Positions 1 through 64,000 of a stretch of DNA of 64,000 nt are shown here, piece after piece. Positions within the stretch are counted from its first letter, which is position 1. Every line of letters starts with the position of its first letter. This DNA comes from Rugalucina vietnamica (Eukaryota > Mollusca > Bivalvia > Lucinida > Lucinidae), in the NCBI GenBank assembly GCA_964017185.1, contig OZ024879.1, positions 44,399,883 to 44,463,882 on the forward strand. The letters are read 5' to 3'. The position numbers were made by a program, and so were the translations under genes. The notes under the pieces were generated by a model. That model did not search any database. It was not told where the DNA came from and saw nothing but the letters and a program-made list of their open reading frames with translations.

Positions 1-74
1 TGAAAGGGACGCAAGAGTTTTGCATGAATGAAAGAATTCACAAAAAATTAAAGTGATCAGAACTCACTTGTGAA

Positions 75-187
75 TATTATTTATTTATTTGTTTATTTAT
101 TTATTTATTGTGTGTGTGTGTGTGCGTGCGTGTGTGTGTGCGTGCGTGCGTGCGTGTGAATATTATTTATTTATTTATTTATTTATT

Positions 188-271
<84 letters not shown>
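75..271. repeat. microsatellite block (TTTA)n and (TG)n
   Basis: Two stretches of TTTA repeats alternate with TG/TGCG repeats and end in a run of about 80 bases of pure GT. Reading frames across it give only V/C/H/T polymers and are not genes. Confidence 0.95.
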
Positions 272-272
<1 letters not shown>

Positions 273-339
273 TATGTCAATTGTATAGAGCAGTGGCTGT
301 GAAAAGGTTAAGTCTGACAGAAAATGTATAATAATTTTT

Positions 340-566
340 ACAACAATTTGGGTTTCCGACCAGGTACAACACAAACCAGCCTGTACAGTCACAGAAGAAA
401 CCCAGAATCTTGAAAAATTGGGTATAAGTAGAGGAGGAAATGTACTGTCCATGTAGCGAAAACAAAGACGCTGATCAGTTTCGCGGTTACCGCGAAGCTG
501 ATCTGCGTCTTTGTTTTCGCCCATGCAAATTGTTGGTTTTCTCACGCACAGGCTCATATTTTTTGT
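340..566 (+). mobile_element. FB1 foldback MITE copy 1
   Basis: A copy of the roughly 235-bp FB1 element. Its centre (about 456-522) is a near-perfect palindrome running from GCGAAAACAAAGACGC to its complement, with GCGGTTACCGC at the dyad. The right end carries ATTGTTGGTTTTCTCACGCA. Better preserved copies lie at 27758, 29699 and 49364. It has no coding capacity, so it would have to be moved by another element's enzyme. Confidence 0.85.
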
Positions 567-1033
567 CTTATGTTTTCGGTCAGTGTCTTACTTACATGTT
601 TTTAAAAGCGGGGGATTTTTACGTAAATGCAAATAAAACATGGACGCACAGTAAAGTGCTGATTATTTAAACCGTCAAACGTACGGATTTTCTAAGTTAA
701 AAAATAAAAATGTTGAAAGAAAATGATATGTCAACACATTAATTCTAACACACCTCGCCTATATAGCAAATGGTAAAAAAAACGTGTTATATTGTGCAAC
801 AATTTCACTGGGCGAATAAGCGTGACGTTACTTTGCGGCATTTGTGACGTCAGCTATCCCACAAAGCAGCGTTGGACGGTGAAACGTCGTTTAAGCGCAC
901 AACAAACGTAATAAGTGTGTGCAAATACCAGCATTACAGTCAAATATTTGGCGGGATATCTGCAATGCAATGGCGGAAAGCTGAACGATATCGACGGTTT
1001 CAGCAACATTTACTCCATTTGTTGTGTGTTAGA
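567..1033. other. unassigned intergenic DNA
   Basis: No repeat copy elsewhere in the window and no supported gene. A short open frame (872-1069) runs into the palindrome that follows and shows no domain or splice evidence. Confidence 0.5.
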
Positions 1034-1212
1034 ATCGAAATAAATCAGCTCAAGTGCGTGAATTGTTGAGTAATAATTCACTGTTTGTCGGTCAGTTGTA
1101 AGACGATAAATCACTCGCGCTACGCGCTCGTGATTTGATCTTCTTTACAACTGACCTCCAAACAGTGAATTATTACTCAACAATTCACTGCTAGAGCTGA
1201 TCTATTTCTTAA
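1034..1212. repeat. long palindrome around a CGCGCTACGCGCTCG centre
   Basis: The left arm (ATAAATCAGCTC..., then GTGAATTGTTGAGTAATAATTCACTG, CAGTTGTAA) is repeated in reverse complement on the right, ending at a matching GAGCTGATCTATTTC. Total span is about 180 bp with a few mismatches. It is a foldback element or MITE core. Only one copy is seen here. Confidence 0.85.
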
Positions 1213-1214
1213 TT

Positions 1215-1297
1215 TAAATTCAAGCTGATCTGCGCCTTTGTTTTCGCCTATGCAGATTGTTGGCTTTCCCATGGGGCGGCTCATATCTTGTATTTTA
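1215..1297 (+). mobile_element. half copy of FB1
   Basis: Contains only the right half of FB1: AGCTGATCTGCGCCTTTGTT through ATTGTTGGCTTTCCCATG to GGCGGCTCAT. The left half is missing, so this is a truncated relic. Confidence 0.8.
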
Positions 1298-2116
1298 GTT
1301 TTGACGTTTTTGCCGCGACGTCAAACCTTTAATCTATGTTTCCCGTAAAGATAACGTCAGGACGTTATAAATTTGAATTTTGGTAATGCCAAAACAATAT
1401 GGCGACGTTCCCGCTGAAGAGCTGTTAGAAGTGAAAGCACTACAGGACTGAAATAAATTGTTGCTGTACTTTCATTTCTTTCTTTTTTCCTATCAACACC
1501 GACACAAGGACTTGTTATATATATATATATATACTCAGAGGATAAAGTTTAGTCAGTAACTTTGACCAGCCCGATTACTATAATGCCCAGCCGCTTGTCT
1601 TAGATGTTCTCCTGCATTAAATTTGCAAAGTCAGTCTCGAAAGAAACTCCACCAGTTGTCAATTTCGACAGAGTAATTGGTCTTTTTCGTAAAACATCAT
1701 TTTTGTAATTACCCGATAAATGATCAAATCGGCGCTTTGATTAATAGCGCTTTCTGATAGAGGTTATATCCAGTGACAAAAATCCGAAAAAAATCTTTTC
1801 AAAATTCAGCCACAGTCTCGAGAAATAACAAGTCAAATATTCATTATTTTTAGATTACCTCCCTTTCATTTAAAACAAGAACGAAAATTGGTGTATGCAC
1901 TGTGGCAAAACCACATGCGATATTTCAATCGTTTTTGTTGGAAACGTTAGGTTTTATTCACAGTTTTATGACTGGTAATTTTAATCCCAAACTGTCGAGG
2001 GGTTTTGATGCTATAGCGATTTAAACTGTCCCAATGGGATTTTACAGGTATTTTCACTGACTAAACTTTTGCCGGTGAGCATATATTGTCAGCGCAAATT
2101 TGTTTTGTAATTTTAG
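1298..2116. other. upstream region of CRP-A, no gene recognised
   Basis: Includes a short AT microsatellite (1517-1533). It ends in a polypyrimidine-like tract and a TTTTAG acceptor at 2111-2116, 11 nt before the CRP-A start codon. A noncoding 5' exon is therefore likely somewhere upstream, but I cannot locate its donor with confidence. Confidence 0.45.
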
Positions 2117-2127
2117 AGCGTCAACAC

Positions 2128-4006
2128 ATGATGAGGGCCTTAATAGTTATAATTATGCTGATTCAAGCTGTGGTACAGATAAGCTACGCACAATTTAGTG
2201 ATTGTGTTCCACCTACAGCCTATATGAGAAGTTACTTTGAGTGTGAATCAAGCTGTCATGATTAGTGAGTATTGCGCGTATACCACAAACGATGAGATGC
2301 AAATCCCGCTAACAAAACGACCGATGCTCATTGATTGTCATGGACACCATAATTTAACTGACTGATGCTCATTGATTGTCATGGACACCATAATTTAAAC
2401 AAAAGACATTCTTAGATTATTCCATTATGCCATTCTGATTCGAATTACAAACTTGATTTAAACCGCCTTATTGGCTACCTGGTTAACCAAAATCTTAAGA
2501 ACAATGTTTGATAAAATTACAGTTATAACATACTAGTAATGTCTAAGGTCTTTATATTTTGGCCGTTACGTTAATTCTTACTTAACATGTTACTAAAATG
2601 TTAAAGTAAGCAATGATAGCACAATCATGACAATGGCGAGATCGTAAAGAAATACACTCCAAATCGGAGGTAAGACAAATAATCCGAAATTCTTGCATAG
2701 ATTTCTATGCGCATAGCTGTTGAAGAAGTTTTCGATTGGTCGAAAGCCGTGTTCAAACAGCAAAACCCATGTTCAAATCATGAAATTCAAGTGCCGTTTG
2801 AACATGTAATTTAGCTGACGTCATTGGTCAATGCGACGTGACGTCATGTGTTTTGTAGAAACAAAATGGCCGACGTTGAAGAAGCTCCGCGGTTTTCGGT
2901 GAGTTTTTACGTTGTTAATGTTATTTTCATGAGATTTTAAGTGGATTAGAGTGAAAATGCAAGAATAGCGATCAACCATGATTTGTTTCAGTGTTCAAAC
3001 ATTCGCTGGATCACTCGGAAGGTGTTTGAACACGCGGCCTGCGGCCTTGTTTTCAAACACCTTCCTCGTGATCCATCGAATGTTTGAACACTGAAAACCA
3101 TGGTTGATCCCTATAGTCACAATATGGTACTTAATCAGCGGTTAGTACTATAATATTATGTTAAAGTGGGAATTTGTTGACATCGTCCCGACCCACGCAG
3201 GTTCTAATATCAAGACACAGCAAGCCTGCAATATATTATATAAATATATTGAATAATGGATGTAAACAACATACAAGGATGACAACGTTCAATGAATCAA
3301 TGTACTAGCGTGAAGGCATTTCAACTGACATTTGATGGCTTATACGTATGTCTATTGAATGGTTTGACTTGAACCACTTTTCCTGGGCAGGCTCAGACAT
3401 GAGCGGTTAACCAGTATTTAGAAATTTATTATCGGTTAAGATTCATTTTCTTACCAATGTTTATTTGGTCCCATTTAGATAATACTAGTCTTTGTATCGA
3501 CTACCATGTTGAAAGTTGCAAAATTTCAGTTATTCGTTTTGGTTCCATGTTGCCAAATCTAAAGGGTCACTGACGAGACTTTAATAGACGAAACCGCGGT
3601 ATGGCCCATGCCCTTTCTCATTAATATGTTCGCTGCTCTTAAAGGATCTCAGTTTTAATTTTTATTTAGATTGTAAGTCAGAAGTGTAAAAGGTTTGCCT
3701 TGAGGCACAAGCAGTCCATTTATTTCTTTATGTCCAAACGGGCGGGGCCCCAAAACGTGATTAGCCCACGCTCTTGTAGTACAAGATGTCGGGAGGGGGC
3801 AGAGCGGGGTTGTTGGTTGATTTCGGTTCATTTCTTCACAATCCTTTCTTACTTTATTTAAATGTATATGCTTCGTTTATTTCAGTTGCAGGAAAAACCA
3901 GCACGGGTGTCGTTGTGGAGAAGCCTCAAATGAAAAGTGCCTCACAGATTTTGATAGAAATATCTTTTGTGCTTGTGGGTGTGGTATGGGCTCATCTGGG
4001 AAATAA
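2128..4006 (+). CDS. CRP-A: secreted ten-cysteine peptide precursor, two coding exons
   Basis: Exon 1 codes from 2128 to 2264 and exon 2 from 3886 to 4006 (stop TAA 4004-4006). The intron, 2265-3885, has GTGAGT and TTTCAG ends and splits a Tyr codon after its second base. The product is 85 residues. Residues 1-21 are a hydrophobic signal peptide beginning MMR and ending SYA, giving a likely cleavage before Gln22. The mature part of about 64 residues has ten cysteines at 26, 39, 43, 47, 54, 56, 64, 74, 76 and 78, and ends in an FCACGC motif and a short Gly/Ser tail. The first of two adjacent ATG codons was used because CRP-B has the same ATGATGAGG start. The CXXXC and CXC spacings would suit a disulphide-stabilised peptide such as an invertebrate defensin-like fold, but I recognise no named family and assign no activity. 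The paralogue at 33500 has the same exon phase and exon 2 length, which is the strongest support that this gene is real. Confidence 0.82.
2324..2400 (+). repeat. tandem duplication, 40-bp unit
   Basis: Two head-to-tail copies of a unit beginning GATGCTCATTGATTGTCATG, essentially identical to each other, lie in the CRP-A intron. This is a recent local duplication. Confidence 0.9.
2816..2846. promoter_or_regulatory. two CRE palindromes and an inverted CCAAT box
   Basis: TGACGTCA occurs at 2816-2823 and again at 2839-2846, with ATTGG (inverted CCAAT) at 2823-2827. They sit 20-50 bp upstream of a well-placed ATG at 2866. This arrangement is typical of TATA-less metazoan promoters, but its function here is inferred. 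Confidence 0.4.
2866..2898 (+). CDS. candidate first coding exon (11 codons) with strong donor
   Basis: ATG in a good context (ACAAAATGG) opens 11 codons reading MADVEEAPRFS and runs directly into GTGAGT at 2899. With the CRE/CCAAT cluster just upstream it resembles the promoter-proximal first exon of a gene. It lies inside the CRP-A intron on the same strand, and no following exon was found. It may be a transposed promoter fragment, a transposon-borne gene start, or chance. Confidence 0.3.
2975..3108. repeat. palindrome in CRP-A intron
   Basis: The left arm (ATGATTTGTTTCAGTGTTCA, then AACATTCGCTGGATCAC and GAAGGTGTTTGAA) returns in reverse complement on the right, around a GCGGCCTGCGGCC centre. 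Span is about 134 bp. It is foldback DNA. Related GTTTGAACATG words occur at 2750-2815, so the element may extend leftward. Confidence 0.85.
3370..3740 (-). repeat. REP-2 and REP-1 composite
   Basis: The segments 3370-3440 and 3690-3740 are reverse-complement matches to REP-2 at 25190-25360. They include the complements of GGAAAAGTGGTTTCAAGTC, GGTTAACCGCTCA, GTGCCTCAAGGCAAA and GGGGCCCCGCCC. Between them, 3465-3665 matches REP-1 (TGTTGCCAAATCTAAAGG, TCTCATTAATATGTTCGCTG), which is also at 53050-53270. The repeats are unclassified. Confidence 0.7.
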
Positions 4007-4033
4007 TCCTACATGTTTCCCTTACAACACCAA

Positions 4034-4039
4034 ATTAAA
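4034..4039 (+). terminator. ATTAAA polyadenylation signal candidate for CRP-A
   Basis: The common variant ATTAAA starts 28 nt after the CRP-A stop codon. No canonical AATAAA lies closer, so this is the best 3'-end candidate. Confidence 0.5.
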
Positions 4040-4437
4040 TGGAATATGACTACAGATTTCTCTGAACTTTAGCTGAAATAGGAGTCTTGGTCCGAACATC
4101 TACTATAAACTACCTAAAATTGCCGGTCTGATCATCCGCGGTCATACTAGATATTTATGTTTTCAGCAGCTGGTGCTTGTTATCCATAAGATTTCAGAGT
4201 ACAGTGCAATCACTTTCACCGCGCCGCTTGAACTCACGTGGCTTTATCATGCGCATATTGCCAACTGGAACAATATTCTTCAATACACATTGGGCATTAC
4301 CGAAGTGTTACCTGGAAAATTACCTTTGCAAAACGAATTCGGATATTTCCCATACATCGCTATCAGCGATTGCCTTTATTTGACACCTGTGTGACATCGG
4401 GCAATATTCTGATATTTCACAGGTAACTTACAAGGTG
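4040..4437. other. no gene recognised
   Basis: Two overlapping open frames (4173-4426) follow a TTTTCAG-like acceptor. Unlike CRP exon 2 they are not cysteine-patterned, they show no domain, and they have no copies in the window. Confidence 0.45.
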
Positions 4438-4520
4438 GAAAAACATTATAAATAACAATTTTGTGGAGTGAGAATTTTTTCTGATTGCGCCATTTCCTGA
4501 TCAATACCTACTTTTACCTT
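4438..4520 (+). repeat. short RET-P 3'-tail fragment
   Basis: TGTGGAGTGAGAATTTTTTC, then TGATTGCGCCATTTCCTGAT and CCTACTTTTACC, is a diverged copy of the RET-P tail seen intact at 52700-52775. Confidence 0.6.
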
Positions 4521-4631
4521 TTGATAATATGGGCAGGCCCAGTGGATGTGGTTTGTGCATGATAATTATAAAGTTTCCGACCACTTCATGCGACTAACCG
4601 GCAGGACGATTATCAAGAGAAATAGAGGGTT

Positions 4632-4735
4632 TTACACGAGTGGTCATTTCATATGAAATTTATTAAACGAGCCTTCGGCGAGTTTAACAAATTTCATATG
4701 AAATGAGCACGAGTGTACGATTCGCTTTATCATAG
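4632..4735 (+). mobile_element. FB3 hairpin element copy 1
   Basis: The arms TTACACGAGTGGTCATTTCA and CATATGAAATTTATTAAACG fold on their complement across GAGCCTTCGGCGAG. A second copy in the same orientation lies at 28927-29030, including the flanking TTCG(C/T)TTTATCATA. Short non-coding foldback family. Confidence 0.85.
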
Positions 4736-4739
4736 GATT

Positions 4740-4937
4740 TTTAAAACAGGATTTAATGCCGAAGCCCCCTTTTCAGACTTACACCTTTCTGTTGCAAATG
4801 GATTTGTTTCTTCTAAAACGTATGCGGTTAATCGTGATTCGGAGTTACTACAATGGCACCGTTTCAAAGTATATCGTAATATTCGAATGACAAGAAATAA
4901 ATGGAAAAAAATATTAGCAACCAATATCGAAAGATAA
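4740..4937 (+). pseudogene. RET-P reverse-transcriptase-protein fragment
   Basis: The frame 4713-4937 contains AEAPFSDLHLSVANGFVSSK, the segment that precedes the FLDGDVPRR motif in the RET-P ORF (compare EAPF and the NGFVSSK-like stretch near 55745-55790). The match ends soon afterwards and the remainder is unrelated, so this is a 5'- and 3'-truncated relic. It is a retroelement fragment without activity, and the family assignment rests on motif recognition. Confidence 0.6.
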
Positions 4938-5194
4938 CTTACATGTAACCTTTCATTTTCGGGAAAATTGGCGAACCGCCTTTGATAACCATGTGTAAAA
5001 GAAAGCTTTTTCCATTGTGTTTTGTATAAAAGCCGGGAAACATTGACGTGAACAAGCTGGTTACGTCATTATCCACGATCATTGAGCGATGGAATGAAAC
5101 GTGTTTGAATCAAGAGTCAAGTGGCCAAGTTCATTTTAAAAATTTCGTGTTTTATGTTTTTGTAAAATTCTTTTGAAAATTATTTTGATCCGGA

Positions 5195-5340
5195 TCATCT
5201 ACAGATCCGCTATGGTTACAACAAGTGAATACGTATCTGTTTTTCCCACCTCGGTTTTTGGAGTGGGAATCTTTTTCTGATTGCGCCTTTCCTGATCTTT
5301 GCCTACTTGTACCTTTTTGTAATGGAAAAGCGTTATTATA
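5195..5340 (+). repeat. RET-P 3' tail
   Basis: CCCACCTCGGTTTTTGGAGT through TGATTGCGCC to TTTGCCTACTTGTACC matches the ends of the copies at 52775 and 55390. A 5'-truncated tail is the expected form for a target-primed retroelement. Confidence 0.8.
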
Positions 5341-5384
5341 AAACATTATCAAGTAATTGCCAGTAAGATGATTATGTAGTAATT

Positions 5385-5532
5385 ACCCGCTGAGCGACAG
5401 GTGGGTATGATATTTTCCTGACCTGTCCAGGCAAAAGCATGCACCGAGAGCCCGAAGGGCTCGAGGTGCATGCTTTTGGCTGGACAGGTCAGGAAAATAT
5501 CATGCCCACCTGTCGCGAAGCGGGTAATTAAC
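5385..5532. repeat. 143-bp near-perfect palindrome
   Basis: The arms read TAATTACCCGCTGAGCGACA, then GGTGGGTATGATATTTTCCT and GACCTGTCCAG. They are mirrored on the right after a GAGCCCGAAGGGCTC centre. Only a few mismatches are present, so the element is young or under pressure to stay foldable. TAATTAC at both ends may be TIR or TSD. Single copy in the window. Confidence 0.9.
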
Positions 5533-6904
5533 TTACCTTATGACCCGACTTGGTGAAATTTTAGTTTCCGCCCGACCTACACAACGACAAATCAAACACT
5601 GGTTACTTTTTGATCTGTTCGGAGCTTATACGAAATATTACATAAACGAATGACCGAAACATTTTGTCCATTAAAATTTCTTTTTTCGAGACGTAACTGT
5701 TAAACGAACACTGCACGTGCAAAACGAGGAATCTTGTCAACGATCTGTCTTCGCTATTGTCAAAAATAGATCAGAATGGAGTATCTTCCCTTGTACGTTT
5801 TAAACGTTTTGAAACATATTTTTATTTTGTAATATTCAGCATTTCTTTCTCAAATTTTCTAATCAACAACAGGAATTATCTTTTATCAAAACAGATAACA
5901 GCTGGGCGAGCAAATAAAAATTATCTCTTCTGTTATATGTAAACCGTAGCACCATTTCGTTTTGAGTTTCAAATAAGTATATATAGCGTGTGTAGGATTG
6001 TAATGCAGGGTTTGAAACCTACGGACCTAACTTTCTAAAATCCCCATAGTAAGTTAGGGGACCATTGTAAAAATGCCCAGCTGTATTTAAGGGATACAGT
6101 TGGTCGTTTATGATATACGCAATTCAAAAATGTGTGAAATTGGTTTCTCATTCATTGTTCTTGCACTTTTACAACTAACAATAACACACTAACATTATAA
6201 TACGAGAATCAGAAACCAACTTCCAACTCGAGAAGACACTCATCTCAATGCAGCTGCCCAGTCCGATCATGGCACTGCAATCGATATTCATGCGCACTGG
6301 GCAAATCCTTAATTCAATACTACTCAAACAAGGATTTCAAAGAAGTTACATTGGGATGGAAGTCCGAGTCGAAATGGCATGGCCACGCTTTAGTGGAGCT
6401 TTCATCAGCTGTCGGAAAGTAGGAATGTCACTTTCACCACTTGTCTGGGGGTAAGGACACTTTCCTTACCTCCAAACAGGTATGAAAGTACTTTCCTTAC
6501 CTCCAGACAGGTGTGAAAGTATTTTCTATACTACCGTAGACACTGCACGTGCAGTAAGTTATGAAAAATAACTCCCCATGATTAACATTGCAGTCATAAG
6601 GTAACCTTAAATAAGTAATGGACTTGACCTTAAAAGTACACTCATTACTGCGTGAACTCGCACAATATCTGACTGAACTTGTTTAACAAGAAGTCGTGTC
6701 CGGAAAAAGCCTCTCAACCGAATAATCCATTGAATATGTAACCTGGGGCTAGCTAGAAATCACAGAAGGGTAACTAATTTATCATAGTGTCCTTTTGAAA
6801 GCACGCATATAGAAAAAAAAAAACTGCCCTGTACATGTATCTTGTGAGTACCCCAATGTGTACAAACATGATATTTGCAATGAGCACGTTCGCTATAGTA
6901 CAAA
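5533..6904. other. no gene recognised
   Basis: About 1.4 kb with only short random frames. A small repeated motif (CTTTCCTTACCTCCA) occurs twice at 6457-6505. No copies elsewhere in the window were noticed. Confidence 0.5.
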
Positions 6905-7315
6905 TTTGAGCACAAAAACGCCAAGGGGCGAATATCGAAAAACGAAAACCGAACTAACTTCTTTTTTTGAATATCGAAAACCGAATATCAAACTAACTTA
7001 TTTTTTTGAATATCGAAAAAGGAATATCAAACTGACTTATTTTTTGAATCTCGAAAAACGAAAAACGAATATCGAATTAACTTATTTTTTGAATATCGAA
7101 AAACGAAAAACGAATATCGAACTAACTTCTTTTTTTGAATATCGAAAAACGAAAAACGAATATCGAACTAACTTCTTTTTTTGAATATCGAAAAACGAAA
7201 AACGAATATCGAACTAACTTATTTTTTGAATATTGAAAAACGAATACCGAACTAACTTCTTTTTTTTTTTGAATATCGAAAAGCGAAAAACGAAAATCGA
7301 ACTAACTTCTCAGTG
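6905..7315 (+). repeat. minisatellite of GAATATCGAAAAACGAAAAACG units
   Basis: At least eight imperfect units of about 45-60 bp combine AATATCGAAAAACG words with CTAACTTCTTTTTTTG. The 108-residue frame over it is simply the unit translated repeatedly and is not a gene. Confidence 0.95.
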
Positions 7316-7324
7316 CCGAATGAA

Positions 7325-7560
7325 ATAAAATATAAAAGCTTGATCCTTTGGAAGCAGTAAAAAACGTTCAAAGGGAGGTAGTATGGGCCATATTGCTCAA
7401 TTTCGGGTACTGAACCCTCATCAGTGACCCTGTATCTCCCGGCGACCATAGCCAGATAAATATACTGCAATGTCAAAAATATACTGCAATTTCAAAACAT
7501 TACACAATAGACTACAAGGTAAGTCTAAATCAAAGACACATGCCTAAACGGAGTCAAATG
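7325..7560 (-). repeat. REP-1 copy
   Basis: Read on the minus strand it contains GGTCACTGATGAGGGTTCAG, CCCGAAATTGAGCAATATGG and CCAAAGGATCAAGC, as in REP-1 at 9262-9465 and 30110-30295. Confidence 0.75.
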
Positions 7561-7908
7561 ACTAGAACTGTGTTTAGAAGAACACTGCTGCACATTCACT
7601 TCAAACGATAATCACGGCCGTCACAGTCCAATAATGACAACACCTTTCTGTAATACAGGTGTCATAGTAATGATTGTGTTTATAACGACCGTCTTTCACA
7701 CTCTCGGGCAGATTTACGGAGTACCAATTTATTACTCAATCACACTTCAAAAAAGTCGAAAAGGCTAGCTTATTTTCGAATAAACGAAAATTGTGGTCCG
7801 ACCGAAACCATCTTCGGTCAAAAAAGTGGTCCGGCCATGGCCGGACGCCGCCGCCGACCTTGCATGAGATGGAAATAAAATATGGGAGTACTCAATAGAA
7901 GTAATTGG
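7561..7908. other. no gene recognised
   Basis: Unique-looking AT-rich DNA with a short GC-rich patch (7830-7860, GGCCATGGCCGGACGCCGCC). No supported feature. Confidence 0.4.
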
Positions 7909-8152
7909 CGGCCCCGGTGCCCGAGCGGTTCAGAGGGCTGTTTCTGAATCACTCGATCATCTCGCCGCTGTGTCTGGTCTGGGTTCGAGCCCCGCTCTCG
8001 CCACATGTGAGACAAGCCAAGTTCTGCTTGCGGGTGTGTACGGAGGTTTTTCTCAGGGTTCTCCTGTTTTCGCCCACCGACTGATTTTTCCGTCTCATAT
8101 GAGCAGAAATAATCTTGAAAGGGACGTAAAACTGAATCCAAAAAAAATATAA
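7909..8152 (+). mobile_element. SINE-A, full length (tRNA-derived SINE)
   Basis: The head resembles a tRNA with an intact pol III layout: an A-box-like GTGCCCGAGCGGTTCAGAGG and a B box GGTTCGAGCCC, followed by CCACATGTGAGACAAGCCAA. The body has GTTCTGCTTGCGGGTGTG, GTCTCATATGAGC and AATAATCTTGAAAGGGACG, and ends AACTGAATCC plus an A-rich tail. Six more copies or fragments are in this window. Transcription would be from the internal promoter, and mobility would depend on a LINE. Confidence 0.88.
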
Positions 8153-8450
8153 TTAATTGCTATTAACATATTTATTATGTTTTAAGAATTTAAGATTTTA
8201 AATTTTAAAAATTCTAACAATTTATATTACCAAGCAACAGTGTTCACTAAATATATGTTCAAAGTTTAAATTCTGTTTGATGAAATCCCACATCTGGAAA
8301 ATCTCTAGTGCTATATCTGACAGATTTAATGGCCATATCATTTACACATGCTCATTCCTAATGTCTATAAGGTGCTAGAGCTAACTGTCTATCCCCTCTA
8401 ATGAGCTGCTCAAAATTGAGCTACCTAGAGACCCCTGTGTGGCCAAGTGT
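8153..8450. other. AT-rich spacer
   Basis: No gene or repeat recognised. The segmental duplication starts at its right edge. Confidence 0.4.
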
Positions 8451-8724
8451 GTAAGATGTTTTACCTTAAATAAGGAATGGACTAAAACTTAAAAGTGTAT
8501 TTACCTTAAAAGTACGTAAACCTTAAAAGAACATTTACGCTAGGTCACTGGTCCCTTAACATGCCTTTGGAAGTCATAATGACCTAGGTCAATATGTATG
8601 CTGATGGAAATTTACTTCATCAGGATACAATGTCCGTGAAATGCATTCACCCTTGAACACAATTTAATATAGTAAAACTAGGGCCGAATTAGCCAAGGTC
8701 CGAATTGTCCATAATTCTATAGAG

Positions 8725-8891
8725 GAATACATATTGTTCTTATTTTTTATCCAAAACATAGATTGTTCTAACGTGTACCCCCAATATTTTGAGCAAAAAT
8801 AAGAAAAATAGCAAGATTTTATTTTCTGAAATTTTCAGTTTTTACGACTGAAAATCATCTCTGTATATTGCATGGGCAAGATTTCGTAATG
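8725..8891 (+). mobile_element. FB2 MITE relic
   Basis: Carries TTCTTATTTTTTATCCAAAA, CATAGATTGTTCTAACGTGT, GAGCAAAAATAAGAAAAATA and the right end TGCATGGGCAAGATTTCGTA + ATG. The inner hairpin has been deleted. The same relic is in copy 2 of the duplication. Confidence 0.75.
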
Positions 8892-9087
8892 AATGTTTTA
8901 CTATTGATTCCGTCTCTGTCACTAATAAGCGTAAATTTTGCATCTTTGAAACGTAAATTGCTTGTAAACAGCTGTATTTGTATATGCTTTCATTTCTCAA
9001 ATTCTATAGATGTAACAGAAGGTTTTACGTCTAACAAATGCGCACTTGAAGATACCTATGTCTATGTACATGTATCAACTAAAGAAT

Positions 9088-9255
9088 AATTACTATTATT
9101 TTTATTCAAAGTGGACAGTAAATAATGAACCCTTTGTTCATCTTATAACTGATATAGTTAATAGTGTTTGGAATCAGAAGATATCGACTATTATTTTTAT
9201 TCAAAGTGGACAGTAAATGATGAACCCTTTGTTCATCTTATAACTGATACAGTAT
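9088..9255 (+). repeat. tandem pair, about 103-bp unit
   Basis: CTATTATTTTTATTCAAAGT + GGACAGTAAATAATGAACCC recurs one unit later with a single visible change in that stretch. The pair is also present at 50070-50230, so it predates the segmental duplication. Confidence 0.88.
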
Positions 9256-9261
9256 TTTGAT

Positions 9262-9465
9262 TATTTGGCCCCTTTGGGAATTTTAGTCTTTGATTTAGAC
9301 TACACAGATGTAAATTCTTGAAATTGCAGCAAAATGTCTGGCTTTTGCTGCCAGTTTTATAAAGGGTCACTGATGAAGGTTCATTACCCGAAATTGTACA
9401 ATATGACCCATCTTCTAGCTTTGTATTTTTACTGCTTCCAAAGGATCTAACAATTATTTTTATTT
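9262..9465 (+). repeat. REP-1 copy
   Basis: TAGTCTTTGATTTAGACTAC, then GGGTCACTGATGAAGGTTCA, TTACCCGAAATTGTACAATA and CCAAAGGATCTAACAATTAT. Shared with 3465, 7325(-), 30110, 50268 and 53050. Confidence 0.75.
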
Positions 9466-9883
9466 AATATTGTTTGGAATCAGAAGATATCCATTTAAAA
9501 TTTCATGAATTTTCAACTGCAATTAGCACATTTTATGTAGCATGCAAAATTAATGGTTTGTAGTCGAAGTCAACAATAATTACTTGAAGTCACTTTCAGA
9601 CGGATCTCTCTTCCTTGTTATAAACCAGTGCTTTCTTTTTCTTGGAGCTAGTTGGATTCAAATCCACAACCTTACCCAACCTTATAATCCGGAATTTAAC
9701 ACCACTATGCGCCCCTCAAATCAAACATGAACCATATAACCATCAATACATTCATATTTCCCATTCTTTGAATTCCAGAAGAGCCGTTGATTTGATAAAA
9801 CAAGTAGCCCAAAGGCAACGATCGCTCACCTGAGAGTCAATAAGTACAGTCACTGGACAGTTTTTTTTTTTTTTTTTTTTTTT

Positions 9884-11250
9884 AAGATCTGATCAAAATT
9901 CAAGAGATGCTGGAGTGGCCACAACACTAATTTTTTTTTCAAACATTCAAGGGCAGCTAACTCCATAGTCCAGTGTCGAATATGGCTCAAATTTGAACTC
10001 ATCCAAAATGTTATAGTTATCCTTGTTACTTCCGAGAATGAAGAAGATCCGATCAAAATTGAAGGCGCTAGAGTGGCCACAATACAAAATATTGATTTTT
10101 TCAAACACTAAAGGGAAGCTAACTCCGCAGTCAGAGGTCGGATCTAGTCGAAATTCGAACTCATCCGAGATGTTATGGATGTCCTTGGTATTTCCAAGAA
10201 TAAAGAAGTATTTAGTGGCCACAACACTAAATATTGATTTTTCACACAGTCAAGGGCAGATAACTTTGCAATCAAGGGTTGAATCTGGCTGAAATTCGAA
10301 CTCATCCGAGATATTATGGCTATCCTTGTTACTTCCAAGTATGAAGAAGATCTGATCAAAAGTGAAGGCGCTAGAGTGGCCACAACACAAAATAATGATT
10401 TTTCAAACACTCAAGGGCAGCTAACTCCACAGTCAGAGGTCGGATCTGGCTGAAATTCGAACCCATCCGAGATATTATAGTTTCCTTATTACCTGGATTA
10501 CAAGAATGAAGAAGATCAGAAGAAGATCAGAATAAAAATGAAGGCGCTAGAGTGGCCACAACACTAAATATTGATTTTTCAAACACAAAGTCAGAGGTCG
10601 GATCTGGTCGAAATTCGAACTCATCCAAGATGTTGTGGATGTCCTTGTTACTTTTAAGAATAAAGAAGATCCGAATAGAAATGAAGGTAGCGCTAGAGTG
10701 GCCACAACACTAAATATTGATTTTTCACACAGTCAAGGACAGATAACTCTGCAGTCAATGGTTGAATCTGGCTGAAATTTGAACTCATTCGAGATGTTAT
10801 AGCTATCCTTGTTACTTTAAAGTATGAAGAAGATCCGATCAAAATTGAAGGCGCTAGAGTGGCCACAACACAAAATAATGATTTTTCAAACCCTCAAGGG
10901 CAGCTTACTCCGCAGCAGAGATCGGATCTGGCTGAAATTTGAACCCATCTGAGATATTATAGTTGTACTTGTTACCTGCAAGAATGAAGAAGATCCAATG
11001 AAAAATAAAGGCGCTAGAGTGGCCACAACATTTTTCCCATTATAAGTCTTTGGGGATTTTTCTAGACGCTCAAGGGCAGCTAACTCCGCAATCTGAGGTC
11101 GAATCTGGCCGAAATTCGAACTCATCCGAGATGTTATGGTTGTCCTTGTTACCTGCAAGAATGAAGAAGATCCAATCAAAAATGAAGTTGCTAGAGTGGC
11201 CACAACATTTTCCCCATTATAACTCAATGGGAGCTATCTGTTACCATGGA
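9884..11250 (+). repeat. 160-bp satellite array, about nine units
   Basis: Each unit has GATC(C/T)GATCAAAATTGAAGG, CGCTAGAGTGGCCACAACAC, TAAATATTGATTTTTCAAAC, AAGGGCAGCTAACTCC, GAAATTCGAACTCATCCGAG and TTCCAAGAATGAAGAAGATC. Unit starts are near 9884, 10041, 10205, 10347, 10520, 10665, 10829, 10989 and 11167. Open frames on both strands through it are by-products of units close to a multiple of three. It is preceded by a poly-T tract (9859-9883). The copy at 50979-51858 has about six units. Confidence 0.93.
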
Positions 11251-13200
11251 AACCAGAGTTCTGATCCGACCTGGCCCATAACCTACTGCAATCTTTCCCC
11301 CTCCTCAATGATGCGTCAGATAAAATTTGATTGCGATTGGCCTTGTTGTCTTAAGTGCCGGTTCACATAAAAATCATGCAAAATTGAAAATTCACTCCAC
11401 ATCGAGGTTAACAGATTTTGATGAAATTTATACACATGGAAATAAGTTAGGGAACACCTGTAATAATGTGACCACCAACTTTGGACTGCGAATATCTTTC
11501 TTTGTAAAAAATATGAAAAACGTTTTGATAAATTGTTAAATTCTGTAGTATCCAAAGTTACTTCTATGTGAAAATGGTTAGCATCAAATAAAAACTGCGG
11601 CGAAGAACGGCCATCTTTTATTCAGAAAATTTTTGCCAAATTTAAGAAACGCACTGCTAGTCTTTGCGATAACTTCATTATTTGAACTCACATTGTCGTA
11701 ATTTTTCGTAAGCATAAAGCTGAGACATTGCTTGTTGAACTTTGATCATCAATTCTTTATTTTCTGACCGACTGTCGGCGGTAGGTCCATACTTTTCCAT
11801 GGGTAGGTTTCATGATAACGTTTTGTTCTTTGGGTATACAATTTGCAGGTTGTAATTGTTAGGCCAGATATTCGATAAGACCCTTTAGGAATCTAAACAT
11901 GCATGTTCTGGTTATAGTGTCCTAGCGGAATTATTCTTTTACGGCTTTATTTGCAAACTTTCCAAGAATTTTGCTTTCCATAGAAATCAATGCAAACTGT
12001 AGATTTTGTATGATTAGTTGGTTTTGAGATTAAGCATGAAGTTTTAGGTCCGAAGTCGTTTATTTATTCAGAACGATCAGATTCAACATTTTATTCCTGT
12101 TTTGCTTTCAAAAATTTAGTTTTGTGGAGTGCAGAAGCAAAAATGCAAACTTGTATTCAGTAAAAGTGGAGTTTTTCACATATGGCATATTGTATCCTCC
12201 GTAGCACAAAGACAAAATGTTGTGAATTACCATAAATTGGTCTGTAGCTAGACCAAAGTATGAAATATATGTGATAAAAATTTCAGTATCGCCAGAAGAA
12301 AGGAAAATGGATTTTTTTTTTCAAACTTTCCCCAAGGGCTAAAAGTGTTCCCTAACTTATTCCTATGTGTATATTTTATATGAAGGCCGTAATGGTAGTA
12401 TTTGACCTCTGAAATATTTTTGAAAATTGTCCAGCAGTTTAAGAGAAAATTACGATTGAAGTTTTAAACACACTTTTACAAGTTTGGCTTCAAGTCTATG
12501 GGAAAATGTCGTCAATTTTCAAGTCAAATTTTGGTCACTTCATTAGACGAGTTTCTATACATAATATACATGAAAATGCAGCTTAACCTCTCTTCTACAT
12601 TTTCCAAAAATAAAACGCGTTGCCAAATCACTTTTGAAGCCGTATTATGTACATGTTTACGCCTAGGTATTTCTTACCGTGCTGGTGTCCCGTTTAGCAA
12701 TAGAATTTCTTCTTGAAGCCGGTAACCAAACCGCGCGACGTTGCTAAGACAAAGCGTCATGTGACAAAAATCATGTGACAATACTTTTTGAAGAAACAAC
12801 ATGAAATTCTTGTGTTTTTAAGACGCTACGAAATAAGTAAAAAGAAGGGAAAGAATAGAAAGATGGAACGCATTTGACGTCACAAGACGTTAGATTAGTA
12901 TGACGTGACGTCAGTCGCCACGTGCTTTCATCCTCACGTGCCCAGTCGCGTGGACCCTTAATTGACAATTAAGACACGTTAAACGTCGTCTTCTTAGAAA
13001 TAGAATACAAATTTGAACATGCAACAATGTGGGAATTACGTCTTCCATTAAAACACGAATGCTTCCGTTCGTCAGCGTGATATTTCAGTACACTGACACG
13101 AAGTTAACCCAAGACGGACGTTCTAATATTTTAAAGATAAACAGTAGAAGTAATGCCGGGCTGAACGACGTTAGAAGTTAATCACGTAAAATCATGAATA
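11251..13200. other. no gene recognised; contains one inverted-repeat pair
   Basis: A 37-bp arm at 11420-11456 (ATACACATGGAAATAAGTTA + GGGAACAC) returns inverted at 12335-12371 and encloses about 880 bp. The remainder (12372-13200) is plain AT-rich sequence with a few TGACGT motifs near 12877-12912. The short frames have no domain or splice support. Confidence 0.55.
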
Positions 13201-14239
13201 TATATAGCAGCAAAAATAAACTGTATTGCCATGTTAGAATTATATGCACTTAGAATTGTAATTGATATTTTTAATTGTAAACGCGTAAATCACTTTTAAA
13301 CCATTAAACGTATACTTGAAAAATAAATTGATTGATTTTTATCTATAAAATACAATAAAATTAATCAAAATTTGTTCATATACTTGATATTTTTTTTTTG
13401 TTTTAAGTTACTTCCCTTGAAATCTATCATAAAGATTATGCTTTAGTAAAAGTAGTACGCATTTTTGACTTGAAGTTTCCAGTCTATCGTATATAACTCC
13501 ACCTCCACCTTTGGATGTGTATTCCAATAATGTCATGACAGCTTAGGTCGTGACATGGGTTAAAAGACTTATCCGAAAGACTGAAGAAGAGCGGGGTAGA
13601 ACCTGCAATCCACGATTCACACGACCATGATTCGGTCGCCGCGAACATGAGGCTGTAATGGCGTGGAACGGAGTTGGCTCCGCCTCACTAAATTCCATTC
13701 AAGAATACCCTGAGTAGTTAAATGTCATAAAAGCAACATGTATAGACGTTAACCCCAACATAAAACTGTATATTTGACGATCACAGACACAGGTAAGTGT
13801 TGGATGTTGAATGATGTTGTTGATATATGCTGCTGGTCAACGAATACCATGCACAATAGGCCTAGAGACATTTCACACCAGTCTTGCTGTGTTTTGACGT
13901 ATCGTACGTAGGCCTGCCTTCAGGTCACAGATAACTATTTCGTAACAGATATCATAACAAGACAGCTGTACCTTGAGAGTCGCACGCCGGTCACGGTTTG
14001 CAGCCTCGGAGGACGGGTAAAAACAAAACAGTCGCATTCCGTTGCGGGGCAGTCGATAATGTGAATCGCGACCTGTCGTAAGAGATCGCACATAAATTAC
14101 AAGACAGTCTTTCGACTTGCACTATTTGCAATGCATCTGTGCCGATACGAGTACATTGCAAATTTGCCACCTGACAACGCTTATGTGACGAGTTTTAACG
14201 TGTCTCTCGTTGAACTTGCTTTGAGGTGTTGTTGCTGCT

Positions 14240-14240
<1 letters not shown>
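13201..14240. other. no gene recognised
   Basis: About 1 kb without repeats shared in the window. Short frames such as 13873-14091 (minus) show no recognisable domain. Confidence 0.4.
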
Positions 14241-14274
<34 letters not shown>

Positions 14275-14290
14275 TTTTTTGTTTTTTTTT
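14241..14290. repeat. poly-T tract
   Basis: A run of more than 30 T, then T-rich. The F-rich frame across it is not a gene. Confidence 0.95.
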
Positions 14291-14359
14291 CTTCAGTGTG
14301 TCACTCACTGGTCTTCATGTCTTTTTGTCCTGATCATCGTGCCATTTTTGGTCTGCTAT

Positions 14360-14580
14360 TTTAGACATCGTAGGTGATCACGGGTATGTTTAGAATTCAT
14401 ACACTCTCATACAGGCATCGTACGATTTCTTGCTCTGACTTTCGTCCATGTTCTGAGTGAAAGCTAGAGTGAAAGCCATATGGAGATCGTTGGAAGATGT
14501 CCATGACGAATCCCTACGATTTCTGACTGAGCCTTTACGGTCTCCTTACGATCACTGTACGAGCCCCGCCCATTGGGGCC
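14360..14580. repeat. degenerate motif array rich in (C/T)(A/T)CGAT words
   Basis: Irregularly spaced CATCGTAGG, CATCGTACGATTTC, GGAGATCGTTGG, CCTACGATTTC, CCTTACGATCACTGTACGAG and similar words occur in both orientations and form no exact unit. It abuts the REP-2 half that is interrupted at 14601. It resembles the subterminal arrays described below. Confidence 0.5.
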
Positions 14581-15266
14581 CGTAGAAAAAGATAGGCTTC
14601 TGGGCTGCGTTTCACTAAAGTTCCTAGGATCAAGATTTTCCTAAGATCGATCTTGGGAAAGCCAAGTTCGCATGTTGCGTTTCACTAACGTCGATCTTAA
14701 GAATGACGATCCTAAGATCGATCCTAAGTCTAGGACAAGTCAACCCCAACCCTAAGTGTCATGGCCGCCTTCATGGCATTGTAGCAAGAGGCTAGAAATT
14801 CTTAATTTCGACACGTAAGCAAGACTAAATGAGATCGAACCGACGTTTTATCGCCATTTTCTACTGACAGGTGTTTGTTTCATTCAAAATTTCAATGTTT
14901 ATTTCGCAACTTTTCCCCTACAAGTCAAGATCGTATATGGAATGGGCAAAAATAATTAAAAACACGCACCTGCAAAATATTTCTTTAAGAAATCCATGAG
15001 CTACCCTGTTTTAATTCCATTTTTACACCTATTTCACCTTGTTTGTTGATTTTCTTCATCAGTGCTATTTTTGCAATGACAGCTGCGCGTGCGACCAATG
15101 ACGTCATCACAGTTAGCGTCATCAATTAACACCATGCTGTACGGTTATAATTTAATTGAATGCATTGAACCGATTTTAAATCGTCAGATCAACGATTTTG
15201 TCTTAAAATTATTAAGAAAGAGTGTGAACCACCAGTATCGATACATCAAGAGCGCCCCACACAAAA

Positions 15267-15350
15267 GTTATGCTTTCTCCCCAAATCCCTGAAAATAAAT
15301 TACCCTTCTCCCCAAATCCCTGAAAATAAATAGCCCTTCTCCCTGAATCC
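15267..15350 (+). repeat. tandem 35-bp units
   Basis: CTTCTCCCCAAATCCCTGAA + AATAAAT is repeated two to three times with small changes. Confidence 0.85.
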
Positions 15351-15479
15351 CCAAAACCCCTGGGAGGGCCTCAATTATCCCCTTTCATGACAAATAAACT
15401 TACGGGCGTGCCTCCGAGCTTGGGCTAGCCCTACTTTTGAGCATTGTCATGTATATGCTTGACCCTTAAGGGTGGTCGG

Positions 15480-15660
15480 ATTTGTGCCCCCTCCCCCTCC
15501 CTCCCTCGACCATTGGGGTCGTGAGAAATAAATAGGATGCTTGTGCCTCCAGGCAAAACGTTTTAGGCCCACTAACTGACTGACATTCCGATCCCTGGTT
15601 AACCGTTCAGAAGGCTTAGCCCGCCCCGGAAAAGTGATTCAAGTCAAACTATCCATACAC
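15480..15660 (+). repeat. REP-2 copy
   Basis: CATTGGGGTCGTGAGAAATA, GTGCCTCCAGGCAAAACG, CTGGTTAACCGTTCAGA and AAAAGTGATTCAAGTC follow the order of REP-2 at 25190-25360, more diverged. Confidence 0.7.
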
Positions 15661-16618
15661 TTAAAATGCACTAGTCATTTGTAACCGGGAGATGGTGGGC
15701 GATAGCCGTGGAAATGAGCGGGGCTTTGACCACAGTTTTTCAACGGCAGTGTGGGAGAAATACCCGGAATTTGCTTTATAAAGGCAAAAAGGGCATTGTA
15801 ATAAAACCAACGAGCAGTCCCGCAGAGTCACGGGGGCTTTTAGCGGGGGGTTGCTGGACCTAAAGTCAAAGTCCCCGATATTCCCCAGGGCCGGGGGTGG
15901 GTGGGGGCGTGGTAACAAGTTACTAGACTATTATGTGTATGATACATATTAGCCGTTTACTCGGATGGTTATATATTTTCAAACGCATTTTGGGTGCCAT
16001 GGCATGAGAAAGTTACTAAAACGTTTTGCTTTTGCTAAGTGAGCTTTTGGAAACAAAACAGCCGAAAAAAGGCTGAAAATGGCGATTTTCAAGTTGTTGG
16101 TTCTCTCTTATATGCTCACTACCCTATATATTTCTTTCTTTTAATTGAACAATATTACCAAGTTCTATGTTGTGTGAAAATACAAGAAAAAGTTTGAATC
16201 AACAAATATCGGTTTGGTACATTTCAAAATATTGATTTTTTCCGACTTTTGAAGTATGGGGGTAGGGTTGAAAAAGGAATCGTAAAATTTTGTCATCCAC
16301 TCCAAGTTGCAAGTTTTTCTTTGCTTTTGGTCCAAAATAATCTGCACTACGTAAATATTATGACTTTTGAAAGCATTCTAGGTGTACTTTTGTTCAAGAC
16401 AGGTATGTTTCAAAGAATTAAAAATTAAATTAATTTTACCAAATTTAAAACATGGTACTCAGAGGTCTCATTCAGAGGCCTGTAGCTAGAAAAAATGCAC
16501 ACTACCCTATATTTATTTTGTTTTCATATGTCTTGTGTTGTATTTTGGAATCAAAAAAGAGTGGTTAGAAAAAAAGTTTGAATACTTTTTCATTGGCAGC
16601 GAACATCCTCAAATCCAG
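15661..16618. other. no gene recognised
   Basis: Contains GC-rich DNA to about 15915, then AT-rich DNA in which CACTACCCTATAT occurs at 16118 and 16500. No coding evidence. Confidence 0.45.
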
Positions 16619-16780
16619 TTCTATATAGAAAAACTGGGGTTTGCATGGGTATACCTATTTTTCTTATATTTGATCCAAAGCATAGATTATATATTAAAAG
16701 TATCATATTTTTTTCTACTGTAACTTTCAATTTTTACAGCCGAAAAAATCTCTTTATTGCATGGACAAGTTTTCGTAATG
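16619..16780 (+). mobile_element. FB2 relic
   Basis: AAAACTGGGGTTTGCATGGG, TATACCTATTTTTCTTATAT and CAAAGCATAGATTATATA lead directly to CTTTCAATTTTTACAGC and the right end TGCATGGACAAGTTTTCGTA + ATG. The hairpin stem has been lost. Confidence 0.75.
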
Positions 16781-16849
16781 AAAATATTCTAGTGGGCTTC
16801 TTGCCCCGCTGTCACTGGACGTCGTGCCCATTGTGTGCTGAGCTGCTAT

Positions 16850-17055
16850 TGTTTGATCATTTCTTTAGTATCTCACCGCTGTGTCTGGTGTGGTTTCGAG
16901 ACCCGCACTGGCTACATGTGAGACAAGCCAAGTTCTGCTTGCGGGTCACGTTGCCAGGTGTTTTTTCACGGGGTTCTCCCGTTTTCGCCCACCTACTGAT
17001 TAGCCCGTCTCATATGAGCTGAAATAATCTTAGAAGGGACGTAAAACTGAATTTT
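16850..17055 (+). mobile_element. SINE-A copy, degraded head
   Basis: The B-box-like GGTTTCGAGACCCGC, then CTACATGTGAGACAAGCCAA, GTTCTGCTTGCGGGT, GTCTCATATGAGCTGAAATA and GGGACGTAAAACTGAATTTT. The A-box region is unrecognisable. Confidence 0.8.
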
Positions 17056-17433
17056 TAAAAACGTAAAACTGAATTTTTAAAAAACAGTTCTTCAGAAAAA
17101 TTAAAGTATGGAATACCGATGGAAATATTCCGTCTACATGCGACAATTTATCGGAAATAAAATTTCGTAACGATGGGGAAAAAACGACAGAGACCATGAG
17201 ACAACGGCCGTCTTGCCCCGCCCGAAAAACTGCCTTGCCCCGCCCGAAAGAGCGTCTTGCCCCCGCTATGTGGCGACGCCCTCTCAATTGAAAAACTAAA
17301 ACACTTTATTGCTGTCATACATTGAATCCTTTGATGGTTTAAATGTCTTTTTCTGAGAGAGCGACACCGGCACTATATCAAAAGAATTAAAGCGAATCAA
17401 AACAGTCACCAACTTGTGTATGCATAAAGACGT
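17056..17433. other. no gene recognised
   Basis: Contains a short repeat of the phrase CTTGCCCCGCCCGAAA (17213-17255). No gene. Confidence 0.4.
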
Positions 17434-18555
17434 GTTCACACTGTCGATCAGATCAACCCGATCAAACCCGATCATGCGGTCGGGGGTTGATCGAGCTTCA
17501 TCGGCGGGAGTGGTCTGGACGGTCGTCTTTGATCGGCATCACTCCGGCTTCCTTCCCGATAATTTTTGACATGTCAAAAATATTCGAGTAGAGATCGTGT
17601 AGCAAACCGCTCGGGAAGCGATCGAGAACGAATCGAGAATCAGTGGAGTAGGGATCGGGTCGGTCGAGTAGCGATCGTGTAGAGATCTACCTAGATCGGG
17701 ATTAAAATATTTGCCGAAATATTTGCCGACCAGGACACGATCAGCCCGACCTAAGTTCGACCACTACCCGATGCTTACTCGATCAACACTCGAGCCGAGG
17801 TCCAGATCAAGCCGATATCCATACGACCGTACTCGATCGCTCCCAGATCCATACCCGACCCCATTCGATCTCACTCGATCTCTACCCGATCGTACACGAT
17901 CACTTCTCGAGCATACCCGATCGCTACTCGAGTGGACCCGACCGCTACCCGACTTTGCACACGCGCAATGAGCTTCAATACGTTAATCCGACTGTCATTA
18001 GTCACTCGGTACATGAAGACAGAAGTAGAAACTGATGCCGCGAACAGGTAAAAAGGCGCGTCTTGTCGTTGCTGCTGTGTTAGCAGCTACGGCTTCGCCA
18101 GAACCCAGCCCCCAGAATGCTAAAAAGGGTAAACAGCGGACAGCACCAACGCCAGTCGATGACTCCCGCGATTACTCTCCTGTTAGACCTTTTTATCTTC
18201 TTCGCTACAAATCACAACACTGACGTATGTAGGTCAAGGCTTTAATGTCAAAATAGTCGTGCTGCGATCGAGTAGAGATCGAGAAGCGATCGAGTAATGG
18301 TCTAGTTTGTCTGGAATTGTTCGTGTAGGAATCGAGCAAGTATCGCGGTATTCGTGAACAGATCGTGTAGGGCTCCTGTAAAGATCGGTATGCTCGAGCA
18401 GTGATCGAGTTGTCAGTCGGGTTGAAGTCGTGTAGGAGTCTTGAGTGCTCGTGCGGCTATCGGGTATGATCGAGTAGCGCTCGAGTAAAAGTCGTGTTTA
18501 GGCCATTATCGAGCTCGGTCGGGAACTTTTGGCGATCGGGACGTGAACCCAGCTT
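17434..18555. mobile_element. TIR element with CTCGATCG-type subterminal arrays (middle element)
   Basis: The left end is GTTCACACTGTCGATCAGAT + CAACCCGATC. A left array (to about 17960) is packed with ACCCGATC/CTCGATC/TCGAG words. The right array (18245-18555) is packed with the inverse GATCGAGTAG/GATCGTGTAG words and ends GTGAACCCAGCTT. A small unique centre holds the 18035 open frame. The right array and end are duplicated at 22851-23120, where the TIR CAGTGTGAAC is complete. The true right boundary may therefore be 23113 with the 18555 end truncated. The RTRSLP-rich frame 17711-17971 is array translation, not a gene. Confidence 0.6.
18035..18223 (+). CDS. 62-residue basic ORF between the TIR arrays
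   Basis: The frame opens MPRTGKKARLVVAAVLAATA, then a Pro/Ser/Lys-rich stretch and SRDYSPVRPF before a T-rich segment and the stop. It is the only non-array sequence in the centre of the 17434-18555 element. This suggests the retained N-terminus of a transposon-encoded protein after internal deletion. ATGCCGCGAACAGGTAAAA also resembles a splice donor, so the frame could belong to a spliced transcript. I recognise no domain and assign no function. Confidence 0.3.
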   Translation: MPRTGKKARLVVAAVLAATASPEPSPQNAKKGKQRTAPTPVDDSRDYSPVRPFYLLRYKSQH

Positions 18556-19242
18556 AAGCCAACTACCTCAGGAGTGGCGTCTTGCCCCACATTACCCTAT
18601 GAACATAGACTACGTAGATTGAAGAAAAGCAGTTATTAGAATTGAAAGAAATGTGCACAAACAACTCATTACCATGCCTCTGGAAGGCTTTTGGTGTGAA
18701 AATAATGACTGACCTTATCTATATGACCTTGGCTGTTGGTCTTGTAGTTTCATTTTAAACATATTTTATTCAGATTCACAAATAACATCTAAATACATTG
18801 GCTAAAGGAACATGACGAAAAGGACGAGAGCGAAAGCAGAGCTTATAGAGTTCTTCTCCATGTAAACGTTGATCCTGTACGTAACTAAAGAACAAAAATA
18901 TATAGTAACGTTAACGTGGCATAATTTGACTCCTCATCCGGCGAGGTCGTGTATGTGTTGTGTGTGTGTGTGTGGGGGGGGGGGGGGCATGCTGAGCCAG
19001 GGATTTATTTTTGAGCACACCATTTTAATTTACGTAGAACTGTAGCACCAAGGATTCGGCGGCTACATCCTCAAGTGTCGTTAACTGGAATGTTTATTCA
19101 CAACACAAACACACAAATACATTTACATGTGTATATATCGTTTCTCTGATTCCGAAATAATTATCCATAGAAAAAAACTGGTAGCAGAAATGTTATGATA
19201 TGGTGTTATATGTTATATGCCGCACCCGAATTCGATCATATA
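18556..19242. other. no gene recognised
   Basis: Contains a (TG)n(G)n low-complexity tract at 18956-18988. No coding evidence. Confidence 0.4.
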
Positions 19243-19740
19243 CAGTAAATTGTCCAGTTCCGGGTCACTTTTTTTTCGAAGTGGTTTCCAGATAATTGCT
19301 CAGAGCAAATTAGGTTTCGACCTTACCATTAGAAAGTATAATCCTTCTTCTAAATAATGAACTTCAATTTGATTCATTGTGAATATTCTGTGTCCCACAC
19401 GATGACTTTGAAGCAGACCACCAATTTATCCAGTTCCGAATCATTTATCCAGTTCCGAATCACTTGCGATAATTTTTCAACAAGAAACTCACTGGCGCTA
19501 TTGCGTTATGATTTTGATTTTGTAGCTTCATAAGACTTACACACAGTTTACCATTTCAGACAGTAAAAGTGTCCAAAACTGTGCACATGTATACTACGTA
19601 CATGTATAACTTACGTTCTGGATACTGGCGTCAATCGAGAACAAATACATGTTCTAAGTCAATAATGGCGTCTGTACACGTAACTGGTTCCAGATTTTTG
19701 CAGTTATGTGCTGTTAATAATGGGCTGTACATTGGTTATT

Positions 19741-19780
19741 TTTGTTTGTTTGTTTGTTTGTTTGTTTGTTTGTTTGTTTT
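19741..19780. repeat. (TTTG)n microsatellite
   Basis: About nine TTTG units. Confidence 0.95.
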
Positions 19781-20024
19781 GTAGTTGGTGTTCTATGAGT
19801 TTATCTTTCACCTGTTTGATTAACATGGAAATTCAAACACAGCTTTAAGGTTGCACAAACAGGTATATCTAACAGGAGTATGTCAACTAGACTAGAAATC
19901 CAGACAGCGTGTTTTGTTCGCGATGCAGATCGACTGCACAAAGACTCACCTGCGTAAGGAAACGACCATCTGATTTTTATTATGGGGGGTGGGGGAGGAG
20001 GGGGGGGTTGCTGTAAGATTTTTT

Positions 20025-20025
20025 G

Positions 20026-20074
<49 letters not shown>
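20025..20074. repeat. poly-A tract
   Basis: About 45 uninterrupted A. Confidence 0.95.
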
Positions 20075-20079
<5 letters not shown>

Positions 20080-20451
20080 AAATTTTGGCCGAAAAAAATA
20101 TCTAGGACAGGGTAAATTCTATTTTACGATTTTACGTATTGTATATATACCAATAAAAAGACAGGACCGCGCCGTGAGAGAAAAATAATATCCAGGCCCG
20201 GAAACATCTTCCAGCCCCCCCCCCTCCCTCTTAAAATCAAATAGTCGCTCCCTAATAGCTGCAGCAATGACTTGGATGAGATGAGCAGTGGTATATCGTT
20301 TTGGTTACTCGGACAAACTGGTGCTCTTTTGTTTGTTGAGTAAATGCTTAAAGTCCAATAAATAAGTTTCTATTCATGTCGGCACGGAACCATTGCTTTC
20401 TCAGTAACTAGTACTTTAGGGGGAACTGAATGCGCCTTACTCAGAATGACA

Positions 20452-20528
20452 CTACAAGGCAGAGGTAGATACTGAACCCAGGACCACTCCCTCCGAATTC
20501 ATGAACTCTACCACTGGGTAAAGGAGGT
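20452..20528 (-). mobile_element. tRNA-like SINE head fragment
   Basis: On the minus strand CCCAGTGGTAGAGTTCATGA resembles an A box and GGTCCTGGGTTCAGTATC a B box, at tRNA-like distance. The acceptor arms do not pair well, so it is a SINE or pseudo-tRNA remnant rather than a tRNA gene. Confidence 0.45.
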
Positions 20529-20687
20529 TCCCTCGATGTCTGACAAAAACGTTTTTTTTTGATCGCTGATTTGATTTGCTTAAGTTTGTTTTGTTTGTTT
20601 GATTGGAGGTGTGCCTTTAGTCTGGCGCATTTTATCGTCACTCCAATGGACCCATGACCCATAATACGAGTAAGTACAATAGTTTCT

Positions 20688-22850
<2,163 letters not shown>

Positions 22851-23120
22851 ATGGTCTAGTTTCGTGTAAGAATCGAGTTATTATCGCGGTGTCCGTGAAC
22901 AGATCGTGTAGGGCTCCTGTTGAGATCGGTATGCTCGAGCAGTGATCGGGTTGTCAGTCGGGTTGAAGTCGTGTAGGAGTCTTGAGTGCTTGTACGGCTA
23001 TCGGGTATGATTGAGTAGCGCTCGAGTAAAACTCGCGTTTAGGCAATTATCGAGCTCGGTCGGGAACTTTTGGCAATCGGGACGATCAAGTTGATCCGAT
23101 CGGCAGTGTGAACCCAGCTT
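22851..23120. repeat. second copy of the CTCGATCG array with complete TIR
   Basis: Collinear with 18297-18555 (GGTCTAGTTT, GATCGTGTAGGGCTCCTGT, GGTATGCTCGAGCAGTGATC, GTCGTGTAGGAGTCTTGAGT, ATCGAGCTCGGTCGGGAACT). It then adds GATCAAGTTGATCCGATCGG + CAGTGTGAACCCAGCTT, which inverts the 17434 end. Confidence 0.85.
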
Positions 23121-23582
23121 CAACGTTGATGAAAACGTTCTGCAGATCTACATGTACAAGGGGTTAGCCGCCTCCAAGCCGGGTAACATTCTCTCCAGCT
23201 TTGTCCAACAAAATAAATGATGTGAACGGAACTAAAACCCGAAAACGCAGCTTGAAGCTGATTGCAACATAATATACATTTGCATTAGCGATTCCATCTG
23301 GATTCCGTATACCCTATTAAATTGGGACGTAATTGTCCAGATTATTGCATATGCTACAATCATCACACACAGTGTGACACCACTGTATTTTTTGTTTGTT
23401 TATTTATTGTTTTATTGGGGGAGGGGGACGTTTTTTCTCTGGGGTGTGGCATGCATATTCAGCGGGCTCCCTTGACAACTCGACAATCGTAATCTGACGC
23501 ATTACAAACTCATAGGCATGTTGCAACCAGAAAACATGTATATTAATTGTTTTTCGCTGCATTCTGATATGTTAAGTGCATT

Positions 23583-23735
23583 CCTATTTAAAAAAAAAAA
23601 AAAAAATCATAAAATTGTACGGACGCTATTAAAACAATAAGTTAGTAAGTTTGTTTTTCATAAATCCTCCATTTTCAAAATCCGAAGCTGGCCAATACAT
23701 AGCTCTCAACAATTAAGAGTTATTTCAAATATTGT
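23583..23735 (+). repeat. direct repeat, partner at 27197-27335
   Basis: GTACGGACGCTATTAAAACA, TCCATTTTCAAAATCCGAAG and CTGGCCAATACATAGCTCTC match 27218-27320 with scattered changes. Unclassified dispersed repeat, preceded here by a poly-A run. Confidence 0.85.
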
Positions 23736-24052
23736 CGGTAAATGGGATCGGGGACACAAATCGTGACTTTTGTAACCACGGCTCCCCAACATACGGTCAA
23801 GGGCGGGTATTATGACTTTTCAGCTTTTCAGTGCCCTGCTATAAGCGCCACCCCCTGGGGACAATCTGGAGGCTCTTTGCCCTGCCCTTCGCAATAGAAA
23901 ATGAACGGATCCTAATGTCCCTTTTCCCTGCACTGCGGGGCAATTAAACAATTAATTACCTTGCACTTTAGCCAGCTATCCCCCACCTTTCCCCGTAGAT
24001 GGGGTGCCGTGGTTACAATTGACTGTTGCATAACCTGCACAGTCTATTTTCA
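23736..24052. other. no gene recognised
   Basis: Mixed sequence with a GC-richer centre. No supported feature. Confidence 0.4.
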
Positions 24053-24627
24053 GAATAGGAAGAATTTAACAAAGGTTGATCTAGTAACCGATTTTTAGAA
24101 AGACGCAGAAACAAATCTCTGTTCTGCTTGCTACGCTTGGGGCACGCTACTGAAGCAATATCTCATAAAATCGGAACGCACATGTAACGTACACTAGCGT
24201 GCCTCAAACGCGCGCCAAACGCGTTCAGAGCGTATTCAACGCGCCTGTAACACGCGTGGAACGTATTTGAGACGCAAAAGTCACACGCCCGAGACACGCC
24301 GAGCTTCTAGAAAATTTTTAAGCATGTTAAAAAAATGTTGAGCCCAAACGCGCGAGAAACGCGCAGAGACTTTTAGCGACTTACAGCCGACGAGCGCCGG
24401 ACGTACACCAAGCGTACCCGACGCGCTTGTAGCGAGTTTTGGACGTGTTTCCGACGTGCGTCTGGCGTATGTGGAATTTTGCTATTTTTTCAACGCGCCC
24501 GGCGCGCGTTTCACTTATACGCTACTGTGTGACTGCTGTTTAAGAATAGGAAGAATTCTAACAAAGGTAGATCTAGTAACCGATTTTTAGAAGACGCAGA
24601 ACAAATCTCTGTCCTGCTTGCAAATGG
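24053..24627. repeat. degenerate AACGCG array bracketed by an 85-bp direct repeat
   Basis: AATAGGAAGAATTTAACAAA through GATCTAGTAACCGATTTTTA to AAATCTCTGTTCTGCTTGC at 24053-24140 recurs at 24544-24627. Between them (24190-24520) lie dozens of irregular ACGCG/GCGCG/CGTAC words in both orientations, e.g. AACGCGCGCCAAACGCGTTC. The direct repeats may be the split halves of a disrupted older repeat or a segment duplicated with the insertion. Confidence 0.75.
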
Positions 24628-24904
24628 TCGTACGTGTATTATAATCCAACGCTGCTGACCGGTTGCAAAAAGAGAGGTCAATAAACTCCAGGCATATGCA
24701 TTTATTAAATCGCTCCTTTTTGGCTCGTAATGTAACGTTACCATGCGACGTTATTTTATCGAAACGTCACAAATGACGTTGATTTCACGTTCTGACGGCG
24801 CTATCATACAGACATAAAAATGGGCAATGTATTTAACCCAATATTTTCTTTTTAAATGTCGCACCTGCTTTCAATTATGCTTCCTCTCACGTCCGCGCGC
24901 TGCA
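24628..24904. other. no gene recognised
   Basis: Interior of the putative outer element, just left of its right-end array. No coding evidence. Confidence 0.4.
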
Positions 24905-25072
24905 TTTAATTGGTCTCGCGAGAATCTCGTTCCTAGGAACTACAGCGATCTTAGGAAAGCGTTAGTGAAACGCATTCCGAAAATTCCTAAAGTCGTTCCT
25001 AAGATCGACTCCGATCCTAACCCTAGGACTAGGATCGTCCTAATCCTAGGAACGTTTAGTGAAACGCAGCCC

Positions 25073-25360
25073 TGGTGCCTCCAGGCAAAGCTTTTACATT
25101 GCTGACTGTATGACTATCTTTAATATTACTGGTTAACCGCTCAGACGAGCCTACACAGGAAAAGTGGTTTCAAGTCAAAGCATCCACACATACGCTCTGT
25201 ACGGGCCCCGCCCACTGGGGTCCGAAGAAATAGATGGGGTTCTTGTGCCTCAAGGCAAAGCTTTTACACTGCTGACTGTATGACTATCTTATTACTGGTT
25301 AACCGCTCAGGATGAGCCTACCCAGGAAAAGTGGTTTCAAGTCAAAGCATCCACAGATAC
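25073..25360 (+). repeat. REP-2, two tandem copies
   Basis: The first copy (25073-25190) starts at GTGCCTCCAGGCAAAGC where the outer element ends. The second (25191-25360) is complete: GGGCCCCGCCCACTGGGGTC, GTGCCTCAAGGCAAAGC, ACTGGTTAACCGCTCAG and GGAAAAGTGGTTTCAAGTC. The partner half lies at 14565-14601. Confidence 0.85.
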
Positions 25361-25576
25361 GCTCGTATAAGCGGTTGTGGCTTTGTTGGATGGTTATATA
25401 TCAAGAGCCCCGTAAATGGAGACAACGTCCCGACCTGATCTTAGCCGTTGACTGGAACGTTAAGCATCAGTTTCAAACGATGGCTGTACAAATTTTGTCA
25501 CCAAATCATCATAAAAAAAAAATAAAATGCGGTTGCATCACGATCATCGCAGCGTCTCCGGACTTTTTAGTGTAGA

Positions 25577-25990
25577 AAGGTACAAGTAGGCAAAGATCAG
25601 GAAAAGGCGCAATCAGAAAAAGATTCCCACTCCAAAAATCCGAGGTTGGAAAAAACCAAACCAACGATCAGGTACTTATACCATGAAAACATTTCGTAAG
25701 CCGAATGAGCAGCTATTTTCCCAATAGGTGGCCACTCAGTTACCTTAACTTAACTAAAAATATGAAAACATACATAAGGCGCCGACAGCACAAAAATATT
25801 AAACACCAAGACATAAAACAAAAAGAACCACCACAGAAGTATCGACTTGGAACGATCAGTAACAAAAAGTTACTGGCGGGCTTAAATCGATTTAACACGG
25901 CCGTAACCTCACCCTCAGCTTCTGCAGTGGTTCATAACATTTAGTTAGTTCTTCGGTCCTCGTGGTGAATCTCTAGATCATTGCTGAACT
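25577..25990 (-). repeat. RET-P 3' tail
   Basis: The reverse complement of GTACCTTTTT-type ends, CCCACTCC, GTGGCCACCTATTGGG, AGTAACTTTTTGTTACTGAT and GATTCACCACGAGGACCG, in the order of the 52250-52775 tail. The frame 25705-25944 is antisense to this tail and is not a gene. Confidence 0.85.
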
Positions 25991-26017
25991 AAGATTTTGG
26001 AAAACACGGCGTATAAA

Positions 26018-26302
26018 CATCAGGAAAACATGTCCGACAAATGTTTACCCCTTTATACCCCACTAGTATATAGTACAGTATAACTGGGGTATGGAGGGGT
26101 ATACCTATTTTTCTTATTTTTGCTCGAAAACAAAGATTGTAGGTACTCGTTACAACCGCCTCGCAGAAGCGGTTCAAACGTGTACCCATAATCTATGTTT
26201 TTAGCAAAAATAAGAAAAAATATCAAAAGTTTTCTAATGAAAATTTTCAATTTTTACAACTCAAGAGAAATCTGTATATAACATGGGCATGTTTACGTAA
26301 TG
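26018..26302 (+). mobile_element. FB2 MITE
   Basis: Left end CATCAGGAAAACATGTCCG, right end CATGTTTACGTAATG. The hairpin arms TAGGTACTCGTTACAACCGC and GCGGTTCAAACGTGTACCCA flank a CTCGCAGAA loop. The stem has several mismatches, so this copy is older than those at 31 and 33 kb. Confidence 0.85.
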
Positions 26303-27196
26303 AGTTTAACAACTGACGGCAGGGGTGAGAAAAACAATCAGGCCCACGTAAGATTAAACTGAACGTTATCCGTGATACCGACCGTACAGGTGATTATAAA
26401 CGGCTTGATAAATTTTCTTAAATTCTTATTTTTAAATTTAATTTGTTAGATACTTTATTATGTTGTATAAAGACGTAGCAAATTAAAAAAACGGGGGTTA
26501 CCAGGCTAAATTATCATTTAAATCGGTTGAAAGAACACCCATTGCGTGTGCCGTAAAACGTTGTTTTTGTTGTTGTTGTTGTTGTTGTTTTTTCGCTAGT
26601 TGCTACTACATTTTGGCAATAAAAAAATCGAAAAGTACAAGCAGTACTATCCAAATACCCTACATTTTGATAAGAATATACGTTGTTGAGTCAACATAAC
26701 CATCACCAAGTGTGAGCTTTGCCTACAATTGGAATTACTAACATATATTTGGTAAATGCATGTTTTGTGGTTATATGTTTAAATCCCCCTTGTCATTGCA
26801 AAATTTATCTAATATTATTCAAGAACTCACTTATAACTTTCCGAGAAAAAATATTTAGTGAAAGTCCATCATCTTACGACAAGTCATACGATGAGAGAAA
26901 AACATGTGGTCAACAGAACGAAAGCAATACTACAGGCAATTATATTACCCCACCCCCTTTGATTTTGCTCTTGTTATTTGTGATTCTGTACTTATGGAAA
27001 ACGTGTTTTATGGTATACATGAGTGTGTAGCTTGATATTCAGTAAAAGTTTAGAACATACCTGTGCTTGTTTAATTAAACATGTAGCTTCAATCAGTCGA
27101 GTGTTGCTAATTTCAAAGTCATGGCGCCAAAATACGTCGCATAAAATTGATCGAAATTCAACGTAATGTCGCCTTTATTATAATGTCATTGGCTTC
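26303..27196. other. no gene recognised
   Basis: Holds a TTG microsatellite (26562-26590) and an open frame (26719-27030, 103 codons) that ends in a hydrophobic stretch (PPPLILLLLFVILYLW). It shows no domain, no homologue in the window and no clear splice sites, so it is not called as a gene. Confidence 0.45.
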
Positions 27197-27335
27197 ATTC
27201 CTATTCAAAACCTTCAACAAATTGTGCGGACGCTATTTAAACAATTCGTTGATAAGTTTGTTTTACATAAATCTTCCATTTTCAAAATCCGAAGCTGGCG
27301 ATTCATAGCCCTCAACAAGAGTTATTCCCTTTCAA
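27197..27335 (+). repeat. direct repeat, partner at 23583-23735
   Basis: GTGCGGACGCTATTTAAACA, TCCATTTTCAAAATCCGAAG and CTGGCGATTCATAGCCCTC. Same order as the partner without its poly-A. Confidence 0.85.
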
Positions 27336-27451
27336 AAAGGCGCGACGTAAGAGCATCGACTGTCGTTTCTCTGGCGTCGCAAAGCAACGTCGCACGTAAC
27401 ACCCTGACCTTAAGATTGACGTTACAGTTCCAGCTATACACAAAAATCAAA

Positions 27452-27660
27452 TTACTCGGTGGCTGAGCGGTTAAGAGTGTTGTTTCTTTATCCCTCGATA
27501 AACTCACTGATGTATCCTGTGTGGGATCGAGCCAAGTTCTGCTTGCGGGTGTGTCAGGTGGTTTTTGACGGGGTTCTCCCGTTTTTGTACCACTTACTTA
27601 TTGACCCGTCTCATATGAGCTGAAATAATCTTGAATGGTACGTTAAACTGAATTTAAAGA
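27452..27660 (+). mobile_element. SINE-A copy
   Basis: The A box TGGCTGAGCGGTTAAGAGTG is well preserved. The B box is damaged (GGGATCGAGCCAAG), with the CCACATGTGAGACAA segment deleted. The body is intact: GTTCTGCTTGCGGGTGTGTC, GTCTCATATGAGCTGAAATA and ATCTTGAATGGTACGT. Confidence 0.85.
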
Positions 27661-27757
27661 AATACATGTAACTTTTTCTAAAGGCCAAACTACTGTTACA
27701 AATACACCCACATCTATTTAATGTTATACAATGTTGTGTGCATTCAGTAAACAAACG

Positions 27758-27993
27758 TGAGCCTGTGCGTGAGAAAACCAACAATTTGGGTTCCGACCAG
27801 GTCCGACACAAACTGGCCTGTACAGTCACAGAAGATGGCTAGAGACTGGAAATTTTGGATTTAGAAAGAAGAGGAATTGTACTAACCGTGTAGCGAAAAC
27901 AAAGGCGCTGATCAGCTTCGCGGTTACCGCGAAGCTGATCTGCGTCTTTGTTTTCGCATATGCAAATTGTTGGTTTTCTCATGCACAGGCTCA
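27758..27993 (+). mobile_element. FB1 foldback MITE, full length
   Basis: TIRs TGAGCCTGTGCGTGAGAAAA and TTTTCTCATGCACAGGCTCA enclose the internal palindrome GCGAAAACAAAGGCGCTGAT ... with GCGGTTACCGC at its dyad. ACG/CGT outside the TIRs extends the symmetry. Confidence 0.9.
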
Positions 27994-28039
27994 CGTTACT
28001 GTGTATACTATACAAAGATATACAGAGGTATCTCGCAAT

Positions 28040-28215
28040 CTAATTGGCAAATGGTTATGCGCGTTTGCGAGATGATCGCACGTGATTGCGCGACGTTTGC
28101 GAGTGACACGCGAGTGGCTCGCGAAGCAGTTGCGAGAGCATTGCGAGTAAAGATAATCCCCTACGCGCAACATCGCGCAACGCGCAAATGCGCGATCGCC
28201 AAAAGCATCGCGTCA
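28040..28215. repeat. degenerate TGCGAG/CGCGAT array
   Basis: Irregular TTGCGAG words in the left half and CGCAAC/GCGCGATCGC in the right half make an approximately inverted layout. No exact unit. Frames on both strands are open only because of the composition. Confidence 0.65.
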
Positions 28216-28914
28216 CCTGTACTGTACGTACACTGTACGTAGTCATAATGTCTGAAAAGATATAGCGGATACGAGGTGTGTGCAATATTATATCATATTA
28301 TACAATTAAAGCCCTTCCGTGAGGGAAACATGGCTGTTTGTACGCCTGAGGCCAGTAATTGTACCCGAGAACATGCAATGTCAACAATTGTATTCTTATA
28401 GACCTATTGACTTTTTGAAACCGCGCAAGAAGACGAAAAAACAGTGTACCGTGAGCTTTGTCGACAGCTTGCATTTTAGAATTGCGGTGGGAAGTCGAGG
28501 ATCGGTCAAAAATTATGTTTCTGTATTTATTTCAGAGTATCTTGTCATTTGAAAATAATTAAAAAAAAAGAAAATAAAACAGTGGTTACACCCTTGGAGT
28601 GTTTCAAGGCGAATTATTCGAATCAATTATTTCAAACATGAAATCGGCATCGATATGAAAAAAGATATAAGCGCATTTAAGCAACAGCCTATCAAGTCAT
28701 ACAACAAAGTTATTATACATATGACAGAACTTTTTGACTCATCCACGTAAACTACTAGAAAATTATTTTAAACTTCTTTCGCACTATTTCATTTATCATT
28801 CAAGACTTCTCGCCCAGGCACACCTGCGACGGAGACATACATTATTCTTATACTGCATTCACAATTGTTGTTGGATGTTGGACAAAACTGGTAATGTTTT
28901 AACAATATATATAT
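28216..28914. other. no gene recognised
   Basis: AT-rich with small frames (28319-28552, 28734-28916) lacking any recognisable motif. Confidence 0.4.
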
Positions 28915-28926
28915 AGAGAGAGAGGA

Positions 28927-29035
28927 TCTTACACGAGTGGTCATTTCATATGAAATTTATTAAACGAGCCTTCGGCGAGTTTAATAAAATTCATATGAAA
29001 TGACCACGAGTGTAAGATTCGTTTTATCATATGAC
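28927..29035 (+). mobile_element. FB3 hairpin element copy 2
   Basis: TTACACGAGTGGTCATTTCA ... GAGCCTTCGGCGAG ... TGAAATGACCACGAGTGTAA. Better matched than the copy at 4632. Confidence 0.88.
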
Positions 29036-29697
29036 TTTTAAAATAGGATTTTATCGCCTTCGAAGTGGACATATTTTCAATGAAAATTTACATTGTTGTT
29101 ACGGACGTCGTCAATGACGTTACGTATTCCCGCAAAAGTGTTAATACACGTGTACTCATATGATTTTTATGACATGACGTTTTCCACTGGAAAACAGCGA
29201 CGTCATATGATAAATATATATATCGACAAAAGTTTAGCATTAATGCTCCTATAGCTAAATGTCCATAGATATTGTATTTCGAGAGGACCTATGTGGTTTC
29301 GTCGTATATAGAGAAGGAAATGTGGATACCTTAGTCCTAAATCATATTTCAATATCTCAACTTCACATCCCATATTAAGATGCATCAGCCTGGGCAAAAA
29401 GTTCAGTTTTTTTCGATGTTTAAAAAGTTGAGGTCGATGCGTGTTTTGCGTCGTCGTTTTTACAATGTTTTTCCTTTCTGCGCAATCGCACAAAGGGTAA
29501 AACATGTAGCCTGTGCGTTTGCTTGAGGTCGATTTTGGGAAGTTAAAGAATAGAACATAATAGAATAATTTTATTTTCTAATCACTGAAGGTCCAGTTAA
29601 ATGAAATTAGAATTCCCTTATTCCGTGAATATTTTTGGCAAGACTTTACAGATCGTCCCATGATACTTCCTTATTCCGTTACTCTTGACTTTTTAGA
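29036..29697. other. no gene recognised
   Basis: AT-rich spacer. The minus frame 29203-29505 has no recognisable domain. Confidence 0.4.
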
Positions 29698-29938
29698 TAT
29701 GAGCCGCCTCGTGGGAAAACCAACAATGTGGTTTCCGAACAGGTCCGACACAAACCGAGCTGTACAGTCACAGAAAAGAGCTAGAAGCTTGAAATTTCAG
29801 GTTTAGGAAGAAGAGGAAGTGTACTATCCGTGTAGCGAAAACAAAGGCGCTGATCAGCTTCGCGGTTACCGCGAAGCTGATCTGCGTCTTTGTTTTCGCA
29901 TATGCAGATTGTTGGTTTTCCCATGAGGCGGCTCATAT
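29698..29938 (+). mobile_element. FB1 foldback MITE, full length, TSD ATAT
   Basis: GAGCCGCCTCGTGGGAAAAC and its inverse GTTTTCCCATGAGGCGGCTC bound the element. ATAT lies immediately outside both ends, a 4-bp duplication as for the 49364 copy (CAAT). Inner palindrome as in the other copies. Confidence 0.9.
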
Positions 29939-30024
29939 ATACAACACCGTTGATGTTGTAGCATAAGCACAACTCAAATGACCACATTTCTGGCCTGGGC
30001 GGAAAGACACTTTGAATAGTAAAA

Positions 30025-30625
30025 GGTATCCACATTTTCATCTTAATATAAGGAGGAATCCACATTTTTAGATAATGTATAGAAATTTATGGGAAACCCT
30101 CAAAATGTGGATCTTTAGGAATGTGTCTTTGATTTAGACTTCTCGTGTAAATTTTCGAAATTACAATAAAATAGTCTGGCTTTCGTTGCCGGTTTAAACA
30201 GGGCTACTGATGAGGGTTCATTACCCGAAATTGCGCAATATCGTCCATACTATCTCCCTTTAAATGTTTCCAAAGGATCAAACCTTTATAAAAAATTTTC
30301 TTGACTATATAGAGAGAGGTAACCACATTTTTAGATACAAGGCATTTCATGGGAAACGCTAAAATGTTGATTCCTGTCTATATAGAGTGGGTTCCACATT
30401 TTCCAGTTTTAAGGCATTTTATGGGAAACCCTCAACATGTGGATTCCTGACTATATAGGTAAGGATCCACTTTTTGAAGTATACGGCGTTCATGAGAAAC
30501 CTTAAAAATGTGGATTCATGTCTATATAGAGAGGAATCCACATTTTCCAGCTTTAAGGCATTCTATGTGAAACCCTGAATATGTGGATTCCTGTCTATAT
30601 ATGGAGGGATTTACATTTTTATACA
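30025..30625 (+). repeat. palindromic minisatellite (about 90-bp unit) interrupted by REP-1
   Basis: Units have the form TATATAGAGAGGAATCCACA TTTT... AAGGCATTTTATGGGAAACC ...ATGTGGATTCCTGTC. The ATCCACAT and ATGTGGAT words make each unit self-complementary. One unit at 30040-30120, then REP-1 (30110-30295), then four more units. Confidence 0.85.
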
Positions 30626-30968
30626 TACAATTACAACCTTTTAACATTCACGGAATAAGGACAATCCTTGATCAGTTGTACTTGATCGAAATGACCAGAC
30701 CATCTTAAACAAAGCAACCAGACAAGGTTCATGTTTTACCCGAGAAAAGCCGCGGGAAACAGTTCTACAATGAGGCTGCTAAAGATCGCTTCACGGAAAC
30801 ATGCTGACTAAAAAAAGGCCGACAGGACGTTAATTTTGATTGCTTTTCCGACAGTTTTGTCTCAGCCTTGTCTTCAGATTTTAAAAATTGTTGATTAGAT
30901 TTATAGACAATTATTTTAGTAAGAAGCAGTGTTTTTTCATGCTGAATTCTGCGACCTTGCGCCACTAT
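30626..30968. other. no gene recognised
   Basis: Ordinary sequence; 30921-30968 is one of a pair of repeats that flank the FB2 copy. Confidence 0.4.
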
Positions 30969-31247
30969 CACCAGGATAACATTTCCGTGCAATATTTACC
31001 CCCTTATCACCCACTTTTATATAGCAAAACTGGGGTATGCAGGGGTATACCTATTTTTCTTATTTTTGCTCTAAAACATAGATTGTGGCTACTCGTTAGA
31101 ACCGCCTCGCCGAGGCGGTTCCAACGTGTACCCACAATCTATGTTTTGAGCGAAAATAAGAAAAATATAAAAAAAAATCGATCAAAAATTTTCAATTTTT
31201 ACAACTAAGGAAAAGTCCGTATATTATATGGGCGTGTTTTCGTAATG
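30969..31247 (+). mobile_element. FB2 MITE with strong hairpin, flanked by a duplicated 50-bp host segment
   Basis: Left end CCAGGATAACATTTCCGTGC + AATAT, right end CGTGTTTTCGTAATG. The hairpin arm CATAGATTGTGGCTACTCGT + TAGAACCGCCTCG has a complementary partner. The host sequence on the left (AAGAAGCAGTGTTTTTTCAT, 30921-30968) recurs on the right (GAAGCAGTGTTTCTTTTTAT, 31255-31303), both ending in a TGCGCCAC phrase. Confidence 0.85.
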
Positions 31248-31303
31248 TAGAGTGAGAAGCAGTGTTTCTTTTTATACTGTATTCTGCCACCATGCGCCAC
31301 GAC

Positions 31304-31673
31304 TGAATAAAATTCACCCCATGACGAGGAAGAGCATGTTGAAACGAGCTGTTACAAACAAAAAATTCAGACCTGACATTAAGCACTGACATTTTACGAA
31401 ATAACAAAATGTAATTAAAAAATCATTGCCAAATATCAGTGTTTAACATTTTGAAAACAAGTTTGTCTTTGAAGATGTCTACTACCTACATCTGAAATTA
31501 AATGATATGATAATGATATATATACCACATTATTGTTCTATCTAGCGCCTAAAGATTTTTGTAATTTTAGATTTAAACTACTAAAATTGCGTACTTTTAT
31601 GGACACGATTTTAAAGAGTGCCGACAATTACTCTTTTAAACAAGTAATCCTATCTCTGGTCATTCAGTATCTA
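31304..31673. other. no gene recognised
   Basis: AT-rich sequence without supported features. Confidence 0.4.
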
Positions 31674-31895
31674 CATTACGAAAACTTGCCCATGCAATAA
31701 ACCAGAGATTTTTTAGCCTAAAAAATTCAAAATTTTCAGCTAAAATTTTTGATGTTTTTCTTATTTTTGCTCAGAACATAGATTGTGGCCTCGGCGGTTC
31801 TAACGAGTACCCACAATCTATGTTTTAGAGCAAAAATAAGAAAAATAGGTATACCCCTGCATACACCAGTTTTACTATATAAAAATGAGGTTTAA
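31674..31895 (-). mobile_element. FB2 MITE, minus orientation
   Basis: Starts CATTACGAAAACTTGCCCAT + GCAATA, carries the hairpin arms around CATAGATTGTGGCC / ACGAGTACCCACAATCTATG, and runs to TAGGTATACCCCTGCATACA. The CATCAGG end is not preserved. Confidence 0.8.
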
Positions 31896-31924
31896 GGGGA
31901 ATAGTGTTGTGTACGAGTACTTTT

Positions 31925-32024
31925 GCAGACTGTAACTGAATGTGTTATTTGTTTTCCAGGCATTCTAGTCATTGTATTGTGCTTTTTGCAGACTGTAACT
32001 GACTTTGTTATTTGTTTTCCATTT

Positions 32025-32082
<58 letters not shown>

Positions 32083-32330
32083 AAACCACAACTAAATTTG
32101 TTATTTGTTTTCCAGGCATTCTAGTCATTGTGTTGGGGTTTTTTGCAGACCACAACTGAATGTGTTATTTGTTTTCAAGGCATTCTAGTCATTGTGTTTG
32201 GGTTTTTTTTTGCATACAACAACTGAATTTGTTATTTGCTTTCCAGGCATTCTAGTCATTGTGTTGGGGGGTTTCGCATACAACAACTGAATTTGTTATT
32301 TGTTTTCCAGGCATTCTAGTGTAGTATTGT
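31925..32330 (+). repeat. 63-bp minisatellite upstream of CRP-B carrying a splice-acceptor-like motif
   Basis: Six units of the form (C)AACTGAATTTGTTATTTG TTTTCCAGGCATTCTAGTCA TTGTGTTGGGG...TGCA, starting near 31928, 31991, 32086, 32149, 32215 and 32279. Unit 2 is broken by a run of about 48 T (32030-32080). Most units contain TTTGTTTTCCAGG (variants CTTTCCAGG and TTTTCAAGG), the same string that forms the acceptor in front of the CRP-B start codon at 33488-33497. Confidence 0.9.
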
Positions 32331-33207
32331 TACGTTTGAAAACTATGATATCGATTCTCTTGTGTTTGTAAAATAACTTTGCAGGGCTTTCGCGAATCGT
32401 CACGTCATGAACATATGCACTCTGACATCAGGGTGCATTTTTAAAAGTGATGCATCCATACAAAGTTTGAGAACAGTCCGTAGCTAAACCGATTTTTGTT
32501 TCAGCTGCACAGTAAGAGAGAGAATGTAAATGCAAATTTTGTTCATATTTGATATCTATTTGTGTTGTGCAATTTTGCAGACCACAACTGAATATGTTGT
32601 CATCAGGAAAACATGTTCGTGCTATGAATACCCCCTTAAACCCCCCTTTTATGTAGTAAAACTGGGGTATGCAGGGGTATACCTATTTTTCTTATTTTTG
32701 CTCCAAAACATAGATTGTGGGTACTCGTTAGAACCGCCTCGGCGAGGCGGTTCTAACGAGTACCACAATCTATGTTTTGAGCAAAAATAAGAAAATATCA
32801 TAAAATTTCTGCTGAAAATTTTCAATTTTAAAGCTAAAAAATCTGTGTTAATTGCATGGACAAGTTTTCGTAATACTGTAACGGAATGAGTTATTTGTTT
32901 TCCAGGCATTCCAGTCCAGTATTGTAACGTTTGAAAACTATTATTCTCTTTATTGTGTTTGTAAAATAACTTTGCAGGGCTTTCGCGAATCGTCACGTCA
33001 AAAATATATATACTCTGACATCAGGGTGCATTTTTAAAAGTGACGCATCCATACAAGTTTTGAGAACAGTCCGTATCTAAACCGATCTTGGTTTCAGCTG
33101 CACAGTAAGAGAGAGAATGTAAATATTAAAGTCAAAATGCAAATTTCGTTCATATTTAATATCTATTTGTGTTGTGCAATTTTGCAGACCACAACTGAAT
33201 ATGTTAT

Positions 33208-33486
33208 CATCAGGAAAACATGTCCGTGCTATGAATACCCCCTTAAACCCCACTTTTATACAGTAAAACTGGGGTATGCAGGGGTATACCTATTTTTCTT
33301 ATTTTTGCTCCAAAACATAGATTGTGGGTACTCGTTAGAACCGCCTCGGCTAGGCGGTTCTAACGAGTACCACAATCTATGTTTTGTAGCAAAAAGAAGA
33401 AAAATACCAAACATTTTCTACTGAAAAATTTCATTTTTTACTACTTTAAAAATCACTGTATATTGCATGGGCATGTTTTCGTAATG
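33208..33486 (+). mobile_element. FB2 MITE just upstream of the CRP-B start
   Basis: CATCAGGAAAACATGTCCGT + GCTATG at the left and GGGCATGTTTTCGTAATG at the right. The hairpin TTGTGGGTACTCGTTAGAAC + CGCCTCGGC / GGCGGTTCTAACGAGTACCA is almost perfect. It ends 13 bp before the CRP-B ATG, so it lies within or next to the acceptor region of the gene. Confidence 0.9.
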
Positions 33487-33487
33487 T

Positions 33488-33497
33488 TGTTTTCCAG
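33488..33497 (+). promoter_or_regulatory. splice acceptor before the CRP-B start codon
   Basis: TGTTTTCCAG|GA precedes ATG at 33500. CRP-A has TTTTAG|AGCGTCAACAC before its ATG. Both genes therefore probably have an untranslated first exon upstream. The donor exon was not identified. Confidence 0.5.
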
Positions 33498-33499
33498 GA

Positions 33500-35995
33500 A
33501 TGATGAGGTTCACATTTACAATCGTATTCATCCTGGCTATCTTGCATATGAATTGTGCCGGCAAACCAAAGTGTGTCCGAGCTCCGAAGAAATACGATGA
33601 CATGGCTACCTGTGGTGATTATTGTGCAGGCTAGTAAGTACACTTCAAAGTATTATTCCGCACATCAGATATAGGAGGTAGAAACTTTCTACTTTATAGA
33701 AATCTAATATATTTTACCATTCATTAACATTCGCTGGGTAGCGAGGTCAGTGTTGAAAACCGAGGTTTCAACAATCCCCGAGGGACTATTCGAATATTGA
33801 TAAATGACAAGATTATTTTCGAACGTTATAATCGCATAAATTCTGCAAAACCTTTTTTCGCCTATAAAAAGGAAACTCTTTATTTTACTTCTACAGTGCG
33901 TTCCTTTATCGACATAGACCGGGATGGGACTCATTTCCGGAATGGACTACCGGAATGGATATTTCTTTGTGTGATGAAATACTTTTCAGCCTTTTGGCCT
34001 AGAATATGCACAGACTGTGATTAGTCCGGAAATCATGTGGTTTAAGACCAGCTAAATTTTGTTCTGTACGATGGGGAAGCCTTGCTAAGATGTGCATATA
34101 TGCTTATTGGTCACCGTCACACTATTTACTCATTTCTATTTCCATTTGTATTTTTTTAGTTAGAACAATCCCGGACCCCAGCCCTGAGGTACCCTAACCA
34201 CCATAGGAAGTCAATTTTGCTATGCAAAGATGAAACTATCCTTATGTAAACAACTTGTATGACTGCAGAAATAATTTTAAGCATATAAAATACATTTACA
34301 GCATACAAAGCTACAGCATAATGTCCATTCCTGTAAATATGTCCATTCCGAGACTTGTCATGAGTTGTCCTCCTTTGTTGATGCTAACGGAATGTCCATA
34401 CTCAGAGACAAATTAAAAGAAGAAAAGCCTTTCTGGACTGAGATATTTAGCCGAGTCTAAATGATTTGCTAGAGAAGGCTATAAATCTTTATTGAAATAG
34501 ATTGTTCGGTGATCGTAAAACTCGTTTAACGTCGCAGAGTATTTCAGTAATTCCAGAGACTGTGTGGTTAAGCATATTCACTCATATTTTCGTATAATTT
34601 TTCCTACAGCTTGTACAACATATGTAATTCATGTTGAAAAAAAGAAGAAATTAATGTGTACTTTACTTTTGAACCAAAACAAAACATAATTTTGACGGGC
34701 TCTTTGCCAGAGCAGCGGACTGATCTTGCAGCCCCACTGCTTGTAGTTTTAGCCTCAGAGCATTACACTACAAGCCAAGCTCTGCTTGCGGGTGTCCAAG
34801 TGTTTTTTTTTTTTTTTTTCGGGGTTCTGTCGTTTTCGTCCCACCTACGGATTGGCCCGTTCGTCTCATAACGATTGATATTCTGCGCATGTAGTCTCTT
34901 GTCCGTGTAAACCTTTCTGCCTTTGAACCGTTTCAAAGAAAGCTTAAATGATTCTGCATATGCGCAGTGCCCGTATGCGATTTTATGTAAAAGGTAGCAA
35001 TATGTGTGTGTGTGTGGAGATTTTATCATTAACGGTGCAAAAATTTATTTGTGCCTGAGCTAGCTTTCGCCTTTCGGCTTCATCAGACTGAGCATACTGA
35101 TTACAGCAAGTTTAGAGAAAAATAGAGGGTGAGACGGCGAAAATGTTCGTCCTCGATTTTTGACATAAACAATTACAGATGAAAAATGACATTGTGCTCA
35201 ATTGCTCAATGGCAGAACACATGGGTAACATAAATTTGATGCAATTTGATTAACATCCCGAAAATAAAACTCCGATAAAAGAGGGGGGGGGGTCGGAAAT
35301 GAAAAAGAAAAAGAAAATAGAAGTAAACAAACACGACCGTTCACTTCAAAGGTTGCAAAACTACTGAAGGCGGGCTATGCATAGACAGGTTATATTACCA
35401 AAATCTCAGTCATACTATATATAGAGAGAGAAATAAAGATGTACTTAATTGGCAAAGATAGGTTTCGAACCCGCAGACTTCGGCTTCGGCGCCTAGCTAT
35501 ACAGGGCCATCCCATCTACCGACTGTGTTACTTTGCTCCTTAACGTTACGAAACCTTGCCCATGCAATATACAATGATTTTTAATGTTGTTAAAAATGAA
35601 AAAAATTCAGTAGAACAGTTTTGATTATTTTCTTATTTTTGCTCAAAACATAGATTGTGGGTACACGTCGAGGCGGTTCTAACGAGTACCCACAATCTAT
35701 GTTTAGGAGCAAAAATAAGAAAAAAATAGGTATACCCCTGCATACCCCAGTTTTGCTATATAAAAGTGGGGTTCAAGGGGTTAAACATTACACGGACATG
35801 TTTTCCTGATATATACTGTAAACATAACGAAGCACCAAAACGCTGCATTAACATGTATTTATTTTACGTTTCAGCTGCGCCACTGATGAATGCGGGAAAG
35901 AATGTAGTGAAGCAGATGTTACATCATATGGAATTTGTTTAATATTGTTCTCTGGGACAGTCTACTGTAATTGTTTCTGTGAATTTGTATATTAA
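33500..35995 (+). CDS. CRP-B: secreted ten-cysteine peptide precursor, two coding exons
   Basis: Exon 1 codes 33500-33633 (donor GTAAGT) and exon 2 codes 35875-35995 (acceptor TTTCAG, stop TAA 35993-35995). The intron, 33634-35874, splits a Tyr codon after its second base. The product is 84 residues: a hydrophobic signal peptide (about residues 1-20 or 21) starting MMR, then a mature chain with cysteines at 25, 38, 42, 46, 51, 55, 66, 76, 78 and 80 and a C-terminal YCNCFC motif. Cys19 lies inside the signal segment. Compared with CRP-A the spacings C-X12-C-X3-C-X3-C, C-X9-C-X-C-X-C and the 39-residue length after the split Tyr are identical, while most non-cysteine residues differ. A secreted role such as defence or another extracellular function is inference, and no named family is recognised. 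Transcription may depend on the repeat-rich upstream block. A polyadenylation signal lies 73 nt after the stop. Confidence 0.85.
34765..34880 (+). mobile_element. SINE-A fragment
   Basis: CACTACAAGCCAAGCTCTGC + TTGCGGGTGTCC, then a poly-T expansion and CGGGGTTCTGTCGTTTTCGT, and ends at GTCTCATAACG. The head and tail are missing. Confidence 0.8.
35457..35532 (-). mobile_element. tRNA-like (pseudo-tRNA or SINE head)
   Basis: On the minus strand AGTCGGTAGATGGGATGG resembles an A box and GCGGGTTCGAAACCTATC a B box with a complete T-loop. The intervening arm is long, Ser/Leu-like, and the acceptor stem is not convincing. Possibly a SINE head of a second family. Confidence 0.45.
35545..35811 (-). 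mobile_element. FB2 MITE in the CRP-B intron, minus orientation
   Basis: Starts CGTTACGAAACCTTGCCCAT + GCAATATAC and ends CACGGACATGTTTTCCTGAT. The hairpin arms CATAGATTGTGGGTACACGT and ACGAGTACCCACAATCTATG are intact, with part of the loop deleted. Confidence 0.88.
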
Positions 35996-36014
35996 CATCA
36001 GCAACCGCAACCAC

Positions 36015-36017
<3 letters not shown>

Positions 36018-36068
<51 letters not shown>
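36018..36068. repeat. (GT)n microsatellite in the CRP-B 3' UTR
   Basis: About 25 GT units lie between the stop codon and the polyadenylation signal. Confidence 0.95.
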
Positions 36069-36071
<3 letters not shown>

Positions 36072-36074
36072 TAA
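36069..36074 (+). terminator. AATAAA polyadenylation signal for CRP-B
   Basis: GAAATAAACATTTT gives a canonical AATAAA 73 nt after the CRP-B stop, so the 3' UTR would include the whole GT repeat. Confidence 0.75.
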
Positions 36075-36324
36075 ACATTTTAATTACTTTCTCACTTACT
36101 CACTTTTGTAAGTATACTATGCACAGAACATCGAGCAAGTTTTGGTGCTTCATACACTTTCTAATCATTTAGAGCAACAGTGGCATCCTTTAAATGTCAA
36201 TAAAGGATAATATGCACGTGATACGATGCATTTCAAAATGTTATCCTTTAAAGGTGTATTTGGAACATCTTAGCAATGCAGAAAGGGTATGAAAGCAGAA
36301 TACACATCGATCGATTTAATACAT

Positions 36325-36478
36325 TCATAACGAAAACACGCCCATACAATACACCGAGTTTTTTTTCAGGTGTAGAAATTGAAAATTTGATAACGCAAAT
36401 TTTAATGTTGTAAATATTTTTGCTCAAAACATTGATTGTGGGTACAAGACGGTTCTAACCAGAACCTACAATTAATGT
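36325..36478 (-). mobile_element. FB2 relic
   Basis: CATAACGAAAACACGCCCAT + ACAATACACC, then CAAAACATTGATTGTGGGTA and GGTTCTAACCAGAACCTACA. The stem is eroded and the CATCAGG end is gone. Confidence 0.75.
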
Positions 36479-37240
36479 GTTTTCTTTAACGCTGCCGTCA
36501 AACTCATTAATCATGCTCCTTTTTCGAAGCCGTGAAAGGAAATATTGGTATGCATCAGACATTTACATCAAGGGCCGTGTTTTCGACAAAATCTGCTTGG
36601 AAACCTATCTGAGGAAAACGTCATTTCTAAATTTTTGGAGCTTCATTTCCCCACGATTAAGCGTTCGTTTCCAAATATGGTTTTGCTTTTTCATTGTTCC
36701 AGTGATTAAACAGGTGATTAAGCATGATTGATTTTTCATCTCTCGTAAAGAAGACCTGTCAATTGTGACCACTGTTTTTTAAATTGTGACGTCATGTCAG
36801 AATCGCCACAACGTTTCATTTGTCACGTGCAAGCTCTTGATGAAAAGTCGCCAATTATGTTAATATTCCAATACATCTTTAGAGCATTTTGTGCATAGGC
36901 TAGCGGGTGTAACGAAAATTGTTAAATGCATTGCAATTTACATTTCTTTGAATTGTACAACTTCGAAAAAAGGCAGTGGAAACTTTGGTGTAGTCCAAAA
37001 TCATCTAAAACATGTTTAGAAACGAACGATTGCTCTGAAAATAAATAAATTGTGAAGATGTGCTATAAATACATATGCATATTTCGAATTAGGTAGTTTG
37101 TTATATATATTATAATCCAATAATTGTTTTGGAAACTCGATTATAGGGCTTAAAATTGTTGATACCAGAATAGTGTTGACATATATGGCATATGATTTAA
37201 AAATGAACCAGAGGACCAATGGTCCTGTAAACGCCCATCT
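36479..37240. other. no gene recognised
   Basis: The frames 36477-36731 and 37016-37219 lack recognisable domains. The sequence is AT-rich. Confidence 0.4.
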
Positions 37241-38440
37241 GAGATCTGCTACTTATACCAATAAGCATGTTAAAATATTATGCTATAACGCCCCAGTGTA
37301 GGGGCAGATGAATCCCCTGGACCGTTTTGTTTTACAGAATAATCAATATTCTGTCCATTTGCCAACTTCAAGCAGGTTTTGCTTTCAAATGACATTTGAA
37401 CAGTTTTCCTCATTCAAATGCATAGGTAACCCATGTTCACCTTGCCTAAAGTTAGGTCAAGGTCATCACAGGGTCATGATTTATATACACATTGTAGTTT
37501 ATTAGCAATCAATGTTTCATGCCAAGTTTCATAGAAATTTACCCACCTGTTCTGGAGAAGATTTTAGTAGGGCTTTTAGCATATATGGGCATGGCGGCCA
37601 TCTATTTAATGTGACCAGGATTTATTATATACAAATAACCCCCATTCATACAAATAGTTCACATACAATTTGGCTTCGATTGGTCAAGCGGTTCTAGAGG
37701 AGGTGTTTGGATTTTATGGTAATATACATGTATATTCCCCGAGGGTGGGGGCAGATAAGCCCCTGGGGTCCAATTTTTCCGAATTATGAATATTCCTCCA
37801 TACTTCTCTTTTCTTCCCTGAGTGTTCCTTTAAAAAAAAACATATCAACAGTTTTCCGCCATTAAAAGGTATAGACGACCTATGTTGACCTTGCTATAAA
37901 CTAGGTCAAGGCGATCACAGGGTAATGAATTAGATATACATTGTATTCCTTGTGCCATCAATGCTTCATGTCAGGTTTCGTTGAAATCAGTCCATCGGCT
38001 CCAAAGAAGAAGATGTGGCATGGCATGGCGGCCATCTTGGTCATATGACCTAGATTATTTATAAAATGTATTTAGACATTGGTTCCACTACCCTAAAGAT
38101 GTTATACATACAATTGGGCTTTGACTGGATCAGCGGTTTCAGGTGAGAATGATACGAGAAAATGTTTGAATATTATTGCAATATATATATTGCCATAATA
38201 AACAAACATCTTCTCGTATCAATATCTATATACATTGTATATCTATCTATGTATATTGTCCCAGGTTGGGGTCATATCAGCCACTGTGGTCCATTTTTTT
38301 CAGAACCAATAATATTCAGTCCTACTGTAAATTTCCTGCAAGATAATCACTTTAAATGACTTTTCAACAGTTTTCCCCGTAATGCATTGGTGACCTACGT
38401 TGACCTTGTTGTAAAGTAAGGTCATGATTTATATATTAAA
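37241..38440 (+). repeat. REP-3 dispersed repeat, two to three units
   Basis: Recurring phrases are GGTGGGGGCAGATAAGCCCC, CATTTGAACAGTTTTCC, AAATGCATAGGTAACC, ACCTTGCCTAAAGTTAGGTC + AAGGTCATCACAGGGTCATG, TTCATGCCAAGTTTCATAGA, GGCATGGCGGCCATCT and GGCTTCGATTGGTCAAGCGG. Units begin near 37290, 37730 and 38260. The third is cut at about 38440 by the non-LTR retrotransposon. Shared with 53280-54290 and 60900-61640. Non-coding and unclassified. Confidence 0.85.
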
Positions 38441-40087
38441 CGATTAAAATTTATTAGGAATTAACTGCAAAGTACATACATGAACAAAGCACAGTTGTTA
38501 TCCTAAGAAAGAAATAATAAGAAAGGAAATTGACGTCTATAATAATACATCATCTATATATCATATGTGCGAACCTGTGAGAAAAACTGCTCCTCGCAGG
38601 CGTGAGTGGTAACAAAGCAGAAGATCTGTTATACATCAATCTTACTACTTTGTAAAACTATATTGATATGTATCATATGATCACTTTTCAACCAAAAGCT
38701 GATATCCCGAGTACCAGTTGTACAACCTTTTTGATGGCAAACCTACACTAGCCAAAGACCTCAAGTACAATTTTAGCAATGTGGCTCAGATAATGTATAT
38801 GCATATTATTACACCCCTACTACAGTAACACAAACAAAGATATACAAGATGTTTACTAAGTCTATACAAGTAAGTAAACAATCATCAGTAGCTGGTGTAA
38901 ATAGAACCAATATCATATAATAAGGTTGATTACATAGCAGCTAAAGAATTTGTTATGAAGGTACAAACATTAGCACAGTGTTCTTTACTTTGAGGATTAA
39001 GTAATACTTTTAACAGATTTAAGTCTGGGCTTGAAATATCTAAGTGTGTCAGTTTGTTAAAAAGATTGGTTCTTTCAGACTGATTCTTTGTGCAGTGCAG
39101 CATAAAATGTGCCTCATCTTCAATGTGGCTACAACAACTACAAAGCCTATTTTGACGTGGTATTTTTGGTCTAGTATATCGACAGGACTCAATTTTTAAT
39201 TTATGGGCACTAATTCTTTACTTTGTTAATTCTTTGGCCAAGTTCTTTGGCTCATTAAAAAGTAAGTAAGGTTGTAATTCAAATTTTCCACAAATGTGCG
39301 AGAAAAATGAAAGTTTATTATCAGGGTTATTCTGAAATTTTAATATATCATCATCTAAGCTATTACTATTGTACTTTTGCAACTTAGTAATTAAGTAATT
39401 TACATCACTATTATTAATGTCTAAACCCATTTTAGCTGCACTGTTATGAAGAAAGTCCATCCAACATTTACTACCAGTGTTTTTAAGTTCTAGATCAGTT
39501 TGGTATGCTTCATGAAGCAATCTCGAATGTGGAAGCTTTGATAGTCTATCCTTATATCTGAAGGCTATTGAAGTAATATGCTCCAGAATCCTTCTTCTAC
39601 CCAGTTCCCACCTACAAGCAAAATTTGAGGCATTTTTGTGCACTCCAAGAACATTTTTACAAAATTTGTTATGAAGCCTTTCAAAAGGTAGAAGATCCGG
39701 CCTATAAACATTAAAATCACATATCCAAACTTCAGCTCCATATGTGGCTATAGGTTTAATGAGTATGTCAAACAATTTAATTTGTATTTTGATAGGTATG
39801 TTTTCAAAATTATTCAATTTTGATCTGAGAGAAAATAAAGCCTTGACGCTTTTATCGCATAACGCTTTAGCAGAATGTTTCAAGTTACCATTGAAGAAGA
39901 TCTCAAAACCTAAATATTTGTAATTATCCACTAACTGCAGTCTAATACCATCAAAATAAAGTGGTGAACTGAGAGTTCTTTTTTCCTGACTGAATATCAT
40001 TATTTTTGTTTTCTGTGTGTTAACATTTAACTTCCACTTTCGACAATTATAAAAATGTTTGAATGAGCTATCAGGATATTGTGACAA
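38440..40087 (-). pseudogene. non-LTR retrotransposon, 3' half of the reverse-transcriptase ORF and tail
   Basis: Read on the minus strand the frame from 40087 to 39218 (289 codons) begins near the palm/thumb border (CRKWKLNVNTQKTKIMIF, then YKYLGFEIFFNG and PIATYGAEVW). After one in-frame stop (39218-39220) it continues in the same frame to about 38930, with LCSCCSHIEDEAHFMLHC, a Cys/His motif common at the end of such ORFs. The 3' UTR runs to about 38440. The fingers and the catalytic Asp-Asp region are absent here; fingers-region sequence of a similar element lies at 45425-45918. The element is dead, broken at 40087 by a perfect inverted repeat. The family is probably CR1/Jockey-like, by inference. 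Confidence 0.85.
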
Positions 40088-40115
40088 TATCCTGATAGCT
40101 CATTCAAACATTTTT
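40051..40115. repeat. perfect 32-bp inverted repeat with a 1-base centre
   Basis: AAAAATGTTTGAATGAGCTA + TCAGGATATTGT (40051-40082) is followed by G and then its exact reverse complement (40084-40115). The left arm is reverse-transcriptase coding sequence. The right arm is the same sequence turned back, after which homology to the retrotransposon stops. Confidence 0.97.
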
Positions 40116-42117
40116 TTATATAAAGTATAACATAGTCGCCCTATGCGTGTTCTGTATGAGTTAAGTTATGTTGAAGATGTATAAGACTATTATTACTGAA
40201 GTATTGTTAAGGGTTCGTAAGTTAATTTGATACTGTAAGGAACTTGTATAGCATTGTAAAGGAGCATTATATTTTTGAAATCTATTCACTTTTATAACAG
40301 TAAAATATCCGCTCTATAACTTTGCACAATTGTTGCAGCATTGTACTTTTTAAAGAGTTCAAACTACTAATGTTTACTTGGCGTGGAAACAAGTCAGTGT
40401 TTTGAAATCTGTCATGAAACTGCTGGTCTGTTATTCTAGTTTATAAACAATTAAATACCATGATATTATAAAGGTGCAATACGTGAGTTCATTATGGGAC
40501 AGTTGATCATATGATGTTTATCATCCCATATATTGTTTAATGCCAGTAATCAAACTGACAGATTGTTATTTATTTTAAATTATTGAAAGTCCAAAATAGG
40601 TTCTAGAACGTATGTGGGCACGTCGCCTTCTGCATATAATGTCCCGCTCTGATCATGCACTTCAGAATGAGAATCAGAAAGATTTGGATTTGGATTAGAC
40701 AGTATCAGAACTACTTTGTTCAGTAGAACTCTTGGGTTGTAAATAAAACAATGAAAATTTAGAAAGACTTTATTACTTAATTAAAACACAACGCGAAACT
40801 AAACGATCACAGTCATCAGTTATATAATAGCTGATTTGATTGTTGCCGTTCGCAGGCTGAACAAAAAGGAAATAACACAAAATGGAACAGAAAGAAAACT
40901 TCAAAAAGGTATAGCCAGTTTGCTGTCTATAAAAACTGATGTTTTGCTGAATTTCTGGCTTGTTATAAGTGATAGAATTAAATTTCTTGCGCCAATGTTA
41001 TTTGTGTACTAATACATAACTGGAAACTGATTTTCAGAATTTTCACTTGTTGTTTTCTTGCATTTGTCTATTAAACTAAATTCAAAAAAATAAGGCTTGA
41101 TGAAGGGGAGTACTTTAAGTTATTGTAACAGCTATAGGCACCTCCCAAGCACAAATCCCATTCAATAAAGTTCTATAGGCAGATTAATGTCATTCAATGT
41201 GAAGCCAATAGTATACCCTTCAACAAAGTGAGTGCTGTACCTCATGTAAATGACTTCTCAATATACCTTCAGTTACCACTTTTATTAAGCTTCTAAGTGT
41301 CATTATCAGACTCAGTAATCTCCTGCCTCTTTAATATCCTCACTATCAGAGTCAATGTTTCAAAATATTATAATGTGTTCACAATCACATCCGATTTTTC
41401 TGGCAAAGTTTTAGGTGGCATATCTTTTTTCTTGGTGAATAAAAAGACAGGTAAAATATTAACAGTTATACATACAGACCTGTATTATAACTGCATTTTG
41501 CGCATTATAGCCATGACATTTTAAAACCTACATTATGGTATCTGTTTCCAATGTAAACTGCTTTCTGGTAGACTTACAAGTCTCTACTTACCATCGGTTG
41601 GTCAGTTTGGGACCTTGCTATTCCCATGTGCAAGGTATTGAACAAAACAGGCCACTCAATGTCTTACCTCAGTTGGAACACAAGACGGTTCTTAGTTTTA
41701 CCTAGTGCAATTTTTGCTAATGTGCTGTTTAATACTAACAAAGGGGGAGCATATTCCTAGGCTATTACATAAACAAATTTACTCCCATGTTCATTACAGC
41801 CAAAATGCCCTTTAAAAATGGGCAGTTTTCAAAAGAAACTTTTTAACCTTAAATTGTAAAAAATGTTAAAAATATAGATTGGTTATGTATAAGATAACCA
41901 TTTAATATGCACCATACCGCAAAGCCATTGGTTTTGTTGTTTTGAAGATATTCAGCAAAACATCAGTTTTTATAGACAGCAAACAGGCTATAGGTGCTGT
42001 TTACTTTTACTTTTCTTTTGGTTGTGACTGTTAGCCGTGATTCTACCAAGTACTTGGCCCATATTTAAATAATGCTTTAAGAAATTAACTAAATAAAAGG
42101 CACTTATTAAATTGGAA
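40116..42117. other. unassigned 2 kb before the gypsy ORFs
   Basis: Would be the place for a 5' LTR and leader of the Ty3/gypsy element, but no matching 3' LTR exists in the window to confirm one. A 44-bp segment (TTTGCTGTCTATAAAAACTG + ATGTTTTGCTGAAT at about 40919-40952) returns inverted at 41951-41995. No gene recognised. Confidence 0.45.
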
Positions 42118-43000
42118 ATGACACAGGCTCAGCAGGGTCAGCAACAAGGTCCGGTAGACCCAGCTGTACAGGCATTTCAAGATTAAAGGTTAGAATTAAA
42201 CAATGTAACGCAAGCATTGACCGCACAGGGAATCTCTGGCGTGGTGAATAAATTCGATGGCAATCCAAAACATTACCGGGAATAGATTAAATCAATTGAG
42301 AAATATGCTGTATTAGTAAATGCAAATGATGATAGGAAAAAATTAATTGCATACCAAACTGCAAGTGCTGCTGTGTCTGGGTTCATACACAGATACATGC
42401 AAGCTAACGCTGATCATACATGGGACCAGATGAAACAGCAGTTGGCAACCAGATTTTCTGATGTCACTGATGCGCAGATGGCATTGTCTCTATTAAGGCA
42501 GGTTAGGCAGAAGCAGGGTGAGACAATACAAAACTCTGCCGAACGCATCCTATCTTTAGCTGAGGATGCATATGATAATCAAGGGGGGACGCGGTTGAGA
42601 GGCAACTCGTTGATATTTTTGTCGATGGATAACAGAATGATCAATTGAAAAGGAAAATTTTACGTTATCAGCCGAACACATTACAAGGGGCTGTGGTAGT
42701 TGCCACCAATGAAGTGAATTTAAGAACCTGGGTTCAGTTGTCCCACAGTACAAGCTCAAAAGAACAGCCAATGGAAGTTGACCATTCTAGAGGTCAAAAA
42801 TTTCGTTATAGGAATAGGTTCCATAAGGTAAATAGTACGGAGTCTCACAGACCACCAATCAGATGTTGGAATTGTGGTCAGCAGGGACATATTAGTATGG
42901 ACTGTAAACACACAGTAGGAGTCCACTGGGTCATGGTAGACCTAGAATGCAACAACCACGACAACCAGGAAGTCAGGAAAACTAGGACGCTCTTTACATA
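42118..43000 (+). pseudogene. Ty3/gypsy gag, decayed
   Basis: From the ATG at 42118 the frame encodes a Gln-rich start, then a capsid-like stretch including HRYMQANADHTWDQMKQQLA and LRQVRQKQGETIQNSAERIL. It is interrupted by two early stops (near 42185 and 42285), a frameshift near 42585 and another stop. A second frame (42645-43001) ends in a zinc knuckle CWNCGQQGHISMDC (CX2CX4HX4C, 42864-42905), the nucleic-acid-binding motif of retroviral-type nucleocapsids. Non-functional copy. Confidence 0.85.
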
Positions 43001-43035
43001 GGGAGGTCAATGTAAAGAGTGAACAAAATAACATA

Positions 43036-43485
43036 TTGGAAAAAGCATCACAGAAAACATACAAAATAAGTGTTTCAGGTAATTCAAACTCATGCCTTGT
43101 AAAGATAGGGAAACAAAGGTATATACCTCTTGTGGACACAGGAGCAGAGTGCTCATTAATGCACCATAGAATTTATGACCGCGTGAAACACAAACCTAAA
43201 TTGGTTAACAAAAAGGTTTGTTTGCAATCTGCAAATGGGTCTGAATTAAAATGTGACGGTTGCATTAATGTACAAATTTGTATCGGTGGTACCGAAGTGT
43301 CTCAAGATTTCTATGTGATCAGAGATTTGAATAGAAACTTGATACTGGGTTTGGATTGGCTTAAACAAAACAACGTAAGGATTTATTTTGATTTAAAATG
43401 CCTTAGAATTAACGGTAAACATTATGTTAACTTGGAAGAAGATATTCATATTGCCTCAACAGTTAGGATAAAAAGGCATGCTTAA
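43036..43485 (+). pseudogene. Ty3/gypsy aspartic protease region
   Basis: The 149-codon frame carries PLVDTGAECSLM, with the catalytic DTG triad at 43135-43143, and the downstream LILGLDWL that completes the retropepsin fold. The frame is open but separated from the gag and reverse-transcriptase frames by stops, so it is part of a dead element. Confidence 0.85.
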
Positions 43486-43499
43486 TAAAACTGCAATCT

Positions 43500-44524
43500 G
43501 CTGTAATATGCTATGGTAAAGTTAGAGAAAACCCGGACTTACCAATAGGACAAACTTATATATTTTCACAAATTGATAAAGGTTTTCTTGTGAACCAATC
43601 AGGCTAACAAATCATAAATACCGTAGAAGCTTTGGCAAAAGATAGATCAGTGCCTTTGTTAATTGTAAACAATACAAATGAATTCGTCAAAATATTTAGA
43701 CACGGTTTATTGGCAAAAAATACAGGAATTCAAAACAATGTTTCAACTATTAATTCAGTAATTGGAAACAAACAAGCTGACAGTAAACTAAACTTAAATG
43801 ACTTAGATGTCCCTGAGAAATATAGGTCAAACATAGAAAAGTTAATATTGAAAAATCAGGATTTGTTTGCTAGTAAAGATTCAGAGTTAGGACATACAGA
43901 CACGGTTAAAATGCAAATTGAAGTAGGAAACAATGAACCCATTAAAATGAGGCCTTACAGGACACCTATTAAAAATAGGGAGGTAATTTATAAGGCAATC
44001 AATGAAATGCTAGATGCTAACGTCATAAGAAGATCTAGATCACCTTGGTCTTTTCCTGTGGTCATAGTTGATAAGAAAGATGGAAGTAAAAGGTTTTGTT
44101 TTGACTTTAGGAAGCTGAATAAAATAAGAAAAACTCTTACCCTTTGCTTCTTATTGATGATATCTTGGCAATACTTGGTAAAGCTAGGTACTTCACGTCC
44201 TTACATTTAAAAAGTGGGTATTGGCAAGTTGCCATGGATGAACAGGACAAAGAAAAGACAGCTTTTGCATGCCATAAAGGTTTGTTTGAGTTCAATGTTA
44301 TACCCTTTGGCCTTTCTAATGCTCCTGCAGTGTTTCAAGAACTTATGTCTGTTGTCTTACAAGGCTGTAGTAACTTTGCAACGGCTTACTTAGATGACAT
44401 AATGATTTTCAGTTCAACATTGGAAAAACACTTAGAACATTTGAGCATTATATTTGGCAAGTTAAGACAGCATAATTTGAAGCTGAAACTTAAGAAATGT
44501 AGCTTTCTTAAGGTTGAAACAAAC
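43500..44524 (+). pseudogene. Ty3/gypsy reverse transcriptase, frameshifted
   Basis: The frame 43632-44210 includes MRPYRTPIKNREV, SRSPWSFPVVIVDKKDGSKR and FCFDFRKLN. It then shifts near 44120-44140 into the 44144-44542 frame with LHLKSGYWQVAMD, FNVIPFGLSNAPAVFQ and the catalytic AYLDDIMIFS (YLDD at 44387-44398). The order and motifs are those of Ty3/gypsy. The coding sequence stops at about 44520 where an unrelated 0.7-kb segment interrupts it. Confidence 0.9.
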
Positions 44525-45232
44525 CGTTTCACGGCTGTCTGATACTGCGTCGTTTCGGTTCATCATTGGATATCAACAAAAGACAAGATGATCGCATGTA
44601 GAAATATCATTTAATGAATGGATGACGTCATACGTGTAATGAACAACGATGAATGTTGACATAGATGGATAAAACCATGGTACAATCTGAAAATATATCA
44701 ATATTTTCCCTATAGTCACAATACATGTACCATCATATGAAAAAGTATAAACTTTTCACAACCTAGCTAAACTAGCGAATGTCATGACGTATAATAACAA
44801 AATGAGAAACAAACATGTAAACAATAAAAATGGCTGAGCACAGATTTGAATAAACTCTTGTAGTGTACAACAACACACAAAATACAGGTACAAAAACAGT
44901 TTCTTATACCATCTAAATGACAATAAAGCATTCTACGGAGGTTTACAAAGGATTTGAAATAAACATACCTGAAAATATATCAATATTTTCCCTATAGTCA
45001 CAATACATGTACCATCATATGAAAAAGTATAAACTTTTCATAACCTAGCTAAAATGGCGAATGCAATGACGCATAGGGGTCAAACATGCAAATTAGCTGT
45101 GTCAACATGCATTGTTAAAGTATAGGATATTATGGGCAGAAAAATGGGACAAGGGCAGGAAATAGGGCAAAACTAACCATTACTTTATGGTAAATGGGAA
45201 TAGACCTATAACACAACCTATGACATCTAGGC
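44525..45232. mobile_element. 0.7-kb insertion inside the gypsy reverse transcriptase, with internal direct repeat
   Basis: Separates KCSFLKVET from LGFVISEDGIKPDEKKVEAI, which are adjacent in gypsy elements. It contains a roughly 103-bp direct repeat, TGAAAATATATCAATATTTT + CCCTATAGTCACAATACATG, at 44688-44790 and again at 44969-45071. ACA occurs at both edges, but no clear TIR is seen. The 5' half of the segment has CRE-like TGACGTCA and TGACGT words. Confidence 0.7.
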
Positions 45233-45430
45233 TTTGTCATAAGTGAGGATGGAATCAAACCTGATGAGAAGAAAGTTGAAGCAATCAGATCTTTGCCTGT
45301 ACCAACTTGTGTCAGAGATGTAAGATCATTTATAGGTATGTGCTCATACTATACAAGGTTCATACCAAACTTCTCTCAGATAGCAGAACCCATAGTTGCC
45401 TTGACAAGAAAAATCGACTATAAAAGAAGT
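45233..45430 (+). pseudogene. Ty3/gypsy reverse transcriptase C-terminal part, truncated
   Basis: LGFVISEDGIKP, then PTCVRDVRSFIGMCSYYTRF and PNFSQIAEPIVALTRK are the end of the reverse transcriptase and the connection to RNase H. The match ends near 45430. No RNase H, integrase or 3' LTR follows, and the next bases are minus-strand non-LTR sequence. Confidence 0.85.
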
Positions 45431-45960
45431 CTGATTGCTGCCCTGAGTGGAACACACAAGGTTTTATGTTTTGATACATATTAAAAATAATTCTGAAATT
45501 TTTTCCGTTAATACCACTGCCTAAAAGTTTCATCCAAAGACCGGTTCGCCAAACAGAATCAAATGCTTTACTATAGTCAACAAAGAGACAAAATAACTTT
45601 TTTCTCTTTCGTTTTAAGTATTTCGGTTATCGCATGTAATGTAAATATGTGGTCAATCGTCGAGTAGCCTGCGCGAAAGCCAGCCTGATTCTCATCAAGA
45701 ATATTGTAATGATTTAGGAATTCGGTTAATCTCTGGTTAAGGATAGCCGTAAACAGTTTGCCGAAGCATGATAGTATCGTTATTGGTCGGTAATTTTCTG
45801 GGCGTGTGGCGTCACCGCTTCGTTTATATATTGGTCTTATTATGCCTTCTAACCAAGGTTCTGGATTTATTTCGGTTTCTAAAATTATATTAAAGAATAG
45901 AACATATATGTTTAGCATTGTGGAAATATCAACGGAGGTCTACGTAAGATGATTTCCGTG
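45425..45960 (-). pseudogene. non-LTR retrotransposon, N-terminal part of reverse transcriptase
   Basis: On the minus strand: EPWLEGIIRPIYKRSGD, RPENYRPITILSCFGKLFTA, NQAGFRAGYSTIDHIFTLH, then after a frameshift near 45595 a VDYSKAFDSVWR motif and a tail ending in SGQQSDFF. These are the fingers and palm blocks A-B of a CR1/Jockey/L2-like enzyme. Together with 38440-40087, similar in type and strand, it may be one element split by the intervening 5.3 kb, but about 80 residues including the catalytic loop are missing. Confidence 0.82.
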
Positions 45961-46192
45961 ATCAATCAAAATACTTTCACGTTTAATGACAGTGTTCATC
46001 AATGTGACACAAAATTTTAATTCCTACTACTTATTTCAACGTGCAACGCTATCCAAGGTGGTAGAATGGATATTTACTGATTACATTTGTTTACCATTAT
46101 TTACCTTTTCGCGCGATCTATGATATCGCCATATTTCCATGCATCTACACGCTATGAATGCTGACCTTATGCAACCATTTTCTGAGTAAAAA

Positions 46193-46235
46193 ATGGCGGG
46201 CGATGCAACGAGTCCGAACGCCCGAGTTGAAAAAG
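46193..46235 (+). CDS. candidate first coding exon (14 codons + 1 nt) with donor
   Basis: AAAATGGCGGGCG is a good initiation context and opens MAGDATSPNARVEK followed by AAAG|GTGAGC at 46235/46236. The exon is GC-rich compared with its AT-rich surroundings, typical of a promoter-proximal exon. No later exon was identified. It could equally be a relic or chance. Confidence 0.33.
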
Positions 46236-47250
46236 GTGAGCTTTGATTGTGCATATTTGTTATTTCTTTGCTCCCAACTGTGTTTCTAGTGCAGCGAAGA
46301 TTGCCCCTTTGTTCTAGCTTTTGTTTTTTTCTGAAAGAAATGTTAGATTTTCGCCATATCAATCAAAATCACATCGATCCAGCCATTACTCAACAGTTTT
46401 AGCGGCGGCAAATTTTGAAATGACTGACGAATTAAAATAATTCTAAGTTTCTTCGCTTTCTTTTCTTGGCTGTTTGATGAAATATAAACTGCTTTATCAT
46501 TTTTGTTATGATTTAGAAAAAAAAAACTTATTTCTTGTACCTACAAAAACCCTATTTATGCACTGTACAAGCACAGAATGTTCCCAAATACCTGGTCAGT
46601 AATTCCGAGTAAGTGCAAATTCCATTGAACTGATCGTCCGGGACGAATACACGTGGTTTTGTGTTGAACAAATTGAACGGGTAGTCCCAGCATGTAATTT
46701 TGCATCACGTTTCGCATACAATTGCTTATTTCAATGCGTCACATGGGCGAATCCAGAGGGGGGCAGGGGGTCCGAACCCACCTGGAATTGCCAGATTATT
46801 TATTTTTGCCATGTTGAAATTTTTTGTCAGACCCATTCTGGGAATTTGGACCCAACCCTTGGGATTTTTTTCCGCATCTGCGCATGCGTGAGTCCTTTTG
46901 AGGGCATGTGGTCTATCTAAAAACCTTGGTTTAATCTCGGATACAGCTATACGCTAACCTATGATTCGTTCATAAAATACATGAACAATGATAAATGTAT
47001 GATCCTCTAGGTAAAGGTCCTCAAGCACCACTCTGTCAAAACTCCAAAGTTTTGTTTTTGACCTAAGATTTCCAGTTTCTATGTTTAATGCTTTCACTTT
47101 ATAGCCTAACCTGTCCTTTGAATGACAGATACACTAACGCCCAATAATGTCGCTGAATGAGTTCGACGATGTTGGACAGTAGTAACATCTATACTGAACT
47201 AAATAGAAAAGAATGTTGCAGAATTCGTCTTCATTTTTCGGAAATTAAAC
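46236..47250. other. no further gene recognised
   Basis: A G-rich phrase (CCAGAGGGGGGCAGGGGGTC, 46755-46774) is present. No repeats shared in the window and no supported exons. Confidence 0.4.
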
Positions 47251-47387
47251 ACAGGCGGTTCTAACGTGTACCCACAATCTATGTTTTGAGCAAAGATAAG
47301 AGAAATATCAAACTTTTACAGCTGAACATTTCCCATTTTTAAAGCTCAAAAAATCTCTGTGTATTGCAAGGGCAAGTTTGCGTAATG
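47251..47387 (+). mobile_element. FB2 right-half relic
   Basis: ACAGGCGGTTCTAACGTGTA, CCCACAATCTATGTTTTGAG, then AAAATCTCTGTGTATTGCAA + GGGCAAGTTTGCGTAATG. The left arm is absent. Confidence 0.8.
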
Positions 47388-48259
47388 TTAAGCAATTAAA
47401 TCTGTCAATTTCGAACTGAATCAACCTAAAACATGGAATATAGTCTAATTTCAACAAACATATTAACCCGGAAAACCCGTATAGTATCTGACTCGAAATA
47501 TTCATTCAGTGTACCGATTGTACTCGGCGACCTGTACAATGTTACTCAAAATTACTGTACTAATTTAGCACGCCTAAAAAAGAACTTCAGGTATCTGTAC
47601 AGTGGATCAAACAGGCCATAACAGAACTGTTGTACGTTCAAACAGTGTATCTTTTCGTGATTTGATAATAGGCAAATACATTTTGCAAGCATGGCAGTAA
47701 AATAGTAGCTTAAATGCTGTCAAGTTTCCATTAAATGATACCAGCTTCGTTGTGAAAACGTGAGTAAGTTGGACAAGGTGAAGTAAGACGTTGATCATGA
47801 TTTCAATACAGCGATAAATATATAGGTATGAGAAGGTTACATGACAAAATATGATTCTCTTCGTGACTTGCTCTGGATTTCACTCGATGAACCTCATCAG
47901 ATAAATGTGCTTAAAATTGACTTGCAAAACATATTACACGTATAAATATAACCATTTCAAAAGTTGGGTAAATCGGCGAACGGTGACAATAACAAGTCCA
48001 TTCGCCAAAAGTGAATACGTCTAGGTTGCTGCTCTTTAACCTGTGTGGTGCACAAATGGGCCGAACAATCTGACGTCATCCCACAAACGGGCCGATTTCT
48101 CTGACGTCACGTTACACCAAACAAAGTTTACGTTGCCGCAAGTGCATTTTAGCTATAACAAACGGAGGACTAAGGGAGCTGTGTTCCGTGATAAGTCAAC
48201 AGCGTTTCACCTAATATGAGCCTGTTTGTGCGTTTATGGTGCTTCGCAGTAACGCGTTC
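47388..48259. other. no gene recognised
   Basis: Contains two CTGACGTCA-type motifs (48070, 48101) and short frames only. Confidence 0.4.
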
Positions 48260-48633
48260 CACTGGGTGCTTCCTTGGTCCCGATATAAAAAGGTTTTGTT
48301 TGACTTTTTGGTACCGGATTTTGTTCTACTCCATTAACAGAGAAAGTCTCTACAAAACAGAGTCGACAATAACATAAATTTCATAATTTATATCACTTCT
48401 TAAATAAATGAAGAAAAGACTTACTATAAAATTGCATTCAAAGCACTATTTTATGACTTGAAATTCTTTCAGTGACGTCATAAAAGAAAATCAAATCAAA
48501 TCTTTGACCAAATTCTAGGAATTATTGTAGAAAAAAATCTGATACCAGAATCAAACAAAACCAAATCCTATCGGGACCTATAGTAAAAATCAAACAAAAC
48601 CTTTTTATATCGGGACGAAGGAAGCACCCAGTG
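48260..48633. mobile_element. 374-bp MITE with 44-bp TIRs and 5-bp TSD
   Basis: CACTGGGTGCTTCCTTGGTC + CCGATATAAAAAGGTTTTGT at the left is inverted at the right, ending GGAAGCACCCAGTG. One mismatch lies in the first 40 bases. CGTTC is duplicated directly outside both ends (48255-48259, 48634-48638). There is no coding frame. The superfamily is not assigned. Confidence 0.9.
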
Positions 48634-49180
48634 CGTTCGTCATACATTGAATTTGACTTATGGGGTTTGTATGTTTCACACCATAAATGAGCCGAAAATA
48701 TTCAAGTTGATGCTAGATTCAGTGAGCTTCAGTTGAGAAACTCATGTATGATTCGTGATTGCTCCACTAGCGACGAGAATCCGCATACTTTTCGGCTGTT
48801 GGGATTTGTCTATGACGGACTTTTAAGATACACGTGCTTCCCGAAATTACACTGTAGATTCCATATTTAATCTTAATATTGAATCAGTTATAACTTTTGC
48901 AAACTTGTGGAAAATATTCACTTTCACTGTATACATGCAACTTGGAATATATGCCTCGGTATGTGGTATCATACCTAGGGTATGGTAGCATTTCGATTTT
49001 ATCTTCGACGTATTAAAGCGAGAGGACGTAACGCTAAATATAATTGCAATAGGGCCATTTGTGTGAATGACGCTGTAAAGCCGGCCTACGGTCTGTTTGC
49101 GGGTTACTAGGCAAGAGCCTAACAATCACGACCATAGAGACTTGTGATGGAAGAGTGTTATAACATTATCCAGTAATTAC
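48634..49180. other. no gene recognised
   Basis: Spacer with a short minus-strand frame (48847-49125) without motifs. Confidence 0.4.
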
Positions 49181-49363
49181 CTGTAAGATGTTTTACCTTA
49201 TATAAGGAATGGACTAAAACTTAAAAGTGTATTTACCTTAAAAGTACATAAACCTTTAAAGTACATTTACGCTAGGTCACTGGTCCCTTAACATGCCTTT
49301 GGAAGTCACAATGACCTAGGTCGATATGTATGCTGATGGAAATTTACTTCATCAGGATACAAT

Positions 49364-49598
49364 GAGCCGCATCGTGAGAAAACCGGATTTTTGCCTAGGC
49401 GAAAACAAAGGCGCAGATCAGCTTCGCGGTAACCGCGAAGCTGATCAGCGCCTTTGTTTTCGCTACTCGGATAGTACAATTCCTCTTCTACTTAAATCCG
49501 AAATTTCAAGCTTCTAGCTCTTTTCTGAGCTTGTACAGGCCGGTTTGTGTCGGACCTGGTCGGAAACCCCGAAGACCGGTTTTCTCGCGTCGCGGCTC
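49364..49598 (-). mobile_element. FB1 foldback MITE, full length, TSD CAAT
   Basis: GAGCCGCATCGTGAGAAAAC at the left and GTTTTCTCGCGTCGCGGCTC at the right. The inner palindrome (49399-49463) runs from GCGAAAACAAAGGCGC to its complement around GCGGTAACCGC. CAAT flanks both ends (49360-49363, 49599-49602). Copy 1 of the duplication keeps a single CAAT at 8628-8631, which gives the pre-insertion site directly. Confidence 0.96.
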
Positions 49599-49699
49599 CA
49601 ATGTCCGTGAAATGCATACACCCTTGAACCCAATTTATATATAGTAAAACTAGGGCCGAATTAGCCAAGGTCCGAATTGTCCATAATTCTATAGAGGAA

Positions 49700-49871
49700 T
49701 ACATATTGTTCTTATTTTTTATCCAAAACATAGATTGTTCTAACGTGTACCCACAATATTTTGAGCAAAAATAAGAAAAATAGCAAGATTTTATCTTCTG
49801 AAATTTTCAGTTTTTACAGTTTTTACAACTGAAAATCATCTCTGTATATTGCATGGGCAAGATTTCGTAAT
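49700..49871 (+). mobile_element. FB2 relic (partner of 8725-8891)
   Basis: Same hairpin-less FB2 as in copy 1, with a short TTTTTACAG duplication at 49810-49828. Confidence 0.75.
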
Positions 49872-50267
49872 GAATGTTTTACTATTGATTCCGTCTCTGT
49901 CACTAATAAGCGTAAATTTTGCATCTTTGAAACGTAAATTGCTTGTAAACAGCTGTATTTGTATATGCTTTCATTCCTCAAATTCTATAGATGTAACAGA
50001 AGGTTTTACGTCTAACAAATGCGCAATTGAAGATACCTATGTCTATGTACATGTATCACCTAAAGAATAATTACTATTATTTTTATTCAAAGTGGACAGT
50101 AAATAATGAACCCTTTGTTCATCTTATAACTGATATATTTAATAGTGTTTGGAATCAGAAGATATCGACTATTATTTTTATTCAAAGTGGACAGTAAATA
50201 ATGAACCCTTTGTTCATCTTATAACTGATACAGTATTTTGATTATTTGGCCCCTTTGGGAATTTTAG

Positions 50268-50440
50268 TCTTTGATTTAGACTACACAGATGTAAATTCTT
50301 GAAATTGCAGCAAAATGTCTGGCTTTCGCTGCCAGTTTTATAAAGGGTCACTGATGAAGGTTCATTACCCGAAATTGTACAATATGACCCATCTTCTAGC
50401 TTTGTATTTTTACTGCTTCCAAAGGATCTAACAATTATTT
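50268..50440 (+). repeat. REP-1 copy
   Basis: The counterpart of 9262-9465 in the duplicated segment. Confidence 0.75.
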
Positions 50441-50978
50441 CTATTTAATATTGTTTGGAATCAGAAGATATCCATTTAAAATTTCATGAATTTTCAAAAG
50501 CTGAAACTGTTTCATAACAGTTACTATTAAACTTTTCATTTCATCACAAGCCCAGCATTATATTATGTTGACTAGTAAAAGAACTAAAAGAAACATAACT
50601 GCAATTAGCACATTTTATGTAGCATGCAAAATTAATGGTTTGTAGTCGAAGTCAACAATAATTATTTGAAGTCACTTTCAGACGGATCTCTCTTCCTTGT
50701 TATAAACCAGTGCTTTAAGGAAGAAATGTGCTTTTTTCTTGGAGCTAGTTGGATTCAATTCCACAACCTTATAATCCGGAATTTAACACCACTATGCGCC
50801 CCTCAAATCAAACATGAACCATATAACCATCAATACATTCATATTTCCCATTCTTTGAATTCCAGAAGAGCCGTTGATTTGATAAAACAAGTAGCCCAAA
50901 GGCAACGATCGCTCACCTGAGAGTCAACAAGTACAGTCACTGGACAAAGTTTTTTTTTTTTTTTTTTTTTTTTTATTA

Positions 50979-51858
50979 AGATCTGATAAAAATTCAAGAG
51001 ATGCTGGAGTGGCCACAACACTAAACATTGATTTTTTCAAACATTCAAGGGCAGCTAACTCCATAGTCCAGTGTCGAATATGGCTCAAATTTGAACTCAT
51101 GCAAAATGTTATAGTTATCCTTGTTACTTCCGAGAATGAAGAAGATCCGATCAAAATTGAAGGCGCTAGAGTGGCCACAATACAAAATATTGATAGGGAA
51201 GCTAACTCCGCAGTCAGAGGTCGGATCTGGTCGAAACTCGAACTCATCCGAGATGTTATGGATGTCCTTGGTACTTCCAAGAATAAAGAAGGTCCGAATA
51301 AAATAAAGGCACTAGAGTGGCCACAACACTAAATATTGATTTTTTCACACATTCAAGGGCAGATAACTCTGCAATGAATGGTTGAATCTGGCTGAAATTC
51401 GAACTCATCCGAAATGTTATTGCTATCCTTGTTACTTCGAAGTATGAAGAAGATCTGATCAAAAGTGAAGGCGCTAGAGTGGCCACAACACAAAATAATG
51501 ATTTTTCAAACACTCAAGGGCAGCTAACTCCACAGTCAGAGGTCGGATCTGGCTGAAATTCGAACACATCCGAGATATTATAGTTTTCCTTATTACCGGC
51601 AAGAATGAAGAAGATCAGAATAAAAATGAAGGCGCTAGAGTGGCCACAACACTAAATATTGATTTTTCAAACACTCAAGGGCAGATAACTCCGCAGTGAG
51701 AGGTCGGGTCTGGTCGAAATTCGAACTCATCCGAGATGTTATGGATGTATTTGTTACGTCTAAGAATAAAGAAGATCCGAATAGAAATGAAGGCGCTAGA
51801 GTGGCTACAACACTAAATATTGATTTTTCACACAGTCAAGGACAGATAACTCTGCAGT
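50979..51858 (+). repeat. 160-bp satellite array, about six units
   Basis: Same unit as at 9884-11250, preceded by poly-T (50949-50974). Units start near 50979, 51140, 51294, 51450, 51612 and 51775. Confidence 0.93.
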
Positions 51859-51860
51859 CA

Positions 51861-52001
51861 TCGAGGCGGTCCTAACGAGTACCCACAACCTATGTTTTGG
51901 AGCAAAAATAAGAAAAGTAGGTATACCCCTGCAAACGCCAGTTTTGCTATAGAAAAGTGGGGTTTAAGGGGGTATACGTTTCACGGACATGTTTTCCTGA
52001 T
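51861..52001 (-). mobile_element. FB2 left-half relic
   Basis: TCGAGGCGGTCCTAACGAGT + ACCCACAACCTATG, then TAGGTATACCCCTGCAAACG and CACGGACATGTTTTCCTGAT + G. Its insertion or fusion here truncates the satellite. Confidence 0.82.
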
Positions 52002-52107
52002 GATGTCCTTGACCTCTCTCTCCACTCTGTCCTTTTCTTCTCTACCCACTTCCAGTTCTTCCGCCTTGGCAATTTTACTCACATGAAAACAGAACGAAAA
52101 GTATATA

Positions 52108-52776
52108 TGTAGAATCGGTGGATCGGGCGTCAGACTCTATGATGGCCCCGACTTAAAGCTATTCATTTTAGTTGGTTGGGGCCGGAGCTTCTTGTCTGTG
52201 GCTTGGCCCACCGGGGTTCAACTGGTGTTCTTCTTTTGCTCCGGAGTTAGTAGGTTATTCGGCGCCCAGGGATCTCCATCGTCGGGCAGCTTACTGTGAG
52301 TCTTTGTTTTTGATTCATCAGGATGCTTATCATGATTTATTTGTTTGTTCTTGATGATTCATTGACTAGTTAGAGATGCACCACGAGGACCGAAGAACTT
52401 ACTAAATGTTATGAACCACTGCAGAAGCTGAGGGTGAGGTTAGGATCCTGTAAAACCGGTTTAAGCCCGCCAGTAACTTTGTGTTACTGATCGTTCCAAG
52501 GCGATACTTCTGTGGTGGATCTTTTTGTTTTATGTCTTGGTGTTTAAATTTTTTGTGCTGTTGGCGCCTTATGTATGTTTTCATATTTTTAATTAAGTTA
52601 AGGTAACTGAGTGGCCACCTATTGGGAAAATAGCTGCTCATTCGGCTTACGATATGTTTCATGGTATAAGTGCCTGGTTGTTAGTTTGTTTTTTTCCCAC
52701 CTCGGTTTTTGGAGTGGGAATCTCTTTCTGATTGCGCCTTTTCCTGATCTTTGCCTACTTGTACCTTTTTCTTAAG
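52108..52776 (+). mobile_element. RET-P 3' end: last codons and 3' UTR
   Basis: RASDSMMAPT and a stop (about 52110-52142) correspond to the end of the RET-P ORF at 56285. The UTR follows: GGTTGGGGCCGGAGCTTCTT, CACCGGGGTTCAACTGG, GATTCACC-like GATGCACCACGAGGACCG, TTTAAGCCCGCCAGTAACTT, TTGGCGCCTTATGTATG, GTGGCCACCTATTGGG and the terminal CTACTTGTACCTTTTT. A 5'-truncated copy. Confidence 0.88.
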
Positions 52777-53279
52777 GTTTTAGCGTATGAAAATATTCAA
52801 AATATAATCTTGAGGTATCATACTATCCCAACAGTAACCGAAAAATGTTCATTGCTATTATAGTATCTTAGTTTTGTTTTATTTTTTATTACTGCAGCTG
52901 ATGTTATGCCGTGTTGTGGCCCTAAAAGTCTCCCCGTACATCATCCATAGTGCAGATCATATTTTTCTTTTTTGTGCTTTGAGATCAGCGAGGGTAATCT
53001 GAGAAATCAGAAAGTTATGATCGGTGTAGATACATTTTCTAACCAACGTTTAAAATATTTGGCCCCATTTGGATTATACTAGTCTTTGTATCGACTACCC
53101 TGTTGACAGATGCAAATTACAGAAAATTCTCTTTAACTCCATGTTGCCAAATCTAAAGGTCTGAAGAGGCTTAAGCAGCGATTTGGCTCACATTTCTCAT
53201 TAATTAATGTGTTCACTGCTCTCAAAGGATCTCAGTTTTATTTTTGTTTAGTTTCGTCTAATCCAGAAAGCTTCATGTG
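52777..53279 (+). repeat. spacer and REP-1 copy (53050-53270)
   Basis: 52777-53040 has no feature. 53050-53270 has TACTAGTCTTTGTATCGACT, CCATGTTGCCAAATCTAAAG and CACTGCTCTCAAAGGATCTC, as in the CRP-A intron copy at 3465-3665. Confidence 0.7.
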
Positions 53280-54300
53280 AAATTTGGCTTTGATTGACCA
53301 GGTATTGAACATTATGGCCATTTACAGGTATAAAGCCCGGGGACAGGCAGGCTAAACCCTCAAGGGCCATTGTTTTTTCGTAAACATCCTTTCTAACCAT
53401 TTGCCCATTCCAATCAAGATTTCACATTGCACAACATTTTACCAGTTTGTTCAACATGCCAAGTTCAAGATTTAAGGATTTTTGGGTTCTAAGGAAGAAG
53501 AGTTTCAAAAGTTTGTACTATATACAAATATACCTGGTGGCCTTCTTGGTCATATGACCTTTGAAAAATTCTATATAATTTTGCGTTCCTCTTTCAAAGA
53601 AGGCTTCACATGTAATTTGGCGTTGACTGGCCAAAAGGTTTCAGGGGAGATGCTTGAATATTGTTGTCAATGTATGTAGCTATTGGACAGATAGCCCCAA
53701 GGAGCCTTTGTTTTCATAAACATAAATTTTGCCCATTTCCTACATGTTTCTCATAAAATACGTTTGTAACAGTTTTCTCCATTCAAATGCATAGGCGACC
53801 TAAGCTGACATTGGACTTCAATAGATCAAGGCCATCCCAGGGTTATATATACCTTTTTTCCTTTTGCAAGAAAGCTCCATATAAAATTTAGCTTTCATTG
53901 TCCAAGCGGTTGAACAAAAGAAAATATCTGAATATTACACAAATATACATGTATTTAGCCTCGTGACAGGGGAAGACTACCCCGTTTGGCCAAGATGTTT
54001 TCATAAAGTACCCGTCTGTCCATGCAAGCTTTCTCTATTCACTGACATTTTCTTAGTTTCAAATGCATAGACATCCAAAGTTGACCTTGCCATAAAACAG
54101 GTAAACGTCATCCCAGGGTCATGATATATATGCACATTGTAGAGCTTTATTCGCCAATGCTTCATGACAGGTTTCATCATCATAGGCCTTCTGGTTCTGG
54201 AGAAGAATATTTCTGAATGTTTTTGACGTTTATAGTACTAGCGGCCATCTTGGTCATGAGAAGTAAAGTATTTATATATACTTTTGTTCTCCTTTAGCAA
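53280..54300 (+). repeat. REP-3 dispersed repeat, two to three units
   Basis: TTTGGCTTTGATTGACCAGG, ACTGGCCAAAAGGTTTCAGG, AATGCATAGGCGACCTAAGC, TGACCTTGCCATAAAACAGG, CATCCCAGGGTCATGATATA, TTCATGACAGGTTTCATCAT, CCTTCTGGTTCTGGAGAAGA and GCGGCCATCTTGGTCATG. Same family as 37241 and 60900. Confidence 0.85.
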
Positions 54301-54889
54301 AGATGCTAAATTACCTGTTAATTTTTCTGTTTGTGTCAATGAAGGCCAAGACAACCTTCCTACGATGTATTGGTTACGTAAGCTTAAAAAAAGACAGTAT
54401 TGGGCTAGATTTATTGCAAATTCTAGTTCTTGTACTACCACTGAACTTTCAAAGATATTTACTTTCTGTCTTACTGCTATCAAATCTCATGTCATAAGAT
54501 ACTGTGAGACGGTGTATGAATAAAAATTTCTGGCGAGTTGCTAAGTAAACTCAAGTGTAGAGGGTTCCGTGCGACGAGTTTGTCCACATACGATTTTTCT
54601 ATTCTGTATACCACATTGCCACATAAACTGATTAAAGAAAAACTTCTCGATTTGATAGTCTAAGAGTGGACCTTCAAAAGAGCATTAAATACTATGGTTC
54701 ACTTTATTTGGCCTGCAGTGGCAGAATCGATATACACTTTGGTCATGTCAGAATGTATACAATGCCTTATCCTATCTCCTGGATAATATTTATATTAGGT
54801 TCGGTACCAGTTATACAGACAAATTGTTGGAATTCCGATGGTACAAATAATATTGCGCCCCTCTCGTGGCTGATTTGCAAGATATATTT
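54301..54889. other. no gene recognised
   Basis: Overlapping short frames near 54238-54523 on both strands share no motif. Ordinary sequence. Confidence 0.4.
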
Positions 54890-55395
54890 CATAGATTCTC
54901 GGGCAGCTTACTCAGTCTGTGAGTCCTGGTTTTTGATTCATCAGGATGTTTATCATGATTTATTTGTTTGTTCTTGATGATTCATTGACTAGTTAGAGAT
55001 TCACCACGAAGACCGAATAACTAACTAAATGTTATGAACCACTGCAGAAGCTGAGGGTGAGGTTATGGCCATGTAAAACCGGTTTAAGCCCGCCAGTAAC
55101 TTTGTGTTACTGATCGTTCCAAGTCGATACTTCTGTGGTGGTTCTTTTTGTTTTATGTCTTGGTGTTTAAAAAATTTTTGTGCTGTTGGCGCCTTATGTA
55201 TGTTTTCATATTTTTAGTTAAGTTAAGGTAACTGAGTGGCCACCTATTGGGAAAATAGCTGCCCATTCGGCTTACGATTGTTTCATGGTATAAGTACCTG
55301 ATTGTTAGTTTGGTTTTTTCCCACCTCGGTTTTTGGAGTGGGAATCTTTTTCTGATTGCGCCTTTTCCTGATCTTTGCCTACTTGTACCTTCTTA
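54890..55395 (+). mobile_element. RET-P 3' tail, 5'-truncated
   Basis: GATTCTCGGGCAGCTTACTC through GATTCACCACGAAGACCG, TTTAAGCCCGCCAGTAACTT, GTGGCCACCTATTGGG and CTACTTGTACCTT. Nearly identical to the last 500 bp of the 52108 copy. Confidence 0.88.
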
Positions 55396-55419
55396 ACCAC
55401 GACAATCAAGCTGATGTTA

Positions 55420-55690
55420 ACGATGCCTTTAACTCATATAAGCCTGACGTCCTTTTTGTGGGACATAGGCAAACATAATAGCCCCAGATGTGATGCCGCA
55501 GAACGCGGCGTTCCATCTGGGGCTATTCTGTTTGCTTGGAGGAAGTTCATCGAAAAAGTGAATAAAAACAAACTTGATGTCCCCCAAAATGAAAGTGGAC
55601 TCACCCAAATGATAATGTTGGAAAGTCGATTCGTCAAATATGGGTTAATTCGACCTTTTGAACATTGGCAATCCTTATTGTAAAGGCATG
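55420..55690 (+). repeat. hairpin-bearing fragment with 102-codon open frame
   Basis: AATAGCCCCAGATGTGATGC and its inverse GTTCCATCTGGGGCTATT form a hairpin over GAACGCGGCGTT. The frame 55375-55683 crosses it and continues (PSGAILFAWRKFIEKVNKNK). It begins inside the RET-P tail and has no recognised domain, so I regard it as repeat translation. Confidence 0.55.
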
Positions 55691-55739
55691 GTCAAGCAAA
55701 TTTATCCCCCTGAACTACAGCTGAATAAAGCCAACACCA

Positions 55740-56285
55740 CAGATACCGAAGCCCCCTTTTTGGATTGCAAATCGATTTGTTTCTTCTAAAATTTATGATA
55801 AACGCGATGACAGTAAATTTTCCGTTTTTGGATGGTGACGTTCCTCGCCGTGCTTCGTATGGTGTTTACATGTCGCAACTTATTAGCTTTTCTAGAGTCT
55901 GCAATAATGTAGCGGATTTCACTGCGTGAAATAAATGTGTAACAGCCAAAGTTCTCCAGCAGAGCTATCTAAATTTTATCGCAGACACTATGATTTGATT
56001 ACCAAATTTAATGTTGGGCTCAAGACGCTGTATCGTGAGAGCCTTTCGGAACCCGAATTTCGTGATGACTTAGTTTACAAATTTAAGAAACTTATAGGAA
56101 GGAATGATTTTTATTTTCAGTTAAGAAAAATCATAACACGTTACAGACGTATAGGTTATAAATTTAATGTTATGTGACAGTCTGCATGCTTAGCTGTTAA
56201 CCCAATCATGGTTGATAACTACGCTGCCTTCTTAATTTGCACGCAGGCGGGTCAGGCGTCAGACTCTAGGATGGCGCCGACATAA
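55740..56285 (+). pseudogene. RET-P ORF, C-terminal part, frameshifted
   Basis: In consecutive frames this reads FPFLDGDVPRRASYGVYMSQ (about 55818-55880) and LSKFYRRHYDLITKFNVGLK, then YKFKKLIGR and RRIGYKFNVM, and ends GQASDSRMAPT plus stop at 56283-56285. I recognise the layout as the C-terminal region of a reverse-transcriptase-type ORF common in bivalve genomes; whether it belongs to Penelope-like or LINE elements is not settled from this fragment. Several stops and at least one frameshift show it is dead. Confidence 0.7.
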
Positions 56286-56815
56286 AGCTATTCATTTTAG
56301 TTGGTTCGGGCCGGAGCTTCTTTTTTGATGCTTGGCCCACCGGGGTTCAACTGGTGTTTTTCTTTTTCTCAGGGTTTCAGTAAGTTATTCAGCGCTGGGC
56401 AGCTTACTGAATCTGTGGTGTCCTCATTTTTTATTCATCGGGGTGGTTATCATGATTTATTCGTTTGTCCTTCATGGTTCATTGACTTGTTGGAGATTCA
56501 CCACGAGTACCGAACAACTAACTAAATGTTGTGAACCACAGCAGAAGATGAGGGTGAGGTTAGGGTCCGGTTTAAGCCCCCCATTAATTTTATATTACTG
56601 ATCGTTCCAAGGTTATATTTCTGTTGAGGTTCTAATTGTTTTGTGTTATGTGCTGTTTGATCCTTATGCACGTTTTTAAAGTTTTAGTTAAGTTTCGGTA
56701 ATTGAGTGGGCGCCTAGTGGGAAATAGCTGCTAACTCGACTTACGATATGTTTTACGATTAGTTTTTACCCACTCCTTGGATTGTGGAGTGGGAATTTCT
56801 TTTTGATTGCGCATG
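56286..56815 (+). mobile_element. RET-P 3' UTR, diverged
   Basis: Directly follows the ORF above: GTTGGTTCGGGCCGGAGCTT, CACCGGGGTTCAACTGG, GATTCACCACGAGTACCG, ACTGATCGTTCCAAGG and GGAGTGGGAATTTCTTTTTG. This physical link identifies the orphan tails at 5195, 25577, 52142 and 54890. Confidence 0.85.
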
Positions 56816-56859
56816 ATTCAGTATGAAGGAACTTGTCCCCATGTTATGCCATTTTATAT

Positions 56860-57730
56860 CTTTAAACTTCACGCGCCGTGATAATCGCAACATAACGTGA
56901 CATACGTATTAAAACGGGGTCAACACCGTCAAAGACCGTAACGCACTGTAACAAAACGAAACAAAATGTGTTCCGTAGGAAACGGGACGTGACGTGAGAC
57001 GCTCAAGATCCAGATCCGTAGCTTACCGGGCTATTCACTAGCTTCACGTTGCACTACGGACCGCCTCTGAGTTTTACTACCTACTGTTACGTACTGTCAC
57101 GGTGTATTACGTTCAGCACGTTTTATCACGACCCATTACGTTTCTCATTTCCGCCGTGACTGCCGTGGCAGATTTTTAAACTGCCAAAACATTTGCCATG
57201 GTGCCCACGGTTATCACGGCCTGCTACGTTTGCCTATCCCTATCCCATTCTCTGGCGTTGCGTCACGTTTATCCCGGTTTGATCACGGTTGTCTCAAATG
57301 TGGCTGCCGTGACCGCCGGGAACATAGTGTAAACGCTACATTAACAATAGAGAACATACGCTGCACTATGTCTTGAAGAAGGAATAAAATTCCCTGCATT
57401 CTTAATCAACTCTGCAGTCGATTGTTGAGGAGCGGGGTTAAAATTATTTCAAAGGACTTATTCTTTGTATTGCATCATGCTTACGTTTCGTCCGTAGTAG
57501 ACCTTGACAGAACAAATAAATAAAAAAAATAATTATAATAATAAAAGACGTGCTACGCCTTGGTCAAAACGCAACTGACCGCATTAGAACGTAACAGGCC
57601 GTAATAGAACGTGGTAATAATCGTGACAGATCGTTGATAACCGTAAAGTACCGTAGTGCCTCCGTGACACACCGGCTTATAAGTACCACGGTTTGTTACG
57701 GATATCGTAATAGACATTTTTCACTTTTGA
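56860..57730. repeat. degenerate CGTGAC/CGTAAC array element
   Basis: 56860-57345 is dense in irregular CGTAACG, CCGTGAC, TACGTACTG, TATCACGG and similar words in both orientations, e.g. CACTGTAACAAAACGAAAC and TTACGTACTGTCACGGTG. After a 200-bp AT-rich gap, 57545-57730 repeats the style (CCGTAAAGTACCGTAGTGCC). This resembles two subterminal arrays around a short centre. No exact TIR was confirmed. Confidence 0.6.
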
Positions 57731-57899
57731 ACGTAAAGTTTGCTGGCGCTTGCGGTTACGACTTTGTGTGTGATGGGCGACGACTCGTGAGGGCATATTT
57801 GGGACGAAGGCGGGGGGCGATATGAAGAATTACTTAGTCAAAACTACCAACAGCCCACCGGAGGTGTATTAAATGAGACACGCTAAAAACGAATTGTCC

Positions 57900-57980
57900 A
57901 GGACGCCTAGCTGAATAGTTCAGTAGGTAGAGTGTAAGACATTGAATCGAAAGGTCCTGGGTTCGAGTCCGGGTAGGACA
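57900..57980 (+). tRNA. tRNA-like sequence, probably pseudo-tRNA or SINE head
   Basis: AATAGTTCAGTAGGTAGAGT fits an A box and GGTCCTGGGTTCGAGTCC a B box and T-loop, with the 3' acceptor half GGGTAGGAC. The 5' acceptor half (CCTAGCTG) does not pair with it cleanly, and the anticodon stem (GACAT/AAGGTC region) is weak, so no anticodon is assigned. Confidence 0.45.
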
Positions 57981-58371
57981 AAAAATATTTTTCCTTTTCT
58001 TTGTTTCTTCCTTTTTTCGCACCTGTGACAATAAAGCTTAGAAAATTAAAAAGAAATCAAAAAAAAGGAAAAAAAAGAAAATAATATTTTATCTATTGGC
58101 AAATGCAAGAATCACAAAATTCACTGCTGCATTTAATACTAAATCGTATAAGTTTCTGGACTAAACTGTCTAGTGAGAAGGCAGACCGCATGTATAGGTT
58201 TTTTATAGGTCTTGATTTTTCACCCATTGAAGCCGAGAACTCGATCGTCATTTTCGGCAGAAGAACGGATCAGCGACCGATCCTAACGTCAACATTTATT
58301 TCCTGACTGGCTGGTACAGATAATGTGGATAGGATAAGCTGACCGCCTCTAATGACTAAAAAAATTACGCA
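57981..58371. other. A-rich spacer, no gene
   Basis: A/T-rich low-complexity sequence (58030-58095) after the tRNA-like head, possibly its tail. The frame 58103-58306 has no motif. Confidence 0.45.
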
Positions 58372-58618
58372 AGCGTCCCCCGTGGCCGAGCAGTTAAGAG
58401 CGCTGTTTCATAATCACTTAATCATCTCACCGTTGTGTCTGGTGTGAGTTCGAGACCCACAATGGCCACATGTGAGACAGGCCAAGTTCTGCTTGCGGGT
58501 GTGCCAGGCGGTTTTTCTCGGGGTACTCCCGTTTTCGCCCCACCTACTGTTTGGTGCTTTTCATATGAGCTGAAATAATCTTGAAAGGGACGTAAAACTG
58601 AATTTTAACAAATACACA
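58372..58618 (+). mobile_element. SINE-A, full length
   Basis: CCCCGTGGCCGAGCAGTTAA + GAGCGCTG (A box) and GTGTGAGTTCGAGACCC (B box), then CCACATGTGAGACAGGCCAA, GTTCTGCTTGCGGGTGTGCC, ATATGAGCTGAAATAATCTT and GGGACGTAAAACTGAATTTT. The head is Leu/Ser-tRNA-like (CGAGCAGTTAAG). Complete and well preserved. Confidence 0.9.
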
Positions 58619-58639
58619 AGACACCAAATCAAACAGTAT

Positions 58640-58990
58640 AGTGTACATGTTCATATATATGTGTATAGATGTAAAACTACAGTTTCACGTGCTATCTCGT
58701 GAGCGAACAATGTTTATTTTTTCGATGTGTCGTTTTGAGTCCATTCGACAGTAGGAAGAGCGATGGGGGCAATACCCTACATGTAGCTACAATATGCCTA
58801 GCCACACAACTGTTTTTGTCCATTGTAGACTTTCAACAGTATTTCTGCCATATCGAGTGCGATGGTTACGATGTAGAAAATTAATTTGGCAAGACATAAG
58901 CTTTCGTTCTGATCCTCCTTTATTCTGTGTGATAGTATGCGTGCTGTTTCACCTGGTTGAATTCAAATAAATAAATTAAAATCAAACTAA
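58640..58990 (+). repeat. inverted-pair repeat, arm 1
   Basis: GTGTACATGTTCATATATAT, CACGTGCTATCTCGTGAG, TCGTTTTGAGTCCATTCGAC, GTAGACTTTCAACAGTATTT, CTTTCGTTCTGATCCTCCTT and GGTTGAATTCAAATAAATAA match the reverse complement of 63025-63415 with moderate divergence. Confidence 0.88.
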
Positions 58991-59274
58991 CACAATTATA
59001 TTATTTTCATGAGTTTCTTAAGTGTTTCCGAAGAGGACGCATAGAGTTTCAGTCGCCCCGTAAAGCGGGTCACGCGTCACTTCGCCGCAGTTTACTTTTG
59101 ATGTTCGCCATTTTCACATACACGTAGAAGCAATTTTGGACACTACATATTCTGTCAAAGTGCACAAATTATTAATTTGTTTCACAAATAATGGTGTATA
59201 CTGTCTTCACATTGACACATGTGTTTTCCTAAGAATATTGCCTCGTGTATTGTCCTTTTTTTTTTCTTTTTTTT
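58991..59274. other. no gene recognised
   Basis: AT-rich spacer ending in a T-rich SINE tail. Confidence 0.4.
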
Positions 59275-59517
59275 AATTCAGTTTTACGTCCCTTTCAAGC
59301 CTTTTCACTCATATCGAGACGAATCAAACAGAAAGTGGGGCGAAAACCGGAGTACCCGGGGAAAAACCACCTGACACACCCGCAAGCAGAACTTGGCTCG
59401 TCCCACATGTGAATTCTGTCCCGTGCGAGGCGCGAACCAACAGCGGTGAGATGATCGAATGATCAAGAGCACTGAAGTCAGCGACCTTAACCACTCGGCC
59501 ACGGGGGCCGCCTATTG
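59275..59517 (-). mobile_element. SINE-A, full length, minus strand
   Basis: On the minus strand: GGCCGCCTAT-proximal head GCCCCCGTGGCCGAGTGGTT + AAGG (A box), GTTGGTTCGCGCCTCGC (B box), ACATGTGGGACGAGCCAA, GTTCTGCTTGCGGGTGTGTC and a poly-A-type end (T-run at 59258-59276 on the plus strand). Confidence 0.9.
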
Positions 59518-59751
59518 TCCCTTTTAACAGACTAGACGCTGGTCTTGTTTGAAAAGAGCTAGTAATTTTGTTTTTTATGCGTGTTGTTAAATTGCTTGTG
59601 ATGTGTGGGACCGCCATGTCTCTCCCGCCTGTTGTCTATGTTAGGATGGGAAATTTAATTGTATAGATTCTTGGTCATTCTATTGTTACTTGATTACAGA
59701 TAAGGGTCTGATTGTGCTCATTTCTGATCATAATGATGCGGGGTTTTTTTA
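59518..59751. other. no gene recognised
   Basis: Spacer between two SINE copies. Confidence 0.4.
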
Positions 59752-59900
59752 TACAAGTTTCGGCCCGTTCAAGATTATTTTAGTTCATATGAGACGGGTA
59801 AATCAGTAACAGGGGGGAAAGGGGAGAACCCCGAGAAAACGAACTTGCACACCCACAAGCAGAACTTGGTTTGTGTCACCCGTGATTGTAAGACTGATCA
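59752..59900 (-). mobile_element. SINE-A fragment, minus strand
   Basis: The complement of GTCTCATATGAACTAAAATA + ATCTTGAACGG and of CTTGTGGGTGTGCAAG are present with GTTCTGC. The tRNA head is missing. Confidence 0.78.
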
Positions 59901-60400
59901 ATTGGGCAGCAAGGCTACGGCGAAGAATTCATTGTCTTGGTGTTGGTAGTTGCCAAAGCGATATTGCTGCGCTGAAGGTTGTTCTAATCCATTTTATCAC
60001 ATGTTGTGTGATGTGCATCAATCTTTGTTGTAAGGACTTTGATTGTATCGCAAGCATACACGATGGTGCTGACACTGATAGACAATACCCGAATACACAT
60101 ATTCATATACATGTACAGTATACTACGCAGACATTTCACGTGTCCATTTACCGACCTTTTATATGTAAACAAGCGAACCGCCATTCATGATTCTAATATA
60201 TATACATGTAACAGGGCAACATTTTGTCCTAGGGCCCATCGACAAAACAAAGATCATATCAAGCCGGATCCGTTATCAAACCACATTGCTGCTTGGCAAG
60301 CCGAACGCAGTTGATGTTAAGGGCATGCGTTCTTTTGTCCTTTTTTAACATTTAAAAGTACGATTTCTATCATGATAAAGTTTATACTGAACCTATTAAG
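59901..60400. other. no gene recognised
   Basis: Overlapping frames on both strands (59873-60314) arise from a low-stop region and show no motif. Confidence 0.4.
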
Positions 60401-60401
60401 C

Positions 60402-60580
60402 AAGCCTCCATGGTGCAGTGGTTATTTCACGTGCCTTATAAACCAGAGATCGCAGGTTTGATCCGGGTCTTCTTGCGTCTGTCGGATGAGACTATAAACT
60501 GAGGTCTCGTTTCCATATGACCTTTGCTGTTGGATTAACGCTCAAATCAACAAACCGATTCAATTTATTATTTATTTAAA
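60402..60580 (+). mobile_element. second tRNA-derived SINE family
   Basis: GCCTCCATGGTGCAGTGGTT (A box) and GCAGGTTTGATCCGGG (B box), then GTCTGTCGGATGAGACTATA + AACTGAGGTCTCG and an AT-rich 3' part. Distinct from SINE-A. A tRNA-like head with GTCGGATGAGAC body is a type I associate with invertebrate genomes. Confidence 0.75.
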
Positions 60581-60743
60581 TTCAGATTGAGTAAGAAGCT
60601 TATGTGCTTATATATGCTTGCCCGATTCCGGACGCAAAGATGGGCCCTAATGAGTAAGGTTAAGAATGATCAAATGTTGTAGATCTGTCGTCAGCATGTG
60701 TAATACATGTGCACTAAAACGGTACCCTGTATCATGACGATAT

Positions 60744-60897
60744 CATTACAAAACCTTAACAAGCAAAATACACTGTGTTTTTTAAGTTGAAAAAAAAATG
60801 AAAATTTTCAGTTCAACAGTTTTGATATTTTCTTATTTGTTCAAAACATAGATTGTGGACACATGATACAACGAATACTCACAATCTATGTTTTCAG
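60744..60897 (-). mobile_element. FB2 relic
   Basis: CATTACAAAACCTTAACAAG + CAAAATACAC, then CAAAACATAGATTGTGGACA and ACTCACAATCTATGTTTTC. Short stem and one terminus only. Confidence 0.75.
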
Positions 60898-61645
60898 AAG
60901 CATAGGCAACCTAAGTTGACCTTGTCCTATAATAGGTTAATGTCATCCCTGGGTCATATATAGACTATGTAGATGCTTCATGCCAAGTTTCAAAATCATA
61001 GGCCTACTGGTTCTGAAAAAGAACACTTAAAGGTTTTTCAATTCATAGCCATGGCGGCCATTTTGGTCAAGTTACCTTGACCATTAATACAAACTTTCGT
61101 TCCCCTTCCACGAAGTTTGGCTTTGATCGGCCATGCGGTTGCAGAGAAGATGTTTAAATATTATAGTCATATACATGTATATATCCCCCAGGCAGGAGCA
61201 GACAACCACCTGGGTCTTAATGTTTTCACAAAAATAAATCTGTCCATTTGTATTATCATAGCAAGTTTCCACCCATTTAATTACATTTAACTTATTTCCC
61301 CATTTAAATGCATGGGTGATATACATGTAAGTTGATCTTACTGATCTTTGTAGTGCGTTTAATATTGTTTGATGCTTCATGCCAAGTTACAAAATCATAG
61401 GCCTTCTGGTTCTGGAGAAGAAAAATTTTAACGGTTTTTGCTATTTATAGCCAAGGCGGCCATCTTGGTCATGTGACCTGGTCCATTTATGCAAATTTCG
61501 TTTCCCCTTCCTAAGAATGCTCCGCAAACAGTTTTAACTTTGATTGGCCAAGCTGTTTCAGAGAAGAAGATCATGGAAATTGTTGACAGGGGCATGGCCA
61601 TTCTATAAGCTCACCTTTTGAGCCGAAGGGCTCATGTGAGCTAAA
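60898..61645 (+). repeat. REP-3 dispersed repeat, about two units
   Basis: AGCATAGGCAACCTAAGTTG, ACCTTGTCCTATAATAGGTT, TTCATGCCAAGTTTCAAAAT, CATGGCGGCCATTTTGGTCA, CCAGGCAGGAGCAGACAACC and CAAGGCGGCCATCTTGGTCA. Continues into the FB2 end at 61646. Confidence 0.85.
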
Positions 61646-61723
61646 ACTAGGTATACCCCTGCATACTCAAGTTTTGCTTTATAAAAGCGTTGTTCAATGG
61701 GGTAAACATGTCACGGACATGTT
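61646..61723 (-). mobile_element. FB2 terminal fragment
   Basis: CTAGGTATACCCCTGCATAC + TCAAGTTTTGC and CACGGACATGTTATCCTGAT. Only the CATCAGG-side end survives. Confidence 0.8.
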
Positions 61724-62510
61724 ATCCTGATGAGGATAACAGACCATGCTCGATATTACTTGAAATGTGTCAAAACGTTGTAAGGCGTAGAATAAAAAGA
61801 ACTACACATAAAATTAAAGATCAACTAAATGTTTCAAATCGTAAATCTTGCCATGTTTACATGTAAAAAAAGTTTCTGTGTGTTCACGAAAAACACGTGA
61901 AATGTAGCTTAACAGAACCAATGTACGTATATACATGCACCAGTATGTTAAAAGTCACATGGAGATAACAAATAGTTGATAGTTGTTTTCCCACCAACAG
62001 TTATCGTCATTTGCAGACGGGATCTCGGTTTATAGTGTAACCATAAAGCCATGGGCAGCTCAGAATTGAACTAGCAATCCCTAGTTATACACACGAGTGT
62101 CTAAAAAAATAATATTCTGCACTGGAAGCTGTTTTATTCGCTCCAAGCATTTATAAGACCGACTCGCATTGAACGCGTAATGTATCTTTAATGGCAAACA
62201 TGACGGTTGATGGTGCGATTTTGTAAACATGTCGTGTCAAAGGCCACTTCTAGTTCATTGTTCCATTAATTCAGACAGTTAAACGGGAAGACAACAATAA
62301 TCATTGTTACCATTGCATATGATAACATTGTTTACGATTTATATGTTTAATTGGATTTCTTTATTTTTGCATTTTACCAATGCATTTTGGTTTTAAGTTT
62401 GTTTTTTTTTTTTTCTGCGAAAAAAAAAAATAATTCCAATAAAAATAGGCGTTTCCTACTCGCGCTTAACCTCCTGAGCTAACGAGTCAGATGCTCTTAT
62501 CAAAATCATT
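61724..62510. other. no gene recognised
   Basis: AT-rich sequence with a T/A run at 62400-62432. No supported features. Confidence 0.4.
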
Positions 62511-62511
62511 T

Positions 62512-62708
62512 TTTATTAAGGCTTTATGTCCCAGTCAACATTTTTTTCAGTCATGACGGGACGGAGCCAACGCTTCCTGGGTTTAACCAGTTAGTAAGGA
62601 GTGAATGTGTCTTGCTCAAGGATACGACACGGTGGCGCCTATGGGGATCGAACCCAGGACCTCTCGATTCGGAGTCAGACGCCCTACCACTACGCCACCG
62701 TGCTCCCT
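62512..62708 (-). mobile_element. third tRNA-derived SINE family, minus strand
   Basis: On the minus strand: GAGCACGGTGGCGTAGTGGT + AGGGCG (A box), TCTGACTCCGAATCGAGAGG (anticodon arm; CCG by alignment), GGTCCTGGGTTCGATCCCC (B box) and GGCGCCACCGTG, which pairs with the CACGGTGGCG start. The body GTATCCTTGAGCAAGACAC follows and ends in the TTAAGGC... region. The extended 10-bp end pairing and the attached body argue for a SINE, not a host tRNA. Confidence 0.7.
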
Positions 62709-62819
62709 AAAAATAATTTTGTACCAGTCTTATATCAACTACATGTACGTATTTATTCTCGACATGTGATTTTACGAAGCGACTGACTGAACCACTGCGA
62801 TATGAAGTAATCTACGGAA

Positions 62820-62840
62820 CGTGCGTGCGTGCGTGCGTGC

Positions 62841-62878
<38 letters not shown>
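62820..62878. repeat. (GTGC)n(GT)n microsatellite
   Basis: About six GTGC units, then about 15 GT units. Confidence 0.95.
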
Positions 62879-62879
<1 letters not shown>

Positions 62880-63024
62880 CATGTAAAGAATATTGTCATC
62901 CTGTTTTAGGGTTAAGCAAGGTACGCGGCACGTTATGAAAAAACGAACTGTATGTTTCTTAGTCTATAAGCATTCATTTTCTTGAAAATGATATTGTTTT
63001 AGTTTGAAGTTTAATTATAAATAT

Positions 63025-63415
63025 TTATTTGAATTCAACCAGATAAACATCACGCATAATTCAAGAGAATAAATGAGGATCAGAAAGAAAGCCGTTGACT
63101 TGGAAAAAAAAAACATCCAAAAATCGTAATTATCGCATTCAAAATGCTGAAATACTGTGGAAGGTCTACAAAACCTCAACTTATTTGTATGGCTATGCAA
63201 AATGTAGCTAGGATATCGCACTTATCGTCTAATGGACTCAAAACGAAACATCAACCAAATAAATAACATCAAGATATCGAGTATCTGTTTGAAATACATG
63301 TATAAACATGCCAAAATAAATTATGTCCTCTCACGAGACAGCACGTGGAACTGTAGGTCTTACACCTAATAAATATACATATATCTTTACATGTACACTA
63401 TACAGTGTACTATCT
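63025..63415 (-). repeat. inverted-pair repeat, arm 2
   Basis: The reverse complement of this block follows 58640-58990 in order, from GTGTACATGTAAAGATATAT and CACGTGCTGTCTCGTGAG to GGTTGAATTCAAATAAATAT. It has extra sequence near 63250-63320 and a GTGTACTAT duplication (63400-63425). Confidence 0.88.
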
Positions 63416-64000
63416 ATACAGTGTACTATTTGAGTTAGTGCCTACGTCCGCGGAAAACATTCAGTTTAAGTCGTTCAGGGTGGCTAACTTATCCTAGCCA
63501 CATTATGCCTGTACAAGCCTTCAGTATATTCATATTTTCATGTCACCCAGAAAGAAATATTGACGATCAGATAGATCAGCGCTTATACCAAAAATACGGT
63601 CAAGCTCCCAATACAAGAGAAAACATACATGTAGGCTGCCGTCTCAAACTTCAATTCCTTTACGATTTAAGAATTTAATGTAGTAGGGCATTTCAAGATT
63701 CTTGTATTTGCCAAAAAATATAATCAGCTGATAATACGTGGGTTGGGATTTAAGTTCGTAGACTTTCTTTGTAAAAGATCAGATGTCTGTCACACAAAAA
63801 TTAAAATGCTATAATCTGAAAATACATTCTTTTACCTATCATATAAGGTATAAAGCATTGTTCTACTCAAAATGGTATTCGCACAACAATGAATTTAACA
63901 CAACGACCTTTCATTACCCGGGGCACGTCGTGGAAATCCTGACGTCAAAACTACGTCAAATTTCAATAAGTGTCAGCATTAAAACGCCTTGTTTGTAACC
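63416..64000. other. no gene recognised to window end
   Basis: Ordinary AT-rich sequence. The frame 63783-63998 has no recognisable motif and runs nearly to the window edge. Confidence 0.4.

Follow-up and report, generated by a model that had tools for sequence, protein, structure and literature searches.

CRP-A and CRP-B, two split genes in a 64,000-nucleotide stretch of Rugalucina vietnamica DNA (the window), belong to a family of secreted cysteine-rich peptides that is real and so far unplaced among known families. The best reading, to which we assign a probability of roughly one half, is that they are members of a clustered, recently amplified family of small secreted peptides and that this family consists of new defence effectors with a CS-alpha-beta-like core, the fold and the function being predicted. 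The coding DNA of the mature peptide diverges faster than the introns, both among the nine CRP-A copies (A1-A9) and between the CRP-B copy B1 and the paralogue C.

Structure of CRP-A and CRP-B

Splice models and translation confirmed that CRP-A and CRP-B are real split genes with GT..AG introns, located where an earlier note on this DNA had placed them. CRP-A (copy A5, + strand) has a first coding exon at 2128..2264, encoding the signal peptide and Cys1-Cys3, a phase-2 intron of 1621 nt at 2265..3885 (GTGAGT..TTTCAG) and a second coding exon at 3886..4006, encoding Cys4-Cys10 and the stop codon. CRP-B (copy B1, + strand) has a first coding exon at 33500..33633, again encoding the signal peptide and Cys1-Cys3, a phase-2 intron of 2241 nt at 33634..35874 (GTAAGT..TTTCAG) and a second coding exon at 35875..35995, encoding Cys4-Cys10 and the stop codon. 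A candidate poly(A) signal, AATAAA, lies 75 nt past the CRP-B stop (36070..36075, + strand); in gene C the candidate signal lies 53 nt past the stop.

Both genes share the start ATGATGAGG and break a Tyr codon after TA in phase 2, as the earlier note had reported, and the phase-2 TA/Y break with GT..AG was found in all 13 genes of the family described below. The note had also claimed that exactly 39 codons and a stop follow the junction. The result showed that this holds for CRP-A and CRP-B (1 nt, 39 codons and the stop) but not as a family constant: the second exon has 40 codons in 7/9 A copies, 39 in A4, A5, B1, B2 and C, and 35 in D. Direct reading of the DNA ahead of the ATG identified an acceptor-like TTTTAG (2111-2116) and the short leader AGCGTCAACAC in CRP-A (2111..2127, + strand), and an acceptor-like TTTTCCAG followed by GA in CRP-B (33490..33499, + strand). 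An AG with a T-rich lead occurs upstream of the ATG in 13/13 genes, the distance being 2 nt in B and C and 11 nt in A and D, suggesting that a non-coding 5′ exon is likely.

The CRP-A protein has 85 amino acids and ten Cys with the spacing 12,3,3,6,1,7,9,1,1, and the CRP-B protein has 84 amino acids and ten mature Cys with the spacing 12,3,3,4,3,10,9,1,1, plus one Cys in the signal region. The protein plan of the family consists of a signal peptide of about 20 amino acids and a mature part of 60-65 amino acids with ten Cys (nine in D), and no pro-region was seen; each translation has a hydrophobic start, and the signal boundary (about residue 21) was placed by eye. Alignment of CRP-A with CRP-B gave E=4e-7 in a single comparison, and the score of the mature alignment exceeded 2000/2000 full shuffles. 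When the Cys were held fixed, 47/2000 mature shuffles reached the observed score, indicating that similarity beyond the Cys is weak and that a comparison of these two genes on their own reveals little more than the shared frame.

A cluster of paralogues

A, B and D served as queries for searches of the genome, which totals 1.09 Gb in 47 contigs; together with a local tblastn and a reading of the D locus, these showed that the family comprises at least 13 paralogues, all on the + strand and within 0.40 Mb of the chromosome that carries the window (C11, window at 44399883-44463882); genome-wide counts are lower bounds. On this chromosome the first coding exons of the nine CRP-A genes lie at 44324450, 44343823, 44363222, 44382619, 44402010 (A5, in the window), 44470086, 44490198, 44546574 and 44565461, those of the two CRP-B genes lie at 44433382 (B1, in the window) and 44507690, and genes C and D lie at 44227902 and 44622604. 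Six weaker genome matches on other contigs (C16, C8 twice, C5, C7 and C1; E 0.066 to 0.98) were left out. Within 264 kb of contiguous sequence, the tblastn matches listed with more than 22 bits comprised the seven genes of that region and two weak ones at 22-24 bits. For the interval 44.464-44.664 Mb, the reading covered the loci of the genes and a single stretch of 4 kb.

The intron of gene C is 22.4 kb long and matches the B1 intron at both ends, and about 20 kb of additional DNA relative to CRP-B lies in its middle (chromosome 44229311-44249572). Gene D starts with ATGAGGAAG and encodes nine Cys, the last one (Cys10) being lost. Its protein is 40% identical to that of C (E=6e-18) and matches A9 with E=4e-8. 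The closeness of D to C by identity, together with its A-like middle spacing (x1, x7), indicates that D links the types.

The five 5′-most CRP-A copies are spaced by 19.37 to 19.40 kb, and in the three pairs of array units compared there were 13, 22 and 4 mismatches (0.02-0.11%). Units as similar as these might be thought falsely duplicated haplotypes of the assembly, or the genes mere chance frames. Assembly duplication is possible for the most alike pair, units 3 and 4, which differ by 4 mismatches in 19.4 kb. However, the units are mutually distinct and stand in tandem on one contig, and frames and junctions are intact in 13/13 genes, C and D among them despite their divergence. An assembly artefact is therefore very improbable as the explanation of the cluster, and chance frames in particular are very unlikely; the exact number of copies is provisional.

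Several other elements were found nearby. A repeated element occurs in the window at 32601-32874, 33208-33490 and 35543-35810, the third copy being inverted; it flanks the start of CRP-B and sits in the CRP-B intron, one copy ends directly before the presumed CRP-B acceptor, and relatives lie near genes C and D. Upstream of gene C, a short-period tandem array (about 64 bases, judged from offsets; chromosome 44226243-44227594) matches window positions 32075-32320 upstream of CRP-B. Further along the window, separate zinc knuckle, aspartyl protease and reverse transcriptase frames at 42633-44542 (+) look like pieces of a gypsy-type retroelement, a reverse transcriptase fragment (RVT_1) at 45577-45939 (-) looks LINE-like, and a SECIS_1 match at 52131-52198 (+; 39 bits, gathering 35) would place the 3′ end of a selenoprotein gene there.

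Divergence of mature segments and introns

Among A1-A9, 18/198 columns of the mature part were variable (15 nonsynonymous, 3 synonymous), compared with 2/63 in the signal part, 19/1630 in the intron, 7/501 upstream and 5/300 downstream. Variation in the mature part was about 8 times that in the intron (Fisher p=5.5e-9), and none of the 20 variable coding columns fell in a Cys codon. Between B1 and C there were 34/189 differences in the mature part, 3/63 in the signal part and 95/1936 in the intron, a mature excess of about 4 times (p=1.2e-9); the intron figure is the sum of the first four aligned pieces, a fifth, overlapping piece being left out and part of the intron being unaligned. The contrast between signal and mature part was significant in B1-C (p=0.008) but not in A1-A9 (p=0.17). 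All these p-values are descriptive only, because the copies are non-independent and some changes arrive as one patch.

At the level of single pairs, the mature parts of A5 and A6 are separated by 9 nonsynonymous changes and no synonymous one, and their introns by 6 differences in 1621 bases; several A pairs have mature parts that are identical or 1-2 bases apart. B1 and B2 showed no clear mature excess (4 mature changes; intron 27/2211). The earlier proposal of a fast-evolving secreted family that keeps its frame was supported by the 13 genes and by the mature excess over introns in two subfamilies, but it is qualified by B1-B2 and by the synonymous changes. These exceed the intron rate, with 2/35 in A5-A9 (p=0.029) and 5/37 in B1-C (p=0.036). 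For the A columns the uncorrected dN/dS between paralogues was about 1.1, and for B1-C it was about 1.4, so that no plain dN>dS signal accompanies the mature excess, because synonymous sites are also raised over introns. Positive selection as the entire explanation was rejected for the same reason.

That synonymous sites exceed introns implies that homogenisation of the introns may account for part of the contrast. The exon excess could thus be partly a by-product, either because introns and flanks were homogenised by gene conversion or unequal crossing over, or because diverged pieces of exon were imported on short conversion tracts; this is compatible with the other readings of the family. 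Besides the synonymous sites, the near identity of the array units fits such a process, as does a patch of changes at codons 23, 30, 33, 34 and 36 common to A6, A8 and A9. However, homogenisation alone would also wipe out exon differences unless something maintained them, the signal region within that exon barely changes, and the pattern occurs again in B1 versus C. Taken together, we consider the by-product explanation somewhat unlikely. Compared with the homogenised DNA that surrounds them, the mature segments may be of greater age or under better protection, and selection is the likeliest reason why the diverged mature segments persist.

Modes of divergence have also been described in other families. 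In conotoxin genes, too, the introns and signal of a superfamily are conserved and the mature peptide diversifies, but three exons correspond roughly to signal, pro-region and mature peptide, whereas here slow and fast parts share one exon (PMC3862624). In myticin-C the mature peptide is likewise the most variable coding part, and two tandem genes have been proposed; however, its introns vary more than its exons, the opposite of the CRP family (PMC3164099). Mussel CRP-I is another clustered mollusc family with a conserved signal peptide and a diversified mature peptide, but it has a propeptide and the six-Cys knottin array C(X3-6)C(X1-7)CC(X3-4)C(x3-5)C (PMC10138031); the adjacent CC is absent from 13/13 of the present proteins, which are thus not members of CRP-I. 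For the molluscan inhibitor Family I84, Ka/Ks is given as 0.16-0.57 between duplicates, and values of 1.3-1.4 are cited within two genes (PMC9198434).

Cysteine frame and possible role

The ten mature Cys of both genes follow the pattern C-x12-C-x3-C-x3-C ... C-x9-C-x-C-x-C that had been noted for them. In the CS-alpha-beta reference array, CxxxC is paired with CxC and a third bond joins an N-terminal Cys to a middle Cys (PMC5116183). The spacing of this core is compatible in 13/13 genes, but the same six-Cys core was found in 20% of random 10-Cys placements; CxxxCxxxC followed by CxCxC was found in 0.3% of 20,000 such placements. Judged by its spacing, the frame appears to fit the CS-alpha-beta layout, with mytilin and xibalbin 4 nearest to it.

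Mytilin has the eight-Cys array C-X3-C-X3-C-X4-C-X11-C-X-C-X-C-X2-C with bonds C1-C5, C2-C6, C3-C7 and C4-C8 (PMC7168163). It shares with the present family CxxxCxxxC, x4 to the next Cys (here in B and C) and CxCxC near the end, and in mytilin the bonds between these segments are known. The present peptides differ in having ten Cys, with an extra Cys1, two more middle Cys and none after CxCxC, and their genes have two coding exons and a likely 5′ exon versus four mytilin exons. They do not belong to the mytilins: there are ten Cys (nine in D), no Cys follows CxCxC, C-X3-C-X3-C-X4-C occurs only in B1, B2 and C, and, in place of a cationic peptide with an anionic C-terminal extension, the mature charge is negative and the protein stops 4 to 8 residues past the last Cys. 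Xibalbin 4, a remipede venom peptide with the array xCx12Cx3Cx5Cx5Cx5CxCxC described as 'putative CS-alpha-beta' (PMC5577568), likewise starts with C-x12-C-x3-C and ends with CxCxC, but it has eight Cys and another middle, comes from another phylum, and its fold is only predicted. Macins combine a CS-alpha-beta core with additional bonds, as is proposed for the present family, have 8-12 Cys and occur in molluscs; they differ in that no sequence match was found with the six members scanned against Pfam-A and that CxCxC is not described for them in the available part of the source (PMC5116183). The defensin-like analogy that the earlier note had drawn from CXXXC and CXC spacings is somewhat stronger than claimed as regards mytilin and xibalbin 4, and weakened by the acidity of the peptides and by C-x12-C-x3-C, which also closes Kunitz domains (PMC2410133) and so says little when taken alone.

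On a model proposed by analogy, the peptide would be secreted and would form a CS-alpha-beta-like core with a three-rung ladder, in which a helix carrying Cys2-x3-Cys3-x3-Cys4 would be bonded to a strand carrying Cys8-x-Cys9-x-Cys10 through the pairs Cys2-Cys8, Cys3-Cys9 and Cys4-Cys10. Cys1 and Cys5-Cys7 would supply the remaining bonds, and the exposed loops would vary under diversifying or balancing selection. Gene D, which is without Cys10, would leave the ladder Cys4 unpaired, and this counts against a strict need for the third rung.

Database searches returned no significant match to a known family. A and B gave only non-significant matches against Pfam, which holds a macin model, and an hmmscan search of Pfam-A with A5, A9, A8, B1, C and D reported nothing but Phlebovirus_NSM (0.17) and SLR1-BP (0.4). 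No significant match was found in the PDB either with a profile search (best TIM10, E=0.21, then Saratin, 4.7) or with a single-sequence search (best for A an odorant-binding protein, 0.37), and no CS-alpha-beta family rose above noise in the Pfam and PDB sequence searches. CRP-A alone had no match in the protein collection; the family and exon-1 alignments had a single one, the 45-amino-acid protein P0002 from an ENA contig, whose letters are the first coding exon of copy A6 and which is not evidence of cross-species conservation. A search of the genome for big defensins found none, and it is uninformative because 14 control genomes also gave none. This ten-Cys array was not found described in the available parts of the open-licence literature searched. 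The earlier note knew of no named family with exactly this ten-Cys frame, and the searches of Pfam, the PDB and the protein collection brought up none either.

The mature net charge is -1 to -8 in 13/13 genes, and the pI is 4.19-6.06 in the seven genes for which it was computed. Such acidic mature peptides differ from typical cationic antimicrobial peptides and are probably not of the classic membrane-lytic type. A membrane-active antimicrobial peptide resembling mytilins or macins would agree with the mytilin-like Cys layout and with the macins, which add bonds to the same core in molluscs. However, the negative charge in all 13 contrasts with +7 to +10 in the Mytilus and Trichomya mytilins described, the anionic C-terminal extension is lacking, and none of the six members scanned had a Pfam match of this kind, making such a peptide markedly improbable. 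A low charge need not by itself disqualify an antimicrobial peptide, since some Perna mytilins are nearly neutral (PMC7168163).

Size and acidity agree with those of small protease inhibitors directed against pathogen proteases. Molluscan I84 inhibitors are acidic (pI 4.98-6.11), have masses of 7.1-9.3 kDa and form tandem clusters in a razor clam; they differ in having 12 Cys in a quite different spacing and three coding exons (PMC9198434). A PDB match to the trypsin inhibitor ATTI-2 (E=0.62) was not significant, and the frame is non-Kunitz, C-x12-C-x3-C coming first here and last in Kunitz domains. An inhibitor family is accordingly quite unlikely. As for formal membership, the I84 array CX5-8CX4-5CX7-9CX4CTCX6-23CX5-7CX3-6CX5-8CX4CXC is absent from the present proteins, which have 10 Cys and a 12,3,3 start. 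Likewise, the Kunitz framework C-X8-C-X15/18-C-X5/7-C-X12-C-X3-C (PMC2410133) is absent, as the Cys that precede C-x12-C-x3-C in it are missing.

CS-alpha-beta folds are used for recognition in plants. The family might similarly serve recognition or signalling, as gamete, mate or self/non-self peptides, acidic disulfide-rich ligands that diversify because partners must differ. The acidity, the lack of a visible pro-region, the conserved signal region and the diversity of the mature part against homogenised flanks are in line with this, and the SLR1-BP match is to a pollen-coat family, though with an E-value too poor to be usable. However, nothing ties the cluster to reproduction, and we regard this use as unlikely.

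The most likely role of the peptides would be in extracellular defence, as effectors that bind a microbial or parasite target which itself changes, whether a receptor, a protease or a surface. The family probably represents an undescribed acidic offshoot of defensin-type peptides with a use in defence or recognition. A more specific version is put forward tentatively and is fairly unlikely in its full form, namely that it is a new acidic ten-Cys CS-alpha-beta-like branch with the three-rung ladder, in which selection keeps the mature segments apart amid homogenisation of the array. If this were true, the cluster would hold a set of ligands for recognition, or of effectors against parasites, and not of lytic antimicrobials. 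If the family is confirmed, its acidic members, in a layout that is generally taken to be antimicrobial, would indicate binding or inhibition over membrane killing. An undescribed family would then join the invertebrate secreted cysteine-rich repertoire, and its conserved introns and signal, fast mature part and many near-identical copies would provide a natural test case for selection versus gene conversion in keeping peptide repertoires diverse.
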